A stretch of 64,000 bases of DNA. It comes from Colwellia sp. (GTDB taxonomy: Bacteria > Pseudomonadota > Gammaproteobacteria > Enterobacterales > Alteromonadaceae). Shown here piece after piece: positions 1-64,000 of this stretch (positions are counted from its first letter, which is position 1; each line of letters opens with the position of its first letter). The notes below the pieces were generated by a model. It saw nothing but the letters and a program-made list of their open reading frames with translations, was not told the origin of the DNA and did no database searches. The stretch is taken from assembly GCF_013214175.1 (NCBI RefSeq), contig NZ_JABSPA010000006.1, positions 1-64,000 on the forward strand. Reading direction: 5' to 3'. Position numbers and translations under genes: made by a program.

Positions 1-3000
1 TTAAGGCATTAAAATTAACAAAATTAACTTCATCTGCGGTGCCGTCGTTTATTACACCTTTATTTTCTGCTGTGATTGACCAAGTATTAGCTATATTGCT
101 CGCGGTTAAGGTATTACTGCCGGTGCCAGTAACCGTTTCAATGCCAGAGATATCTGTGCCGATTACAACCGTTTGATTTGTCGCACTAAGGGTTAAGCTA
201 TCATCATCACCGCCACCAGTAATAAGTCCGCTGATATGGTTCATATCGGTGATATTAAAAGTATCAACCGCGCTGCCGCCGGTTAAGTTTTCTATGCCGG
301 TAAAAGCATTGATATACGTTTCGGGAGTTGCTTGTGTATCTGTAACATTCCCTGCACCTGCTGCAGTAACATGCCATATATTGGCAGCTTCTCGTCCTTC
401 TATGGTGTCAGTGCCTATACCTCCAATAACAGTACCGCTAATATTGCCCGCAGCGCCAAAAACAAAGCTATCACCACTAATACCCGCGCTTATATTAGAG
501 AAATTGTCAAAAGCGACACTACCTGCGGCATCACTGCCAGAAACATCAACATCACCACTGTCAGTTGCATCAATATCCCAGGTATTTTCAGCAGTGCCAT
601 CAGCTAAAAGATTATTGTTATTAGCTATACCACCATCAACGGTTTCAACATAAGAGACCTTACTAAGGTCTAGTGTTTGTCCGGTGCCAGTAATATTTAT
701 TTTATCTGTTGATAAAGCCTCATTGGCAGATGTGGTATCACCATAGATATGACCTGTTATATCGGCGGTGCTGGCAATATTAATCGTATCATTGCCAATA
801 CCAGCAATAATGTTGGTAACAGTGCCACCGTTGATGGTAATGGTATCGTTATCATCTTCTCCGCTAACAGTGGTAATTGCACCGGCATTAATGGTGATAA
901 GATCGCCACCGACACCACCATTAACGGCAGTAAAATCATGACCGATATTCATGGTGTCTACTGCAGTACCACCTTGCAGTATTTCAAAGTTAGTAAAGGT
1001 AAAGTTATCGCTACCAACACCAGTAGTAGAAAGGTTTCCTGCACCATCACCTGTACTTGCGAACGTATTAGCTTTATTGGCGCCTGTTATAGTATCAATA
1101 CCACCTGAACCAGTTACATTGACAGTAGAGGTAAAAGCACCAGTATATCCAAGCAAAAAACTACCGAGTGGTGAACTTGAACCAGCTAAAGTGAAGGCTA
1201 CAGTACCGTTTTGAGGTCCCCCTGTATCGCGAGCATTTACATCACCATTTAAGGTAATTGATGGTGTGCCGTTAGCAGAATTATTCGTTGCTGTGATAGT
1301 GATATCAGCACCTCTTTTGGGGCCTGAGCTATTTGCAGCTCCCATGGTGATATCTTCGGCGCTAAGGGTAATTTTTCCGCCATCTTCTACGCCTGTAGTA
1401 TTAATATTATCTACAGAAATAGTGTCACTGCTAATATTTACCGAGCCAGAATCATCTTTTCCTAACGAAGTGGTGATATTGCCAAAAGTGAAGGAATTTG
1501 ACCCGGTAGAGATGAGTTTGTTGGCAAAGATGTTATAAGAATCAGCTTTCACGTCACCTGATGCGGTAATAGTCACATCACTAAATCCTAGACTTGCAGT
1601 ACCGATGTTTCCGGTAAAAACGATATCATTTCCTATTAAAGTTAACTTATCAGTATTATTTACATCGGTTGTCAGATTGTAGAATTTAGTTGGACTAACG
1701 CACGAATCGGCAAAACAAATACTACCTGTACCTGCATCGATGACCGTTTGAGCAGTAACGAGGGTATTACCATCTATTAAAACATCACCGCCCAATGTCC
1801 TAATCGTTTGATCTGTAGTGCTAGCGTTATAGTCAATAACAATATTATTAGCACTAACAACAATATCACCACCAGCAGTCCAAATAGTGTCATTAATATA
1901 GACATCACCACCTGCTAAATTATTTGTAGGTAAGTTGGCTGAATCAGCTTCTAAAGTCAGTGTTAGTGAATCATTTATATCAGGTGAACTCCCTGCCCAA
2001 ATATACTTATTGATGATGATATCGTTATGGGCACGTAGAGTTAAGGTAGAATGCCCTAGACCTGAAAAGTTTAGAACTGAATTTAGCGTAATATTGCCAA
2101 TACCATCAGCTTCTGCGGGCCCACCACTGCCAGTTTCAATTAAAACATTTCCACCATTACTTAATGCTGACTTTAAATCACCAATATAAATATTTGAATC
2201 CATGGTGGTGTGAGTGAAATATGAGTCAACACTTCCTGCGGGATATGTTTCATCAGCAGAAGTGGCACTGCCAGAAATAGTGATATTGTAAGGGTCAATT
2301 AACCACAATCCACTATCACCATTAGCGGCACTAACATCTACTGTTACCGCTAAATCAACGACACCTGCTGAGGTTTCAACAAATCCGCCATCCCCACTCA
2401 TTAAACCGCCTGTAGCAGAGATATTGCCATAAACCTTAGCGGAATCATTACCCCAAATAATAACTTTACCGCCATCACCGCTATTTAGTGCGTTAGCATT
2501 AATATGAGTATTTCCAGCAATATAACTGGCACTAGCACTTCTTATTAAGTCATTTTCACCACGATAATCACCGCCTATTAAAATTTCACCGCCGCCTGTT
2601 TCACCGGAAGCGTCAATAACAGAGTCATTTAGTAAGGCAACTTTATCACCTAATACTTTAATAGCGCCGCCATTGGCAACATCACCGCGCGCTGAGGTTA
2701 AACTTTGCTCGGTAAGTAGCACTGTATCTTGAGCGTGAACTTCTATATTACCCGCTTGAAACGAAGTAGAATCCGCGCTTACGTTAGCAAGTAAGTAACC
2801 ACTAGAGGTGATATTTTCACCTAATACAACTATTTGACCAGCACCCGAAGTGTTGCCACCTACATTAATGGAAGATACATCAACCTTGCCGCTATTTATA
2901 ACATCGGCACCACCGCCTAAAGAGAAGCTGCCATCAGCATGTACTACTACGCTAGTAGCATGTTCAATGCCTGAGTTTACCGCTTGTGAAAAGACATATT

Positions 3001-3880
3001 GACTGGTGCTGGCGGTTAATAATACTCGTCCGCCTTTAGCGTTTATTTCACCGCTATTAACTAAGGCCGGATCTAACCCCAGCTCTTCTTGTAATATTTC
3101 ATCAGTAATACGTACCCCTAATAAGCCGCCGGCTTCAAAGGTTAATACCGCTTGTTTACCTACCGCCAAATTGACTGCGCCTAAGTTAGCTGAAATATAA
3201 CCGTGGTTTTCAACTTGTTTACCTATTAAGCTAACACTACCACCAGTTGCCGCATTAATAATGCCGTGATTTATGACCGCGCCATTACCGTCACCATTAA
3301 TACTATTTTCTAAGGCATCAAAAACATAATTGCCGTTAATAAAATCATCCGGAGTAATGCTAAGGCCAGAGGCAACTAAACTACCAACATTAATGTTGGC
3401 GCTTTGGGTAAAGACGATACCGTTAGGGTTAACTAATATTACCTTGCCGTTAGCGTCGATATTACCGGCAATGACAGAGCCATTGCTGCTTAAGATATTA
3501 TTAAGAGATACCGATTGGCTATTGGGCTGTATATATTGCACCCGTTCATTACTGGCAACATTGTAACTGTCCCAGTTAATCGCCATATGTTGCGAGGTTT
3601 GGTTAATTATTGTGGTGGTGGCATCAAGTTTCGAGATATCGCCGCTACCGTCAACAACAACACCACCTTTAGGGCCATTGGCATAGGCAGGATTAATTAG
3701 GGCAGGTAAGGTATAAGTTGAGAGTGCTAGACACACTGAAAAGGCTGTAGAAGAGATCGCAAAAACTTGAGTTTTAGACTTGTTCAGATGAGTGTTTTTA
3801 GCCATCTGACCATTAGCTTGTATCTTGCTAACGTTGTTTTGACTACCATTGCTCTTTTTATTATTAAAGCGACTGCTCAT
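1..3880 (-). CDS. Two-partner-secretion filamentous-haemagglutinin-like adhesin (5' part, runs off the window)
   Basis: An unbroken minus-strand frame starts at an ATG at 3880 (upstream TAAGGA ribosome site) and stays open to base 1, so at least 1290 residues are present and the C-terminus is missing. A long basic N-region is followed by a hydrophobic stretch ending near PAYANG, an extended signal peptide of the TpsA type. The first 250 residues after it match the haemagglutination-activity (TPS) domain, including NPNGIVFTQSANINVGSLVA. The rest is Gly/Asn/Thr/Asp-rich imperfect repeats (many GGxGxDTIxI-like units), as expected for a beta-helical exoprotein. Such proteins are exported through a TpsB outer-membrane partner, which is not visible here. 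The lipoprotein gene at 4095-5858 lies just upstream on the same strand. Family is confident; the ligand is unknown. Confidence 0.85.
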   Translation of the reverse strand, partial: MSSRFNNKKSNGSQNNVSKIQANGQMAKNTHLNKSKTQVFAISSTAFSVCLALSTYTLPALINPAYANGPKGGVVVDGSGDISKLDATTTIINQTSQHMAINWDSYNVASNERVQYIQPNSQSVSLNNILSSNGSVIAGNIDANGKVILVNPNGIVFTQSANINVGSLVASGLSITPDDFINGNYVFDALENSINGDGNGAVINHGIINAATGGSVSLIGKQVENHGYISANLGAVNLAVGKQAVLTFEAGGLLGVRITDEILQEELGLDPALVNSGEINAKGGRVLLTASTSQYVFSQAVNSGIEHATSVVVHADGSFSLGGGADVINSGKVDVSSINVGGNTSGAGQIVVLGENITSSGYLLANVSADSTSFQAGNIEVHAQDTVLLTEQSLTSARGDVANGGAIKVLGDKVALLNDSVIDASGETGGGEILIGGDYRGENDLIRSASASYIAGNTHINANALNSGDGGKVIIWGNDSAKVYGNISATGGLMSGDGGFVETSAGVVDLAVTVDVSAANGDSGLWLIDPYNITISGSATSADETYPAGSVDSYFTHTTMDSNIYIGDLKSALSNGGNVLIETGSGGPAEADGIGNITLNSVLNFSGLGHSTLTLRAHNDIIINKYIWAGSSPDINDSLTLTLEADSANLPTNNLAGGDVYINDTIWTAGGDIVVSANNIVIDYNASTTDQTIRTLGGDVLIDGNTLVTAQTVIDAGTGSICFADSCVSPTKFYNLTTDVNNTDKLTLIGNDIVFTGNIGTASLGFSDVTITASGDVKADSYNIFANKLISTGSNSFTFGNITTSLGKDDSGSVNISSDTISVDNINTTGVEDGGKITLSAEDITMGAANSSGPKRGADITITATNNSANGTPSITLNGDVNARDTGGPQNGTVAFTLAGSSSPLGSFLLGYTGAFTSTVNVTGSGGIDTITGANKANTFASTGDGAGNLSTTGVGSDNFTFTNFEILQGGTAVDTMNIGHDFTAVNGGVGGDLITINAGAITTVSGEDDNDTITINGGTVTNIIAGIGNDTINIASTADITGHIYGDTTSANEALSTDKINITGTGQTLDLSKVSYVETVDGGIANNNNLLADGTAENTWDIDATDSGDVDVSGSDAAGSVAFDNFSNISAGISGDSFVFGAAGNISGTVIGGIGTDTIEGREAANIWHVTAAGAGNVTDTQATPETYINAFTGIENLTGGSAVDTFNITDMNHISGLITGGGDDDSLTLSATNQTVVIGTDISGIETVTGTGSNTLTASNIANTWSITAENKGVINDGTADEVNFVNFNAL

Positions 3881-4094
3881 GCGAATATCCTTACTGCAAG
3901 TTTCTAACTTTAGGGTTAACGATTGTAGCGTTATTTATATTTTCAATTTATTATTGTGATATTTTTTTTAATGCGCTTTACTATTGAAATAGCTAACCTT
4001 ATAAAGGAGCTATTATGGGTTTAAACCACAACAGCCCATTAAATAAAATGTTAATCCGACTATTCAAGCCTGAAAGAAATAATCACTCAATCAA

Positions 4095-5858
4095 TCATTG
4101 ACTTGAAATAGTCCAATTATAATTAATCGACAAATTTTCAACTACTGCATCTGAGCTTGTAGAATAGCCCTTAGAACTTAAACCTAACCTCACATCATGC
4201 ACATCATGTTGAATCACCTGCAGACTCCATGTTTGTAATAGGGCATCATTATTAACGGTACTCATATTGCTACCCCAAAACATTTCAATCATGTCATCGA
4301 CAGAGCTAATATCCCAGAGGCTTAAATCTTGGTTAAATGCACTAGCGCCATTAAACATCTTGTCTAAATCCATTACTGAACTCACATCCCAATGACTAAT
4401 ATCAGCGTTAAAGTTTACCGCTTCCTCGAACATTCTCTTCATGTTATTAACTAGTCTTAAGTCTGGGGTATCTATAGCGTCGCTAGTTGCGTTTACACAT
4501 TGATAAAATGCATAGCTCATATTTTCCCAAGCAATATCACCCCACTGATTAATATTGATTAACTTTAGGTTGTTATTATCGAACCCTTTAAGATTCATTA
4601 ATATCCGAGGAAGTGCACCATTAATGGTAACTGTATAAGTACCCGGATTTATATAGGTGTGAGAGGCAAAATACACTGCTTGGTAATTTTCCACAGGCGT
4701 ACCATCGCCCCAATCGACATCAAAATTGTAGGTATAGGTATTTGGGTCAGTACCTATTGCGATACTTTCACCGGCTGCTGTAGTTTGCCAAGTGGTAATA
4801 AAAGGTCTGGGTTCAACAACATCAACGATACGCACTAAAGTAGAGATATTACCTGCAGCATCAGTGGCAGTGTAAGTTAATTGGTACTCGGCAATAGTAG
4901 TATTATCCACTGTACCTACTGGCTCAATTGGCCCAGCTATCACGATTACTTCATTATCATAAACATCAAGTGCAGTAGCACCTAGCTCTTTATAATCACG
5001 TCCTTGACCTAAAGTAATAGTGCTATCACCATTTAAAGTAATCACAGGACCAACTAAATCGGAAACATTTACCGTACGCACAACAGCTGTTGCTTCATTC
5101 CCTGCGGCATCTTCTGCAGTGTAAGTAATGGTATAGCTATTAATTTGGTCAATGTTGACGCCACCTGTTGTAGTAACAGTTACCGAAGTATCAATGTTAT
5201 CTGTTGCCGTTGCACCAGCATCGTCATAATCATCGCCATAGTTATGCTCAATAATGGCTTCACCCGTTAAGGTAATAACAGGCGCAGTCAAATCAACAAC
5301 ATTAACCGTACGCATAACAGTTATTGCGGCATTATCTGCTGCATCAGTGGCGTTGTAAGTAACAGTATAACTGCCTATAGCATCAGCTTTGACATCATCT
5401 GAGGTAATGACGTTGATTACTTCATCAACATTATCGCTTGCTGTAGCACTGGCATCTATATAAGGCGTGCCGACAGGGTGAATAACTTCACTACTACCAC
5501 CAAGGGTAATAACAGGCGCTACATCATCAATAACATTGACTATTCGGGTTGAAGTGCTTTTATTACCCGCAGTATCAGTAGCGGTGTAAGTTAGGGTATA
5601 ACTGTTAACAATTGTGCTATCAACACTACCTGTCATGGTAACGTCTACATTGCCATCCGTTGCATCATTTGCCGTAGCCCCCTCATCATCATAAGAGGTG
5701 TCGATACTGTGAGTAAGAGGAGTATTACCTATTAAGGTAATAACTGGCGCTGTAGTGTCTTTGGGTGTAGGAGTAGGCTCAGTAGAATCGCTGCCTCCAC
5801 ATGCGGTTAAGGTGCCAAGTGAAAATAGGAATACTGGCGCTAAAGCTGATAACTTCAT
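4095..5858 (-). CDS. BspA-like surface lipoprotein with DUF5011/HYR-type Ig repeats (copy 1)
   Basis: 587 aa. A short signal peptide ends in the lipobox LTAC, giving a lipidated Cys at about residue 20, followed by a Ser/Thr/Pro linker. Four domains of about 75 residues follow, each beginning APVITL and containing a YTxTYTAxDAAGN-like strand: the DUF5011 (HYR-like) Ig fold. After FITTW there is a PKD-like segment with the DWGDGT motif, then a few 25-residue DUF285 leucine-rich repeats (MFxxAxxFNxDISxWDVSSV) typical of BspA-family surface proteins. The protein is probably surface-exposed and binds something outside the cell; the target is unknown. A close paralogue with more DUF285 repeats lies at 53424-55745, also upstream of an adhesin 5' end. 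Confidence 0.85.
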   Translation of the reverse strand: MKLSALAPVFLFSLGTLTACGGSDSTEPTPTPKDTTAPVITLIGNTPLTHSIDTSYDDEGATANDATDGNVDVTMTGSVDSTIVNSYTLTYTATDTAGNKSTSTRIVNVIDDVAPVITLGGSSEVIHPVGTPYIDASATASDNVDEVINVITSDDVKADAIGSYTVTYNATDAADNAAITVMRTVNVVDLTAPVITLTGEAIIEHNYGDDYDDAGATATDNIDTSVTVTTTGGVNIDQINSYTITYTAEDAAGNEATAVVRTVNVSDLVGPVITLNGDSTITLGQGRDYKELGATALDVYDNEVIVIAGPIEPVGTVDNTTIAEYQLTYTATDAAGNISTLVRIVDVVEPRPFITTWQTTAAGESIAIGTDPNTYTYNFDVDWGDGTPVENYQAVYFASHTYINPGTYTVTINGALPRILMNLKGFDNNNLKLININQWGDIAWENMSYAFYQCVNATSDAIDTPDLRLVNNMKRMFEEAVNFNADISHWDVSSVMDLDKMFNGASAFNQDLSLWDISSVDDMIEMFWGSNMSTVNNDALLQTWSLQVIQHDVHDVRLGLSSKGYSTSSDAVVENLSINYNWTISSQ

Positions 5859-6686
5859 AAAACGTCCCTGTGTCTGTAAAGTAAAAATAATAAGTAAAAT
5901 AAGTAAACGCTTATCCTAACTTATGAGTTAATCCGTGCATTAACTCATACCTTAAATAAGGCGTTAAAGACCGTAAGCACACTAGTTCCAATGTTAATAA
6001 GAGTGTGTTTACTAGTTAAAAACAGATAACAAGCCTGTTACCGTGACGTTAACCAATGTCTATTTCGTGCGCGAAATTAACATATATTCAACTTAATTGA
6101 CACTATAATAACCAGAATTGTTACTTCTTGTGTAGCTATTTTTTGTACTATCTTTGTAAATGCTACTTAACATATAAAAGTGTCGCCATTTCGCTACACC
6201 CTAATATTTATGGGCTATGGAGAGATTAAACCGCTAATAATACTTATTGATAAGTTAGCTTTTTTTATCAGCTGCAAAGTAAACAAATGATAAAGCGTTG
6301 AATTTTTCATTGATTTTATACTTAAGTCTGGCTTGCTATTGTCATTATTTGGGACTACAGGGGTATTTTTAGACAATGGATTCCCGACTACACACTTTGG
6401 CAATGACTCAAGGCGGATTACCGATTACGCACTTCGGGGGGTGACAGTCCTTGGGTTTTCAATTAAGAAACAACGACAACGACTGAGAACTTCTTCGTTA
6501 TTCCGGTGTCTTTGAACCGAAATCCTCCCCTTTGAGAAAAACTAATGAATTGTCGATTATTTACCACAACAATGGATGTTGATTAACTGATAACAACTTG
6601 TAAAATAAAAGACGTGCAATCACCTTGAAAGCCTAGTTATAATCATTAGCATGAAACGATTGTATTCAATGGACTGTGCACAATAA
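5859..6686. other. Intergenic region of 828 bp, no convincing gene
   Basis: Very AT-rich spacer between the divergent lipoprotein gene and the T6SS cargo cassette. It must hold the promoters of both. I could not single out a clean -35/-10 pair. The only structure I see is a degenerate repeat pair at 6378-6445, listed separately. Short ORFs here have no ribosome sites and no family resemblance. Confidence 0.6.
6378..6445. repeat. Two degenerate tandem units of about 30 bp
   Basis: Unit 1 (6378-6407) and unit 2 (6415-6445) share the pattern GGATTnCCGAnTACnCACTT followed by a G-rich stretch and TGAC, with a 37-bp period. The motif resembles degenerate dispersed intergenic repeats, but I see no second location of it in this window. 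Confidence 0.45.
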
Positions 6687-7496
6687 ATGTTAACCTCACA
6701 AGTATTCAAAAGCAGAGCTGGCCTGCATTACACGCTTAGGCTTACCAATAAAGGCTTTAGTTCCCTACCCAATACCATTAAAGCCGAGCCTTTTACCGAC
6801 AAGAATGCTGCTTTGCAATTTGTTACTAACTTGCAGGTGCCGCTGTTTTTTTGGGAGAACTTGGCACAGTCTAATACTTTCTTTAGCTACCGAAATTGGA
6901 CTAATGCCAACCCGTGGGCTGGTATAGAAAACTATATTGCTCAAGCGTTAACACAAGGTAGTATGCAAGCTTATAAAACCGCGTCAATAAGTGAGTTAAA
7001 CGGATCACGTCAATTAAGAAGTTTTAAAGATACTCAAGGTAAACGCTTTGAGTTACAACCCGCGGCAAGTCTATTAGTTAATGCAACTGCCGACGTAAAA
7101 CCTGTTCATGACAAAGTTAGCGCAGAAAAAGTGCTGCAAGATCTCAACATCACGGCAGAGTCAGCTGAAAGTATTAATAAATCATTTAACTTGCCTGCCA
7201 ATAGTGGAACTAGTGTTGAAGCATTAAAAACAGCACTTATCAATGGTGACATTGTACTTACCCAACTGCCTGAGCCACTTAAGCCTTCTACCGGTCAAGA
7301 TTTAGTTGAAACCGTTTTTGAGGCCGCTAAATCACCATCAGATCCGCCTCCTCAAGCAGCGCCGCCAGCAGCACATGCAGCAACAACAGCGTCACCTACG
7401 CGCGCTGAAAATGCCACGGCAGATGGCTTAACTAAAGCAGCAGAAGATGGCACACCATTCTGTGAAGAATGTGAAAAAGCAGCAAACGCGGCATAA
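6687..7496 (+). CDS. Unrecognised T6SS cargo-cassette protein with C-terminal CxxC tail
   Basis: 269 aa, no signal peptide. An in-frame TAA directly precedes the ATG, so the start cannot lie further upstream; there is no good ribosome site. Residues 1-140 look globular, 145-205 helical, 215-245 are a Pro/Ala-rich low-complexity linker, and the protein ends with the short motif PFCEECEKA (CxxC). The DUF4123 adaptor gene follows 14 bp later and then the large candidate effector, so the four genes to 12287 look like one operon. Inference: it is a loading or carrier subunit, or the N-terminal part of a two-piece effector, and its CxxC may bind metal. I do not recognise the family and found no PAAR or VgrG fold. 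Confidence 0.6.
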   Translation: MLTSQVFKSRAGLHYTLRLTNKGFSSLPNTIKAEPFTDKNAALQFVTNLQVPLFFWENLAQSNTFFSYRNWTNANPWAGIENYIAQALTQGSMQAYKTASISELNGSRQLRSFKDTQGKRFELQPAASLLVNATADVKPVHDKVSAEKVLQDLNITAESAESINKSFNLPANSGTSVEALKTALINGDIVLTQLPEPLKPSTGQDLVETVFEAAKSPSDPPPQAAPPAAHAATTASPTRAENATADGLTKAAEDGTPFCEECEKAANAA

Positions 7497-7510
7497 CCTA
7501 GGCTGATATT

Positions 7511-8827
7511 ATGAAAATGACTACAAAACCAGTAACAAAGCACGACATTGAAGCGATTCAGCAACAGTTATGGCAAGCCAATAGTAACGGCAAAGTACCA
7601 ATCGTTTATGCCATTTTAGATGGCGCCCGAGATAAACAAATTGAGCGGTTAGTAAGACTAGGTTCATTAAAGTCATCTTGCTTATATGAAGGTAAATTGA
7701 CTTTCAAAATGACCCAAGCTGCCCCCTATTTAGTGCGATTAGAAAAAGATCATCCGCAAACGTTAGAGATCCTTCAAAAGGGTTGGGGTAATAGCTGGGG
7801 AATTTTTGCCATAACTTACCAAGGTGCAACACACATTAATGTACGTCATAACTGTCGTAAAATTGCCCGTGTTAAAGGTCCTAATGGTAAAAATCTAGTA
7901 TTTAGATATTACGATCCGCGTGTGCTACGTACCTATATTACTCAATGTGACATAAATGATGCTGAGAAAGTATTTGGCCCAATATCAGAGTTCATTGTAG
8001 AAGGTGAACAAACCAACACTATGCATCGCTTTAAGCGAGTTGAATCGGGGGTTCAAGATAGCCATAATGCTAATGATATACATATTACCACTTGCGTAGA
8101 AGATGAAGACTTTACCCGCGGTGAGTCGGGCGCTCTTAGTATCACCAGTCATCAGTTCTCAGTATTTGAACAAGAAAAATTCAAACGGTTTATTGCCGAG
8201 ATGGAATTACACCTTAGTAGCTATTTTAAAGCGCAAACGGCTGAGCTTATTGAACAAGAGCAACTTAATGATTGGGTAAGTCAAAATGTTTTACACGCTC
8301 AGGATTTTGGTTTTATCACCGAACTTGATATTTGTCGCTACCTCAATGTAGCGATAGTACAAGGTGAATCGGTAAAAGACGCACCTTGGTTGAAGGCGAT
8401 TATGGCTGAAAGCTTATTTCCAAGTACTAAAGCAACGCTGCTGGAAGAAAAGTCGCTAGAATTGCTCGACCAAGAGCATCAAGTTGTTATTGAAGAACTA
8501 GATCAAGTCAATCAACAGCACTTAGAACGATTTTATCAAAAACATCATAAAAAACTACTCGGTATTGGTGTGCCCCTTTATGATTTAAGTTTTACTGATG
8601 AACAAGCATTAAAAGAGTGGATGTTCCGCGTTGGCAAGCAGTGCATTAACTTAGGATTAACCGATGAAATGGCGCTAGATATTTGGCTAGATATCGCCAT
8701 GCGCTACGGTGAAAATTTTCCACAAGAAGACTGGGCAATATTATCCGAGGCGCAAAAGGAAGAGTTGTCGGCGTCAAATAAATTGTTTCATTTACTAGCT
8801 CAACAACCGCATAAGAAAAGCGCTTAA
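7511..8827 (+). CDS. DUF4123-domain T6SS adaptor/chaperone
   Basis: 438 aa. Residues about 28-160 carry the full DUF4123 pattern: VYAILDGARD near the start, AAPYLVRLE, GWGNSWGIF, and FRYYDPRVLRTYI followed by a CD pair. DUF4123 proteins (Tap/Tec family) load a specific effector onto a VgrG or PAAR tip protein and are normally encoded next to that effector. The C-terminal 230 residues (coiled and helical) are an extension whose role I do not recognise; it may confer effector specificity. It sits between the CxxC-tail protein and the 810-aa candidate effector. Domain call is confident; the specific cargo is inferred from position. Confidence 0.85.
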   Translation: MKMTTKPVTKHDIEAIQQQLWQANSNGKVPIVYAILDGARDKQIERLVRLGSLKSSCLYEGKLTFKMTQAAPYLVRLEKDHPQTLEILQKGWGNSWGIFAITYQGATHINVRHNCRKIARVKGPNGKNLVFRYYDPRVLRTYITQCDINDAEKVFGPISEFIVEGEQTNTMHRFKRVESGVQDSHNANDIHITTCVEDEDFTRGESGALSITSHQFSVFEQEKFKRFIAEMELHLSSYFKAQTAELIEQEQLNDWVSQNVLHAQDFGFITELDICRYLNVAIVQGESVKDAPWLKAIMAESLFPSTKATLLEEKSLELLDQEHQVVIEELDQVNQQHLERFYQKHHKKLLGIGVPLYDLSFTDEQALKEWMFRVGKQCINLGLTDEMALDIWLDIAMRYGENFPQEDWAILSEAQKEELSASNKLFHLLAQQPHKKSA

Positions 8828-8848
8828 ACGGATTTATAGTAACCCATT

Positions 8849-11281
8849 ATGACCTTAAGTAACCCTACTCCAGCTGAACGTATTGTTTCTCATGAGAATA
8901 AAATCACTGAGAACATTCAGCAAATAAAAACAAATGAGCAGTTAATTGAAACCCAAGAAGCTGAACACATTGACTTACTAGCAGAAAAAACAGTATTAGA
9001 TGCTAAAAGCCCAACCTTTTCTGAACGATTTATGTTTGATGACAGCTTAAAGGTAGAAAAGGCAGCAAAGAAACAAGCCGTAGAGGATGCTAGAGAAGAA
9101 ACAACAGAGTTAAAGGAAGATACCTATCAGCTAAAAGAAGATACTCATGTAGAGCAAGAAAAACTTAAGGTAGCTCACGCTGACGAACAGGCTCTGCACC
9201 AAGAAAATATTGATGAGCTGGAAGACAGCAAAAATAGAAGTGAAGACAGACTTAAACGCTTAGAAGATTATGATGAAAAAGATCCTACAAAAGCAGCCGC
9301 ACAAGCTGAAAACATAGAGCAAGAACAAGCAGTATTAGCCAAACGTGAAAGCGATTTAGCACAAGCAAAAGAGTCAGCTGAAAATGCAAAAGAGGCTGGA
9401 CAAGCAAGAGATGCCAAAGTAGCTGATGACGTAAAAGAAGCTTGTCCGCTAAAGTGTAAAGCTACACAACTAGCGATAAAAAGTAATAACGATAAACGTA
9501 AATATCAAATGGCGACCGAGCTCAACCAAAGCTCACAAACTCTGCAGGTTATTAGTTTAAGTAAAGCGGCTGTAGAGAAAGGCACCCGCGAACCACCTGT
9601 TTCTATTATTTCGGTTGCTATTACCGGTTTATGTGAAAAAGGAAAACCTTCAGATACTGCTGCCGCCGCAGACGAAAAAATACTAGCCCGGGTAAGAAGT
9701 GGTGAATTTTGTCCTGTTGTTAAAATTGACAAGTCGCCACTTAATATTGTCATGCCCGGCACTAAAGGCAGTCCGTTAAATTTTCAAGCTTTTTGCCCAG
9801 ATCCACCAACAGGATTCAATTGGGATTACTTGTTTAAAAATATGTTTATGGTGAGTAAACGTGAACCTGCTATTTATACGATGGAAACCGAAGGCTGTGA
9901 TGGCAGTTACGCCTTAGTTAGTAAGGTCGAAGCTTACCCGAAGATAAAGGCAGAAATAGGCGTATCTATTGCTTATAAACAAACAAAAGATATTACAAAA
10001 GTACCAAACTGGGAAGCAGATCCAAAAGCAGTAGATAAAATTACTGATTATAACAAAGGACACCGCACAGTTGAGTGTGGCAACTGGGTTTTTGCCTTCA
10101 ACATGAAAGGCAGTGTGGACCAAGTTAGTCTCGCTGCGCAACTTGAACATCTATCACCCAACGATTTACTACCTAAGTTACGTAAAGCATTAAACCTATT
10201 TATTTTTATCTTTGATGTGATAAGAATTTGTTGCGACAACAAAATGGGAAGTAATATTTTTGAAAAAGCTGCCGCAATTGCTGATGCCGCGGATAAAGAC
10301 GGTCCTTATGACGAAACCGGCTTAGTTAAAAATGATAAACCGGGTAGAGATAGTGCCGGTAAAGTTATCGATGCGGATGCAAGCGGCCCGACGGGCAGTA
10401 TCAGTATTAACTATCCTAAAATATCCTTTGGTTTGGGTTACGAAAACTGTGAAGCGGTTGGTAAACCTACATTAGGTAGTGCAACCTCATTACAGTTAAA
10501 ACTTGACCCACTTATTGGTGTTACAGGTAAAGTAGATATTCTTGGTGCTTTAATTCAAATTGGCATTAACGGCTTAATTCCCGGTGCAGCCTTGGCGGGT
10601 AAAACGTTTGTAGAATACATTTGGCCTATATTAAAAGGCCTATTACCAGAAGATACTGAAGTTACCAAAGAGAATATAGACAAACGTAACTATTACCTTG
10701 AAGGTGGTGTCGCTCTTGTGATGAAGGTCGGTGCCAATATTACCGCTGAAGGAAAATGGACACACCATAACGATGGTGAAAACTTAACGAGCTCTTTTGT
10801 ACCTTTACCTGCAGACCCAGTGAATAATCCCGTTTCAGGCGCGTTCAGTGGTATGGCTGGTGCCTCCCTAGAAATGCATCTTGAGGGTAAAGCTTATGCT
10901 AAAGGTAAAGCATGGGCAGTAACCTTTGAAGCAGGTTTAATTATTGCTGTAGGAAGTGCTAAAGAAATTGGCGCAGCTAAGTTAGAATATAAAGTTAACA
11001 TCACCGAGAAAAACGAACAAATGATGGTTGATGGTGCCTTTGAGTGGAATGGCTTGGCGATTATTACCGCTTCTTATAAATCGGCGGGTATTGGTAGTAA
11101 AGATAATGATGATACAACTAAATCGGCACAGGGTGGCAGACCTAGCGCAAAATCAAAACAAAGTGAAACAAAACATACCTTTTCAGAAAAGGATTTAAAA
11201 AACCAATGGGTATTAATTGAGCCCGGTAAAACGCCAAAAGACACAAAACCGGTACCACTAAATGACTATTTCAACTCATAA
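8849..11281 (+). CDS. Candidate T6SS effector, 810 aa, coiled-coil N-terminus
   Basis: No signal peptide. Residues 1-190 are a charged Glu/Lys/Ala-rich coiled coil. They are followed by a CPLKC motif near 198 and a Cys-containing middle region (to about 480). The C-terminal third is Gly-rich and alternates beta-like strands with one hydrophobic stretch around 560-600 (GALIQIGINGLIPGAALAG). The tail (745-810) is polar. I recognise no catalytic motif; a hydrophobic segment in a beta-rich context would fit a membrane-active or pore-forming toxin, but that is inference. Support for an effector role is context: directly after a DUF4123 adaptor, and overlapping by 20 bp a gene for a secreted protein that would be its immunity factor. 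Confidence 0.6.
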   Translation: MTLSNPTPAERIVSHENKITENIQQIKTNEQLIETQEAEHIDLLAEKTVLDAKSPTFSERFMFDDSLKVEKAAKKQAVEDAREETTELKEDTYQLKEDTHVEQEKLKVAHADEQALHQENIDELEDSKNRSEDRLKRLEDYDEKDPTKAAAQAENIEQEQAVLAKRESDLAQAKESAENAKEAGQARDAKVADDVKEACPLKCKATQLAIKSNNDKRKYQMATELNQSSQTLQVISLSKAAVEKGTREPPVSIISVAITGLCEKGKPSDTAAAADEKILARVRSGEFCPVVKIDKSPLNIVMPGTKGSPLNFQAFCPDPPTGFNWDYLFKNMFMVSKREPAIYTMETEGCDGSYALVSKVEAYPKIKAEIGVSIAYKQTKDITKVPNWEADPKAVDKITDYNKGHRTVECGNWVFAFNMKGSVDQVSLAAQLEHLSPNDLLPKLRKALNLFIFIFDVIRICCDNKMGSNIFEKAAAIADAADKDGPYDETGLVKNDKPGRDSAGKVIDADASGPTGSISINYPKISFGLGYENCEAVGKPTLGSATSLQLKLDPLIGVTGKVDILGALIQIGINGLIPGAALAGKTFVEYIWPILKGLLPEDTEVTKENIDKRNYYLEGGVALVMKVGANITAEGKWTHHNDGENLTSSFVPLPADPVNNPVSGAFSGMAGASLEMHLEGKAYAKGKAWAVTFEAGLIIAVGSAKEIGAAKLEYKVNITEKNEQMMVDGAFEWNGLAIITASYKSAGIGSKDNDDTTKSAQGGRPSAKSKQSETKHTFSEKDLKNQWVLIEPGKTPKDTKPVPLNDYFNS

Positions 11282-12287
11282 AATAGCGCTAATAAGCGCA
11301 ATACTTTTAACCCTTATATTTACAAGCTTATTACAGGCAGAAGACTCTATGCTCACTAAAAAACCCTATTTTACCTACCGCATTGAAACTAAAGGTGCGT
11401 TGTATCACGCTAAAATCAATGGCATTTTATTAGAGGAAGATTTTGAAGGACATGCTTTAAATTTTGAACAACCCGTCAATCAATATATGCGTACTGGTAC
11501 AAATCGTATTGGATTTGATTTATATACTTTTACGCCTGAAGAATTTGGAGAAGCAAAAATTACCGTTAGCTTATACGTTAACCAAGATGGCGCGGGTGAA
11601 TCACAAAAGAAATTAATTAGCCAAGTCACTTTTAAAGCCAACGACTTTGCTGTCGAGAAAAGCCCACAACAAGCTATAAAAGCAAGTATGCCTGCTGTAC
11701 GTCTAGATTCTACTGATGAGTTTTTAGCAAGTGATAAGGGAGATGTAATTGTACATACACCACAAATTGAACCATCAAAAATAGAACCAACTGCATATCA
11801 TGTCTATCAAGATATTGAAGTTAAAACTCCATTTCCTGAGTGGGGATTTTTTGAGGCTGAAACACTTGACTTCCCTACGCTCTGGGATGATTTCACTGAT
11901 GATTTTGAGAATTATAACAAGGCATTAATTTCCCCCCTATATAGAGAACATGAAATAATATTTGAAACATTAAAAACTCAAGATTTTGATAAAATATTAC
12001 CCTTATTTTCTGAACGTAATAAAGAATATGATATAGCGCTATATTACCCTGAAGGTACCTATGATGAAAAGCTGAAAAAAGCTTTACAAAGTGACTTCGA
12101 TGATAAAAACTCAGTATTAAAAATACATAAAGATGAATTTGCTGCACCTGCAATTAGTGATGATAAAAAACTAATTCGTATAGGCTCCCCGCAGATGATT
12201 TACTTTGAAAACGAAGAACATTCACTGTTTTCAAAGTACCCTATCTGGTTCTACAAAAAAGACGGTAAATGGATTATTTCTCGCTAG
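11262..12287 (+). CDS. Secreted candidate immunity protein
   Basis: 341 aa. An N-terminal signal peptide (hydrophobic residues 8-25, cleavage near LLQAED) predicts a periplasmic location. No known domain is recognised. The N-terminal half looks beta-rich (TYRIETKGALYHAKINGILL and following); the C-terminal 110 residues are charged and end with a WFYKKDGKWIISR-like strand, as in small NTF2/SnoaL-like or DUF3828-like folds, though I cannot assign one. The start overlaps the 3' end of the 810-aa gene by 20 bp, so the two are translationally coupled, the usual arrangement for toxin and antidote. A periplasmic immunity protein would imply that the toxin acts in the periplasm or inner membrane. A strong terminator follows. 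Confidence 0.6.
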   Translation: MTISTHKIALISAILLTLIFTSLLQAEDSMLTKKPYFTYRIETKGALYHAKINGILLEEDFEGHALNFEQPVNQYMRTGTNRIGFDLYTFTPEEFGEAKITVSLYVNQDGAGESQKKLISQVTFKANDFAVEKSPQQAIKASMPAVRLDSTDEFLASDKGDVIVHTPQIEPSKIEPTAYHVYQDIEVKTPFPEWGFFEAETLDFPTLWDDFTDDFENYNKALISPLYREHEIIFETLKTQDFDKILPLFSERNKEYDIALYYPEGTYDEKLKKALQSDFDDKNSVLKIHKDEFAAPAISDDKKLIRIGSPQMIYFENEEHSLFSKYPIWFYKKDGKWIISR

Positions 12288-12316
12288 TTTCAGTTTGAAC
12301 ACTCACTAAAATTAAG

Positions 12317-12350
12317 AAAAAAGCCTGCTATATATTGCAGGCTTTTTTAT
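12317..12350 (+). terminator. Rho-independent terminator of the cargo cassette
   Basis: Perfect 12-bp stem AAAAAAGCCTGC / GCAGGCTTTTTT around an 8-nt loop with a T tract, 30 bp after the candidate immunity gene stop. Confidence 0.9.
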
Positions 12351-12484
12351 AGGCATTACTCAACGTGTCTCTTAGAAACTTAAACTTTTGTAGAACTCAA
12401 TAATGCTAACGATATACTTGCTAAGAACGGGTTACCTACACAAAACGCTCTTATATTGATGAACTCATACACATGAAGTCCTTA

Positions 12485-12546
12485 AGCTTGTCCGCCGATA
12501 ATAAGATCTATTTAAACTGCAGTAGAATCAATTGGCTGGACAAGCT
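12485..12546. repeat. 9-bp inverted repeat with 44-nt loop
   Basis: AGCTTGTCC at 12485-12493 is matched by GGACAAGCT at 12538-12546. It lies between two terminators in otherwise empty sequence. It could be a leftover transposon end or a structured transcript; I cannot tell which. Confidence 0.4.
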
Positions 12547-12575
12547 ACTCATATATAGGTAATAACAAATCTAAT

Positions 12576-12614
12576 AAAAAAAAGGTAATAACTGCAAAGT
12601 TATTACCTTTTTTT
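12576..12614. terminator. Bidirectional terminator (copy of the one at 16465-16501)
   Basis: Stem GGTAATAACT / AGTTATTACC with a 4-nt loop (GCAA), flanked by A and T runs. The same hairpin, loop included, occurs downstream of the agmX stop at 16465-16501, and here too it is followed by an agmX 3' end (12640-12722). This copy therefore arose with that gene tail. Confidence 0.85.
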
Positions 12615-12639
12615 GTTTGCTCTTATCTGTACTAACCTA

Positions 12640-12722
12640 CTACGACGGCAAGAACTCCACCGGATAAATCACTGTCACCGATTTTACGTCAGCTGCGCCA
12701 AAGTTAAACTGCCTAACGCGAG
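12640..12722 (-). pseudogene. Remnant of the agmX 3' end (last 26 codons)
   Basis: Read on the minus strand, this encodes the last 26 residues of the AgmX-like protein (RVRQFNF to EFLPS, then a TAG stop), identical in amino acids to the intact gene at 16532-17530. Five codons plus the stop differ, all synonymously. Homology ends abruptly where the REP sequence at 12731 and the transposase gene begin. It is a dead fragment; how it formed is discussed in the findings. Confidence 0.85.
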
Positions 12723-12730
12723 AACTTATT

Positions 12731-12746
12731 AGGCCACCCATGATAA
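12731..12746 (-). repeat. REP sequence, inverted relative to the copies at 13971-14193
   Basis: CCACCCATGATA here is the reverse complement of TATCATGGGTGG, the core of the REP units downstream of the transposase gene. The inverted pair brackets the transposase, the normal arrangement for RAYT loci. Confidence 0.65.
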
Positions 12747-12807
12747 CTTGTACATATTTACCTCAATAAACTAAGCTTAATTTACCTCGTTAAGTTTGGT
12801 GATTGTT

Positions 12808-13788
12808 ATGCCTAAGCCTCGTTCACAACAAATCAGTTTATTAGATACGCCGTATTATCATATTTGTAGTCGCACGGTACGAAAGGCCTTTTTGTGCGGC
12901 GTCGATAAAGAAACAGGTATTAGCTTTGAACATAGGCGCACATGGATTGAAAAGCGTATTTTTCAATTGGCTCAAGTGTTTTCTATCGATATCTGTGCGC
13001 ATGCTGTCATGCATAACCACTTACATCTCGTTTTACATGTTGATATAGAGCAAATAAAAACGTGGTCAATGGACGAGGTACTTGAACGATGGCATCAGTT
13101 ATTCAAGGGCACACTACTGACTCAGAAATACCAAAATAAAAAATCGCTTGATAAGTTCCAACTAGCAATGGTTGAAAGCACTGCTGATATTTACAAACAG
13201 CGCTTAATGAGCATTAGCTGGTTTATGCGTTCATTGAATGAGCCAATTGCTCGACAAGCAAACCGAGAAGACCAATGCACAGGACACTTTTGGGAGGGAC
13301 GCTTTAAATCTCAAGCCCTGCTTGATGAAGGTGCACTATTGTCTTGCATGGCTTATGTTGATTTAAACCCGGTACGCGCTGGTATAGCCCCTACGCCAGA
13401 GCAGTCTGCTTTCACCAGTATTCAATTACGTATAAAAGCAGCGATAAGAGGTCAACAACCTACGTCGTTATTATCTTTTACTGGCAATGAACACCAACAT
13501 AAACCAACGGGTATTCGCTTCAGCTTAAAAGACTATTTAACACTTGTTGATGAGACTGGACGGGTTCTTCGTGATGATAAACGTGGTGCCATCAACCATA
13601 AAACGGCAAATATTCTTGCAAGGCTTCACATCAGTGAAGAAAGCTGGTTAAAACTCACTACGGATTTTGAAGGTATCTTCACAGGCGCCGTCGGCACAGC
13701 TGAGCACTTATGTGAATTTAGTGAGCATATTGGCCTGCAACGCACTCATGGTATTACCAATGCTCAGGCCTGTTTAAATACCGCTTAA
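12808..13788 (+). CDS. REP-associated tyrosine transposase (RAYT, Y1_Tnp / IS200-like family)
   Basis: 326 aa from the ATG at 12808, chosen for the GGTGA site 6 nt upstream (an earlier in-frame start at 12796 would add four residues). It contains the HUH metal-binding motif HNHLHLV (about residue 72), the FWEGRFKSQAL motif and AYVDLNPVRAG, hallmarks of this family. Such proteins process single-stranded REP hairpins and are usually single-copy, domesticated transposases. Matching REP sequences lie on both sides (12731-12746 and 13971-14193). The frame appears intact, so the enzyme may be active. Confidence 0.93.
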   Translation: MPKPRSQQISLLDTPYYHICSRTVRKAFLCGVDKETGISFEHRRTWIEKRIFQLAQVFSIDICAHAVMHNHLHLVLHVDIEQIKTWSMDEVLERWHQLFKGTLLTQKYQNKKSLDKFQLAMVESTADIYKQRLMSISWFMRSLNEPIARQANREDQCTGHFWEGRFKSQALLDEGALLSCMAYVDLNPVRAGIAPTPEQSAFTSIQLRIKAAIRGQQPTSLLSFTGNEHQHKPTGIRFSLKDYLTLVDETGRVLRDDKRGAINHKTANILARLHISEESWLKLTTDFEGIFTGAVGTAEHLCEFSEHIGLQRTHGITNAQACLNTA

Positions 13789-13850
13789 CGCCCTTTATCA
13801 ATCAACCATGAAGTTTTATGTTACCTTTACGTGGCAGGCTTAACTCAGTC

Positions 13851-14193
13851 AAAATTCAATGGTTTAGAAAACTTCAGTAATAAACCGATTAACTAACGCC
13901 TACCTACTTTAAAATTAGGCATCATACTAAACTCCAAAGGCCAAAATTTACGTGCCCTTATTCCTTAGTACTATCATGGGTGGCAGAGTTATTAAGAGTT
14001 ATTACTATCATGGGTGGCAGAGTTATTCCGCAGAGTTATTACCCCTTAGCTAAAATTCAATGGCTTAGAAAACTTCAGTAATAAACGATTAACTAACGCC
14101 TACCTACTTTAAAATTGGGCATCATACTAAACTCCAAAGGCCAAAATTACGTGCACTTATTCCTTAGTACGATCATGGGTGGCAGAGTTAAAT
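13851..14193 (+). repeat. About 140-bp direct repeat (two copies) ending in REP units
   Basis: Copy A (13851-13993) and copy B (14052-14193) are near-identical, differing by a few substitutions and small gaps. Each ends in a REP unit with the core ATCATGGGTGGCAGAGTTA; copy A carries a second REP in tandem at 14005-14027. Together they fill most of the 570-bp gap between the transposase and the glucanase gene. I see no coding capacity here. Confidence 0.85.
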
Positions 14194-14358
14194 CGCAGAG
14201 TTAAATCCATTGTCATCACACACCTTATTTATAATTAAAAAACAATCACTTATTTACTTATAACCTCATTAAACATAGCTTATAATTAATACTCAAAATC
14301 TCTACTCATTGTTAATGATTTTGACAAATACTATTACTAAAGGGACTTAGGTAACACA

Positions 14359-16419
14359 ATGGTTAATCATCGAATTCAGACCGCTATTTATTTCAGTACG
14401 CTTTTTGCTAAACAATGGCTATTTTTTTTATTGTATTGCATTTGTTTTTTTATTGGCAGTATTCATGTCAACGCACAAACCTTGCCACTACCTTACCTAA
14501 TAAACAACGCATCAGCATTCAGTGATAACGACATCTACGTTGGGCTTGTCGGCAAAATTGAGGGTAACAATGTATGGATTGATATTGCCACTGGCGAAAT
14601 TAATGAAATGCAAAGCTCAGACAATACTTTGCAAGGTCCCATCCATAATGGTAACAGTGGCCCTGGAGGAGATGGCAGGTATGCTGATATTTTTACTCGT
14701 TTAGGTAATATCCCCAATAAAACCATCAATATTCCTCATATTGATACGGCACGTATTTTTATTTCATTTGAATCGCCACTTTATTTGTATTTCTTTGCTG
14801 ATGGCGGAGGTTATTCAACCCCCTCTTTGACTAATGATTCAGATGCTAACCTAGGGCTTAAGTTTGAACTGATTGAGCTAAGCTATGATGATAATGGTCT
14901 TTCAACAAATACTACCCGTGTTGACGCGTATCAATACCCCATGGGGCTTGAAGTTTGGAGTACGGATGGCTTTTATAAACGTATTGGTGAAGTATTAAGT
15001 CATGATGATATTCTCACACAGTGGCGAACAGATGTAAGCCTTGCATTTCAAGCTTCACTTGATGAAGAACTTGGTATTATTTTAAATCCCTCTCTTAGTA
15101 GCAGTTTTCAAGAAGGTGAGGCAAATGAGCAATATTTTACTGACTATGTTGATGCACTATGGAATCGTTATGAAGCTGAGGAACTATATGTCTACATAGA
15201 TGCTCAAGCCGTTTGGCTTGGTCGCGTTACCAACGAGCAATTTACCTTTACTAACCAAACAGACCAAACGGTTGCCATAATATCCGCAAAACCCACTACT
15301 TTAGAGATACTCACCACCAGTGGTGTTTTGGCCGAAGATGTTAGCAATACACCCAACCTTGATGCTGATAAATATATCCAACAACACTTTAGTACTGCGC
15401 TTAATATGGGGGCTATTGACCTCAATATTGAAACAAACCAATTAGCCGACTGGTCTGCAATCGACAGCTACTTTAGCAGTAATATACACAATGAATATCT
15501 CGCTTTTTGGCACTCTCAAGACATCAGTTATCAAGGACAAACTTTTGCCTACAATGATAGCCACCATAATTCGGCAATCATTCAAAGCCTTATGCCTGAA
15601 AGAGTCACAATCACTATCGGCGGCTTGGTTAATGATGCTTATCATGCAGCTGAGTCTATTGAGGTTTATTCCATTACCGGTGGTGATGGTGAGACTACTC
15701 TTATCTCTTACGGTACAAATACTAGTGAGCACTCATCGGGGATAGGGTTTGGTATCAACACTACAGGAACCGTTTTATTAGAGGCCCGATTATTACCGCT
15801 AAATGTTACCGTTCCAACAATTATTTGGCAATCAAGTGATGCTTCTGTTGCATCCGTTATTGATGGACTTATAACGGGTATCAGCACAGGTACCGCTCTG
15901 ATCACAGCAAGTAATCATGATGGCGCAATATCAATAACTTGGGGAGTAGAAGTTAACGACGATAACCTGGACATTTCAACGTCCATAGATACGACTACCA
16001 ACTGCATAGCAGGGACTGATAGCTCTGCTACCTTAGGCAATAAAAATGATAACTATGCTATAGGAACGACTTGTTCTATTACTGGAACCATTGAGCTCAA
16101 TAATGATGGTTTGAGTATTCCCCCGGGGACAATTAATGATACCGTGATTATTGAGCCGACTAATAATAACTGGGCTGTTGTGGTAAATAATGGCGGGAGT
16201 ATTACCCTGCCAATAACTGATATTACTGATGACAATACAGGTACTGACAATAACTCACACATTGAAACGACCAAAGCTAATGACAACTCAGAAACTGTTG
16301 TTGCCAGCGAAGTCAATGATACACAAGCGGCACAGACAGACAGTGGCGGTTCAATAAGTTTTGCTTTATTTAGCTTATTCGGTATGCTTTTATGGCGTAA
16401 GCATAAAGACGTTAGTTGA
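14359..16419 (+). CDS. Secreted GH64-like beta-1,3-glucanase with Ig-like domain and GlyGly-CTERM anchor
   Basis: 686 aa. The signal peptide ends near HVNAQ (about residue 40). Residues 45-410 have the layout of glycoside hydrolase family 64 / thaumatin-like laminarinases: VGLVGKIEG with VWIDIATGEI, ESPLYLYFFADGGGYSTP, a YQYPMGLEVW motif, an FTDYVDALWNRY stretch and a WHSQDISYQGQTFAY motif. Residues about 470-535 are a Big_2-type Ig fold (SDASVASV, GTALITA). The C-terminus has the Gly-Gly, hydrophobic helix and basic tail of the GlyGly-CTERM signal, which rhombosortase cleaves. Expected role: digestion of beta-1,3-glucans such as laminarin or fungal/algal wall glucan at the cell surface. It lies just beyond the RAYT repeats and appears unrelated to the T6SS. 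Confidence 0.82.
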   Translation: MVNHRIQTAIYFSTLFAKQWLFFLLYCICFFIGSIHVNAQTLPLPYLINNASAFSDNDIYVGLVGKIEGNNVWIDIATGEINEMQSSDNTLQGPIHNGNSGPGGDGRYADIFTRLGNIPNKTINIPHIDTARIFISFESPLYLYFFADGGGYSTPSLTNDSDANLGLKFELIELSYDDNGLSTNTTRVDAYQYPMGLEVWSTDGFYKRIGEVLSHDDILTQWRTDVSLAFQASLDEELGIILNPSLSSSFQEGEANEQYFTDYVDALWNRYEAEELYVYIDAQAVWLGRVTNEQFTFTNQTDQTVAIISAKPTTLEILTTSGVLAEDVSNTPNLDADKYIQQHFSTALNMGAIDLNIETNQLADWSAIDSYFSSNIHNEYLAFWHSQDISYQGQTFAYNDSHHNSAIIQSLMPERVTITIGGLVNDAYHAAESIEVYSITGGDGETTLISYGTNTSEHSSGIGFGINTTGTVLLEARLLPLNVTVPTIIWQSSDASVASVIDGLITGISTGTALITASNHDGAISITWGVEVNDDNLDISTSIDTTTNCIAGTDSSATLGNKNDNYAIGTTCSITGTIELNNDGLSIPPGTINDTVIIEPTNNNWAVVVNNGGSITLPITDITDDNTGTDNNSHIETTKANDNSETVVASEVNDTQAAQTDSGGSISFALFSLFGMLLWRKHKDVS

Positions 16420-16464
16420 GAAGTATAAGTTAAACTAATTCAAAAATTAAAAAAAACTCTCAAA

Positions 16465-16501
16465 TAAAAAAGGTAATAACTGCAAAGTTATTACCTTTTT
16501 T
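16465..16501. terminator. Bidirectional terminator between the glucanase gene and agmX
   Basis: Stem GGTAATAACT / AGTTATTACC with A and T runs on either side, so it can stop transcription of the plus-strand glucanase gene and of the minus-strand T6SS arm that ends with agmX. An almost identical copy lies at 12576-12614. Confidence 0.88.
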
Positions 16502-16531
16502 AGTATTTACCCTTTAATAAACCCTAAGCTA

Positions 16532-17530
16532 TTAAGATGGCAAGAACTCCACTGGATAAATCACTGTCACCGATTTCACGTCAGCTGCGCCAAAGTTAAA
16601 CTGTCTAACGCGGGCAACAATACGCGATTCCAGGCGTTTATCGTTTAGCTCGCTTGAGGCAATATTTACCACTAACACTTTACCTTCAGGTGAAATGGTT
16701 ATCTCTAAGACAATCTTCCCTTTAATACCTGGGTTGCTTCTGCGCGCTTTACGATAGAGTGCGTGCAGCTTGCTTTTGTTTTTATCCATAACATAAGCAA
16801 TGTCTTCTTCTGGTCGGTAGTTACCTGTGCGTTTAAAGGCTTTATCTGCCGATTGCTCAGGTTCAATTCCTTCCACTAAACTGGTATCAGCACGTGCGGC
16901 AAGTAATTGCTGTTGTGCAGCGGCCACTTGCGCACCGTCAAGTTTAACGGTACTACGACTACTATTAAGTACACTTGCAGTACTTACCCCGCCACTGCCT
17001 TTACTGGCATCAGCAGTAAGTAAGGAGTCACGTTGCGCAGCCCTTTTTTGACTACTGCTGGTATTAGTTTTAGCTAATCTATTACCGACCATGGCATCAA
17101 TACTTGAGGTATCCATTAAATCAGACAACTCATTACTAAGTGCTAACAAACCACTTTCACTGGCGACTTCACGAGCCTTTACTTGTTTTTTAGTTAACAC
17201 TTGTTGCTTTTTAACCTGCTGTTTTTTTACTTTAGGTTTGTCTTTTGGCTTAGGTGGATCCTTTTTAATCACCTTAGGTTTTGGTGGTTCTTTTTTAATG
17301 ACCTTAGGTTTGGGTTTAGGCTTTGGTTTATCTAAAATAAATTTAGCCACTCGCTCAGGTATTACTACTTTGGCACGTTTTGTTTCTGGTGGTAGCTCCA
17401 TTGAGCCGATATAAAAACCTAAACAAACAATAAGTAATACAATACTCGTCGCAAAAAAGATAAAAGATTTATCCGTTTTACTTTGAGGATGCCAAGCAAG
17501 GGCCAACTGTTGGTAAGTAGCAGTTGTCAT
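16532..17530 (-). CDS. AgmX/PglI-type TonB-like protein, last gene of the minus T6SS arm
   Basis: 332 aa. One transmembrane segment at about 22-42, then a Pro/Lys-rich periplasm-spanning spacer (repeated KPKPK and KKEPPKPK-like units, 65-120), a polar linker, and a C-terminal domain (235-332) with GKIVLEITISPEGKV and a final VIYPVEFLPS strand. This is the AgmX/PglI C-terminal (TonB-like) domain of energy-coupling proteins. It ends a set with two ExbD genes and one ExbB gene spaced 0-5 bp apart. Expected job: transmit motion from the ExbB/ExbD proton channel across the periplasm. In myxobacteria the relatives belong to the gliding-motility set; whether this copy serves T6SS, motility or uptake is not known. 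A dead copy of its 3' end lies at 12640-12722. Confidence 0.85.
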   Translation of the reverse strand: MTTATYQQLALAWHPQSKTDKSFIFFATSIVLLIVCLGFYIGSMELPPETKRAKVVIPERVAKFILDKPKPKPKPKVIKKEPPKPKVIKKDPPKPKDKPKVKKQQVKKQQVLTKKQVKAREVASESGLLALSNELSDLMDTSSIDAMVGNRLAKTNTSSSQKRAAQRDSLLTADASKGSGGVSTASVLNSSRSTVKLDGAQVAAAQQQLLAARADTSLVEGIEPEQSADKAFKRTGNYRPEEDIAYVMDKNKSKLHALYRKARRSNPGIKGKIVLEITISPEGKVLVVNIASSELNDKRLESRIVARVRQFNFGAADVKSVTVIYPVEFLPS

Positions 17531-17535
17531 TATTA

Positions 17536-18042
17536 TTACCCTTTACTTTTCGCTGTTTGCACCGCGGCAAAAGCTATTTTGGTGTAATTTGTTTGACGGC
17601 AGCTCGCTAAAATTTTTCTGAGCACTTGATAAGGAATACTCTCATCACCCATGATGGTTATAGCAAGTCCCTCGCCTGGTTGTTCTTGTGCGTATAAGCG
17701 GTTATCTGCTCTGAAATTAAGCTCTGTTACTAACTCAGCAATGATGTTTTCATCACTTGTTAATAACTGAGCAACATCAACAACCTTCTTGCCTTGTACT
17801 AGCACTTCTGTCGCTGTGATACTTATTATTAGCGTTTCTTTTGGCACCTTATCTGCGACCGAAGTCGGTAAGGTGATGTCTTTACTATTGGGTAACTGCT
17901 GGGAGCCAGAGCTAACCAATAAAAAGAATACTAAAATAGTAAAAATATCCATCAGCGATACCAGGTTTAACCCAGCATTTTTATGGAGGCCTTCAAAACT
18001 CGACATGCGTTTTGAACGACCGGATAACTTAGCCTTTTTCAT
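17536..18042 (-). CDS. ExbD/TolR-family stator protein (with catalytic Asp)
   Basis: 168 aa. A short cytoplasmic basic N-terminus is followed by one transmembrane helix at about 28-44 (LVSLMDIFTILVFFLLV) that retains the proton-carrying aspartate (Asp32), then a periplasmic domain. It pairs with ExbB (18623-19240) and the second ExbD (18048-18623) to form a proton-driven channel; AgmX begins 5 bp downstream. By analogy with the AglR/AglQ/AglS motor, two different ExbD-type subunits can belong to one complex. This is the only one of the two here with the acidic residue. Confidence 0.88.
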   Translation of the reverse strand: MKKAKLSGRSKRMSSFEGLHKNAGLNLVSLMDIFTILVFFLLVSSGSQQLPNSKDITLPTSVADKVPKETLIISITATEVLVQGKKVVDVAQLLTSDENIIAELVTELNFRADNRLYAQEQPGEGLAITIMGDESIPYQVLRKILASCRQTNYTKIAFAAVQTAKSKG

Positions 18043-18047
18043 AATAG

Positions 18048-18623
18048 TTACTCTTTGGCACTTTTATCACTTGCTTGACCTGATGCTACGCCGGCTTCCA
18101 CTGCTAAGTCATTAACAGCTAATTCTGCAACAGCGATGACTTGTGCATCACCAATAGAAATATCGGGAAATAACACCACAGTTTCAGCTGAAAAGCCGAC
18201 AACTACTTGCGCACTGCGTACTTTATCCATGACTTTAATCATGGTTTTGTAATCAACTTCAGGTTCAAGTAATAATGAAATACTGCTTTCATCAGGAAAA
18301 CGGGTTTTAATGGCAACCATGGCATCAGTAAACTGCTTCCATTGACTGTCTTTTTGCGTACGCTCAATTTTTTTGATTAGGCCGATATTAGCGTCTTGAA
18401 TATCAAAGCTGTGTTCGCGTATTACCAATTCCAGTTGCAGTTTCACTTTTGCTGAGTCATCACCTTTGGCGTCTAAGGCCGGCAGGTTTAATTCAAGTAC
18501 GGTAAGCCTTGAAAACACCGCAGTGATCAACAGGAATGGTACTAATATCACCATTAAATTTAAAAAGGCGGTGATATTAAGCTCTTCAGCTTGTTGTATC
18601 GTTTGTAAGCCTCTTCTTTTCAT
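18048..18623 (-). CDS. ExbD/TolR-family paralogue lacking the transmembrane Asp
   Basis: 191 aa. The transmembrane helix at about 18-38 reads NITAFLNLMVILVPFLL, so the position that is Asp in ExbD/TolR (NVTPFIDV in E. coli ExbD) is Asn22. The remainder is a periplasmic domain ending in a polar tail. The start overlaps the exbB stop, so the two are coupled. Without the Asp it cannot itself carry protons in the usual way; it probably serves as a structural or regulatory subunit of a mixed ExbD pair. Family call rests on position, topology and helix pattern. Confidence 0.82.
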   Translation of the reverse strand: MKRRGLQTIQQAEELNITAFLNLMVILVPFLLITAVFSRLTVLELNLPALDAKGDDSAKVKLQLELVIREHSFDIQDANIGLIKKIERTQKDSQWKQFTDAMVAIKTRFPDESSISLLLEPEVDYKTMIKVMDKVRSAQVVVGFSAETVVLFPDISIGDAQVIAVAELAVNDLAVEAGVASGQASDKSAKE

Positions 18624-19240
18624 TAATCTCTAACCATTAAGTTAAGTGCTTTTAGCGCTGATTTTTCAATGCTATCCACTAGGTGAGCTGTTTTGGTTAC
18701 TAGATAAGAATGTACTAGTAATAATGGGATAGCAGCGATCAAACCAAATGCAGTGGTATTCATGGCAACGGCGATACTGGCAGAAAGTAAGTCGGCTTTT
18801 TCAGCAGGGTCCGCTTGAGCAACTGCGGTAAAGGCTTGAATAAGACCAATGATGGTACCTAATAAACCTAATAGAGTGGCGATATTGGCATACATTGCTA
18901 AATAATGGGTGCGCTGAGTAAGCTGTGGCATTTCATCCATAATGCCTTCTTCTAATGCTGCTTCAATTACTTCACGGCTTTTGTTGTCGTTATGACGGGA
19001 AAAACCATAATTAAGTACATTGGCTATGGGGGTTTTTATTTCAGCCGTTAATTTTACTGCACGTTGAAAATCTAACGCTTTTAACATAGGCACCAGCTCA
19101 GTCCATACTGAGTTGGTAGCTTTTTCGGTTCTGATCAAATAAATGAAGCGCTCAACAGCAATAACAAGGCCAATAGCAAGGACTATCAGTATCGGGTACA
19201 TAAACGTGCCGCCCGCTTGAAATAATTTAACGATTTCCAT
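18623..19240 (-). CDS. MotA/TolQ/ExbB proton channel family protein
   Basis: 205 aa with three transmembrane helices (about 12-32, 110-135 and 155-180) and the family's large cytoplasmic loop. The pattern LLGLLGTIIGLIQAF followed by AVAMNTTAFGLIAAIP is the conserved TolQ/ExbB/MotA core. It forms the pentameric channel around ExbD helices and uses the proton gradient. It is the first gene of the exbB-exbD2-exbD1-agmX set at the tail of the T6SS minus arm, separated from the 98-aa gene by a pentanucleotide repeat. Confidence 0.92.
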   Translation of the reverse strand: MEIVKLFQAGGTFMYPILIVLAIGLVIAVERFIYLIRTEKATNSVWTELVPMLKALDFQRAVKLTAEIKTPIANVLNYGFSRHNDNKSREVIEAALEEGIMDEMPQLTQRTHYLAMYANIATLLGLLGTIIGLIQAFTAVAQADPAEKADLLSASIAVAMNTTAFGLIAAIPLLLVHSYLVTKTAHLVDSIEKSALKALNLMVRD

Positions 19241-19292
19241 AAAAATACCTTTTGATTAAGTGATTATAATTTTTCTGATTAATTTAATTTAT

Positions 19293-19322
19293 TTAAGTTA
19301 AGTTAAGTTAAGTTAACTTAAC
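19293..19322. repeat. Pentanucleotide repeat (TTAAG x4, TTAAC x2)
   Basis: Six tandem 5-bp units fill most of the gap between the 98-aa gene and exbB; the last unit includes the stop codon of the 98-aa gene. Slippage would change only spacing between the genes and the extreme C-terminus. Confidence 0.8.
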
Positions 19323-19614
19323 TATTGTTTGAGCCTTTGATAAAGTTCATACAAGTATCGAGTTTTTTAGCAAAATACGGCTGAGTTTTATCAAGCTGTT
19401 GATTATTTTCAATTTGCTGAACATCGCCAATGTCCGGTGTTTGTACCGATAGTGGTGCTGCAGTCACTTGACTAGCGGCGATACCATTAACGTTTAGATC
19501 GAGCGCATCTAATAATACTTTGCGCTCACGCCGATAATCAGCTAACGACAGCTTGTAATGGGCATGAGCTTTAGTCAGCTCTCGTAATTTTTTCGAGCAT
19601 TGATTAATATTCAT
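19318..19614 (-). CDS. Small T6SS-operon protein of unknown function, 98 aa
   Basis: No signal peptide or membrane segment. The first 45 residues are a basic amphipathic helix (KKLRELTKAHAHYKLSLADY), then a flexible Val/Gln/Thr-rich linker and a short C-terminal helix containing one Cys. It starts 13 bp after the kinase gene ends and has a reasonable upstream purine stretch, so it is an operon member rather than chance. I do not recognise it; it may be an adaptor between the kinase and the ExbB/ExbD set. Confidence 0.6.
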   Translation of the reverse strand: MNINQCSKKLRELTKAHAHYKLSLADYRRERKVLLDALDLNVNGIAASQVTAAPLSVQTPDIGDVQQIENNQQLDKTQPYFAKKLDTCMNFIKGSNNS

Positions 19615-19627
19615 ATTTAATACCTCT

Positions 19628-22612
19628 TTAGCTGCCTACTAAATCCCTAACTAAGCGAAAACCGGTAATTTCATCCGCTTTACCGTTATGATTGGTGATG
19701 CTCGTGCTAGTGCAAACATCCATAGCCGTTTGATATGAGCCACCGACAGCGGCAACTTTTCTACCCGATAGATACACTAATTCTTGAGCATTACCGGCAT
19801 AATTAACCACACCCCAGGTATTTTGTTTGCCTGTGGTGGTTTTAATCAATTCATCACCCTTGTTAATACCGCGCGAGCTAATTTGACAGTTACGGTTGGA
19901 ATCAAGGCGATTACCTTTAGACTGTGCGGCATGTAGCCATTCACGTTTATGAGGTAAACGATATTTTTTACCCGTGGTTTTACTCAACCAGTTAATGTAA
20001 TTAGTCATTTCGGCTAGCGTGATATCGGTTACCGGTAAACGCTTACTGCGACCAGAAATAGCCTTGCAGGCCTTAGATTTATTGCAGTAGACATTGTATT
20101 GTGAGATTGAGACTTCGTACTTACCAATGGCAAACGATTTAATTTTATCGCTAGCCGGTATTACCACCATGGTTGGCCCGTTACCGCCAACTTTTAAAGC
20201 ATCTTTACAAACAGCGCGAGAGCCTCGAGCGCCTAGTCCAGCAATAGACGACTGGCAGCCATCTTTTTCTTTAATCACTACCGCAGCTATGTCTTGGCTG
20301 TCATTAAACAGTAGTAACGCATAACGTTTAGCGTCTTTGGCGTAATCCGGGCTAACTTGTCCCATAGTAACAATACAAGACGCTAAGTTTTTGGTAATGG
20401 TCTTTTCCGACTTTTGATAGCGGGAATAATCTAAGGTGCGCAGTTTTTCAATGGCAATCTTAAAATCTCGCATATTGAGCCGTTGAGTACAGCTCAGCTG
20501 TTCATTTACGTTGGCCATGGCTAAATTATAAAAATTGGTGCTGCTTTTTTTATCGGCCAATTGTGTCTCTTTAGCTTCATTAGCTTTTGCCGTTTGTAGC
20601 GCTTTTCTTTGTTTTTCTACTGCCGCTAAACGCCTAGCTTGTTGTGCTTTTTTATCAGCCGCTTCTTTGTCACTTCTTTTTTGCGCTAAGGTAAATGTGT
20701 GTTTGTCTAGCTCACTTGGGTCATCGCTATAGCGACTGGCATTCGTTATCAAACCATTAGCGCGAGAAAAACTTGCCGCACTGATAGCCGTGGTAATTTG
20801 TGTTAGATATAACTGATAGATTTCTTCTCGTTTGGAAAAGTACCAAGAGGTCGGTTTTTCCGGAAATAAATTAGCCAGCGATTGCATCTCTTCCCACAAC
20901 GAGCCTTGCCATTCTGCCGAGAAGCTGGGCGAGGCAATAAAGCGATCGATATTTTCTCGTAGTACCTGATAACGAATTTTAAATTCAAGCTGGGTCATTA
21001 ATTCGGCTTGCGATATTCTCGGCTCTTCAACCTTGCTATATTCATAATAGGCAAACCCTGAAGCGGCAACGGCTACCGCAAACGTAGCAGCTAGCAGCCC
21101 ATTGGCTTTTTTCTTTTCGGTAATCTCGTTATAAAAAGCTTCCACGGAAACAATGCGATCTTTACGCTCAAAGGCGAGTGCTGCTTCAATCGCTTTCCAG
21201 TAACGTTTTTTAATACCTTGAATGCGTTTAGGTTTTAATTTTTTGTCGTAGGCTTCATCAGCGGGTAAACGGGTAAAAGGATGATCGCCAGTAAGCATTT
21301 CGTAGGCAATACAACCTAAGGCATAAATATCATCTCGAACATCAGGTACTTGCCCTAAGAGCATTTCACGGCTGGCATAAGCAGGCGTTAGTGCACCAAG
21401 ATTACCGGCATCAAATACCGTTCTGTCTTGTTCACTATGACTTCGATCAATTTTTTGCACTGCTCGCGCAATACCAAAATCAAATATTTTCGCAGTACCA
21501 TTCTCAGTAACAAAAATATTGCCTGGTTTTAAATCTGAATGAACTATATCTTCGTTGTGTGCGTGTATTAGCGCTAGACTCATGCCCTGTAAAATATGCA
21601 ATGCTTCATTACGCGGTAAACCCGTAGCGTGATATTGCTTAACCATTTCATCAAGTGGCTGCCCTATCATGTATTCCATGGTCATGAAAACCACATCACC
21701 ATCACGGTCAAAATCGTATACTTTTACAGTATTTTGGTTGGCAATATGTTGCGCTTTTTTTGCCTCGCGTTGTAAGGAAATAAAAGCTTCTGGATGGGTT
21801 CTAAATTCCTCACTTAATACTTTAATAGCAATATAAGGGTCTCTATCTTGCGCTTCAACTTTTAAGAGATCTTTTGCTTTGTATACCACCCCCATGCCGC
21901 CAATACCGAGGATTTCTTCTAGGACAAAGCGACCTTTAAGTATTTTACTATTACCTGTTGATGACTGAGTTGTTGCAGCTTGAACAGTTGCAGCTTGAGT
22001 ATTGCTATCAGTACTGTCTATTACCGTTGCTGTATCGATTAAATCACGGGCGCTGCCTTGAACATCATTTGTTGAAGTGGCCGTGTTCGGTGAAAAGCTA
22101 CTTGGGCTAAATCGGGTTGCATCATCAAGTGCTGGCTTAGCAGCTTGTGCTGGTACACGCGCCGCAAAAATAGTTTTATCGGCATCGACGATGCTTGGGC
22201 TAATTTCAATTGCCGGCTTGATAGGCGTTCTTGGGGCAAAGACTGTTTTATCTGAGCTATTCGCTTCATTAGTAGCTGTTGTAATTTTTTTAGCACTAGC
22301 CTTTGCTTTAGCAACCGATTGAGCTATTTCTTCAGCTTTGCTCTGAGAAATCGGCTTTCTAAACACTGTTTTCGCATCGTCTGGTACTGCACGAGGGTTA
22401 TCATCTTTATCAGTCGCTATAACCGCTTTGTCAGTTACCATTTGTTCTCTGGCAGGCACAGTCTTTCTAAAGACGGTTTTAGCGTCTTGGTTAACATGAT
22501 TGTATTGCTTGCCTTGATTAGGTACGCCTGCTTTATCACCTTTATTCGTGCTTAGTGCTTCAGTGTTTCTTTCAGTAAGCAGCGCATCATTATGTTGATC
22601 ATTAGTTGCCAT
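19628..22612 (-). CDS. ppkA: PpkA-like Ser/Thr kinase with C-terminal sulfatase-modifying-factor-like domain
   Basis: 994 aa. The N-terminal tail (1-170) carries four copies of a Thr motif, at Thr46 and Thr82 (AKTVFRK), Thr123 (DKTVFA) and Thr147 (DKTIFA), plus a degenerate fifth. The kinase domain spans about 226-485: glycine loop GIGGMGVVYKA, AIKVL lysine, catalytic HSDLKPGN near 357 (a non-RD kinase: Ser precedes the catalytic Asp) and DFG. One transmembrane helix at about 503-522 is followed by a periplasmic coiled region (540-740) and, from about 795, an FGE-sulfatase/SUMF1-like fold (IGKYEVSISQYN, KYRLPHKREW, GFRLVRDL). PpkA kinases switch on T6SS through threonine phosphorylation, opposed by PppA, which is encoded 24 bp upstream. 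The periplasmic domain differs from the von Willebrand domain of the Pseudomonas enzyme and may sense an envelope signal. Confidence 0.9.
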   Translation of the reverse strand: MATNDQHNDALLTERNTEALSTNKGDKAGVPNQGKQYNHVNQDAKTVFRKTVPAREQMVTDKAVIATDKDDNPRAVPDDAKTVFRKPISQSKAEEIAQSVAKAKASAKKITTATNEANSSDKTVFAPRTPIKPAIEISPSIVDADKTIFAARVPAQAAKPALDDATRFSPSSFSPNTATSTNDVQGSARDLIDTATVIDSTDSNTQAATVQAATTQSSTGNSKILKGRFVLEEILGIGGMGVVYKAKDLLKVEAQDRDPYIAIKVLSEEFRTHPEAFISLQREAKKAQHIANQNTVKVYDFDRDGDVVFMTMEYMIGQPLDEMVKQYHATGLPRNEALHILQGMSLALIHAHNEDIVHSDLKPGNIFVTENGTAKIFDFGIARAVQKIDRSHSEQDRTVFDAGNLGALTPAYASREMLLGQVPDVRDDIYALGCIAYEMLTGDHPFTRLPADEAYDKKLKPKRIQGIKKRYWKAIEAALAFERKDRIVSVEAFYNEITEKKKANGLLAATFAVAVAASGFAYYEYSKVEEPRISQAELMTQLEFKIRYQVLRENIDRFIASPSFSAEWQGSLWEEMQSLANLFPEKPTSWYFSKREEIYQLYLTQITTAISAASFSRANGLITNASRYSDDPSELDKHTFTLAQKRSDKEAADKKAQQARRLAAVEKQRKALQTAKANEAKETQLADKKSSTNFYNLAMANVNEQLSCTQRLNMRDFKIAIEKLRTLDYSRYQKSEKTITKNLASCIVTMGQVSPDYAKDAKRYALLLFNDSQDIAAVVIKEKDGCQSSIAGLGARGSRAVCKDALKVGGNGPTMVVIPASDKIKSFAIGKYEVSISQYNVYCNKSKACKAISGRSKRLPVTDITLAEMTNYINWLSKTTGKKYRLPHKREWLHAAQSKGNRLDSNRNCQISSRGINKGDELIKTTTGKQNTWGVVNYAGNAQELVYLSGRKVAAVGGSYQTAMDVCTSTSITNHNGKADEITGFRLVRDLVGS

Positions 22613-22636
22613 GACTAAATAAGTACTCCATTACGC

Positions 22637-23395
22637 TTATACACTGACATTTTGGTGAATGCCTTTAACCAATATAACCGAGACATTGTCTGACGCTAGG
22701 TTGTTTAAGGCTGTTTTTATTAATTTATTTACCGATAGTTCCAGAGAAGTTTCGCGCAGACACTGGATAATCTCATCATCTGCCACCGCGTTATATAAAC
22801 CATCACTGCACAGTAGAAATAGATCCCCTACGCTAACATCAAAAACATCCACATCGATATCAAGGCGCTCTGAGGTACCAACTGCTCGGGTGATAACATT
22901 GGCCTCGGGGTGAGTTTTCGCTTCTTCTTCGGAAATTAAACCTTCACTGACCAACTCTGCCACATGGCTATGATCTATGCTTATTTGGCTAAGTTTGTCG
23001 TGCCTGAAACGATATAGCCTAGAATCACCTGCCCACAAACAAACACCGACATTGCCTTTAATTAATAACGAAATGAAGGTACTGCCAATAATGCGACCAT
23101 TTAACTGCGCACGGGAATATTCTAATAAGCGGTTGTTAGCGTCCGTGACGGTATTTTCAATATCATTGACGAAATCATCAAGATTATTTTTCGTGTTTAA
23201 GTGACTTAAATGCTCAACGATCATTTGGCTAGCAACACTGCCGCCATCATGGCCGCCCATACCGTCTGCCACTGTCCATAAACCTATTTCAGGCTGGCAT
23301 AAAAAAGAGTCTTCATTTAAAGGTCTAACGGTGCCAACATCCGTGGCACCCGCACTTGCCCAGGTAAGTGGTCTTCTTATGGTTACGTCATTCAT
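22637..23395 (-). CDS. pppA: PppA, PP2C-family phosphatase of the T6SS
   Basis: 252 aa, the usual length. PP2C metal-binding motifs are all present: RPLNEDSFL near 25, VADGMGGHDGG near 43, GDSRLYRFR near 120, CSDGLYNAV near 195 and DNVSVILV near 240. It removes phosphate from the threonines modified by PpkA and so shuts T6SS assembly off. The ATG shares a TAATG with the stop of the truncated copy upstream (23395-23607), so its translation is probably coupled to reading of that fragment. ppkA follows 24 bp downstream. Confidence 0.93.
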   Translation of the reverse strand: MNDVTIRRPLTWASAGATDVGTVRPLNEDSFLCQPEIGLWTVADGMGGHDGGSVASQMIVEHLSHLNTKNNLDDFVNDIENTVTDANNRLLEYSRAQLNGRIIGSTFISLLIKGNVGVCLWAGDSRLYRFRHDKLSQISIDHSHVAELVSEGLISEEEAKTHPEANVITRAVGTSERLDIDVDVFDVSVGDLFLLCSDGLYNAVADDEIIQCLRETSLELSVNKLIKTALNNLASDNVSVILVKGIHQNVSV

Positions 23396-23607
23396 TAACT
23401 TGCTATCCGTATGTTATTTCTGGTGCTATCAGCAATATCATGACTAAAAACGTCATGCCCAGCCAAACAATAACCGTCTGCCACTGTCCACAAGCCTATT
23501 TCAGGCTGGCATAAAAAAGAGTCTTCATTTAAAGGTCTAACAGTACCTACGTCAGTAGCACCTGCACTTGCCCAGGTAAGTGGTCGTCTTATGGTTACGT
23601 CATTCAT
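23395..23607 (-). pseudogene. Truncated pppA copy (pppA'), 70 aa
   Basis: Codons 1-45 encode exactly the first 45 residues of PppA, but about 10 bases differ and every change is synonymous. After VADG the frame continues with 25 unrelated residues and stops in a TAATG that forms the start of intact pppA. It lacks every later PP2C motif, so it cannot be a phosphatase. A CATGAC/GTCATG hairpin at 23439-23457 lies in the unrelated part. It may now act as a translated leader for pppA. Confidence 0.88.
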
Positions 23608-23670
23608 AATTTACTTCTTTCTCAATTTCCGTATTATTTTCAATATATGTTTCAAATGAGGATTCGAAAG

Positions 23671-24390
23671 TTATTTAGCTATATAGGTTTTTGGCCAGCC
23701 CCAATGGGCCCAGTTACCATCAATCATTGCCGGTAATTGGCTAGAGGGTGGTAATCCCTGCACGGTAAAAAGACAAGGTGAGATATTCTCAGATCCCGTA
23801 GTTGACCAAACACTGTAGCTATTTAATGTTGAGCTGAACAAACTATCTAGCAAATGTGCATAGACATTCATCGGTAACTCTTCTTCAAACTGAAAATCAA
23901 TATGCTGACTGCTTGTTGCTAACTGTTGGCCTGTCTTTAAGTAGGCCATAGGTACCATAGCCGCTTGATGATTTGCCTGTTCAAGCAATTCTTCCAGAGA
24001 AAACTGACCATCAAGTGCTTGCAGGGCTAATTCTTCAATATGGGCAAACCAGCGACCATTTGTCGACATAAACTCTAACGGGTTAATGTCATTGCTCAAT
24101 GGAATAGCAATAGTAAATGGATAGTAACGCCCTACTTGGTCAACGCTGGGTAACACTATGCCGGCCCAATGATTTTCATCAACAACACCGGCCGATAAAA
24201 CAAAGCGCCAAATGGGGCTAGTTAAATAAATATCTAGCCAAGGTTCGCCAATTTGCTCTTTTGAACTGGCAACAAACAGTTGCAACCATTCATCCCACGA
24301 GGTGATAAATTTGGCCGGTAAATTACGATGAACAAAGTCACCGTAACTGGGCAGTTTTCCGTATAAACCTAAAGGTATGTCTGTATTCAC
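23671..24390 (-). CDS. tagF: TagF, T6SS accessory protein
   Basis: 239 aa. The N-terminal pattern LYGKLPSYGDFVHRNLP, then WDEWLQ, SPIWRFVLSAG and GVVLPSVDQVGRYYPF-like sequence identify the TagF family (DUF2094). TagF is a post-translational brake on T6SS that acts through the Fha protein. It starts with GTG overlapping the tssM stop (TAGTG), so the two are coupled. No PppA fusion is present; pppA is separate downstream. Confidence 0.93.
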   Translation of the reverse strand: MNTDIPLGLYGKLPSYGDFVHRNLPAKFITSWDEWLQLFVASSKEQIGEPWLDIYLTSPIWRFVLSAGVVDENHWAGIVLPSVDQVGRYYPFTIAIPLSNDINPLEFMSTNGRWFAHIEELALQALDGQFSLEELLEQANHQAAMVPMAYLKTGQQLATSSQHIDFQFEEELPMNVYAHLLDSLFSSTLNSYSVWSTTGSENISPCLFTVQGLPPSSQLPAMIDGNWAHWGWPKTYIAK

Positions 24391-27300
24391 TAGATTCTCT
24401 CAGGACATTTAAACAAGCTTAACAATTGTTTTTCAAAAGGATTATTGACACTTTTCGCTTTGATTTTATAAGATATTGTATGTCTAGCATCAAAAGACTG
24501 TCTTTCATCATCACTGTTATTAGAAATGGCATAGGTCACTAAATAGGTACTAGATTCACTGGTTTTGGTCAATTTGGATTGCGCTAATAACCTAAACCAA
24601 GCCCATGGCCCTTCAAAGGTTTCACTGTGCTGTTGTTCATTTAAATCTTCAAAAACAATGCGCACTCGGCTTTGTTCACTATCAGCTGACCACTTCAGAG
24701 TTTTCCAAAACTTAGGACCATGACTGTAAGTGATTCGGTTAGCGCCCACTTCCAGCATAAATCTGACATTATTTTTTGGCATAGCATTCGGTTTTAAGCT
24801 AAAGCCTAAACTCGGTGTTTCCGCATTTTCTCGAAACAAGACCTTCTTAATTTCTAAGGCGCGCTGAATTTGTCGTAAGGTCGCTTTTGACAGACCTAAG
24901 TTGTACTTATCTATGGTTTTATTTTTCCAGCCTCGGCGGGTAGTTATAAAGGGTTTAACATTCTCTTGATAGAAAGTATCAACCGTGCCATTGGGTTTAA
25001 AGAAGGCGACAAAATCAAATAAGGCGATGTCGTTATCTGAATTTTTAGCGACCGGATAACGCCCTTCAATGCTGTTCATATAAGGTTGGTAAACTGTGTT
25101 TCGCCACTCATTGTTGATATGTTGATGGGCAGAGCGCAATATCACTCGCCATGTTTCATCGGCAAGACTCGTTAGCCAACGTTTAACTGGCTTAGGCATA
25201 TTTTTCGCGTAAGAGTGCAGCGCGGTAATGGCATTATCAGCGCCATTTTGATAGCGAGCCTTAACCAATTTAAACGCTTTTCGGCTAGGGTCTGACGCTA
25301 AGCTGATACTATTTACCATTTCTTGCAGCTGAGATATTTTTAACAAGGCGGTGTTTATCGCCGCTGGCTGTTTTTTACTCTCACGCAACAATACATTAAT
25401 ACTGCGATACCTTTTATCAACCGAGGTCCACTTGGTTTTTGAGGCAGCAAAATCAGCAAGTCCACCTGCTATGCCTGTGGTATTGTCATCAGACAGGTTA
25501 GCGGCTGTTTGGCTCGACAGCTGAGTATTGCTCGAAGTGACATTCAGTATTGCCACTATGGGTGAATAAATTGGATCAGCAAAACTGCTCAGTAAATTAC
25601 TGGTTTGTAATATGTTTTTCACTGGTTTGATATTTAGGGCATCATATATTTGCTGCCAATGTTTATTATAATCGGCCAAGTAAAGTGCTTTTACTTTTTT
25701 ACTGATGTCATCAAGATCATCACTAATAAAAGCAACCTCTTGCTTAGCTTCATCATGCAGTAACCAACGCTCGTTAGCTATGCTGACAATAAAGTCTGAG
25801 TCTGCTGAGAAGTCTATTTCATCGTAACTTGCTTTGGTAAATAGCATAGGAATAGTTAGCTTAGCTTCGATAGCCGGGCTAACTCGATAACTGTCTTGTA
25901 CGGCGCCGCCCATTTCTGCCAGCATATTAATAGGCTGAGCATATTCAGCTGTAGTGCGAATGCGTTGATAAATACGTTGCGAGATAGGCATACGCAATAA
26001 ACGCTGGCGAGTTGACACCACTAATGATTTATTTAACTCTGCCGGTCTTATAGTTAAGGCAAGTAGTGCAGTTAGATGTGCTTCAAGTGCCTGTTTGTTA
26101 TCTCTTTGCTGAGAAAACTCATCTTGCCATTTGTTTAAAAACCATTCTTCAACGAGTTTCCTATCCATATGTTCAAGTTTATTAAACATAATATAAGTTC
26201 TAAAGGCGCTATAAAGCTGTTCATTGCTACCGCTTCCCTTTAAATGTATTTCAACATACTTTATTAATTTCGGATAAAAGACATGGGTTAAGTGGCTTTG
26301 ATAAGCCTCATTTGCCGCCTCATCAACGCTGGTGTCATACATACCTAAACTATTTAGCCAAGGATTTTGATCTTGATCATAAACAATACTGGCTTTCGCT
26401 AAGGCGTTAAGTGTAGGTAAGGTATTGCGAATATCAGATGACCAACGGCTTTGGTTTTTAACTTGCTCTTGGTACTCGGCGACATAGCCCTCAACTTCAT
26501 GCATGTAAGTTCCATGCTGAGAATAAGCGCCCGTCCACATCACCACTAAAGCAACGGAGATAGCAGCCATGGTGGTATAAGCCGCACGCTGACCCCATTT
26601 AATTACTTTTTCATAAAATCGATTGGCGCCAACCAGCTCAGATTCAGTAAAAATAACATCTTTAAAAAGCTTACCTAAGAAGTAACTTTTTCCTTGCTGT
26701 AATGCTGAGTTATTGCCGGTATTAGCAAAGCCAAAGTTAGATGAAACTGAAGCCATTAAGCGATCGATAGGGGTGCCATCTTGTGTGCCACTGGTAAAAT
26801 AAACACCGCGGAGATAAGGCTGTAAGCTAAAGCGGTTTTGTACAAAAGTTTGCTGAACAAAGCTATCAACCATCTCTTGCAAGTTTTCCATTTGCTGTGG
26901 AAAGCCTTGAATAGCACTACGGCGCTTGATATCACGTTCATTGTGTACTCTAAACAGCACACGCTGATATAAGCCTTTAATGATATTTTTATATTCTTGG
27001 CTAAGTTTGGCAAAATCAGGGGCTTTCGATGGTTCAGGTGAATCTGGTAAAGAGATACCAAATACTTGTTCGCGCTCTTCTTTACCTAGGTCTTCGAAAA
27101 ACTCACTAAAACCTGAGACGAGATCACACTTAGTGAACATCAAATAAACCGGAAAACGTACTTCAAGTTTTTCCATTAACTCGTCGATACGGGTTCTAAT
27201 AATCTTTGCGTGCTTAGCGCGCTCTTCTTCGGTTTGTGTTAATAGCTCTTGTATACTAATAGCGACAATAGCGCCATTGATTGGTCTTCTACGTCTATGT

Positions 27301-27950
27301 TTTTTAAGTAACTTAAGGAAACCTTCCCATGCTGAGCTATCAACCACTTTATGGCTATCTTGGGTGGTATATCGGCCGGCAGTATCAATTAATACCGCAT
27401 CATTAGTAAACCACCAATCACAATTTCGGGTGCCGCCCACGCCTTGTAAAGCGCCTTTACCGAACTGCTCAGCAAGAGGAAAATCTAAACTAGAATTCAC
27501 TAACGCAGTGGTTTTTCCTGAGCCTGGCGGACCAATAATAATGTACCAAGGTAATTCATATAACGCAGACTTAGCACCACTGCCATTAAAGTTGAGCTTT
27601 TTAAGGGTTGTTAATGCTTGTGTAAAACGTTCGCTCATCTGGGTCATTTCATCAGATTTTTGCTCGCTAATTATATCGCCTGCAGAGTCTTCTTGAGCGC
27701 TTTGTAAGTCATTAACTAGGTTGTTATTACTTTGTTTTTCTTGGTGCTGAATTCTTAAGTTATTGATGCCCCACAATAATGACATCACTAAAATAGTGAT
27801 TAATCGTGCGCTTTCTGACTGTAACGGTGCACTATTGTCTTCACCAAATTTAAACGCTGGGCCAATAAACCAAATAAGTAACGCTAAGATGATTAAACCA
27901 AAAGCGGAGATGACAATTCTATTTTTAAAAAAAGCTATGATATTTTTCAT
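24390..27950 (-). CDS. tssM: TssM (IcmF), inner-membrane T6SS protein
   Basis: 1186 aa, normal length. Two N-terminal transmembrane helices (about 10-30 and 48-65), a cytoplasmic NTPase domain with intact Walker A GPPGSGKTT at 140-148 and a VLIDTAGRY Walker B near 183, a third transmembrane helix near 455-475, then a long periplasmic domain that contacts TssJ. TssM with TssL and TssJ forms the trans-envelope complex. The intact Walker A suggests NTP binding matters here, unlike in some TssM proteins that have lost it. It lies between tssL and tagF. Confidence 0.96.
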   Translation of the reverse strand: MKNIIAFFKNRIVISAFGLIILALLIWFIGPAFKFGEDNSAPLQSESARLITILVMSLLWGINNLRIQHQEKQSNNNLVNDLQSAQEDSAGDIISEQKSDEMTQMSERFTQALTTLKKLNFNGSGAKSALYELPWYIIIGPPGSGKTTALVNSSLDFPLAEQFGKGALQGVGGTRNCDWWFTNDAVLIDTAGRYTTQDSHKVVDSSAWEGFLKLLKKHRRRRPINGAIVAISIQELLTQTEEERAKHAKIIRTRIDELMEKLEVRFPVYLMFTKCDLVSGFSEFFEDLGKEEREQVFGISLPDSPEPSKAPDFAKLSQEYKNIIKGLYQRVLFRVHNERDIKRRSAIQGFPQQMENLQEMVDSFVQQTFVQNRFSLQPYLRGVYFTSGTQDGTPIDRLMASVSSNFGFANTGNNSALQQGKSYFLGKLFKDVIFTESELVGANRFYEKVIKWGQRAAYTTMAAISVALVVMWTGAYSQHGTYMHEVEGYVAEYQEQVKNQSRWSSDIRNTLPTLNALAKASIVYDQDQNPWLNSLGMYDTSVDEAANEAYQSHLTHVFYPKLIKYVEIHLKGSGSNEQLYSAFRTYIMFNKLEHMDRKLVEEWFLNKWQDEFSQQRDNKQALEAHLTALLALTIRPAELNKSLVVSTRQRLLRMPISQRIYQRIRTTAEYAQPINMLAEMGGAVQDSYRVSPAIEAKLTIPMLFTKASYDEIDFSADSDFIVSIANERWLLHDEAKQEVAFISDDLDDISKKVKALYLADYNKHWQQIYDALNIKPVKNILQTSNLLSSFADPIYSPIVAILNVTSSNTQLSSQTAANLSDDNTTGIAGGLADFAASKTKWTSVDKRYRSINVLLRESKKQPAAINTALLKISQLQEMVNSISLASDPSRKAFKLVKARYQNGADNAITALHSYAKNMPKPVKRWLTSLADETWRVILRSAHQHINNEWRNTVYQPYMNSIEGRYPVAKNSDNDIALFDFVAFFKPNGTVDTFYQENVKPFITTRRGWKNKTIDKYNLGLSKATLRQIQRALEIKKVLFRENAETPSLGFSLKPNAMPKNNVRFMLEVGANRITYSHGPKFWKTLKWSADSEQSRVRIVFEDLNEQQHSETFEGPWAWFRLLAQSKLTKTSESSTYLVTYAISNNSDDERQSFDARHTISYKIKAKSVNNPFEKQLLSLFKCPERI

Positions 27951-28024
27951 TAAATACTCAGATAATTTTTTAAACTACTTACTTATAACGACTTAACTAA
28001 ACGACTTACTTATTAGCGACTTAT

Positions 28025-28951
28025 TTATTGTGAGTTAGCTGCTGGTAAATCTTTTGCTACTTGGTTATTTTCGCTTTTGATCTCAGTTAGCTGCTGACTT
28101 ACTGAGTCTGAGGATTGATCTAACCAATACCTAAAGCCAGAGTAAGTTAACGCCATTAGCCCAACGACCACACTGGCAACAACCCACATGGGTACATAGT
28201 TTGAAAGGGTATTTTTAGAGTTAGCTAAGCCTTGCCAACAAGGTGATAACGAGCGTTCATACTCACCTCGGTAGCTACGAATGATATGAAATAAGTCATC
28301 ACGTAATTGTTCTAATTGATCTCTGCCGCGAGCGATAACCCGATACTTTCCTTCATAGCCTAAGCTCAGGCAAATATAAATCAGTTCAAGTGCATCAATA
28401 TTTTCCGCAGGGCTATTGCGTAGACGATCTAAAATGGCAAAAAATTTCTCACCACCAGCGGTTTCTTTATGAAATATACCGAGCAGAGTTCTTTGATTCC
28501 AAGCACTTTCAGCGCCCCAAGGGGTATTTAATACCGCCTCATCTAAGATGGTACAAAGTAGGTAACGAGCGATCATGACAGTATCTTCTTTAACACCAGC
28601 ATTTCTAGCCTTGATATCAAAGGCTTTTATTTCTCGATCAAGTTGTTGATGCAAACTACCGACATTGGGGTGACTGAGTGATTCACGCGTTTTTGAAAAT
28701 ACCGCTAATAAGGTAGCTGCAGCATTCACTAACGGGTTTAAGCCACAAGTAGTAGAGAAATCATCGGGCACATTAGCTCTTACCCTGCTCACAGGTTGAG
28801 CTTGCTGAGGCTGATACGGTTGCTGCATCGGCGCAGGCTGTGACGCTTGATTACTGGGTGCACGGCCACCGGGCATTGGACGAACTACCGTACCATCACC
28901 TCGGTTAATGGGTTGTCTAAATACCGTTTTATCTGGATTATCAACTGACAT
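28025..28951 (-). CDS. tssL: TssL (DotU family), inner-membrane T6SS protein with phospho-motif tail
   Basis: 308 aa from the ATG at 28951, preferred because the AAGGA ribosome site lies 6 nt before it; it directly abuts the alternative ATG at 28957. Residues 1-55 are a disordered Pro/Gln-rich tail beginning SVDNPDKTVFRQP, with Thr9 in the same TVFR context as the kinase tail and a second, weaker match (GTVVRP) at Thr21. The DotU domain spans about 60-230 (LLCTILDEAVLNTPWG, ETAGGEKFF, LGYEGKYR) and one transmembrane helix lies near 255-275. The periplasmic end is short, with no OmpA-type peptidoglycan-binding domain. In Agrobacterium, phosphorylated Thr14 of TssL recruits the FHA protein; this tail looks like the equivalent. 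Confidence 0.95.
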   Translation of the reverse strand: MSVDNPDKTVFRQPINRGDGTVVRPMPGGRAPSNQASQPAPMQQPYQPQQAQPVSRVRANVPDDFSTTCGLNPLVNAAATLLAVFSKTRESLSHPNVGSLHQQLDREIKAFDIKARNAGVKEDTVMIARYLLCTILDEAVLNTPWGAESAWNQRTLLGIFHKETAGGEKFFAILDRLRNSPAENIDALELIYICLSLGYEGKYRVIARGRDQLEQLRDDLFHIIRSYRGEYERSLSPCWQGLANSKNTLSNYVPMWVVASVVVGLMALTYSGFRYWLDQSSDSVSQQLTEIKSENNQVAKDLPAANSQ

Positions 28952-28975
28952 CTTCATTCCTTTGAGGTAAGTGAG

Positions 28976-30310
28976 TTACTGGCGTATAGACCAAAGCTCA
29001 AGTTCTAGCTCTGGATAGTCAGCACCGATATGGAAGGCGAAGCCGCCTGAGTGGCTGAGCTCTTTCCAGAAGTCATTATTTCGTTCAAGCTCAAAGTAAC
29101 AATAACCGGCATGATAAGGGATTTGCCTTGGTGCAACCGGTAAAGGTTTCAGTGGAATACCCGGCATTGCCGCATTCACTAATTGGCGAATACGTTCAAC
29201 AGGACCCACTTTAACCGTGGCAGGAAATTGATTGCGTAAATTATTTTCTGGTATTGCCGCACGTACCGCTAAGACAAAAACACCTGAGCTAAGTAAACTT
29301 CTATCGGTAATTTGCGCCACTCTAATGCCAAACTTCTTCTCAACTAGCGGCATTGATACTGCAGTTTGCTCATAAACCATGCTTAAACATTGTCTTAATG
29401 AGGTCATTACCGGGGTAAATGTTTGCTGCAAATTTCCATGTAAGTAAGCACCAAAGCTTGGTGGTCTTTTAGTTTCAGTAACAAAGGTAGAAAACTCGCC
29501 GACCATTTGCACTAGCTCTGTGTATAGCTCGAGCGGGTGCAAAGTTTGCAGTTTTGATAGATGTGCAGCCAAAGGCTCTAATCGATTGATCATTTGCAAC
29601 ATCATATAGTCAGCAATTTCGGCGGTACCACCACGCTGAGTATCCGCTAAACGACCGGCAATTGATTCACCGCGATGATGTAATAAACCAACCAGTTCGG
29701 TTAAGAATCCTGATAATTTTGCCGTGGTTGAGCAATCTAGACATGAAGGAATATAATTATCATCAAGTAAGACGTTTTTATCTTCTCGGGTTTCAACAAT
29801 TTTTAATAAAGCGATAGTGGCATAACCACTTAAATCATCAGAGCCCAGTAATAACCTTAATCTAGGTTTGCCAACAGCAATATCTAATGATTCACCACCA
29901 TCAAAAGTAACATCTCTAATAGCCTGTTTGGAAGAATAGTAGCGAGCTAAACCTTGTGATTCATCATTAGATAAAATCTCAAGTGCTCCTGGACGCTTAA
30001 CAGGTATCGCAAGATAAACTATCTGATTAGTAGTATTTTCAGGTACTTCAAATACGTCTGGACGATCGTTATGATCAGGAAAGCTAAAGGGCGTACCATC
30101 GGGGAAAATACCCGAAGATCTTATTAGCGATATTTTCCCTAATTTCAATAGTTCTTGGTCTAAATCCAGTTGATTAATACCCCAAGCATAAGCTCCCATT
30201 GCTGAGCATTTACCCTGAATATACCTTTCTAAGTAACGTTCCTGCTGCTGGAAATGGTGCGGATTTAAGAACATCCCTTCTGACCAAACTACTTTACTAT
30301 CTAATGACAT
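28976..30310 (-). CDS. tssK: TssK, T6SS baseplate adaptor
   Basis: 444 aa, the usual length. The N-terminus VVWSEGMFLNPHHFQQQERY is the family hallmark, and the rest follows the TssK pattern to the C-terminal receptor domain ending LELELWSIRQ. TssK trimers connect the TssEFG baseplate to TssL/TssM in the membrane. It lies 24 bp upstream of tssL. Confidence 0.96.
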   Translation of the reverse strand: MSLDSKVVWSEGMFLNPHHFQQQERYLERYIQGKCSAMGAYAWGINQLDLDQELLKLGKISLIRSSGIFPDGTPFSFPDHNDRPDVFEVPENTTNQIVYLAIPVKRPGALEILSNDESQGLARYYSSKQAIRDVTFDGGESLDIAVGKPRLRLLLGSDDLSGYATIALLKIVETREDKNVLLDDNYIPSCLDCSTTAKLSGFLTELVGLLHHRGESIAGRLADTQRGGTAEIADYMMLQMINRLEPLAAHLSKLQTLHPLELYTELVQMVGEFSTFVTETKRPPSFGAYLHGNLQQTFTPVMTSLRQCLSMVYEQTAVSMPLVEKKFGIRVAQITDRSLLSSGVFVLAVRAAIPENNLRNQFPATVKVGPVERIRQLVNAAMPGIPLKPLPVAPRQIPYHAGYCYFELERNNDFWKELSHSGGFAFHIGADYPELELELWSIRQ

Positions 30311-30407
30311 AAGATCCCGCTAATTTATTATTATTCCATTTACTTCAATTAGTCTTCACTGGTGACTTATAATTTGTCCGCCAGTGAAGCTGATTTCTTT
30401 AAGGTGA

Positions 30408-30977
30408 TTACTTTAAAACAATCATCTTATTTTCAAACAGTTGTACCTTAGCCGTTGAACTAACTACGTTAGTTTCTGCCACAGGTATAATGACTTTATA
30501 TTTGGCATCTTCATATTGAAGAAACTCAGCGTATAAACCGATATATTTTGTGCCCTTACTTAAGACAAATCTGGCCGTACTATCTTCACTAGGCTGAATT
30601 GGCTTTAACGACTGTTGGGTAATCATAGTTTTACCTAATACCTCTGAGTCTCTTTCATATAAGTCGATAAAGTTAGCGTTTTCAAAAGCCTTGGTAGACT
30701 TTAATTCATACATTCTGATAATGAGTGGCGATGATACTTTGCTGTCATCCGGGTTGACACTTTTGTCTACCACAAAGCTCAATTGTAAATCGGTATCAAG
30801 GTCTAAGAAACCACCAACTTTACTGTTTACTGACGTACATGATGCAAGTGAAAAAGCCATTGCTGCTATCGCAATTACCTTAGCCAACTTGAGCTTACCG
30901 AAAGTAAATTTTCCGAAAGTTAGGTTGCTGATATAACATTTACTTAAATTAAGTGTACTGAAATTAAATCTGCTCAT
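30408..30977 (-). CDS. tssJ: TssJ, outer-membrane T6SS lipoprotein
   Basis: 189 aa with the lipobox LASC (Cys at about 47), then a transthyretin-like beta sandwich with SPLIIRMYELKS and the C-terminal KVQLFENKMIVLK strand typical of TssJ/VasD. TssJ anchors the TssM periplasmic domain to the outer membrane. The N-region before the hydrophobic core is unusually long and contains small repeats (NLTFGKFTFGKLKLAK), so the true start may lie further in; I keep the upstream ATG because a CGGAA site precedes it. It follows tagH by 14 bp. Confidence 0.92.
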   Translation of the reverse strand: MSRFNFSTLNLSKCYISNLTFGKFTFGKLKLAKVIAIAAMAFSLASCTSVNSKVGGFLDLDTDLQLSFVVDKSVNPDDSKVSSPLIIRMYELKSTKAFENANFIDLYERDSEVLGKTMITQQSLKPIQPSEDSTARFVLSKGTKYIGLYAEFLQYEDAKYKVIIPVAETNVVSSTAKVQLFENKMIVLK

Positions 30978-30991
30978 TATTTTTCCGTAAA

Positions 30992-32767
30992 TTAGTTAAT
31001 AGATTCATCGTTGTTACTGTCATTGTTAGTATCATTTGGCGATAACCTAGCGCTGATTAAACGCTGCATTTGATCTTCATAAGCTTGCACAAAGTCATAG
31101 CCAAATAAATGTTGAAAAGAATCATCAAGGTTTTCAACTAAGCCTTGGTGATATTCCTTATAGGCTGACCAACGCTTACTTTTTTGCCCTAGGCTTAGCA
31201 AACTTGAACTCTTGTATTTTTCAAAACGGCTTTCTAAATTACTGGGATCAAATCTTTCTATCATACCTCTAAATGCAGCTTGCATACCGGCAATTACCGC
31301 CACCTGGTGCTCGGCAATACCTTGAAAACCTTCTCTTACCGCAGCAACTGGCGTTTTATAAGCATTGTTCTCTTTGATGAACATATTTTCCATAGCATCA
31401 TCGATATTGGCAGAGAATTTTAATGGGTTGTTTTCAACAGATTGAATGGTAGTAACATTGATGCGAAATTCTTCTTTAATTTTCTTTCTAAATTTTAATA
31501 CCCGCATCATGCCTTGCATGGTTTCGCGCATTAACAGTCCAACAGTGTCATTGATTTCTGCCACTTTCTTATCGTCTAAATTCCACTTACCAAGACCCAT
31601 GGAATTAACAACAGTTTGTGTTTCAGTACTACCACTTGCTGGTGAACTTGGCACACCAGATACTGATTGCACTTGCAACAATTGCTGTTTCAATTGCGCC
31701 ACTTCAAGCTGTAATTGTTGGTTCTTTAATTCGAGCGCGGCATAAGCGACAGCGCTATGCTGACTAGTTGCTACCGGCGTAGGTTCATGAAGCGCATTAG
31801 TTTGCAGCTCTGGTGCGGCAACAGGCTTTGCTGTAACTATTGGCGCTGCAAAAGCTTGTGGTGCGGCTACTGGCGTTGGTGCAGGTATTGGTGCAGATAT
31901 TGGTGTTTCAAACGGTGAACTTGCCCCAGAGATTGGCGCCATAGCAGGGGGGAAATCAGCAAGCAGGTCATCATCATCCCAATCATCAGGAATTAAGCCT
32001 GCTTCTTGGTTGGCCTTAGGCCAACTAATTGCATCTGTGGCAGCATTGTTACTTTCAATTGAGGTACTTGTTGCTGCGGTAAAGTTATCTGCAGTAATGC
32101 TCTCTGTAGAGAAAGCATCTGCTGAAAAACTATCAAGGCTATTTATTGGCTGGGCAAAAGGATCACTGGCTGATTGTGCGCTGTCTAATAATTCAAGTGG
32201 GTCAATTTGTTCGGCGTCAAACGCTGACAGTGGATTATTAATCGAACTACTCTGCTGAATACCTGAAGCAAATGGATCACTACTAGCTGAGGAAAAAGGA
32301 TCATTACCTGATGATGTTTGAGAGAAAAAATCATCTTGTCCTGCGGTTGGAGCACTTATATCTGAGAAACCAGAAAAGTCTGCAAAAGGATCGCTACTAC
32401 TATTAGTGTTAGTCGCACTTTGGAAGATATCTGCGTTAGCCATCTCGTTGGGGATATTAGCGATAAATTCATAATCACTGATGGTAAAACGGTCACCATC
32501 GTTTAAGCCAACTTGATTACCATTACCAATGGGCTCAGCTGCGCCATTAAGAAAGGTACCATTGGTACTTAAATCTGTGAGAAAATATTGCTCTGCGACA
32601 CAAGCTATTTTGGCATGAACAGATGACATATATTTATTAGGATCATCTAGTACCCAGAGGTTATTGCTGCCGCGTCCTAGCGTACCACCAGCTTCAGGAA
32701 ATGTATGGCTTGATTTGCCTACATCAACATTACTTGGTGAGTTAATAATGGTTATTTCAATTGCCAT
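30992..32767 (-). CDS. tagH: TagH/Fha, FHA-domain T6SS activator, first gene of the minus arm
   Basis: 591 aa from the ATG at 32767, chosen because AAGGA lies 8 nt upstream; a start 14 codons earlier has no site. Residues about 20-95 are an FHA domain (GGTLGRGSNN, MSSVHAKI, LTDLSTNGTFLNG) that binds phosphothreonine. The middle (110-400) is low complexity with repeated DPFA/DPFS units and Pro/Ala runs; the C-terminal 190 residues match the T6SS TagH C-terminal domain (LLMRETMQGMMRVLKFR, NNPLKFS). It reads the PpkA/PppA phosphorylation state. Likely ligands are the TVFR threonines in the kinase tail and in TssL. Confidence 0.93.
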   Translation of the reverse strand: MAIEITIINSPSNVDVGKSSHTFPEAGGTLGRGSNNLWVLDDPNKYMSSVHAKIACVAEQYFLTDLSTNGTFLNGAAEPIGNGNQVGLNDGDRFTISDYEFIANIPNEMANADIFQSATNTNSSSDPFADFSGFSDISAPTAGQDDFFSQTSSGNDPFSSASSDPFASGIQQSSSINNPLSAFDAEQIDPLELLDSAQSASDPFAQPINSLDSFSADAFSTESITADNFTAATSTSIESNNAATDAISWPKANQEAGLIPDDWDDDDLLADFPPAMAPISGASSPFETPISAPIPAPTPVAAPQAFAAPIVTAKPVAAPELQTNALHEPTPVATSQHSAVAYAALELKNQQLQLEVAQLKQQLLQVQSVSGVPSSPASGSTETQTVVNSMGLGKWNLDDKKVAEINDTVGLLMRETMQGMMRVLKFRKKIKEEFRINVTTIQSVENNPLKFSANIDDAMENMFIKENNAYKTPVAAVREGFQGIAEHQVAVIAGMQAAFRGMIERFDPSNLESRFEKYKSSSLLSLGQKSKRWSAYKEYHQGLVENLDDSFQHLFGYDFVQAYEDQMQRLISARLSPNDTNNDSNNDESIN

Positions 32768-33265
32768 AAGATCATTCCTTGATAAGGGAACCTCATCATC
32801 ATTAATCAAAGAACATCATGTTCTTACTTCTATCGTTAAGTTATTGATTCAATTTCCGCAATAAAGTTAGGCTTATAAAGTCAAATAAAGTTCAGGATAA
32901 AACCCTGTTTTCATAGGCTTTAGCACCTAATATTAATAAAACCTCCCAGTAAAAGAACCGATAAATTTGCAAGTCATGTTACAGATGATTAATGATAAAA
33001 GCTATCAAAATTAACATCGAAAAGCCAATGTTTAACTTAATATTTACTTAAGCAAGTATTCCAAGATAAACTTCTCTAAACCCCTACTTTAATGATTGTT
33101 TTACAGTCAATTAATGTTTTTTTCGAGAGTTAATTGAAACAGCTGGTTAACAATGTAATCAGGCTGTTAATAATTATTTATCGGGGCTATTGCAAATAAA
33201 GCCATTCCATAATAATCTTCTCAGTAAGAAGGACTAAAAATAATAATACGGAGATTACAAATTCA
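32768..33265. promoter_or_regulatory. Divergent promoter region between the two T6SS arms
   Basis: 498 bp of AT-rich sequence between tagH (minus) and tssA (plus), with no ORF. It must drive both operons. I looked for a sigma-54 pattern (TGGCAC-N5-TTGC) and found no acceptable match in either direction. Only weak sigma-70-like hexamers are present, so I place no promoter. Confidence 0.6.
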
Positions 33266-34393
33266 ATGCCCTCACCCGCACTAATTGATATTCCAGCCAT
33301 GCTAGCCCCTATTGAGGGAGAGCTTAGCGTTGGTAATGATCTTCGTCTTGACACTGCTCACTCATCCGATTACTCGCAAATAAAAGATGCTAGGCGCGCC
33401 GCCCGTGATGCCGAACGCAATAATATGTTTGATGGTGATAGCACAGAAGCAAATGAACAGTGGCAGAAGATTTTTTTATTAGCACCTAAAGTTATAGCAA
33501 CCCAAGCTAAAGATGTTGAGCTTGCCTGCTGGCTTACCGAGGCTTTAGTGCGTAAGTCTGGCTTCCAAGGCCTTAAAGATGGCTTTAGCTTAATTAGACA
33601 ATTAATTGAAAACTTCTGGGAGCAAGGTTTATACCCAGTAGAAGATGAAGATGGTATTGAAACCCGTGTTGCCCCTATCGCCGGCTTAAATGGTGAAGGT
33701 GCAGACGGTGTGTTATTAAGTCCTATCCGCAATTCATTTATCACTGAAGACGCTTCTTATGAGCCCTATAGTTTATGGCAATACCAACAAGCCATAGACA
33801 TTAGTCGCCTTTCTGATGAGCGCAAACAGCACGATCAAATAGAACGTATTGGCTTTTCAATGGAAAATATTGATAAAGCTGTCGCGAATTCGTCAAGCGA
33901 ATACTACAGCAACTTATATCAAGACATTGAAGTTTGCTTAACTGAATATCAAGCAATAGATAAGCTGTTAACCGAATTTTGTGGCAGCCATGAAGCACCA
34001 CCAAGCAGTAAAATAATTGAACTTCTTCAAGATGCTAAAGGCGCTATTAACCATATAGCTAAAGCAAAGCTACCTATTATCACCGACACCAGTGATGTCG
34101 ATGAAGAAAGTGACAGCGAGCAATTAGATGAACAAGCAACAAGCTCAGCCGCTAGCCAAAACAGTGCCGTAACTAACGCATTAAATTCTCGAGATGATGC
34201 TTTCAAACAATTAAACACCATTGCTGAATATTTTAAGAAAACAGAACCACATTCACCCATCTCGTATATGTTAACGAAAACGGTGAAGTGGGGGAATATG
34301 CCACTTGAAGAGCTGATGAAAGAGCTTATTCCAGACTCCTCTTCAAGAGATACTTATAGCTCCCTTACCGGAGTAGGTGTTGACGATTCATAG
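33266..34393 (+). CDS. tssA: TssA, T6SS assembly protein
   Basis: 375 aa. The N-terminal ImpA domain shows SEQW-like NEQWQKIFLLA, CWLTEALVRKSGFQGLKDG and FWEQGLYPVEDEDG with VAPIAGLNG, followed by an acidic linker near 270-300 and a short helical C-terminus ending in SYMLTKTVKWGNMPL. TssA primes baseplate and sheath polymerisation. A GGAGA site lies upstream. It heads the plus arm. Confidence 0.93.
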   Translation: MPSPALIDIPAMLAPIEGELSVGNDLRLDTAHSSDYSQIKDARRAARDAERNNMFDGDSTEANEQWQKIFLLAPKVIATQAKDVELACWLTEALVRKSGFQGLKDGFSLIRQLIENFWEQGLYPVEDEDGIETRVAPIAGLNGEGADGVLLSPIRNSFITEDASYEPYSLWQYQQAIDISRLSDERKQHDQIERIGFSMENIDKAVANSSSEYYSNLYQDIEVCLTEYQAIDKLLTEFCGSHEAPPSSKIIELLQDAKGAINHIAKAKLPIITDTSDVDEESDSEQLDEQATSSAASQNSAVTNALNSRDDAFKQLNTIAEYFKKTEPHSPISYMLTKTVKWGNMPLEELMKELIPDSSSRDTYSSLTGVGVDDS

Positions 34394-34411
34394 CGGACTT
34401 CACTTTGTCCG
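34394..34411 (+). promoter_or_regulatory. Small hairpin directly after tssA
   Basis: CGGAC / GTCCG stem with an 8-nt loop, starting next to the tssA stop, without a T tract. It could slow transcription or protect the 3' end of tssA mRNA ahead of tssB. Confidence 0.4.
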
Positions 34412-34488
34412 AGCAGGTAATGCGCGAACTAGTGCGAAAATATTGTCGCTAACTAGCAAACTTAATTTTTTATACACGGAGAAAAACC

Positions 34489-35010
34489 ATGGCGGAAAGT
34501 ATTCATAACAAACTGAAAAGAGTAAGGAAACCTCGTGTACACATTACTTATGATGTCGAAACGAATGGCGCAGTAGCTAAAAAGGATATCCCTTTTGTTA
34601 TGGGTGTCATGGGTGATTACTCTGGTGATAATACCAAAGATAAAAAGGCCTTAAAAGATAGAAAGTTTGCACAAATTGATCGTGACAATTTTAACGATAT
34701 CATGGCGAAAACAGCACCAAAATTAAATCTAAAAGTTGCTAATACTTTGGCGGATGATGGTAGTGAACTAGCTATTAACCTTGATTTTAATCATATGGAA
34801 GACTTTGAACCGCATAAAATTGTTGAGCAAGTTGAGCCGCTGAAAAAATTACTACAAACTCGTGATAGATTACGCGATTTATTAAGTAAAGCTGATCGCT
34901 CAGATGAGTTAGAGGATATCTTAGAAAATATTCTCAACAATACCGATGCGCTATCTTCTTTGTCTAGCGAATTAGGTGTCAACGCTGAAAACAATGAGGG
35001 AGATAAATAA
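34489..35010 (+). CDS. tssB: TssB (VipA), small sheath subunit
   Basis: 173 aa. [18 protein letters not shown] near the N-terminus, [12 protein letters not shown] and [13 protein letters not shown]-like sequence are diagnostic of TssB. It pairs with TssC to build the contractile sheath. GGAGA lies before the ATG, and its TAA overlaps the tssC1 ATG (TAATG). Confidence 0.96.
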
Positions 35011-36500
35011 TGTCTGCAGAAGAAACTTTATCCAGCCAAACAGAAACAACTGATGTACTAGAAGTGAGCTTTTTAGAACAAGCGATTAGTGCCACTAAGC
35101 AAACTCCAAGAGATGAGACCGAGGCGTTGTTAAAAACCCTTACTCAAGAAGCGCTGAATGGCACTGTAACTTGGGATAAGAGTTTAACGGTTACCATTAA
35201 TGCCGCTATTGACGCCATTGATGCCGCTTTGTCTAAGCAGCTTTCTGCCATCATGCAAGACCAAAAATTTAATAAATTGGAAGGTTCTTGGCGCGGTTTA
35301 CATCACACAGTGATGAACTCTGAAACTAGTTCACAATTAAAGATTCGTGTACTTAACATCACCAAAAAAGAAATTTATAAAGATCTTGAGAAAGCGGTTG
35401 AGTTTGATCAAAGCCAGACATTCAAGAAGATTTATGAAAGCGAATTTGGTACTGCCGGTGGTGAACCTTATGCAGCCTTAATTGGTGACTTTGAGTTTTC
35501 TTCTCACCCAAATGACATCGATTTATTATCAAATATTTCTAACATTGCCGCCGCAGGTTTTTGTCCATTCATTGCAGCAACAGCGCCAGAAATGTTTGGT
35601 TTTGAATCCTTTGCCGAACTTTCTAAGCCGCGTGATTTAGAAAAAATCTTTGACTCTGCCGAGTACATCAAATGGCGTAGCTTCCGTGATAGTGACGATT
35701 CTCGTTTTGTTACTTTAACTATGCCACGTGTGCTAGCCCGTCTACCTTATGGTCAAGATACCAAGCCAATTGAAGCCTTCAATTTTGAAGAAGGTACACT
35801 TGGCGAAGACGGTCTACAACGCCAAAGCAAGCATGACCATTATTGTTGGATGAATGCAGCTTACGCAATGGGCGCAACCCTAGCACGTTCATTTGCTGAA
35901 TATGGCTGGTGTACCAGCATTCGTGGCGCTGAAGGTGGTGGTAAAGTTGAAGGTTTACCAAGTCATACTTTTGTTAGTGATGATGGTGATATTGATCAAC
36001 AGTGTCCAACAGAAATTGGTATTACCGATCGTCGTGAAGCTGAGTTAAGTAAATTAGGTTTCTTACCACTATGTCATTATAAAAATACTGATTACGCGGT
36101 ATTCTTTGGTGCACAAACTACACAAAAACCGAAGAAGTTTGATGATCCAGATGTAACGGCTAACTATGAAATATCGGCTCGCTTACCTTATATCATGGCG
36201 ACTTCACGTATTGCACATTTCTTAAAAGTAATGGGTCGCGATAAAATTGGTTCATTTATTGAAGCTTCAGAAGCAGAAGAGTGGCTTAACAAGTGGATCA
36301 ATGGCTATGTAAATAATAGTGCTGATGCTAGTGCTGAAATGAAAGCACGTTACCCATTAAGAGAAGCGAAAGTGGAAGTAAAAGAAGTACCAGGTCAGCC
36401 AGGTGTTTATAGTGCTATTGCACATTTATGCCCTTGGTTACAAATGGAAGAGTTAAGTGCTTCCCTTAGACTAGTAGCGAAAATTCCAAAATCTAGTTAA
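35010..36500 (+). CDS. tssC: TssC1 (VipB), large sheath subunit
   Basis: 496 aa. [60 protein letters not shown] and [17 protein letters not shown] are canonical TssC motifs. This copy directly follows tssB and is the normal sheath partner. Downstream lies a 254-bp gap and then a second tssC-like gene. Confidence 0.96.
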
Positions 36501-36515
36501 TTGACCGCAGTAAAG

Positions 36516-36550
36516 TGATACCTATTGGCTGTTAAAGTCACTTGGTATCA
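36516..36550 (+). promoter_or_regulatory. Hairpin after tssC1
   Basis: TGATACC (36516-36522) pairs with GGTATCA (36544-36550), followed by TTTT, 16 bp after the tssC1 stop; AAGTGA and TCACTT offer an alternative stem. It may be an attenuator that sets sheath genes above the genes downstream. Confidence 0.5.
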
Positions 36551-36573
36551 TTTTGACTATGAGGGAATAAATA

Positions 36574-36753
36574 ATGAAGCAGGCTGCTGTTTTTGCCAAA
36601 CACACAAAAATATCGATTACGGTTGCGTTTTTTAAGCTGTCGTACTTTTGTTTTTCTGTACAGCGACAACCAGTTTCTGGGTTATTTATTTCCTCATTTA
36701 GCCAATCACTAAAACAATTTCACCCCCTCATTTTATTAGCAAAAAAGCTTTAA
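36574..36753 (+). CDS. Possible small protein between tssC1 and tssC2, 59 aa
   Basis: An ATG with GAGGGA 8 nt upstream opens a 59-codon frame that ends one base before the GTG of tssC2, which has no ribosome site of its own. The product is basic and moderately hydrophobic with no recognised motif. The ends of the frame lie within a 14-bp inverted repeat with one mismatch (GAGGGAATAAATAA near 36561 and TTATTTATTTCCTC near 36690), so this may instead be a folded RNA or small insertion. In many T6SS operons hcp occupies this position; this is not Hcp. Confidence 0.4.
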   Translation: MKQAAVFAKHTKISITVAFFKLSYFCFSVQRQPVSGLFISSFSQSLKQFHPLILLAKKL

Positions 36754-36754
36754 C

Positions 36755-38290
36755 GTGGCCTATTCTCCTACACTCATGAGCAAGCCAACGCCAGCACAAC
36801 GTGATAGCGAAAATTTTAATTCGGTACCTTTTGATGCTGTATTAGAACAACCCGCCTACCTTACTAATTTAACCCAGCTACTTGATGAAAAAGACGATAC
36901 TAAAGCTTTGCAGTATTGCATTGAGCACTTTGTCGATAAAAGCAAACTGACCTCAGCTAAAACCGTCAGGAATGCCTTGCTTAGACTGGTTGCTGATCTT
37001 GATGAGCAAATAAATGAGCAAGTAAATCATATTATTCATCACCCTAGACTGCAAAAGCTTGAAGCTTCATGGCGCGGCTTATGGCTATTGGTTAAACAAG
37101 CGGAAGGTTATCGCAGTATAAAAATAAAAGTGCTCGATATGCGCTGGACCGAAGTCGTTAAAGACATCAGCAAAGCCATGGAATTTGATCAAAGCCAACT
37201 ATTTCAAAAAATATACAGTGATGAATACGGCACGCCCGGTGGTGAGCCTTATGGTGCCATTATTGGTGATTATGAAATTAGTCACCGCATCAGTAAAGAA
37301 CATCCCACCGATGATATCTCTACTTTAGCGGGCATAGCACAAATAGCCGCAGCGTCTTTTTCACCCTTTATCGCTGCTGCCGCCAGTGACTTATTTGGTA
37401 TGGATGATTTTTCTGGTTTAGGGCAACCGATAGATTACGAGAAAATATTTACCCAAACAGAATACATCAAGTGGAATACCTTAAGAAAATCAGCCGATAC
37501 CCGCTTTGTTGGCTTAGCTTTACCTAAAATATTAATGCGCCGGCCTTACCAAACAACTATGGGCAGTTATAAAGGCATTAATTTTTATGAAAAAAGCTCT
37601 GCAAATGGTGAGAACAACCTTTGGGGCAATGCCTGTTACGCTTTTGGCTGTATTTTAATTAGAGAATTTGCCGATATAGGTTGGTTTGGTCACATTCGTG
37701 GCGCGCCGAGAAATCAACTCTCTGGTGGTGTTTTTAAAGAATTAGCGGTAGATAGCCACGCCACCGATGCCAACGATATTGCTTTTAAACCAACGACTAA
37801 TGTCATTATTACTGATGCTATCGAAAAGAATATTAGTGAACTAGGCTTTATCCCCCTTTGCCAAGGTTATTTATCACCTTACACCACATTTTATAATAAC
37901 CAGTCGATACACAAACCTAAAAAATACAACAACCTAGATGTAAATACCAATGCAAAAATATCGTCTATGCTGCAGCATGTATTGTGTGGCGCGAGAATAT
38001 CCCATTTTATTAAATTAATGGTGCGCGACAAAATTGGCTCTTTTATCAGCGCCGATAAATGTGAAGATTACATCAGACAGTGGTTGATGAAATACACCAC
38101 GGGCAGTGAAGATCTAGACTGGCAAGAACAAGCAAAATATCCTTTAAAAGAAGGCTATGTACGGGTAAAAGAGCATCCCAATAAACCAGGGCATTATTTA
38201 TGTGTTATCCACATACAACCCCATTATCAGCTAGACCAAATGGTTTCAGAGCTGGAGCTAGTGACTGAACTAGCCTCTTTTAGGAAGTAA
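36755..38290 (+). CDS. TssC2, second TssC-family sheath-like protein
   Basis: 511 aa, starting with GTG (an internal ATG at 36776 is an alternative). It keeps the TssC plan: KLEASWRGLWLL, EFDQSQLFQKIYSDEYGTPGG, GAIIGDYE, HIRGAPRNQLSGG and ISHFIKLMVRDKIGSF. It is clearly divergent from TssC1. Paralogous TssC pairs also occur elsewhere, for example TssC40/TssC41 in Agrobacterium. It may cap the sheath or sit at the baseplate end. tssE follows 2 bp later. Confidence 0.9.
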   Translation: MAYSPTLMSKPTPAQRDSENFNSVPFDAVLEQPAYLTNLTQLLDEKDDTKALQYCIEHFVDKSKLTSAKTVRNALLRLVADLDEQINEQVNHIIHHPRLQKLEASWRGLWLLVKQAEGYRSIKIKVLDMRWTEVVKDISKAMEFDQSQLFQKIYSDEYGTPGGEPYGAIIGDYEISHRISKEHPTDDISTLAGIAQIAAASFSPFIAAAASDLFGMDDFSGLGQPIDYEKIFTQTEYIKWNTLRKSADTRFVGLALPKILMRRPYQTTMGSYKGINFYEKSSANGENNLWGNACYAFGCILIREFADIGWFGHIRGAPRNQLSGGVFKELAVDSHATDANDIAFKPTTNVIITDAIEKNISELGFIPLCQGYLSPYTTFYNNQSIHKPKKYNNLDVNTNAKISSMLQHVLCGARISHFIKLMVRDKIGSFISADKCEDYIRQWLMKYTTGSEDLDWQEQAKYPLKEGYVRVKEHPNKPGHYLCVIHIQPHYQLDQMVSELELVTELASFRK

Positions 38291-38292
38291 CC

Positions 38293-38781
38293 ATGGCGCG
38301 TATTGATAAAGACAAGAAATTACGACCTTCAATTTTAGACCGGCTCTTTGATGATGAACCTCATAATCAAGTCGAGAAAAAATTGGAGCATCACCAAGTA
38401 TTAAAACAATTACGCAGCAGTATTCGCCGAGACTTAGAATCCCTGTTAAATACCCGTTTTCACTTAATACAACCAAGCAGTGACTTGACCGAAGTTGATA
38501 AATCCATATTTAATTATGGTTTGCCCGACCTTGCCACAGTCAACATCATGGATGTTGAGCGACGCAAAAAGTTTATCAGTCATTTAGAAAGTACCTTGAA
38601 AAGTTATGAGCCTAGATTTAAATCTGTCAGTGTCTCTTTCATTGAAAACGCCGACAACATAGATAGAACCTTACGTTTTCGTATTGATACTGTTATTTAC
38701 GCAGATCCACTGCCAGAAGTTGTTGTTTATGACTCGATACTTGACTCGGTGACTCGCGCTGTAAGCGTTAAGGAACTTTAA
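38293..38781 (+). CDS. tssE: TssE, gp25-like baseplate protein
   Basis: 162 aa. RPSILDRLFDDEP near the N-terminus and the gp25/GPW domain with IRRDLESLLNTR and NYGLPDLA are diagnostic. TssE joins TssF and TssG in the baseplate wedge. Its last 20 codons are the source of the repeated segments downstream. Confidence 0.94.
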   Translation: MARIDKDKKLRPSILDRLFDDEPHNQVEKKLEHHQVLKQLRSSIRRDLESLLNTRFHLIQPSSDLTEVDKSIFNYGLPDLATVNIMDVERRKKFISHLESTLKSYEPRFKSVSVSFIENADNIDRTLRFRIDTVIYADPLPEVVVYDSILDSVTRAVSVKEL

Positions 38782-38783
38782 TT

Positions 38784-38882
38784 ATGTCTGATGAGCTACT
38801 ACCCCAAGTTGTTGTTTATGATTCTATTATTGACCCTATGCTTGACTCCGTGACTCGTGCTGTTAGCGTTAAGGAACTTTAA
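38784..38882 (+). pseudogene. Micro-ORF 1: TssF start fused to TssE end (32 aa)
   Basis: Begins exactly like TssF (MSDELLP) and continues in frame into a copy of the TssE C-terminus (QVVVYDSI, then DSVTRAVSVKEL), with a stop like that of tssE. It has the same upstream AAGGAACTT. It arises from tandem duplication of the tssE/tssF junction. It could be translated, but I expect no separate function. Confidence 0.8.
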
Positions 38883-38884
38883 CC

Positions 38885-38980
38885 ATGTCCGATGAACTAC
38901 TCCAGAAACATTTGTTTATTACCCTATGCTTGACTCTGCCTTGCTATTTAATGCGCGCTGTAAGCGTTAAGGAAGTTTAA
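38885..38980 (+). pseudogene. Micro-ORF 2: second junction copy (31 aa)
   Basis: Begins MSDELLQ and ends RAVSVKEV, so both the TssF-like start and the TssE-like end survive, while the middle has shifted frame and reads through unrelated residues. The real tssF start follows 2 bp later. Repeat spacing is 101 bp, then 98 bp. Confidence 0.78.
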
Positions 38981-38982
38981 TT

Positions 38983-40818
38983 ATGTCCGATGAGCTATTA
39001 CCCTTTTATGAAAAAGAGTTGGTCTATATACGCCAACTTGGTGGAGAGTTCTCAAAAGAGCACCCTAAAATCGCCTCACGTTTAGGCATTAATAATGACA
39101 GTATTGAAGACCCACATGTTTCTCGTTTAATCGAGAGTTTTGCGTTTTTAAATGCCCGTATTCAGCATAAGCTAGACGATGACTTCCCTGAAATAAGTGA
39201 TGCTTTGCTTGGTACCTTGTACCCGCATTATCAGCGTCCCATTCCGGCTATGTCGATTGTGCAATTTGTTGCCGACAAAGAGCAGTTAGATTCAAATTAC
39301 ACCATTGCCAGTGGTACCTTATTAGAGACCACACAATTTCAAGGTGAGAATTGCCGTTTTACCACCAATTATGAAATCCCCTTACTGCCTATTGAAGTTG
39401 TATCAGCAAGTTTAATGGCTAAGCCCTTTTTTACCCCAGGCTCTGCCAAGATTAGAGGCGCAGAAAGTGTACTTAAGCTGTCACTGAAAACCTTTTCTAA
39501 AGATATTAATTTCGCCGATTTAGCAGTAGATAAGCTACGCTTTTATCTTAAAGGGCAAGCGCAACATATTAACCCGCTGTATGAGATGTTGCTCAATGAT
39601 TGTAATCGCACTTTTATGGCCATTTCAGAGCAAGATACTCAACCTGTTGATTTGGGCATCAAGGCTATTCAACCAGTGGGTTTTTCCACCAGTGAAGGCA
39701 TGTTGCCCTACCCCGACGCTTCTTTTATTGGTTACCGGTTATTAACCGAGTATTTCGCCTTTCCAGAAAAGTTTATGTTCATTGATATTGTTGGCTTGGC
39801 GGATAAGTTAGCCACACATAACAGTGATACCTTAGATTTTTATATCTACCTCAATGAGAGCAATGTTGAACTTGAGCATAATATTTCTAAGGCAACATTT
39901 AATCTAGGTTGTACACCTGTAGTCAATTTATTTGCCCACAGCGCTGACCCAATAAAACTTGAACATACCCAACACGAGTATAAAGTTACCCCAGACTCAC
40001 GTCGCTCAACTGGCTATGAAGTTTATAGTATTGACCAAGTGACCGCGTCTTCTTATTACGGTGACGATGTTGATTTTCTGCCCTTTTATGGCATGAATCA
40101 CGAGCAGCAAGAAAGTAATTCTCATGCATTTTGGTTTGCTGCCCGTCGTAATGCCAAACTTGATACTTATGATAGAGATGAAGGCACAGATGTGTTTTTA
40201 TCCTTAGTGGATTTATCGTTTAATCCAAATATCCCAGAAGATCGCACCATCACTATTGAAACCACCTGTAGTAATAGGGATTTGCCGCAAAAACTGCCCT
40301 ATTCAGTGGGTGAGTCGCAACTGCAATGTACCGACAGTGCGCCACCGTGTTCAGCAATACGTTACTTAATGCAGCCTACTGCGGTGATTAGACCACCGCT
40401 TCGAGATCATGCTAGATGGCGATTAATTTCTCACTTAAATCTGAATTTTTTATCGATAACAGGTGGCAGTGACGCCTGCTTAGCCTTAAAAGAAATTCTA
40501 CGTTTATATGATTTTAAGGGCTCAGCGGTTACCCGTACCTTAATAGAGTCGATTACCCAAGTACAAGCGAAACCGATAAGTGCACCATTGACTATTGATG
40601 GCCATACCGCCATGTGTCGCGGCATCGAAATCACAGTGAATATTGATGACTCGTTACTTAGCGGCAGTAGTGTTTTCCTTTTTTCTACCGTATTGGAACA
40701 CTTTTTTGGCTTGTATTGCTCGATTAACTCTTTCACCCGATTACTGATAAAAACAAAAAATAAAGAAGGCTATTTAAAGAAATGTCCACCGCGAGCTGGC
40801 GAAAAAATACTGCTGTAA
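38983..40818 (+). CDS. tssF: TssF, T6SS baseplate protein
   Basis: 611 aa. LLPFYEKELVYIRQLGGEFSKE at the N-terminus, HPKIASRLG, VSRLIESFAFLNARI, and FPEISDALLGTLYPHY are the family signature. TssF and TssG form the core of the baseplate wedge. The ATG follows the triplicated junction; the 3' end overlaps tssG by 37 bp. Confidence 0.96.
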   Translation: MSDELLPFYEKELVYIRQLGGEFSKEHPKIASRLGINNDSIEDPHVSRLIESFAFLNARIQHKLDDDFPEISDALLGTLYPHYQRPIPAMSIVQFVADKEQLDSNYTIASGTLLETTQFQGENCRFTTNYEIPLLPIEVVSASLMAKPFFTPGSAKIRGAESVLKLSLKTFSKDINFADLAVDKLRFYLKGQAQHINPLYEMLLNDCNRTFMAISEQDTQPVDLGIKAIQPVGFSTSEGMLPYPDASFIGYRLLTEYFAFPEKFMFIDIVGLADKLATHNSDTLDFYIYLNESNVELEHNISKATFNLGCTPVVNLFAHSADPIKLEHTQHEYKVTPDSRRSTGYEVYSIDQVTASSYYGDDVDFLPFYGMNHEQQESNSHAFWFAARRNAKLDTYDRDEGTDVFLSLVDLSFNPNIPEDRTITIETTCSNRDLPQKLPYSVGESQLQCTDSAPPCSAIRYLMQPTAVIRPPLRDHARWRLISHLNLNFLSITGGSDACLALKEILRLYDFKGSAVTRTLIESITQVQAKPISAPLTIDGHTAMCRGIEITVNIDDSLLSGSSVFLFSTVLEHFFGLYCSINSFTRLLIKTKNKEGYLKKCPPRAGEKILL

Positions 40819-41957
40819 TTGATAAATTAGCTCAGCAGCCTTATCTGTTTTCCTTTAAGCAGGCTGTTAGGGTAATTGAGCGCAGCAATAACTATAACGA
40901 CATGGTTGAAACTTCGGCAATTCAATCTGTGGGCCGCTTTATGCCGCCTCAATCTGAATGCATACGCTTTACCAGCCGCCAATCGCTATCATTTCCTTCC
41001 GCTGAAATTTCATCGATTGAACCCTTGTATCAAGATAACAAAGAAAATAATCAATGGAAAATGGAGCTGAATTTTATTGGTTTAACCGGTAGTAATGGTG
41101 TACTGCCTTATCACTATACTGAAACGGTATTAAAACGCTTAAAACTTAAAGACAAAACCATTAGTGAGTTCTTTAATTTATTTAATCACCGAACTGCATC
41201 GTTATTTTTTCAGTCATCGGTTAAATACTTTGCTCCACTAGAGTATGAACGCTGCCGTTTAGCAAATAACAGTTCGACCCTAACGAGTAATGGTCAAACG
41301 AATAGCACTCAAAAAAATAGGGCCGACAGCAGTAAAGCTAAAACAGATAATTTCACCCAAATGTTACTGTCATTGATTGGATTAGGCACAGCTAACCTAA
41401 CAGACCGCCTTTACACCAAAGATGAATCATTACTGCGTTATGCCGGCCTGTTAAGTAGCTCGGTGCGCACAGCCTCTGGTCTCAAACAAATTCTTGAAAG
41501 CCACTTTAACTTACCGGTTGAGATAAAAGAATTTGTTGGTCAATGGCAGCCCTTGATTGACGATGTCAGAACAAGAATGCCCATGAACGGTGATGCTGGA
41601 CAAAATAATCAATTAGGCAAAACTGTGATGTTAGGCAAAAAAGGTTTTTTCGCTCAGGGTAAAATAAATATTATTTTGGGGCCTCTCACGGCTAAGCAAT
41701 TAAAGCAGTTCACTCCACAAACCCCTCATCTTAAAGCGTTGGATGAACTTGTTCGCCTGTATCTAGGCTTTGAACATGATTATAGTTTTATCTTGCGTAC
41801 GCTAAAAAAAGATCGGCCTAGTAAGGTGAGTTTTTCGGCTAACAACAAACCCATTTTAGGCTGGACCAGCTGGTTATCTAGTAGGCCTTCAGGTGCTGAA
41901 CACGGTAATACAAGTGGTGACAATACTGTGATAGATATACCGATTTCGGTGAGGTAA
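40782..41957 (+). CDS. tssG: TssG, T6SS baseplate protein
   Basis: 391 aa. FSFKQAVRVIER, then FTSRQSLSFPSAEI, FIGLTGSNGVLPYHYTETV and FFNLFNHRTASLFFQ are typical TssG motifs. A Ser/Thr/Asn-rich insertion lies near 165-190. The 37-bp overlap with tssF indicates coupled translation. Confidence 0.95.
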   Translation: MSTASWRKNTAVIDKLAQQPYLFSFKQAVRVIERSNNYNDMVETSAIQSVGRFMPPQSECIRFTSRQSLSFPSAEISSIEPLYQDNKENNQWKMELNFIGLTGSNGVLPYHYTETVLKRLKLKDKTISEFFNLFNHRTASLFFQSSVKYFAPLEYERCRLANNSSTLTSNGQTNSTQKNRADSSKAKTDNFTQMLLSLIGLGTANLTDRLYTKDESLLRYAGLLSSSVRTASGLKQILESHFNLPVEIKEFVGQWQPLIDDVRTRMPMNGDAGQNNQLGKTVMLGKKGFFAQGKINIILGPLTAKQLKQFTPQTPHLKALDELVRLYLGFEHDYSFILRTLKKDRPSKVSFSANNKPILGWTSWLSSRPSGAEHGNTSGDNTVIDIPISVR

Positions 41958-41960
41958 CAG

Positions 41961-42434
41961 ATGATAAATTCTAACCGTCATAGTAACAAACAACATTTGC
42001 CATTAAGGCGACTTTATTCGCTATTAGCTTTGTTGGCTATGACTACGATCAGTGCTTGCTCTAGCAGAGTTGCTAATGAGCTAACGGATATTACCGTGCT
42101 GGCACAAGGTGAAAGTATCAAAGAAAGGCCCGAAATGGCCGAGGCTTGTAAAGGTTTTTATGTTAGCCCAGAAAAGCTAAAAGATTTTTTCCAATACGCT
42201 GCGTTAACCCATGAAGAGCGAGTTAATAACAATTATGAAAAACTGCCTTGTTACTCTTCAGGCACCGCTTATTTAGGTGATGATGAGATCCAATGGGTGC
42301 TTAGAGCAGGTGGTGTCGGTGAGTTTCAAAGCCTACAGCATAAAACGCAAAACAATAACCAAGATCAGACACAAAAAAGTTTCACCAAAATTTGCGGCGT
42401 ATCATGCTGCGACAATGTACAAGGCGTTTGTTAG
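41961..42434 (+). CDS. Small Cys-rich lipoprotein in the T6SS operon, unknown
   Basis: 157 aa. An N-terminal basic region and hydrophobic helix end in the lipobox ISAC (Cys33). The mature part has Cys in CKGFYVS, LPCYSSG and a tail with CGVSCCDNVQGVC, and a WVLRAGGVGEF motif. It does not resemble TssJ, which is present elsewhere. A parallel frame runs on past the stop to 42486, so a frameshift near the 3' end is possible, but the Cys-rich tail looks genuine. It lies between tssG and clpV; the role is unknown. Confidence 0.7.
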   Translation: MINSNRHSNKQHLPLRRLYSLLALLAMTTISACSSRVANELTDITVLAQGESIKERPEMAEACKGFYVSPEKLKDFFQYAALTHEERVNNNYEKLPCYSSGTAYLGDDEIQWVLRAGGVGEFQSLQHKTQNNNQDQTQKSFTKICGVSCCDNVQGVC

Positions 42435-42516
42435 TACCAACACTACTGGTGAACAAGTGGGCAATTATTTAATGAAATGTGTATAAATTAACATCACGTG
42501 AAAAAAGGGAATAGAT

Positions 42517-45258
42517 ATGGTTACAATTGATTTAAAATCATTAGTCGGTAGGTTGAATGAAACCTCTCGCAATGCGCTAGAAGGAGCTGCGGGACTTTGT
42601 CTTTCACGTACTCATTATAATGTCGAAATTGAACATTGGTTATTAAAATTATTAGAAGTACCCGATAGTGATATCTTGGCGATTTTTGATAAATTTGATA
42701 TCGACTTAGGCAAACTTCATCAAGACTTAAACCGAGAATTAGACCGTATTAAAGGTGGCAATACCAGAGCACCGGCATTATCACCAAGTATTGTTGATAT
42801 CAGCAAAAATGCTTGGATGCTAGCTTCCGTGGAATATGGTCATAACGTAGCAACTTCAGCCCATATTTTAACGGCCTTAATGCTCGATGATACTTTACGT
42901 CAATCAACGTCAGCATTGTCGGGTGAGTTAAACAAAATTCAACCTGAATCATTACGCGAAGTAACCCGCGCTATTGTCGGTACTACCGCTGAATCACTAT
43001 CAAGCGCTATGGGCGACACCTCTAACGGCAGTGCGCCAGCTATTGGTGCGCCAAGTAAAACACCATCGTTAGATAAATTCACCATCAATTTAACCGATGA
43101 GGCCAAACAAGGCAAAATCGATCCCATTTTAGGGCGTGATGAAGAAATTAGACAAATCATTGATATTCTAATTCGTCGCCGTCAAAACAACCCAATTTTA
43201 ACCGGTGAAGCCGGTGTCGGTAAAACTGCAGTAGTGGAAGGTTTTGCCCTGCGTATTGCGGCTGGTGATGTGCCTGATGCCTTAAAAGATGTTTGTGTAC
43301 GCACCTTAGACCTAGGTTTATTACAAGCGGGTGCCAGTGTTAAAGGTGAGTTTGAAAATCGTTTAAAGTCTGTGATTGCTGAAGTTAAAGCCTCGCCACA
43401 GCCTATTATTATGTTCATCGATGAAGCACATACTTTAATTGGTGCCGGTGGTAAAGAAGGTCAAGGCGATGCGGCTAACTTATTAAAGCCCGCTTTAGCC
43501 CGTGGTGAGTTACGCACCATAGCGGCAACGACTTGGGCAGAATATAAAAAATATTTTGAAAAAGATCCGGCCTTAACACGACGCTTCCAAGTGGTAAAAA
43601 TTGAAGAGCCAAGCGAAGAAAAAGCCATCAATATGATGCGCGCCATAGCGGAAGTATTACAAAACCATCACGGTGTCCGCATTATGGATGAAGCGATTGT
43701 TGATTCAGTTAAGTTATCAAGCCGTTATATTACTTCACGCCAATTGCCTGATAAGTCGGTAAGTCTACTCGATACCGCCTGTGCTAGGGTTTCTTTGAGC
43801 CAAAGTTCAACCCCAGAAGCCATTGAAAACACTCGCCGTAATATTACTCAAGCAAAAACCACAGTTAAATCATTGGAGCGTGAGCAAGCGACCTTAGGTG
43901 ATCATCAAGAAACTATTGATGAGTTAAATGCAGAACAAGCCTCGCTGAGCGAATTATTAGTGTCACAAGAAGCGCAGTGGCAAGAGGAAATGGCCCTAGT
44001 TGCTAAAATTCACAGCTTTCAGCAGCAAATCGAGCAGAGCCTAGCTGCGGCAGATAAGTCAGAGAAATCTGCTAAAACAGTTAAGTCTGCTAGCAGTGAA
44101 ATAGCTGAAAATACTAAAGCAGATGATAAAGCTGAGACTAAATTATTAACTGCCGATGAGATTGCCGCCACTAAGCAAGAATTACATGAGTTGATGGCAA
44201 GCTTAACTGAATTGCAAGGCGATGAGCCTATGATTCAAGTTAACGTCGGTAGTCAGGCTATTGCCGAAGTTGTTGCCAATTGGACCGGAATCCCGGTTGG
44301 TAAAATGGTTTCAAACGAAATCAAAGCAATTATGGGTCTAAAAGATACCTTACAAAAACGTATTATTGGTCAAGACCATGCATTAGAAGCAATAGCTGAA
44401 TGTATCAAAACATCACGTGCTGGCTTAACGGATCCACGTAAACCGGTCGGTGTATTCTTTATGGTTGGCTCAAGTGGTATTGGTAAAACCGAAACCGCCC
44501 TTGCCCTTGCTGATGAACTGTATGGCGGCGAGCAAAACATTACCTGCATCAATATGTCGGAGTTTAAAGAAGAGCATAAAGTTTCTATGCTGCTTGGCTC
44601 TCCTCCTGGTTATGTTGGTTACGGTGAAGGTGGTGTTTTAACTGAAGCTGCGCGTAGAAAACCGCACAGTATTATCTTATTGGATGAAATGGAAAAAGCG
44701 CATCCTGGTGTGCAAGATATTTTCTATAACTTATTTGATAAAGGTACCATCAAAGATGGTGAAGGTCGTGATATCGACTTTAGAAACACCATTATCATAA
44801 TGACCTCAAATGCTGGTGAAGAGCATATCCGTGCCATTTGTGCGCAGAGTGAAGAGCGACCGGATCCGGAAGTGTTATTAGATAACTTTCGACCACAGTT
44901 ACTTAACTATTTCAAACCAGCATTCCTTGGCCGTACCACAGTTATTCCTTATTACCCACTAGGTGATGAGGACTTACTGCAAATATGTAAAATCAATATG
45001 AACCGTATAGCTAAACGCGTTAAAGATCATTACAACGCCAGCTTTAGTTATGACGATGAAGTGATGTTACACATTTTAGCGAGAAGTCAGGAAGTTGATA
45101 CCGGTGCACGTAATATTGAAAATATTTTAACCCGTACCTTATTACCTGAAATGGCGGTTGAGTGTTTAACTAAACTTTCTAATAACGAGCAAATATCGCA
45201 TATAGAAGTCAATGTTACCGAAGAAGGTTTGTTTACTTACCAGATAACCAGTAAATAA
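42517..45258 (+). CDS. tssH: TssH (ClpV), sheath-recycling AAA+ ATPase
   Basis: 913 aa. A Clp N-domain (about 10-160) is followed by AAA1 with GEAGVGKTAVVEG (near 230), a coiled middle domain (about 430-560) and AAA2 with GSSGIGKTETALA (near 650), then the C-terminal D2 small domain. ClpV unfolds contracted TssB/TssC. AAGGGA precedes the ATG. A hairpin follows before the TPR genes. Confidence 0.96.
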   Translation: MVTIDLKSLVGRLNETSRNALEGAAGLCLSRTHYNVEIEHWLLKLLEVPDSDILAIFDKFDIDLGKLHQDLNRELDRIKGGNTRAPALSPSIVDISKNAWMLASVEYGHNVATSAHILTALMLDDTLRQSTSALSGELNKIQPESLREVTRAIVGTTAESLSSAMGDTSNGSAPAIGAPSKTPSLDKFTINLTDEAKQGKIDPILGRDEEIRQIIDILIRRRQNNPILTGEAGVGKTAVVEGFALRIAAGDVPDALKDVCVRTLDLGLLQAGASVKGEFENRLKSVIAEVKASPQPIIMFIDEAHTLIGAGGKEGQGDAANLLKPALARGELRTIAATTWAEYKKYFEKDPALTRRFQVVKIEEPSEEKAINMMRAIAEVLQNHHGVRIMDEAIVDSVKLSSRYITSRQLPDKSVSLLDTACARVSLSQSSTPEAIENTRRNITQAKTTVKSLEREQATLGDHQETIDELNAEQASLSELLVSQEAQWQEEMALVAKIHSFQQQIEQSLAAADKSEKSAKTVKSASSEIAENTKADDKAETKLLTADEIAATKQELHELMASLTELQGDEPMIQVNVGSQAIAEVVANWTGIPVGKMVSNEIKAIMGLKDTLQKRIIGQDHALEAIAECIKTSRAGLTDPRKPVGVFFMVGSSGIGKTETALALADELYGGEQNITCINMSEFKEEHKVSMLLGSPPGYVGYGEGGVLTEAARRKPHSIILLDEMEKAHPGVQDIFYNLFDKGTIKDGEGRDIDFRNTIIIMTSNAGEEHIRAICAQSEERPDPEVLLDNFRPQLLNYFKPAFLGRTTVIPYYPLGDEDLLQICKINMNRIAKRVKDHYNASFSYDDEVMLHILARSQEVDTGARNIENILTRTLLPEMAVECLTKLSNNEQISHIEVNVTEEGLFTYQITSK

Positions 45259-45281
45259 GCTGACGACTTATTAATGTGAAT

Positions 45282-45322
45282 AGCAGTAGTAGCAACTGAG
45301 CGTTTTAGTTGCGACTACTGCT
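45282..45322 (+). terminator. Strong hairpin after tssH
   Basis: A 16-bp arm beginning AGCAGTAGT pairs with a matching arm ending ACTACTGCT, with one mismatch and a 9-nt loop. No T tract follows, so it is a partial terminator or mRNA-stabilising element between clpV and the TPR genes. Confidence 0.6.
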
Positions 45323-45427
45323 AAGTTCACTTTATTAGTTTTTCACTATTTTTAACAGTCCAGTTCAAACTAACAATTAATAACCTGTGATGCTGCTAAT
45401 TCAGTAACATCTAATGAAGTACTTTTA

Positions 45428-47005
45428 ATGAAACTCACTTACAGCAACATTTTTGTAGCTAGCCCTTTCTTGATTAGGCTTTGCTTAACGAGGTTTGGCT
45501 TAACTAGTTTAGGTTTAGCTAGATTAAGCTTAATTGGCTTAAGCCTAATTAGTTTTGTCATTTATACCTGTGTTGATGCCAAGGCAAATAATGCAGCGAA
45601 TGACATTAATAGTTATCAAGCACAGCTTGAGTCTGTTGATAAGGCACATCAAGCCTTAACCAAAAGCTTTTATGATGAGTTAGTGAAAACGCCGTCATTA
45701 AAAGCCGCTAGATTTAATACCATTGAAGCGCTTGCTCAAGCTGTGAACCAAGCACTAGTCAATGAAAGTAAAAGTGAAAGCAATAATTCAGTAAAAGCTG
45801 TTGCCTTAATAATCCGTAATCAATCTCTGCTCAAGCGCTACTACGATAGTCTAGAAACTATCTCCTTAATTAAGCTGCTATTAGATAATAATGCCTTAAT
45901 TAATGCCACATCACTGATTAAAGCCATTGAGCGCCAAGGCGATGACAATGTTATTGGCCAATTAAATTACCTGTTAGCTGATTTTTATTTTCAGCGTAAA
46001 AAATGGTCCAAGGTACTTAGTTACCTTAACGACAATGATACCGACTTACCGCTGGAGCAACATCACCATGCTTTGCTGATGAAGGGTGTTTCCCTACAGC
46101 AACAAAGCAAACATGGCTTAGCAATTAAGGCCTATGAAAAGATTCCTGCAACGGCTAAACACTATACTGCTGCCCAATTAAATTTAGCCATCGCCAATAT
46201 TAGACAAGGTTGGTGGACTGATGGTCACCAGATAATTAAACAACTTCTTGCCTCACAAGAAACAGTTGCCCAAGAGAAAACATTAAACCGTTTATATATT
46301 ACCCTAGGCTATTCGCTGTTAAATCAAGCCTATTATCGCAATGCTAGAAAAACCTTCCAATTAGTTGGCCTTAGCAGTCGTTATAGTAATCAAGCGCTCC
46401 TAGGTATTGCCTTAACAGCTGCCTATCAAGATGATTACCTTGGTGCATTAAACGCAAGTCGGTTTTTAAAGGAAAAGCAGCAAGATGATCTGCCCATTGA
46501 TGAGGCATTTTTATTGATGCCATTTTTTTATGAAAAGTCACAACAACTTGCCACCGCATCACTGGGTTACTCACAAGCAGCAAGTTATTACCAAGATAAG
46601 ATTTCAGCGCTCACTCAATTGATTGACGCACCCATTAATTTAGCAAGTCACCCGATTGTGCTCAGTAATGGCATCAGTAACGGCGTCAGTAACGGCGTCA
46701 GTAACGGCGTCAGTAACGGCGTCAGTATGAACATTAACAATATGCATATCGGCTTCTCGGCAAATTATCCCAGCTACTTCTTTACCCAGCGGCACAATGC
46801 AGAACAATTAAAGTCATGGCAGGCGCAATTAAATAATCCTAAATTAAGTCAGGACTTGTCTTCGGTAATGCAAGAGTATGATGTGTTAACAGTGAACATG
46901 GCAAAAAGCATAATGCACAACAGAGTTGCACAGTTGAGCAGCTATTTAAATCAATCTAGATATGGCTTGGCCAGACTTTATGACAACAATACGGTGGCAC
47001 AATAA
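45428..47005 (+). CDS. TPR1: exported tetratricopeptide-repeat protein
   Basis: 525 aa. An unusually repetitive N-terminus (LTRFGLTSLGLARLSLIGLS) leads into a signal peptide ending near VDAKA. The mature protein consists largely of helical TPR-like pairs (LNYLLADFYFQRKKWSKVLSYL; LGYSLLNQAYYRNARKTFQLVG). Residues about 412-433 are an in-frame (GVSN) repeat encoded by a 12-bp tandem repeat. Its TAA overlaps the next ATG (TAATG). Such proteins accompany AgmX/ExbB/ExbD sets in other gammaproteobacteria and probably form the periplasmic or outer-membrane part of that machine. Confidence 0.78.
   Translation: MKLTYSNIFVASPFLIRLCLTRFGLTSLGLARLSLIGLSLISFVIYTCVDAKANNAANDINSYQAQLESVDKAHQALTKSFYDELVKTPSLKAARFNTIEALAQAVNQALVNESKSESNNSVKAVALIIRNQSLLKRYYDSLETISLIKLLLDNNALINATSLIKAIERQGDDNVIGQLNYLLADFYFQRKKWSKVLSYLNDNDTDLPLEQHHHALLMKGVSLQQQSKHGLAIKAYEKIPATAKHYTAAQLNLAIANIRQGWWTDGHQIIKQLLASQETVAQEKTLNRLYITLGYSLLNQAYYRNARKTFQLVGLSSRYSNQALLGIALTAAYQDDYLGALNASRFLKEKQQDDLPIDEAFLLMPFFYEKSQQLATASLGYSQAASYYQDKISALTQLIDAPINLASHPIVLSNGISNGVSNGVSNGVSNGVSMNINNMHIGFSANYPSYFFTQRHNAEQLKSWQAQLNNPKLSQDLSSVMQEYDVLTVNMAKSIMHNRVAQLSSYLNQSRYGLARLYDNNTVAQ
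46663..46726 (+). repeat. 12-bp in-frame tandem repeat within TPR1
   Basis: Five to six units of GGCGTCAGTAAC (the first two variant) encode repeated Gly-Val-Ser-Asn. The unit is a multiple of three, so copy-number change alters linker length without disrupting the frame. Confidence 0.9.
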
Positions 47006-49863
47006 TGCCGGGTAATTTATCAAAATTTATTTTTTCACCACTTGTTTTTTCACAGCTTAATGCCACTAAGCTATCGTTACTGCTAGTTTGCTGCTTGAGC
47101 GGATTGCTTAGTGGCTGTAACGAACAAGAAAGCTCACGACAAACACTGCAAAGCATAGATAACACTGAACAACATAAAAATGCGCAACAAAAAAAGGCCA
47201 TCGCCAAGTCAGAAAATGATATTCGCGACGCCTACATAAATTATTTAAAACATGCCTCAAAATCAGATTTATCACGTGCCGATGCGTTAAATAGACTGGC
47301 GGCTATTGAATTTAAATTATCAGAAGAGTTATTACTAAACTCGGCCATAGAAGAAGCAGAAACAAAACTGGCCAATGAAAAATTAAACAGAACTATTGAG
47401 CTATTAGAAACCTCGATAAAAGATTACCCCAAGGCAAAACACAATGATGTCACGCTTTATCAGCTAGCCAAGGCTTATGATCAACAGGATGATTACGAGC
47501 AGACACATGAAGCATTAAAGCAGTTGGCTGAAGATTACCCTAAATCAATTTACTATTTAGAAGCACAATTTAGACTGGCTGAATATGCCTTTAGTGCTAA
47601 GCAATATCCGCAAGCTGAAGATAAATATACCGAAATAATTATTGCTAAAAACAATGCCGTTTTCTACGAAAAATCATTGTATAAGCGTGGTTGGGCTCGC
47701 TTCAAACAAGAGTTTTATATTGAAGCAGCCGATGATTTTGTGCAAGTAATTAACTTTAATGACTTTCAACAATATGAGCAATTAACCGCTAGTCAGCGCA
47801 GTTTATTTGATGAGTATTTTCGCGCCATGGGATTATCATTCTCCTATCTGGGCGGCGCTGAGCCACTTAACTTGTACTTTAAACAAACTGAGCATGTTAA
47901 TAATTTATATTATATTTACAGCAGCTTAAGTGACACTTTCCTCAAACAACAGCGTTATAACGATGCGGTAAGTACCTTAGACAGTTATATCGACCAATAC
48001 CCTGACTCTGAGTTCTCAGCACAAGCCTCTTTAAAAATGGTCGACATATGGAAGCAAGCTGGTTTTGTCGAACAAAGAAAAGCCGCTTTCGAGCAATTTT
48101 ATGCCGACTATCAACCAAGCAGTAGTTATTGGCTTAACAAAAAAAGTCGCTATAAAAAACGCTATGAGATGATAAAGCTCGCACTGAAAAACCATATTTT
48201 AGTTGAGACTGCGACTTACCATAAAAAGTATCAACAAGGTAAATTGCCAGCGGACTTCACTCGTGCAGAGCGTTGGTATAAAAATTATTTAAACCATTTT
48301 TACGCCTACTCTCGCCAAGATAATATCCACTTCTTATTTGCTTCACTGTATTTACAACATAAAGATGAAAAGCTTGCCTTTAAGCATTATCAACTGGCGG
48401 GCTTTGACGAACAGATCATCACCAATAAAGATGCCGCCTATCAAGCGATTACCTTGGCAGATAACTTATTAGCTGCTGCGAAAAATCCAAATAGTCAGGC
48501 TGTTTGGCTCAGTCGATTCATTGACTCGTCAATTTTATATGCACAGCAATACCCAACTGATAAACACACTATTAAAGTCATCGCCCGTGCCAGCGATATC
48601 GCTTATAGCAATAAGAGATTTAGCGATACCATTGTTTTAGCTGAATTGGTTATCAGTGATAAAAACAGCAAACTGATCAGCAATATTAATATGGTAAGAG
48701 CACATGCCTACTTTCAAACCAAGCAGTACCTAGCAGCAGAGCATAGCTATTTTTCTTTAGTAAATAACCAAGAGCTAATTCCTAAAGATAAAACCTCGGC
48801 AACAGAAGGTCTTGCCTTAGCGATATTTTATCAAGGCAGTCGCGCGGCTGAACAAAAAGAAATGCAGTTAGCTATTGAACACTATGCAAGGATTTCTCTG
48901 CTCACACCAAAGAGTACAACCGCAGCCTCTGGTCTATTTGATGCTATTGCTTTATCAATTCAGAGTGAACAGTGGTTACCAGCCATTGACTATATTAAGC
49001 GCTTTAGAAAACTCTATCCGCATCATAAAAAATCAAATGATATCGCTAAAAAACTGTCTGTTGCCTACTTAAATTCTAAGCAAAATATTGCCGCGGCAAA
49101 AGAGTTAGAAAAATTGTCGAGCCGTGAAAATAGTAAAGAATATAAAATGGCTTCACTACTCAAAGCCGCTGAACTTTATCAAACAAATAACGATACCCTT
49201 TCGGCTATTCGATCATTAAAAAAATATATTAAAACTTACCCGCAACCTTTTACGCCCTATTTCGAAGCTATGTATACCTTAACGCAATTATATACTGAGA
49301 CTAACGAACTCAATAAAGGCATATTCTGGCATAAAAAAATTCTGGCCGCGGATAAAAGAACGCCAAACTCGGCTAAAAATGAACAAGCTAAGTTTATCGC
49401 TTCAAATGCTGCAATTGCCCTAGCACGTCACGAAAATCAGCGTTTTTCCAAAGTGAAACTAGTAAGGCCATTAAAGAAGAATTTAAAACGGAAAAAGCAA
49501 AGTATGCTAGCCAGTGTTAACTATTATGCCCGCGCTTCTTCTTATGGCGTTGCAGAAACAGCAACAGAAGCAACCTATGCCATTGCCACTATTTACAACG
49601 ACTTTAGTCAGGCTTTATTAACGTCTGAAGTGCCCAAGCATCTTAATGATGACGAACAAGAGCAATATCTATTTTTGCTCGAAGATCAGGCCTTTCCCTT
49701 TGAAGAAAAAGCCATCGAATTTTACGAAGTTAACCTAGCCTATACCCAAGATGATATTTACGATCAATGGATAAAAAAGAGCCATCAAGCATTGCAGCAC
49801 TTATTTCCAATCAGGTATCAGCGAGAGCCAAAAGTAGAGGACTTTATTAATGTCTTACATTAA
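47005..49863 (+). CDS. TPR2: large TPR outer-membrane lipoprotein
   Basis: 952 aa. The signal peptide ends in the lipobox LSGC (Cys about 33). The protein is TPR-like helical repeats throughout (for example VTLYQLAKAYDQQDDYEQTH, YLEAQFRLAEYAFSAKQYPQ, FLKQQRYNDAVSTLDSYIDQ). It resembles the long TPR proteins encoded with AgmX/PglI-type systems and could scaffold that complex under the outer membrane. It starts at TAATG with TPR1 and overlaps TPR3 by 14 bp. Confidence 0.82.
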   Translation: MPGNLSKFIFSPLVFSQLNATKLSLLLVCCLSGLLSGCNEQESSRQTLQSIDNTEQHKNAQQKKAIAKSENDIRDAYINYLKHASKSDLSRADALNRLAAIEFKLSEELLLNSAIEEAETKLANEKLNRTIELLETSIKDYPKAKHNDVTLYQLAKAYDQQDDYEQTHEALKQLAEDYPKSIYYLEAQFRLAEYAFSAKQYPQAEDKYTEIIIAKNNAVFYEKSLYKRGWARFKQEFYIEAADDFVQVINFNDFQQYEQLTASQRSLFDEYFRAMGLSFSYLGGAEPLNLYFKQTEHVNNLYYIYSSLSDTFLKQQRYNDAVSTLDSYIDQYPDSEFSAQASLKMVDIWKQAGFVEQRKAAFEQFYADYQPSSSYWLNKKSRYKKRYEMIKLALKNHILVETATYHKKYQQGKLPADFTRAERWYKNYLNHFYAYSRQDNIHFLFASLYLQHKDEKLAFKHYQLAGFDEQIITNKDAAYQAITLADNLLAAAKNPNSQAVWLSRFIDSSILYAQQYPTDKHTIKVIARASDIAYSNKRFSDTIVLAELVISDKNSKLISNINMVRAHAYFQTKQYLAAEHSYFSLVNNQELIPKDKTSATEGLALAIFYQGSRAAEQKEMQLAIEHYARISLLTPKSTTAASGLFDAIALSIQSEQWLPAIDYIKRFRKLYPHHKKSNDIAKKLSVAYLNSKQNIAAAKELEKLSSRENSKEYKMASLLKAAELYQTNNDTLSAIRSLKKYIKTYPQPFTPYFEAMYTLTQLYTETNELNKGIFWHKKILAADKRTPNSAKNEQAKFIASNAAIALARHENQRFSKVKLVRPLKKNLKRKKQSMLASVNYYARASSYGVAETATEATYAIATIYNDFSQALLTSEVPKHLNDDEQEQYLFLLEDQAFPFEEKAIEFYEVNLAYTQDDIYDQWIKKSHQALQHLFPIRYQREPKVEDFINVLH

Positions 49864-50464
49864 ACCTAATCTGAGCATTACTTTGAACATTAGCTTAGTC
49901 ATCATTTTTATCATAACTATCTCGGCTTGTAGTAATCAAGTAACAAGTAACCAGCCGGTAGTGACTAAGCAAACTGCCGAGTCTTCAATTGAAGAGCTAC
50001 AACTCTATAAAAATGCCATTGTAGCGTTAAATAATAATGAGCTAGCTAAGGCTAAAAAATTATTTACCACCATGAGTGAACGCCAGCCAAATATTGCTGG
50101 TTCATGGGCTAATTTAGCGTTAATTAGTATTAAAGAAGATAACTTAGCTCAAGCAGAAGTTTATGCAAAAACAGCGTTAGTGAAAAATCCCAATATGCCA
50201 CAGGCATTGAACTTGTCCGGTTATCTAGCACAAAAAAAAGGCGCTATTAATATCGCCAAGTCTTATTACTTACAGGCAATTAGCCATAAGTCGGATTACG
50301 CCTTAGCGCATTATAATTTGGCACTCGTTTATGATGTTTACCTGCAAGACATCGCTAAGGCTATTGAGCATTACCAATATTATTTAGCCTATAACAAACA
50401 GCAAGACGAAAATACGGAAAACTGGTTAGAGGGTTTACAAGCAACCATGGCGGCAAATAATTGA
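49850..50464 (+). CDS. TPR3: small TPR lipoprotein
   Basis: 204 aa with lipobox ISAC (Cys about 26), then three or more TPR units (ALNNNELAKAKKLFTTMSER; AEVYAKTALVKNPNMPQALN; ALAHYNLALVYDVYLQDIAKA). It overlaps TPR2 by 14 bp, and its TGA overlaps the next ATG (TGATG). It resembles PilF/AglT-like small TPR lipoproteins that assist assembly of envelope machines. Confidence 0.82.
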   Translation: MSYIKPNLSITLNISLVIIFIITISACSNQVTSNQPVVTKQTAESSIEELQLYKNAIVALNNNELAKAKKLFTTMSERQPNIAGSWANLALISIKEDNLAQAEVYAKTALVKNPNMPQALNLSGYLAQKKGAINIAKSYYLQAISHKSDYALAHYNLALVYDVYLQDIAKAIEHYQYYLAYNKQQDENTENWLEGLQATMAANN

Positions 50465-50763
50465 TGAAAAAAATACTGATTAACAGCTTAGTGTCATTGG
50501 CACTTAGCCTTGCTGCAGTTTTCGGTGCAGCCGAAGCCATTGCCGAAGATAATGTAAGCAATAACCAAAGTATGACTGAGCCTGTTGATAGGGTCGAACT
50601 AAGAACAAGCTTTATCAAAGGTAATAAAGAACTGCCCCAGGTACTTTATATTGTGCCTTGGCAAGAGATAAAAAAGGTCGTCCTAAAGCCAGAAAACATG
50701 GTGTTGCATAGCTTATACGGTGATATTTTTCAGCCAATTACACCAGCAGATCTTATTGAATAA
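50464..50763 (+). CDS. Small exported protein of the TPR operon, 99 aa
   Basis: Starts at the ATG of a TGATG overlap. The signal peptide ends near AEAIAED (about residue 27). The mature 70 residues contain ELPQVLYIVPWQEIKKV and end ITPADLIE. I recall similar short PQVLYIVPW proteins next to AgmX/TPR clusters in related genera, which supports the module, but no function is known to me. Confidence 0.7.
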   Translation: MKKILINSLVSLALSLAAVFGAAEAIAEDNVSNNQSMTEPVDRVELRTSFIKGNKELPQVLYIVPWQEIKKVVLKPENMVLHSLYGDIFQPITPADLIE

Positions 50764-50864
50764 TAACTAATACTAAAATTAATAAAAAACAGTGCCTGAG
50801 TAAATCGAATACATACACGGATGCACTACAACAATAATACTAATAACAATTTTTGAGGTGTTAA

Positions 50865-51452
50865 ATGAAAAATTACTACTGGTTACCTTTTCTAGATGAA
50901 GGTTGGCATAGCGATACTGTTGCCAGAATGACCCATAGAGACGCTATCCTCCCTTTTAGTGATGGCTCTGCGGCTACTCGCACTAGAGGCGGCAATACAA
51001 AACCTGCCGGAAGATGGAGTGATATCGGCTCTGGTGATCAAGTATTAATTGGCGGTCATGGTCACAAATATTCAACTGAAAAAGTGACCTGGGTAACAGC
51101 TAACAGAAATATTAGCTGGACGGCTTCACAATTAGCTTCAGCGATTAAGCTTAACCTTGCTAATTGTGGGCAGCGTAAAATAGATTTTCATATTCTTGCT
51201 TGTTTCGGTGCTAACAATATGACGCCACTAGCGAAAAGCTTTGGTTCAAAACTTGCCAAAGAATTAAAAGTTCGTGGTCTTAGAGGCACCTTAACAGCTT
51301 ATAAAGGCGCTATAGGCATGATGGCTGCTCGAGGTCATCAAACAGGTACTAGCCGCATTACCGCATTGCCTTATTTTGCCTTTGGTGACGGCGCAAGTAC
51401 CACAGGTAACCCAACTAAAGATGCTGGCGTTAAGTGGCAACTTCACCCGTAA
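50865..51452 (+). CDS. Clan CD (caspase/C80-like) cysteine peptidase-like protein, candidate effector
   Basis: 195 aa, no signal peptide, good GAGGTG site. Residues 59-67 read QVLIGGHGH and 107-116 read DFHILACFGA, giving the His-Gly and Ala-Cys pairs (His65, Cys113), each following a hydrophobic strand. This is the dyad arrangement of clan CD peptidases such as the MARTX cysteine protease domain (C80). The segment after Cys (amphipathic helix, then GTLTAYKGAIG) also fits C80. It ends the T6SS plus arm, 101 bp after the 99-aa gene, with its own terminator, so it could be a secreted cargo or a house protease of the system. No clear immunity gene is adjacent. Activity is untested. Confidence 0.6.
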   Translation: MKNYYWLPFLDEGWHSDTVARMTHRDAILPFSDGSAATRTRGGNTKPAGRWSDIGSGDQVLIGGHGHKYSTEKVTWVTANRNISWTASQLASAIKLNLANCGQRKIDFHILACFGANNMTPLAKSFGSKLAKELKVRGLRGTLTAYKGAIGMMAARGHQTGTSRITALPYFAFGDGASTTGNPTKDAGVKWQLHP

Positions 51453-51479
51453 GCTAGTAGCCATGGAAAGTTAGCAGAT

Positions 51480-51521
51480 AAAAGGCCGATAAGTAAAACT
51501 AAAGACTTATTGGTCTTTTTT
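51480..51521 (+). terminator. Terminator of the T6SS plus arm
   Basis: A 15-bp stem (AAAAGGCCGATAAGT with ACTTATTGGTCTTTT, two G-T pairs) and a T run, 28 bp after the peptidase-like gene stop. Confidence 0.85.
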
Positions 51522-51657
51522 ATAGCTGCTAACTTATACCTACTAATTTATACCTACGAATTAAGGTCATCTAATAGTTAATACCATTTCCTGCTAGCAA
51601 TTGAACACATAAGCCCATTGCGCTACTATAAAATTCAACAGCCAATTGAGTAATCCC

Positions 51658-52983
51658 ATGAAAAACATAGTCTTTATAACCTCTGTATTATGCCTTGCCT
51701 GCTGCTCATTAACTTATGCCGCTAATGCTGCTAATAACAATGCCAAGTCAGTTCAAGCTGCCATGCCTGAACTTATGACCTTATATAAAGATTTACACCA
51801 AAGCCCTGAGCTTTCTAGTGTCGAATTTAATACCGCGAAGAAATTAGCCAAAACGGCCCGCGATTTAGGTTTTGAAGTTACGGAAAAGGTTGGTGGTACC
51901 GGTGTGGTTGCAGTATTAAAAAATGGTCAAGGGCCAACGGTCTTAATTCGTGCCGATATGGATGCGCTACCAGTAAAAGAGCAAACCGGTTTGACCTTTG
52001 CTTCCAAGGTAACAACCACAACGGAGGAAGGTCAGCAAGCCCATGTCATGCATGCTTGTGCACACGATACTCATATGAGTAGCTGGGTTGGCACGGCAAA
52101 ACTACTTAGTGAAAACAAAGCAAATTGGTCTGGCACTTTAGTGATGATTTTACAGCCTGCAGAAGAGCGTGGTCGTGGCGCAAAAGACATGATAGCTGAT
52201 GGATTATATAAACGTTTCCCCAAGCCTGACTATGCCCTAGCCTTTCATAATTCAGCCAGCTTAAAAGCCGGTGTTATTGGTTATACGCCAGGTTTTACTT
52301 TTGCCAATGTTGATAGTGTAAATATTGAAGTTAAAGGTGTCGGTGGTCATGGCGCTTATCCGCACGCAACAAAAGATCCTATTGTGTTGGGCGCGCGCAT
52401 TGTTGGCGCATTGCAAACCTTAGTTAGCCGTGAATTAGACCCGCAAGATCCTGCTGTAGTTACCGTTGGTAGTTTTCAATCAGGCACTAAGCACAATATT
52501 ATTTCTGATAACGCGCTACTTTTACTAACCGTGCGCAGCTACTCAGATAAAACCCGTCAAACTTTACTTGATGGCATAGCCAGAATAGCCAAAGGCGAAG
52601 GCATTGCTATGGGTTTACCGGAAAATTTACTGCCAGTAGTGACAGTAAAAGATGAATACACGCCAGCCGTTTTTAACGAGCCTGAATTTACCAAAGAAAT
52701 GGCCGCGCTATTTACCGCAGAGCTTGGTAAAGATCGCGTTATTGAGGTACCTGCAGTAATGGCAGGTGAAGATTTTGGTCGTTATTATCGCGCGGATACC
52801 AGCATTAAAAGTATGATATTTTGGGTAGGTGGTGTGCCGCATGATAAATGGCAAGCGGCACAAGAAACTGGCGCAGCTTTACCATCTCTACACAGCCCGT
52901 TTTGGGCACCTGATGCCGAGAAAGTTATTGCTACGGCTACCCAAGCAATGAACAGTGCGGTGTTAACTATATTGGCGAAGTAA
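51658..52983 (+). CDS. Exported M20-family amidohydrolase/peptidase
   Basis: 441 aa from the ATG at 51658 (a TTG 12 bp earlier is in frame). Signal peptide to about residue 23. The M20D pattern is present: LHQSPELSSVEF, VLIRADMDALPV, MHACAHDTHMSS (metal-binding His/Asp), QPAEERGRGAKDM, a GVGGHGAYPHATKDP dimerisation domain, and AGEDFG. It hydrolyses an N-acyl amino acid or peptide in the periplasm; relatives are annotated hippurate hydrolase or carboxypeptidase. It has no evident link with the T6SS. Confidence 0.9.
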   Translation: MKNIVFITSVLCLACCSLTYAANAANNNAKSVQAAMPELMTLYKDLHQSPELSSVEFNTAKKLAKTARDLGFEVTEKVGGTGVVAVLKNGQGPTVLIRADMDALPVKEQTGLTFASKVTTTTEEGQQAHVMHACAHDTHMSSWVGTAKLLSENKANWSGTLVMILQPAEERGRGAKDMIADGLYKRFPKPDYALAFHNSASLKAGVIGYTPGFTFANVDSVNIEVKGVGGHGAYPHATKDPIVLGARIVGALQTLVSRELDPQDPAVVTVGSFQSGTKHNIISDNALLLLTVRSYSDKTRQTLLDGIARIAKGEGIAMGLPENLLPVVTVKDEYTPAVFNEPEFTKEMAALFTAELGKDRVIEVPAVMAGEDFGRYYRADTSIKSMIFWVGGVPHDKWQAAQETGAALPSLHSPFWAPDAEKVIATATQAMNSAVLTILAK

Positions 52984-53020
52984 TTTAAATCGTGATTAAG
53001 CTATTGCGGCCGTTATTACA

Positions 53021-53107
53021 CAAAAGCGCTGTGGATATATCCCTATAAGCTCACTTATTCATCCATGAATAAGATGTTTTGTTCCATAAGGCGGCTTCAC
53101 AGCTTTT
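53021..53107. repeat. Nested inverted repeat, possible MITE or structured RNA
   Basis: Outer arms CAAAAGCGCTGTG (53021-53033) and CACAGCTTTT (53098-53107) pair with a 2-nt bulge. Inside lies a perfect palindrome CTTATTCATCCATGAATAAG (53054-53073). The architecture fits a small non-autonomous element. It lies between the M20 gene and the adhesin remnant. Confidence 0.5.
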
Positions 53108-53135
53108 ACTCCCTTACTTTTAGCTTAAGCTAAAC

Positions 53136-53220
53136 AAAGCGACTGCTCATGCGAATATCCTTACTGTAAGTTAAAAATAACCTTAGGATTAACGGTTGTA
53201 GCGCTATTTATGTTCTTTTT
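53136..53220 (-). pseudogene. 5' remnant of a second adhesin gene (leader plus five codons)
   Basis: About 80 bp match 3866-3950, the leader and first codons of the adhesin gene: the ribosome site, ATG (53150) and codons MSSRF are conserved, then the frame reads Val and stops. It lies downstream of the second BspA-like lipoprotein exactly as the intact adhesin lies downstream of the first. The rest of the 437-bp gap around it (52984-53423) holds only the inverted repeat above. Confidence 0.8.
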
Positions 53221-53423
53221 ATCATTTTAAACGTGTTCCGTCTGCTCAATAGTAGACGTTGCTATCACTTTTTTTATCAGCTTAACGATTATTAAAACGG
53301 GCTAATTTATTATTATTTTAGTAGTAAAGTTACTAAAAAATTAGCTTTATAGGCACTCGCCATAAAAGCTAACTTTAAAATAATCACCAATCAATAAACT
53401 AGCTATTTATTAAGTAATATCAG

Positions 53424-55745
53424 TTATGGGCTACCATCAGTAATAACCCAACCTTTGCCTTCTAATGTAGCTTTAGCTGCATCAGAGTCTAATGAAGGTA
53501 GACTATCGCCAGCACCAAAAGTGACATTAGGTTGCACAACTCGCTGACTCCAGCCATTGAGTAAAGCATCATAATTATCGGTAGAGAGGGCTATATTCTT
53601 AAACATCTCACTCATGTTTGTAACAGAACTAACATCCCACTGACTTAAGTCTTGGTTAAACGCGGTAGCACCCATAAACATCTCACTCATGCCCTTAACT
53701 GAACTAACATCCCAACCACTGATATCTTGGTTAAAGCTACTTGCTCGATCAAACATACTTACCATATTGGTTACTGAGTTAACAACCCAACCACTGATAT
53801 CTTGATTAAAGGCTGATGCCTCCCCAAAGGTACTTGACATTTCGGTTACTGAACTAACATCCCAACCACCAATATCATTATTAAAGACTGAGGCACCGTA
53901 AAACATACCTTCGATACTAGTTACTGAGCTAATAACCCACCCGCCTATATCCTGGTTAAATGCAAAGGCATAAGAGAACATCTCTACCATATCGGTTACA
54001 GAGCTAACATCCCAACCGACGACATCTCCATTAAATACCGTTGCCTCTCTAAACATATTCCCCATATATAACGCTGAACTAACATCCCACTCACCAATAC
54101 CTTGATTAAAGGCATATGCTTGATTGAACATATCACCAAAGCTTTCGACAGAGCTAACATCCCAACGACTTATATCTTGATTAAAGGCAAAAGCTCCCCA
54201 AAACATCCCTTCCATTACGATCACATTACTAACATCCCAATCACTTATATCAGCGTTAAAAAGATAAGCGTCGCTAAACATCTCCATCAGGTCAGTAACA
54301 TTCCTTAAATCTGGAGTATCGGTAGCATCACTAGTCATATTCTCACATTGATAGAATGCTTGTTTCATTGATTGCCATGCAATATCTCCCCATTGATTAA
54401 TATTGAGCAATTTCTCAGCATCAGCGTTTGTATCAATAGCAGGAAAAGTACCACTGATGGTGACTGTATAAGTATCGTCTAGCAAATAATTATGCGTTAG
54501 ATCGGTTGCTTGGTTATATAATATTGTGCCGTCACCCCAATCGATAGTGTAATCATAGGTGTAGTTATTATTAATTCGTATTGTTATGTCATCATTCGGA
54601 CCATTCGTTTTCCATGTGGTGATAAAAGGTCTAGGTGCAACTACATTGATAGTTCGATTCAAAGTGGTAGTGTTACCCGATAAATCGGTAGCTGTGTACG
54701 TTAAAACGTAAGAGTCTATTACAGTGTTGATTACTTCACCTGCTGGAGCCTCAACAGTGATGTCACCATCAGCGTTATCTCGTGCAGTGGCACCCAATTC
54801 TTTATAGTCACGTCCCTGGCCTAAAATAATTGTATCACTACCATTTAAGGTAATAACAGGGCCAATAGTATCAACAACAGTGACGATTCGCTCTACTGGT
54901 ATCGCTTCATTACCTGCAGCATCCCTTGCCGTGTAGGTAATACCATAGCTACCAATTTTATTGATAAGAATAGTGTCAGTGGTAGTAGTTTCAACATTGC
55001 TATCGATATTATCAGTGGCCGTTGCGCCAGCGTCTTTATAAGCAATACCATATTCATGGTTAATTTTTGCTTCACCATTTAAAGTGATTACTGGCGCGGT
55101 CAAATCGACAACATTTACCGTACGCATAACAGCAGTCGCTTCATTACCTGCTTCATCTTTGGCAGTGTAGGTAACAGTGTAACTGCCGATAGCATCAGCT
55201 TTGACATCATCTGAGGTAATGACGTTGATAGCTTCATCAACATTATCGCTTGCATTAGCGCTGGCATCGACATAAGGCGTGCCGACTGGGTGAATAACTT
55301 CACTACTACCACCAAGGGTAATAACAGGAGCTATATCATCAATGACATTTACTATTCTGGTTGAAGTACTTGTATTGCCTGCGGCATCTGTAGCGGTGTA
55401 AATAAGGGTATAGCTATTCACAATCGAGCTATCAACACTGCCTGTCATGGTAACGTCTACATTGCCATCAGTTGCATCATTTGCCGTAGCCCCCTCATCA
55501 TCATAAGAGGTGTCGATACTGTGAGTAAGAGGTGTATTACCTATTAAGGTAATAACTGGCGCTGTAGTATCTTTGGGTGGAGGAGTAGGAGTAGGCTCAG
55601 TAGAGTCGCTGCCTCCACATGCGGTTAAGGTAGTTAAAGATAAAAATAATATCGCATTAATTTTGGCTGAAAGTGTCGGTGATTTTCGCAGAGAAAAGAG
55701 CGATGAAAAACATGAAATTACGGGGGGCACGAAAGGTACTAACAT
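53424..55745 (-). CDS. BspA-like surface lipoprotein with DUF5011 repeats (copy 2, longer)
   Basis: 773 aa from the ATG at 55745, which has AAGGA 8 nt upstream; a TTG at 55790 is in frame but poorly placed. The signal sequence ends in LTAC, as in copy 1, and the next 140 residues are nearly identical to it. Four DUF5011/HYR domains, a PKD-like part with DWGDGT, then about ten DUF285 repeats (MFxxAxxFNQDISGWDVSSV) against three or so in copy 1. The extra repeats show array growth. It is probably surface-displayed; the ligand is unknown. Confidence 0.87.
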   Translation of the reverse strand: MLVPFVPPVISCFSSLFSLRKSPTLSAKINAILFLSLTTLTACGGSDSTEPTPTPPPKDTTAPVITLIGNTPLTHSIDTSYDDEGATANDATDGNVDVTMTGSVDSSIVNSYTLIYTATDAAGNTSTSTRIVNVIDDIAPVITLGGSSEVIHPVGTPYVDASANASDNVDEAINVITSDDVKADAIGSYTVTYTAKDEAGNEATAVMRTVNVVDLTAPVITLNGEAKINHEYGIAYKDAGATATDNIDSNVETTTTDTILINKIGSYGITYTARDAAGNEAIPVERIVTVVDTIGPVITLNGSDTIILGQGRDYKELGATARDNADGDITVEAPAGEVINTVIDSYVLTYTATDLSGNTTTLNRTINVVAPRPFITTWKTNGPNDDITIRINNNYTYDYTIDWGDGTILYNQATDLTHNYLLDDTYTVTISGTFPAIDTNADAEKLLNINQWGDIAWQSMKQAFYQCENMTSDATDTPDLRNVTDLMEMFSDAYLFNADISDWDVSNVIVMEGMFWGAFAFNQDISRWDVSSVESFGDMFNQAYAFNQGIGEWDVSSALYMGNMFREATVFNGDVVGWDVSSVTDMVEMFSYAFAFNQDIGGWVISSVTSIEGMFYGASVFNNDIGGWDVSSVTEMSSTFGEASAFNQDISGWVVNSVTNMVSMFDRASSFNQDISGWDVSSVKGMSEMFMGATAFNQDLSQWDVSSVTNMSEMFKNIALSTDNYDALLNGWSQRVVQPNVTFGAGDSLPSLDSDAAKATLEGKGWVITDGSP

Positions 55746-55955
55746 AAAACATCCTTGTGGTATTCTTGTGGTATAAATATCAAAGGTCAATCTTTGATTA
55801 CTTCAACGGGGAAAGTAACATAGCCAGAGAATTATTAACAGAGTAAAAAGAAAGCTCTTTGAAGTAGTAAGCTATTCATTAACTGGTAATAAATCCCCCA
55901 AGTAGCAACTTTGAAAGGCCTCACTATTAAAGTTGCAGCTCTTAAAGCACTTCCC

Positions 55956-57539
55956 TTAAACGACCGACTTCACCACTTTAATATTTAAACGCTTAGCAAT
56001 ACGATTCAAGTTAGCCCTATCCGTTGATAGTCGTCGTGCCGCTGCCGCCCAATTACCCTGCTCTTCTTTGAGAACGCGACTAATCAATTGCTTTTGAAAA
56101 TTTTCAGTCTCAGCCTTTAGGGGTAAAATAGCACGCTCATCTGTTGTCGTTGAAAAAGCATTTTCAGCAATAAGTTCTATTGGTTGCTCTACTCCTACCG
56201 CTTGCAGTGAGCCACAATCTTCTGGCTCGATAGCGATTATCGCCTTACCACGCTGACGGGCACGCGCCTTTAGCGTCGCTCGGCTGACCACGTGCTCTAA
56301 TTCACGCACGTTACCTGGCCAATCATATTGTGTTAAGTGGACAATCGCTTGTTCAGTAATTTTTAACTGAGAAATACCAAGCTTACGCCTTGTTTGTTCA
56401 ACAAAATATCCCGCTAACAATTGCACATCACCAACCCTTTCATAAAGCCTTGGCACTCTAATGGGATAGACGCTTAATCTATGGTACAAGTCGGCACGAA
56501 AACGCCCTTCGCCCACTTCTTCTTTTAAGTCTCGGTTGGTAGCAGCGACAATACGAACATTCACTTCTTCAACATTATCTTGACCGACAGGTTGAATTTC
56601 ATTGCTTTGTATCGCTCTTAATATCTTACTTTGCGCAGCTAAAGGTAACTCCCCTATTTCATCTAAAAACAAGGTGCCGCCATCGGCGAGTGCAAACTTA
56701 CCAGCACGGTTTTTATCCGCGCCAGTAAAAGCACCTTTTACATGACCAAATAATTCACTCTCAATTAGATTTTCGGGTAAGGCAGCGCAATTGACATAAA
56801 CCATAGGGCCATGTTGGCGTAGTGATTTTTGATGTAAGGTACGGGCAACCAACTCTTTTCCAACACCGGTTTCACCATAGATTAAGATATTAAAATCAGA
56901 TGATGCAACTATATCTAACTCTTGTTTAAGTTGTGACATGATAGGGCTATCACCGATAAGTTCTCCACCATCACGCTTCCATGCTTCTTCTGTTAACTCC
57001 GCGACCACCAGCTGAGAGTGATCAGCCCTACTTTCAAGTTGCTCTAACAAGAACGCGGTATTCAGGGTTGCTGCCGCCATGGCTGATATGACCTCAAGGG
57101 TGCGTACTTCAATATCTTCAAAGTCATGAGGCGTTAAGCTATCGATGGTTAATAAGCCTAAAAGCTTATCATCATAATACAGTGGTAAACCCATGCATGA
57201 ATGCACAGGTAAATCACCCGCTCTATCGATTAACAAACCATCATAGGGATCAGGTAATGGCGAGTCCGCGGCAAATCGAATCGGCGCTTTAGACTGACAA
57301 AGCTCAGCAAACCTAGGGTGCTCTTCAATATAAAAACGTCGTCCTAAAGTATCTCTACTTAAACCCTGCAAGGCGATGGGCTTAAGTATATCGCCATGGT
57401 AGGAGAGTAATGCCACCGCATCGCAAGCAATGGTTTTCTTAACTGTATCTAATAAGCGGTCAAATCTATCTTTACTATTTAAGCTAGTAGCTAGATCAAG
57501 CGCTAGCTCAATAACTGCCGATGATGATATTTTTTTCAT
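55956..57539 (-). CDS. norR: NorR, nitric-oxide-responsive sigma-54 activator
   Basis: 527 aa. An N-terminal GAF domain (about 20-170) with the NorR-type NO-sensing non-haem iron site; a sigma-54 AAA+ domain at about 190-425 with GETGVGKELVAR Walker A, GAFTGADKNRAG (the GAFTGA loop that contacts sigma-54) and LFLDEIGELP; and a C-terminal Fis-type HTH (NWAAAARRLSTDRANLNRIA). It is divergent from the nnrS/hmp genes, with matching operator and sigma-54 promoter between them. Confidence 0.94.
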   Translation of the reverse strand: MKKISSSAVIELALDLATSLNSKDRFDRLLDTVKKTIACDAVALLSYHGDILKPIALQGLSRDTLGRRFYIEEHPRFAELCQSKAPIRFAADSPLPDPYDGLLIDRAGDLPVHSCMGLPLYYDDKLLGLLTIDSLTPHDFEDIEVRTLEVISAMAAATLNTAFLLEQLESRADHSQLVVAELTEEAWKRDGGELIGDSPIMSQLKQELDIVASSDFNILIYGETGVGKELVARTLHQKSLRQHGPMVYVNCAALPENLIESELFGHVKGAFTGADKNRAGKFALADGGTLFLDEIGELPLAAQSKILRAIQSNEIQPVGQDNVEEVNVRIVAATNRDLKEEVGEGRFRADLYHRLSVYPIRVPRLYERVGDVQLLAGYFVEQTRRKLGISQLKITEQAIVHLTQYDWPGNVRELEHVVSRATLKARARQRGKAIIAIEPEDCGSLQAVGVEQPIELIAENAFSTTTDERAILPLKAETENFQKQLISRVLKEEQGNWAAAARRLSTDRANLNRIAKRLNIKVVKSVV

Positions 57540-57669
57540 TTCGTTCCTAAAATAGTTTCCTGAAATAACTTTTCTTAAATAGCAGTGCTAATACCTAGAG
57601 CCAAGGAGCGCAGAGCTAAGTAACACAGAGCCAAATCATACTCTGGACAAGACAAAATAACACGAAAGA

Positions 57670-57705
57670 GTCTTATTGACTACGGAATAGATGAGTCATT
57701 TAGAC
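57670..57705 (+). promoter_or_regulatory. Two NorR-type binding sites
   Basis: GTCTTATTGAC (57670-57680) and GTCATTTAGAC (57695-57705) each match the NorR enhancer core GT-N7-AC, and each has one mismatch to GTCA-N3-TGAC. They are 25 bp apart and 54-89 bp upstream of the sigma-54 promoter. A third, poorer match may lie near 57643. Confidence 0.7.
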
Positions 57706-57758
57706 TACACCTACAAACACAAAAAACATAACCAGCTGAATTTAATCAATAAAAACAG

Positions 57759-57775
57759 TTGGCATCTACTTTGCA
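57759..57775 (+). promoter_or_regulatory. Sigma-54 promoter for the NO-detoxification genes
   Basis: TTGGCATCTACTTTGCA has the -24 GG and -12 GC elements at the correct spacing, with one mismatch to TGGCAC-N5-TTGC. The start of transcription should be near 57785, 30 bp before the first gene. It pairs with the NorR sites upstream. Confidence 0.8.
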
Positions 57776-57815
57776 ATATAGAAAGTAAATAAACAAAACT
57801 CGAATTGAGCCCAGC

Positions 57816-58088
57816 ATGTATTCGCAATTTATCATCGCTCGTCAACTACCCAATATAGAAAACGCATTAGGCTTGCAAAAATGCTTAGTGATTGGCAATT
57901 ACCTAATGTTGACGTCTTTTTTAGTGGTGACCAGCTGCATATTTATCACCTTCGGCTATGACCAACACTTTGCCATGTCTGCGCAAATATCGGCCCATAT
58001 AGCCACCATAGTTTTTGCTGGTTTACTTAAAATTGGTTATGTACTGCGCTGTGTTGCTTTACATGGCTTTGGCAAAAGGAACTTTTAA
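57816..58088 (+). CDS. Small membrane protein upstream of nnrS, 90 aa
   Basis: Two predicted transmembrane helices (about 28-47 and 57-80), ending with a short basic tail. It is the first gene after the sigma-54 promoter, and nnrS starts 1 bp after its stop, so it belongs to the NO-response operon. I do not recognise the family. Confidence 0.72.
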   Translation: MYSQFIIARQLPNIENALGLQKCLVIGNYLMLTSFLVVTSCIFITFGYDQHFAMSAQISAHIATIVFAGLLKIGYVLRCVALHGFGKRNF

Positions 58089-58089
58089 C

Positions 58090-59406
58090 ATGCTACAAAT
58101 TCAAGACCCTGAAATCACTCAATTAAGCCATACCGCTCACGGAAGTGGCCTGCAAGGATATGCTCAACAAGGCCATGACAACCAAAACATTATTGTGCTC
58201 AATTATATAGACCAACATCCAGTATTTGACTTACCGTTTAGAAGCTACTTTTTGCTGGCTGTTGTTAGCTCACTATTCGCGTTAGGTATTTGGGCAGCGT
58301 ACTTTAATGGTTATTTCACTTTTAGCGGTAATGGTATTTCACCGTTAACTTGGCATATACATGAAATGATTTTTGGCTTTGGCGCCACAGTAGCCGTTGG
58401 TTTTATTCTCACTGCCGCGCAAACTTGGACAGGTCAGCCAAGTATAAAAGGCTTGCCAGTACTCGGCTTCATTGTACTTTGGCTATTAATTAGGGTGGAG
58501 TTATTTATTAACTTACCTAGCACAATCATTATGGCTATCGTCTTGCAAAGCTTTTGGTGGCTTGGCTCGATAATCGTATTTACTCGTTTAGTACTAAAAA
58601 GTAGCAATCGCCGAAATTACCTTTTTATTCCATTATTATCGGTTTTGATGTTGCTTAACATTGCGTTGTTGCTGCTCGATTTCAACGGATACTATGAGTT
58701 GGCTCGTCATATTGCTCGCACCTGTGTATTAATGTTTTGCTTGTTGATGGGCATTTTAGGCGGCCGAGTAATTCCATTTTTTACTGTCTCCGGCGCTAAG
58801 CTAGAGCCGATAACAGTACCTAGTTGGCTGACACCTTTATTAACAATCACTTCAATTTCAGGTGTACTGGTGTTTTTTAGCTCTGCCTTTATTGATTTAC
58901 CCTTTAGCCCCGCGGCATTGATGATAACTGCTGGCCTGCTACACCTTATTAGACAGTGTTATTGGCGTAGCTTTGCCACCAAAAATATCGCTTTATTATG
59001 GTCTTTACACCTTGCATATTTCTCCCTTGGCTTAGGGTTAATTTTATTAGGCATGAGTTACTTAACAAACCAGACCATTGAATACCTCAACATAGCAATT
59101 ACCTTCGCTGATGCACTGCATTTGATCACTATCGCTGCAATGGGCTTAATGATCTTTGCCATGATGAGCAGAGTATCTCTGGGCCACACCGGCAGAGCCT
59201 TAACACCAAGTAAACTGGTGTCATGGATATTCTTTCTTATTATTTTTTCTGCGCTGACACGAGCAATTTTGCCAAGCTTAGTTCAGCAACCACTTGTTAG
59301 TTGGAATGTTAGTGCCATAGCCTGGCTAATCGCAGGGGCATTATTTTTAAAAGTTTACTTGCCAATTTTAACCACTAAAAAAATAGTTAAATCTTTTCGT
59401 CATTAA
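58090..59406 (+). CDS. nnrS: NnrS, haem/copper membrane protein of the NO response
   Basis: 438 aa from the ATG at 58090 (AGGAAC upstream), not the earlier in-frame ATG within the preceding gene. About 12 transmembrane helices and the NnrS motifs WHIHEMIFGFGATVAVGFILTAAQ near 95 (split here as WHIHEMIFGFG and VGFILTAAQTWTG), GGRVIPFFT and a late His-containing helix. NnrS lowers nitrosative damage to metabolic iron proteins. It is under NorR control here. Confidence 0.92.
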   Translation: MLQIQDPEITQLSHTAHGSGLQGYAQQGHDNQNIIVLNYIDQHPVFDLPFRSYFLLAVVSSLFALGIWAAYFNGYFTFSGNGISPLTWHIHEMIFGFGATVAVGFILTAAQTWTGQPSIKGLPVLGFIVLWLLIRVELFINLPSTIIMAIVLQSFWWLGSIIVFTRLVLKSSNRRNYLFIPLLSVLMLLNIALLLLDFNGYYELARHIARTCVLMFCLLMGILGGRVIPFFTVSGAKLEPITVPSWLTPLLTITSISGVLVFFSSAFIDLPFSPAALMITAGLLHLIRQCYWRSFATKNIALLWSLHLAYFSLGLGLILLGMSYLTNQTIEYLNIAITFADALHLITIAAMGLMIFAMMSRVSLGHTGRALTPSKLVSWIFFLIIFSALTRAILPSLVQQPLVSWNVSAIAWLIAGALFLKVYLPILTTKKIVKSFRH

Positions 59407-59512
59407 ATAAGCCAACAGCAATATATATAGATCATTAAAAATTAATTCAAAAGATCCTAAGGTGATTTTACCTTGGGCATATTCATCATTTCAGTTTACC
59501 TTAGGAGTAATC

Positions 59513-60724
59513 ATGTTAACTGATAAGCACATCGATATAATAAAAAGTACCATTCCCCTTTTAGAGAACGCTGGTCCCGCATTAACAGATCATTTTTATC
59601 AACGACTGTTCACCCATAACCCTGAGTTGAAAGACATTTTTAATATGGCCAATCAGCACTCCGGTAGACAGCAAGTTGCTTTGTTTGAAGCTATAGCAGC
59701 CTATGCTAAAAATATTGAAAATTTAGCTGTGTTAACCACAGCGGTAGAACGTATCGCGCAAAAGCATACTAGCTTTAATATTAAAGCGCCGCACTATGCT
59801 GTAGTTGGTCACCACCTTATTGAAACGTTGCGAGAATTAGCCAGTGATGCATTCACCGTAGATGTTGAAGAAGCGTGGACAGCAGCCTATCAATTTTTAG
59901 CGCAAATATTTATTGATAGAGAAGCTGAACTTTACCAAGAGCGCGCCGATACTTTGGGCGGTTGGCGCGATGCTAGAGCATTTACAGTGGTAGATAAAAT
60001 AGTTGAGTCTGAACTGGTTACCAGCTTTATTTTTATGCCTGTTGATGACAAACCGGTAATAGCATATCAGCCTGGCCAGTATCTAGGTATTGAAGTGTGC
60101 GACCCAAATAGGGAGTTTAAAGAAATACGCCAATACTCTTTATCTGATAAAGCGAATAATGAAACTTATCGAATTTCAGTAAAACGTGAACTAGCAGAAG
60201 TTGCTGGCGGTACTGCTAAAGAATTAGCTCCTAAAGGCATAGTGTCTAATTATTTACATGATGAGCTACATATTGGTGATGAGATTGATTTGTATGCACC
60301 CGCAGGAGACTTTTTCTTTACTGATCGCCAAGCGCCGGTAGTATTGTTATCCGCAGGAGTAGGTATAACGCCAATGCAAGCCATGTTAGAAACTTTAGCA
60401 CAACAAGGTTACAACCATTCAGTGCATTATTTACATGCCTGTGAAAATAGTGAACAGCATTCATTTGCAGCCAGAACCTCCGAGCTTATTGAGGAAAACA
60501 ATTGGCAGCAAAGCATTTGGTATCGTAATGAAGTCGTTGAACAAAGCCATATTCACCACGGCATGATGGATTTCTCGCAGCTAGAGCTACCTGTTGAGCA
60601 AGGTGATTTTTACCTTTGTGGCCCAATAGCTTTCATGCAATTTGCTAAGCAGAAATTACTAAATCTAGGGGTAGTGGCGACAAACATTCATTATGAAGTG
60701 TTTGGTCCACATGCTGAACTCTAG
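59513..60724 (+). CDS. hmp: Hmp, flavohaemoglobin nitric oxide dioxygenase
   Basis: 403 aa from the ATG at 59513 with TTAGGAG 6 nt upstream. Globin domain 1-140 with proximal His in HYAVVGHHLIETL; FAD domain with RQYSLS; NAD domain with SAGVGITPMQAML and FYLCGPIAFM, ending VFGPHAEL. It oxidises NO to nitrate using O2 and NAD(P)H. It is the last gene of the NorR-controlled set; the 106-bp gap after nnrS may hold an extra promoter. Confidence 0.96.
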   Translation: MLTDKHIDIIKSTIPLLENAGPALTDHFYQRLFTHNPELKDIFNMANQHSGRQQVALFEAIAAYAKNIENLAVLTTAVERIAQKHTSFNIKAPHYAVVGHHLIETLRELASDAFTVDVEEAWTAAYQFLAQIFIDREAELYQERADTLGGWRDARAFTVVDKIVESELVTSFIFMPVDDKPVIAYQPGQYLGIEVCDPNREFKEIRQYSLSDKANNETYRISVKRELAEVAGGTAKELAPKGIVSNYLHDELHIGDEIDLYAPAGDFFFTDRQAPVVLLSAGVGITPMQAMLETLAQQGYNHSVHYLHACENSEQHSFAARTSELIEENNWQQSIWYRNEVVEQSHIHHGMMDFSQLELPVEQGDFYLCGPIAFMQFAKQKLLNLGVVATNIHYEVFGPHAEL

Positions 60725-60753
60725 CTAAAACTAGTTGCTTAAAACACCAAGGG

Positions 60754-60811
60754 AAAACAGTGCTTAGTTAAACTTAATTTAGCTTAGCTAAACTTAGTTA
60801 GTGCTGTTTTT
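60754..60811 (+). terminator. Probable terminator after hmp
   Basis: AAAACAG (60754) pairs with CTGTTTT (60804) around an internally paired TTAGTTAAAC / GCTAAACTTAG segment, with a T run. The stem is imperfect. Confidence 0.5.
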
Positions 60812-61064
60812 ATATAATCTTTTCTCTATAGAAAATACCATATATAGAAAAACTGCAAAGCACACCTAATTGAATTTACTTTTTCAGGACATTATCTATC
60901 GATATATTAGTCTCTACTGCAGTGGCTCTTTCAATTGCCTTAGCAAATAGCTGACCCTTACTAAATGATTACAGTAAGGCAAATTCACTCGCCGCTATAG
61001 TCATCATTTCAGTTTTTAGACCCTGCCTATAAAGCAGAATAAAAGTATTACTAGCGCCATCTAT

Positions 61065-61106
61065 GTCTAACCCAAGACCTAATTCAAGGTCTAACTCAAG
61101 GTCTTA
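61065..61106. repeat. Three 12-bp tandem units
   Basis: GTCTAACCCAAG, ACCTAATTCAAG and GTCTAACTCAAG in tandem, ending at the stop of the HvfC fragment. The rest of 60812-61064 is AT-rich with no gene. Confidence 0.75.
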
Positions 61107-61379
61107 CGGCCCATTGTCTTTGTTCATCTGCCAAAGTTCATCAATAGGATGGGTCGATTTGATTAAAGCTACTGCAGGAGCAAGTGAGAACTTAAATTTC
61201 AAGGCGTCTGCTGGGGCAACTTTTTCCAGCTTAGTCCAATCAAATCCACCACTGTCCTGTACTAATGAGCTTTGATGAAAAAGCCACTCAAGTTGGGCAA
61301 CATCTTTTAGGTAAGTTAAGTATTTAGCTTGCTGTAAGTCGGCTAAATATTGTGGAAAGTTTTCGCCGTAATCATCCAT
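61104..61379 (-). pseudogene. Internal fragment of an HvfC/DUF2063-family gene
   Basis: About 91 codons resembling the middle of HvfC/BufC peptide-modification chaperones: YGENFPQYLAD, YLKDVAQLEWLFHQ, LAPAVALIKSTHPIDELW. The frame extends a few codons upstream of the ATG (FNHWPTTGN) and then hits a stop; the first domain and the C-terminus are both missing. The usual partners (DUF692 HvfB, precursor peptide) are absent. It is a decayed remnant. Confidence 0.72.
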
Positions 61380-61589
61380 GTTCCCGGTTGTTGGCCAATG
61401 GTTAAAAATATATTATCGACTTACTTGCGCAAAGGAATCTTTGCCCACTAACTTTCAACCACTGGGTAGCTGAAGCTTAACGAACTAGTAATGGCTTGCT
61501 AAGCTGAATGAGACTGCTATATACAGAGGTGATTTTTAGGCTATTCTTTTAATGATTAAGTTAATTTAGGTGAATAATAGGAGATTAAT

Positions 61590-62120
61590 ATGAGTTTAAA
61601 TACTGTGCCCGCAGGTAGACATTTGCCTGATGATATTAATGTCATTATTGAAATACCCGCAAATGCCTTACCGATAAAATATGAAGTCGACAAGGATACT
61701 GGCGTCTTATTTGTCGACCGTTTTATGTCAGCACCCATGTATAATCCCTGTAACTATGGTTATATAAATCATACCCTTTCCCTCGATGGCGATCCTCTTG
61801 ATGTTTTGGTACCAACGCCCTTCCCTTTACAGCCAGGTTGTGTGATTCGCTGCCGGCCAGTCGCGGTATTAAAAATGACCGATGAATCGGGGCAAGATGC
61901 CAAAATAATAGCCGTACCCCATAAAAGCTTGAGTGGGGAGTATGAAGATATCGTTGATGTCGACGACTTACCTAAACTATTAACGGCACAAATCACCTTA
62001 TTTTTCGAACGCTATAAAGAACTTGAAGAAAATAAGTGGGTAACAATAGAAGGGTGGCAAGGCATTGAACAAGCCCGTAAGGAAATACTCACTAGTTATG
62101 ACAGAGCATTAGCTAAATAA
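61590..62120 (+). CDS. ppa: Inorganic pyrophosphatase
   Basis: 176 aa, the family length. The PPase signature is present: [17 protein letters not shown], then DGDPLDVLV with the three metal-binding Asp, KIIAVP and an FFERYKELE helix. It hydrolyses pyrophosphate in the cytoplasm and pulls biosynthetic reactions forward. AGGAG lies upstream. It stands alone. Confidence 0.97.
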
Positions 62121-62247
62121 AGCGCTAAAAAATAGCTAAAAAATAGCTACAGCATAAATAAAATTTAGCCATAGCTAGCCATGGAGGTAACTACCTGCAA
62201 AATTTATCAACTCGCTAGTGACCTAATGTAACTGTGGCTTAAAGCAC

Positions 62248-62460
62248 TTAGTGGCTTAAAGCGATAATTGCGCCCTCTAAAATATCCCTATCAAAAGTGT
62301 AGTTTTTTTGGTGGAATAAAATTTCAACTTGATTGTTTTTTAATACATCCGTTATATCAAACTCATCACCAAAAGCTATTTTCACATTGTCATCACGCAA
62401 ATGGATATTGGTCTTAGACAAGTAATGTCCAATTGCTATTTTATTTCGGTCATATTTCAT
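62248..62460 (-). CDS. Small hypothetical protein, 70 aa
   Basis: Start set at the ATG at 62460 because GGGGG lies 5 nt upstream; a start 14 codons earlier is possible. The sequence alternates charged and hydrophobic residues (KIAIGHYLSKTNIHL, VEILFHQKNYTFDRDIL) and looks like a small beta-alpha fold without signal or membrane segment. Not recognised. Confidence 0.5.
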   Translation of the reverse strand: MKYDRNKIAIGHYLSKTNIHLRDDNVKIAFGDEFDITDVLKNNQVEILFHQKNYTFDRDILEGAIIALSH

Positions 62461-62565
62461 ATCGCCCCCATTTAATAATAGTCGCTTAAGTGAAAAAACC
62501 ACTAACGAAATTGCACATTTTCAGAAAAATCAAGGTAGGAAAAAAAGCCCTAAATACACTAAGCT

Positions 62566-62831
62566 TATACCCAAGCCACCTCAATATGCAGGATTCAGCT
62601 AGAATTAGAAACGTATTTAGGCAAGGCATTGATTGAAGAGAATGGTTATTCCCTGGTCGAAATCAATAACGATGGATAAAGCGTTTCTAAACCAGCCATT
62701 CTGGGGCGTCTGAGCAAATCATGTTCATCGTTGCGTAGTTCATTAAGGGAATAACCATTAATGAAATACACGCCTTGATCATGAATCGCTCAGGCGTCCT
62801 GAAACAAACATATTGAAGTCGCTTGGGTATA
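62566..62831. mobile_element. MITE-like element, 266 bp, no coding capacity
   Basis: Terminal inverted repeats of about 23 bp: TATACCCAAGC at the left end and GCTTGGGTATA at the right, each continuing inward with a CAATATG match. A second inverted pair lies inside (GAATGGTTATTCCCT near 62640 and AGGGAATAACCATT near 62746), so the whole can fold on itself. I recall similar TATACCCAAGC elements scattered in Alteromonadales and Vibrionales genomes. The right end almost touches the next small gene and may supply part of its promoter. Confidence 0.75.
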
Positions 62832-62864
62832 TATATGAAACGCTACACATTAAGGGCAATCATT

Positions 62865-63083
62865 ATGAAAATGAATGACATTCACAGTGAAATCCAAACA
62901 GGCATTATCAATTATCTATCAGTGCACCCAGAAGCATCGGCTTCAGTGCAGCGTATATGTAATCAATGGCTTGCTAATGAAAGATATGCACATAATATTG
63001 ATCAAGTACAAACCGCTGTTAATGCGCTATTAACCAGAGGGGAAATGCACAAGCGTTCGGACTCAGAAATATACACCCTGTAG
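62865..63083 (+). CDS. Small hypothetical protein, 72 aa, possibly winged-helix-like
   Basis: Start at the ATG at 62865, with AAGG about 9 nt upstream; an earlier in-frame ATG lies within 4 bp of the MITE end. The helix-turn-like pattern IINYLSVHPEASASVQRIC, then VQTAVNALLTRGEMHKR, followed by a beta-hairpin-like end, resembles a small winged helix. Not assigned to a named family. Confidence 0.55.
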   Translation: MKMNDIHSEIQTGIINYLSVHPEASASVQRICNQWLANERYAHNIDQVQTAVNALLTRGEMHKRSDSEIYTL

Positions 63084-63531
63084 TATTTACCGCTTTGTTT
63101 GGCAAAATGAGTTAAGAACTGACAACGAATAATTTGTCGATGCTATGGTTGCCGGCTCGGTGCCCATTAAAGATCAGAGTGGCAATTTTTACCCGTCTTT
63201 TCACCTATGCTCCAGCGATGCGCAGAAGTTTAGCTGACTTATTAGCTTTTGAGTCAGTATTACGCCAAGCCACCATCGAATTAACTTACTTGCTCAAACA
63301 GCCACGGTAACTAATTGTAATTAAAGTAAATTACATACATAAGCTAATATTCAATGACTTAGACTTGCCTAACTTTTCTAGACATTTGGTAAGTTACGAC
63401 TCACCATCAAACAAACATTAGTAAATAGGAATTACTTCTACTTGTATTTGCGTTTACACCGCTTTCGAATTCACCTATGATAGCGCTTACAAAAAAAGTG
63501 AACGACTAATTAGATAAACCAAGTGAAAAGT
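63084..63531. other. Intergenic region with one palindrome and a possible 56-codon frame
   Basis: A palindrome TGTAATT-N6-AATTACA at 63316-63335 looks like a repressor or activator site about 200 bp upstream of the PepSY gene. A frame of 56 codons at 63140-63310 (ending LTYLLKQPR) has no ribosome site and no recognised relatives. No clear Fur box was found. Confidence 0.45.
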
Positions 63532-64000
63532 ATGAGAAAAAAATTATATAAATGGCATTCCTATGGTGCACTTATTGCCATGTTACCTTTATTTATCATT
63601 TCTTTGACCGGCAGTATTTTAGTTTTCAAGGTTGAATTAGATACCTTGTTAATGCCGGAAAAAATGATGGTTGCCAGTAATTCACCTGTCACTCGTTTAC
63701 CGTTAGATACTTTAATGGCAAAGGTAAAAATAGCATACCCAAATCATGAAATTGGCAGTTGGGAAATATTTGATGATAAGCAAAGAACGGATACCGCTTA
63801 CCTGATCAAACATCAATCAAATACTTGGTCTAAACTTTATCTTAATCAATACACAGGAGAACTTCTCTCCAAGCCTGTCGGCTTATCGGACGATTTAACC
63901 GATTGGTTACTTGATCTACACTTTAAATTACTGCTTGATACCAATGGCATGTTTTTAGGTGCAATAGTCTCGTTGTTGTTATTATTTCTAGGCATCAGTG
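63532..64000 (+). CDS. PepSY-associated membrane protein (5' part, runs off the window)
   Basis: At least 156 aa. RKKLYKWHSYGALIAMLPLF begins the first transmembrane helix with the conserved WHSYGAL-type motif. A PepSY-like periplasmic segment follows (LPLDTLMAKVKIAYPNHEI, YLNQYTGELL), and then a second helix (AIVSLLLLFLGIS) preceded by the LLDLHFKLLLD motif. Such proteins are iron-regulated and often lie next to siderophore receptors; some act as ferric reductases. The C-terminus lies beyond the window. Confidence 0.88.
   Translation, partial: MRKKLYKWHSYGALIAMLPLFIISLTGSILVFKVELDTLLMPEKMMVASNSPVTRLPLDTLMAKVKIAYPNHEIGSWEIFDDKQRTDTAYLIKHQSNTWSKLYLNQYTGELLSKPVGLSDDLTDWLLDLHFKLLLDTNGMFLGAIVSLLLLFLGIS

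Follow-up and report, generated by a model that had tools for sequence, protein, structure and literature searches.

Joint inheritance suggests that a lineage of T6SS uses a proton-powered motor related to gliding machinery

Firing of the T6SS is usually attributed to sheath contraction together with ClpV recycling. The Agl/Glt 'core' was reported in 2011 and 2013 as a set of linked genes standing alone in gammaproteobacteria, with function unknown in the passages of those papers that describe it (PMC3169522, PMC3858216). Whether AglQ/S-type subunits pair as heterodimers is stated to be an open question in the section of a report concerned with these proteins (PMC9389320). In other T6SS, those with TagQRST or TssW, PpkA is known to be under control linked to the outer membrane, going by the portions of the reports that treat this control (PMC11881912, PMC12607579).

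The window, the whole stretch of 64,000 nucleotides of Colwellia sp. DNA that was analysed, holds the T6SS locus of a Colwellia-type genome in which exbB-exbD-exbD-agmX form the end of the minus operon and the plus operon ends with three TPR genes followed by one for a small exported protein. Open reading frames and Pfam/NCBIfam matches agree with the motor genes named in the initial annotation, and their recurrence in all 16 complete loci is more than chance. The features are:

16532..17530, minus: agmX-like gene, with one predicted membrane helix, a Pro/Lys-rich rod and an AgmX/PglI (TonB-like) C-terminal domain (NF033768)
17536..18042, minus: exbD2, membrane Asp kept (PF02472, 63.7 bits)
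18048..18623, minus: exbD1, Asn at the equivalent position (PF02472, 47.6 bits)
18623..19240, minus: exbB, stator ring subunit (PF01618, 104.7 bits)
19318..19614, minus: h98, small 98-aa protein between ppkA and exbB (ORF)
19628..22612, minus: ppkA, Ser/Thr kinase with a C-terminal FGE-sulfatase domain
22637..32809, minus: pppA, tagF, tssM, tssL, tssK, tssJ and fha, the remaining minus T6SS arm (Pfam)
33266..45258, plus: tssA, tssB, tssC, tssC2, tssE, tssF, tssG, a 157-aa lipoprotein-like gene and clpV, the plus T6SS arm (Pfam)
45428..47005, plus: TPR1, exported TPR-like protein (sub-threshold TPR matches; signal-type N-terminus by eye)
47005..49863, plus: TPR2, TPR lipoprotein (PF13174, 54.2 bits; lipobox pattern LSGC)
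49850..50464, plus: TPR3, small TPR lipoprotein (TPR_2, 29.8 bits; lipobox pattern ISAC)
50461..50763, plus: ex100, small exported protein of 100 aa from TTG or 99 from the next ATG (no family match)

By Pfam, the minus T6SS arm has the order fha-tssJ-K-L-M-tagF-pppA-ppkA, each of the core components tssA, B, C, E, F, G, H, J, K, L and M has a match in the locus, and the 157-aa lipoprotein-like gene has none to any family. Hcp (TssD) is present as a single copy on contig C4 of G000, and a search of 14 motor genomes found it in 13, all but G229; there is no VgrG (TssI) within 16532-50763. The motor halves had been described as joined to the T6SS operons by overlaps or short gaps. The gaps are there (13 bp between ppkA and h98, 77 bp between h98 and exbB, and 169 bp between clpV and TPR1), and the overlaps occur only inside the motor halves. 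The minus arm does end with exbB-exbD2-exbD1-agmX, as had been proposed, and h98 lies between ppkA and exbB. Counts from promoter and terminator scans fell inside the shuffled range, and the coding strand was free of terminator-like sites from clpV to TPR1 and from ppkA to agmX, a result that weighs little. Further downstream, orf195 gave a structure model with low confidence (mean pLDDT 53.6), and the profile of this gene had no meaningful relative among solved structures.

One PF01618 and two PF02472 proteins in the locus amount to one AglR-like and two AglQ/S-like genes, and an NCBIfam search of the motor genes gave no match to AglR/Q/S-specific models. Among solved structures, the ExbB profile hits chains of ExbB and TolQ with E-values from 3e-9 to 1e-6, and ExbB identity is 91-92% across four Colwellia. 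In all 45 loci aligned, among them standalone ones, the membrane residue of ExbD2 is Asp and the equivalent residue of ExbD1 is Asn, whereas AglQ and AglS both have a conserved membrane Asp in the account given in PMC9389320, so far as it goes. The AgmX-like protein scores 67.5 bits against NF033768 (AgmX/PglI C-terminal domain; cut-off 40), and this domain is found at E 1e-3 in all 16 complete T6SS-linked copies. Pfam TonB_C reaches 21.3 bits, under its cut-off of 24.6, and the best match of the AgmX profile among solved structures is TonB, at E 0.09. Scores of the AgmX-like protein with full-length models are 31.1 of 650 for GltG and 21.7 of 450 for GltJ, both below cut-off; TPR3 scores 29.4 bits with the GltE model, far under the cut-off of 225, and the profile search gave no match between TPR1 or TPR2 and any Glt model. 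Sequence comparisons show purifying selection on the motor genes and conservation of their predicted proton-path residues, dN/dS being 0.02-0.19 for ExbB, the ExbDs, AgmX, TPR1 and TPR2.

In common with the Agl-Glt or Agl-Nfs core (AglR, Q, S, GltC, D, E, G), as far as the descriptions in PMC3169522 and PMC3858216 extend, the locus has an ExbB-type stator and two ExbD-type proteins, as well as TPR proteins, a small exported protein and an AgmX/PglI-type C-terminal domain. Unlike that core, the motor here flanks a T6SS in two parts and is tied to it, its AgmX-like protein is without an FHA domain, and the GltG, GltJ and GltE models fall far below their cut-offs, the comparison being with models and not with Myxococcus sequences. 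The T6SS itself resembles those with TagQRST or TssW in having a full core plus PpkA, PppA, Fha and TagF, and we propose an analogy in outer-membrane-linked PpkA control, within what the relevant sections of PMC11881912 and PMC12607579 describe. It differs from them in the ExbB/ExbD/AgmX/TPR motor at the operon ends and in a PpkA that bears its own FGE domain. The locus has no recognisable TagQRST: Pfam detected no ABC transporter in 16532-50763, and an FGE domain solely within PpkA. With TonB-ExbBD and Tol-Pal the locus shares a homologous stator and a TonB-like C-terminal domain; unlike them it has two dissimilar ExbD proteins (Asn and Asp) and TPR lipoproteins, and no receptor, TolB or Pal was recognised in it. 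Our searches of open-access literature turned up no printed description of a T6SS with such a motor.

A survey of T6SS loci for co-occurrence of the motor, as the initial annotation had suggested, found 21 loci of this T6SS lineage, with both motor halves in all 16 that are complete and nothing in the five cut loci that contradicts the pattern. It is a rare lineage, present in 8 of 369 genomes of the class, and the closest T6SS outside it has no such motor. Its carriers include Colwellia psychrerythraea GAB14E, Colwellia echini A3 and Aliikangiella coralliicola. One search gave 19 loci, nine of which (L115-L118, L120, L121, L123-L125) were left unannotated. The complete motor loci all carry an ex100 homologue. 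All 16 PpkA scanned in motor loci have the FGE domain, which is absent from the two kinases scanned in motorless loci, a contrast that concerns those two kinases only. An h98 counterpart occurs in 15 of 17 motor loci, the motif being judged by eye, and phmmer searches of 29 standalone loci and 6 motorless ones found no match; by this distribution, h98 is tied to the ppkA/exbB junction of motor-bearing T6SS loci. At the other junction, G178 has a distance of -1 bp from clpV to TPR1, and G339 one of 2 bp. The halves read outward on opposite strands in 15 of the 16 complete loci; in the other, G301, everything is on one strand with the exbB half before the TPR half, and each motor half is still beside its own operon neighbours after the rearrangement. 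G279 has ppkA-h98-exbB-exbD-exbD-agmX, and the TssF found there is of another type only. G460 also has an ExbB of the T6SS-linked type.

That these gene types normally form one cluster, as had been expected, is borne out by the loci without a T6SS: in 30 of 31 read, the genes are a contiguous module on one strand in the order TPR1-TPR2-TPR3-ex100-exbB-exbD-exbD-agmX, and the remaining locus is cut by a contig end. This standalone module resembles the gammaproteobacterial 'core' of the 2011 and 2013 reports, to the extent that they set it out (PMC3169522, PMC3858216), and its contiguity indicates that the two halves were once together. Standalone copies from the same genus are distant paralogues of the T6SS-linked ones (TPR2 30-35%) at other sites, in four cases in a genome that also has the T6SS-linked copy, and no uninterrupted version of the T6SS-linked locus was found among them. 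In the trees, the T6SS-linked ExbB halves group together beside the standalone pair G172/G301b (support 99/98), as do the TPR halves with moderate support (88/92). As unrooted trees, 13 of 13 splits of the TPR half and 12 of 13 of the ExbB half are common to the T6SS-core tree; the roots disagree, G229 being earliest in the T6SS tree and the G445/G685 group in the motor trees. The analysis thus shows linkage in every complete locus read, common standalone relatives of both halves and tree congruence. Because both halves are linked and the splits are shared, we take motor and T6SS to be a co-inherited subsystem rather than a chance insertion, apparently transferred as a unit. Of the earlier idea that the motor is a T6SS accessory, the association has strong support from this co-inheritance. 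Joint inheritance suggests that the T6SS of this lineage uses a proton-powered motor related to gliding machinery.

Our main reading, to which we give a probability of roughly 0.45, is that the T6SS of a distinct lineage took over an eight-gene motor of Agl/Glt-core type whose likely output is PpkA, then Fha and TssJLM. The contiguous module would have split after ex100, with one half added downstream of clpV and the other downstream of ppkA; thereafter the unit would have been inherited and apparently transferred whole. In the inner membrane, ExbB and the ExbD1-ExbD2 pair would form a stator, and the AgmX rod that it drives across the periplasm would work against TPR1/ex100 and two lipoproteins, TPR2 and TPR3. 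The motor would most likely act on PpkA, which has an FGE (TagR-like) domain and is encoded beside the motor genes, and via PpkA on Fha and TssJLM. The module may in this way be comparable to TagQRST or TssW, but energised, and report on or search the outer membrane. Our best guess is that it licenses or positions firing through a proton-driven connection that runs from the outer membrane by way of AgmX to PpkA and TssJLM. Somewhat more tentatively, this may be a T6SS class energised through the envelope, proton flow via ExbB-ExbD1-ExbD2 moving or straining the AgmX rod and outer-membrane TPR lipoproteins and so placing, opening or resetting TssJLM.

The contiguous standalone modules could also be read as a sign that a T6SS landed in a motor cluster of unrelated function, as the initial annotation had offered. 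A single insertion would preserve order and strand, so the outward halves do not support it; the order in G301, the distant paralogues elsewhere, the recurrence of the junctions in all 16 complete loci and the apparent unit transfer also speak against it. Relatives with uninterrupted motor genes and a T6SS variably present between them were sought in the genomes and not found. Simple insertion or hitch-hiking is strongly disfavoured by orientation and order and by the absence of an uninterrupted orthologous module in relatives, and we give it almost no weight. That the motor serves as a contact or surface-movement device bringing cells onto prey, inherited with the weapon for a joint payoff and without physical coupling, is improbable. 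Related motors drive Myxococcus gliding and spore-coat transport, according to the part of PMC3858216 that deals with them, but here the T6SS operons include the motor genes, h98 goes with the junction, and the halves follow their arms after rearrangement; moreover, Luciano 2011 (PMC3169522) remarks that motility is not driven by the core on its own.

Mechanical work on the envelope complex is a somewhat unlikely role: the motor would anchor TssJLM to peptidoglycan via the ExbD periplasmic domains, open or reseal the wall and outer membrane, or recycle the complex after firing. The TolR-like peptidoglycan-binding domains of AglQ/S are a proposed anchor of the gliding motor, in the relevant portion of PMC9389320, which favours such a role. 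The lineage has a short TssL (295-326 aa), and one pattern search, which missed a long G081 TssL that may carry an OmpA-like domain, found no OmpA-like motif in the loci, so anchoring could come from elsewhere. However, TssL of the motorless sister G910 is also short (310 aa), so the motor is no simple swap for a peptidoglycan-binding TssL domain, and that idea is weakened. The idea that the motor replaced ImpE (PF07024) is weakened as well: motorless G153 and G146 have ImpE between tssC2 and tssE, but G910 has no gene at that place. Energised import of prey-released nutrients would fit the TonB-like C-terminal domain of AgmX, but no TonB-dependent receptor was recognised among the 16532-50763 genes and TPR lipoproteins are not receptors, which makes TonB-like uptake very improbable.

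If this T6SS class is indeed energised through the envelope, proton motive force would be a direct input to T6SS action, and Agl-type motors would have a third use besides gliding and spore-coat transport. The invariant Asn and Asp split between two ExbD proteins bears on the AglQ/S-type heterodimer question, as posed in the section of PMC9389320 noted above. The function-unknown gammaproteobacterial Agl/Glt-like core gains one obvious client with measurable activity, by sheath imaging, Hcp release and killing. A proton motor as a fixed part in one lineage would alter the view of what powers or places the T6SS.

The motor and T6SS genes named in the initial annotation are all present in the window as ORFs and by family, on contig C16 of a 5.0 Mb genome, and they form two divergent arms:

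Minus arm, - strand, in reading order: fha-tssJ-K-L-M-tagF-pppA-ppkA, then h98 (a 98-aa gene), exbB, exbD1, exbD2 and an agmX-like gene.
Plus arm, + strand, in reading order: tssA-B-C-C2-E-F-G-lipoprotein-clpV, then TPR1, TPR2, TPR3 and ex100 (a small exported protein).

The division of the motor into an ExbB half (exbB to agmX) and a TPR half (TPR1 to ex100) at the ends of a T6SS locus is confirmed. Genome searches returned one TssK, one TPR2 and one Hcp, and by these markers the locus is therefore the sole T6SS of the genome. Two sheath genes of TssC type, both of the VipB family, lie at 35010-38290; a pairing as in ImpC/ImpD-type T6SS.

Surveys across genomes link the motor to one T6SS lineage. 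Of 39 genomes of the genus, 6 have a close TPR2 orthologue (72-97%), and the same six carry the lineage-type TssK (516-528 bits); nine further genomes of the genus have TssK at 477 bits or less and no close TPR2 orthologue. In the class survey (369 genomes; up to two TPR2 candidates scored per genome), lineage TssF scored 983-1384 bits in 8 genomes (next best 662) and T6SS-type TPR2 at least 968 bits in 7, each sharing a contig with lineage TssF; the next TPR2 scores belong to standalone copies, in G172 (779) and the second copy of G301 (761), the remainder reaching at most 625 bits. The order survey (394 genomes) gave TssF of at least 1023 bits in 10 genomes (next best 523), and the phylum survey (398 genomes) found lineage TssF in G000, the genome of the window, and G014 only (next best 732); class, order and phylum surveys overlap. 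Once records with identical stretches are merged (G660 with G099, G722 with G100), the lineage comprises 21 distinct loci. Both motor halves are present in 16/16 complete loci (the window, G010, G014, G016, G099 Psychromonas, G482, G100 Aliikangiella, G685, G784, G758, G676, G178, G301, G445, G238 and G229). Loci cut by contig ends show the TPR half with the start of exbB (G339), the TPR half (G004), the TPR half split over two contigs (G001) or the start of TPR1 (G724); in G460 the contig stops inside clpV with neither half on it, although a different contig of that genome encodes a T6SS-type ExbB (333 bits). G279 carries ppkA-h98-exbB-exbD-exbD-agmX on one contig, and the only TssF found in that genome is of another type (463 bits).

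Taking longest ORFs, clpV and TPR1 are separated by -1 to 270 bp in 16 of 18 loci; in L217 (G445) and L219 (G238) four same-strand genes intervene, one product matching DUF3592 and one family-less protein sharing the N-terminal region of a 269-aa protein of the window, and these may be cargo inserted inside the operon. Even in the rearranged G301 each half retains its operon neighbours. By eye, 15 of 17 loci have an h98 counterpart between ppkA and exbB (none seen in G301 and G229); h98 (19318-19614) and its counterparts share a core motif around L-x2-L and EYR/DYR-x2-R, and phmmer with h98 as query found no match in any of 29 standalone or 6 motorless loci. Possibly h98 is an adaptor between kinase and motor.

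The expectation that these genes normally form one cluster was borne out away from T6SS, where they are contiguous in 30 of the 31 loci examined (20, L088-L107; 3, L114, L119 and L122; and 8 more). Recognised genes follow the order TPR1-TPR2-TPR3-ex100-exbB-exbD1-exbD2-agmX on a single strand in 29/29 loci of the order analysis, one or two genes, mostly TPR1, being assigned by position only in 15 of them. L094 has the same arrangement with TPR1 and TPR2 fused as one long ORF, and the contig of L095 ends after TPR2. No T6SS gene matched in stretches around the 29 loci (up to 23 kb for part of them, up to 40 kb overall). The gene set fits the conserved Agl/Glt core (AglR, Q, S with GltC, D, E, G), whose genes are reported to be linked in gammaproteobacteria, without a known function (PMC3169522, PMC3858216). 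Upstream of the module in the one standalone locus scanned (L099:608-7306) are matches to HZS_alpha, SH3 plus outer-membrane barrel, a thioredoxin-like protein and DUF3570; DUF3570/DUF4266/thioredoxin clusters are reported to be linked to flavinylation (PMC8238504). These upstream genes may offer a clue to what the standalone module does. The closest standalone module, in G172 and G301 (L223 and L225), sits next to what appear by eye to be gatCAB and mreBCD genes.

The initial annotation had offered insertion of a T6SS into such a cluster. An insertion between ex100 and exbB should leave all eight motor genes on one strand, with the TPR half leading. Instead, the halves lie on opposite strands and read outward in 15 of 16 complete loci, and in G301 everything is on one strand but with the exbB half ahead; order and strand thus rule against a single insertion. 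Standalone copies within the genus are only distant paralogues of the T6SS-linked ones (TPR2 30-35%); G004, G010, G014 and G016 have both, and G000 only the T6SS-linked copy.

Phylogeny is consistent with a shared history of motor and T6SS. T6SS-linked copies fall on one side of a branch in the exbB+exbD1+exbD2+agmX tree (bootstrap/SH-aLRT 99/98, 26 rows) and, with moderate support, in the TPR2+TPR3 tree (88/92, 28 rows); these trees include 10 of the 29 standalone loci, and faster trees with all 29 agree (SH-aLRT 98 and 84, respectively). The standalone pair G172/G301b adjoins the T6SS-linked group in both. An unrooted six-gene T6SS-core tree of the 16 complete loci shares 13/13 splits with the TPR half and 12/13 with the ExbB half, with distance correlations of 0.955 and 0.952. 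The roots disagree: the T6SS tree, with G910 as outgroup, has G229 as its earliest branch, whereas the motor trees, with standalone modules as outgroup, have the G445/G238/G685/G676/G784/G758 group in that position. G722 has the genus label of G685, G784, G758 and G676, yet all three trees place its locus with those of Psychromonas and Colwellia. Judged from locus trees and genus labels, the unit appears to have been transferred as a whole, hidden paralogy being a possible alternative.

G910 has the closest T6SS outside the lineage (TssF 732 bits), and the 40 kb examined there, which stop just past pppA, contain no motor gene; a search of its whole genome gave only one ExbB reaching E 1e-30, located on a different contig and scoring at standalone level (229 bits). 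None at that threshold was found in the genomes of G153, G160, G193, G205 and G170 (G160, G205 and G170 being 82-88% complete).

The motor appears intact. ExbB membrane motifs are conserved across 45 aligned complete sequences, and the membrane position is Asp in ExbD2 and Asn in ExbD1 in 45/45 loci (16 T6SS-linked, 29 standalone; window genes 17536-18623). Since the D28N change in Myxococcus AglQ is reported to abolish proton conductance (PMC3858216), the pattern is most naturally read as an obligate ExbD1-ExbD2 pair, and this motor family, T6SS-linked and standalone, may need the heterodimer. In four Colwellia (6 pairs), dN/dS, rough because synonymous changes are near saturation, is 0.02-0.05 for ExbB, 0.10-0.13 for ExbD1, 0.07-0.09 for ExbD2, 0.07-0.12 for AgmX, 0.11-0.19 for TPR1, 0.07-0.13 for TPR2, 0.09-0.26 for TPR3, 0.16-0.37 for ex100 and 0.18-0.51 for h98, against 0.02-0.09 for six T6SS core genes. 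A simple lipobox pattern matches TPR2 in 16/18 and TPR3 in 15/18, some matches being doubtful.

A 195-aa ORF (orf195, 50865-51452) adjoins ex100 in the window, G016, G010 and G004, four loci of Colwellia, whereas in G482 it is found beside agmX on the opposite arm; it has no Pfam match, and its HG and AC pairs may point to a clan CD cysteine peptidase, the structure model being poor. A cargo-like cassette at 6687-12287 encodes the 269-aa protein, a DUF4123 protein (PF13503, 76.4 bits) and 810-aa and 341-aa proteins without family match. The N-terminal region (~190 aa) of the 269-aa protein recurs in proteins beside or within motor T6SS loci of G099, G100, G301, G445 and G238; towards the C-terminus these proteins are in part dissimilar. 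Between cassette and motor half, ORF 12796-13788 may encode a REP-type transposase. By eye, two similar proteins, both encoded on the - strand (4095-5858 and 53424-55790) and both containing Ig-like and 'WDVSSV'-type repeat segments, flank the T6SS region, possibly a duplication.

The gene products would supply a stator, a TonB-like rod, periplasmic proteins in soluble form and a pair of lipoproteins. The gene ppkA directly precedes the h98-exbB half, and an FGE-sulfatase domain is present in 16/16 PpkA scanned from motor loci (17 available; G445, spanning two pieces, excluded) and was not found in two kinases scanned from motorless loci (G146, G279). TagR has an FGE-sulfatase fold. P. aeruginosa TagQRST is described as coupling outer-membrane damage to T6SS assembly (PMC11881912), and Acidovorax TssW, at the outer membrane, as positioning the T6SS together with PpkA (PMC12607579). 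Given these precedents, the position after ppkA and the FGE domain, we rank first a proton-driven transducer that would license or place T6SS firing, every step of which, from stator to output, we infer. Mechanical work of the motor on TssJLM or the wall ranks second, and a contact device third. In line with the initial annotation, searches of the open-access literature gave no description of a T6SS with ExbB/ExbD/AgmX genes. As a genetic unit, the combination of this T6SS lineage with an Agl/Glt-core-like motor built into it is well supported, insertion is disfavoured as its origin, and the action of the motor is testable.
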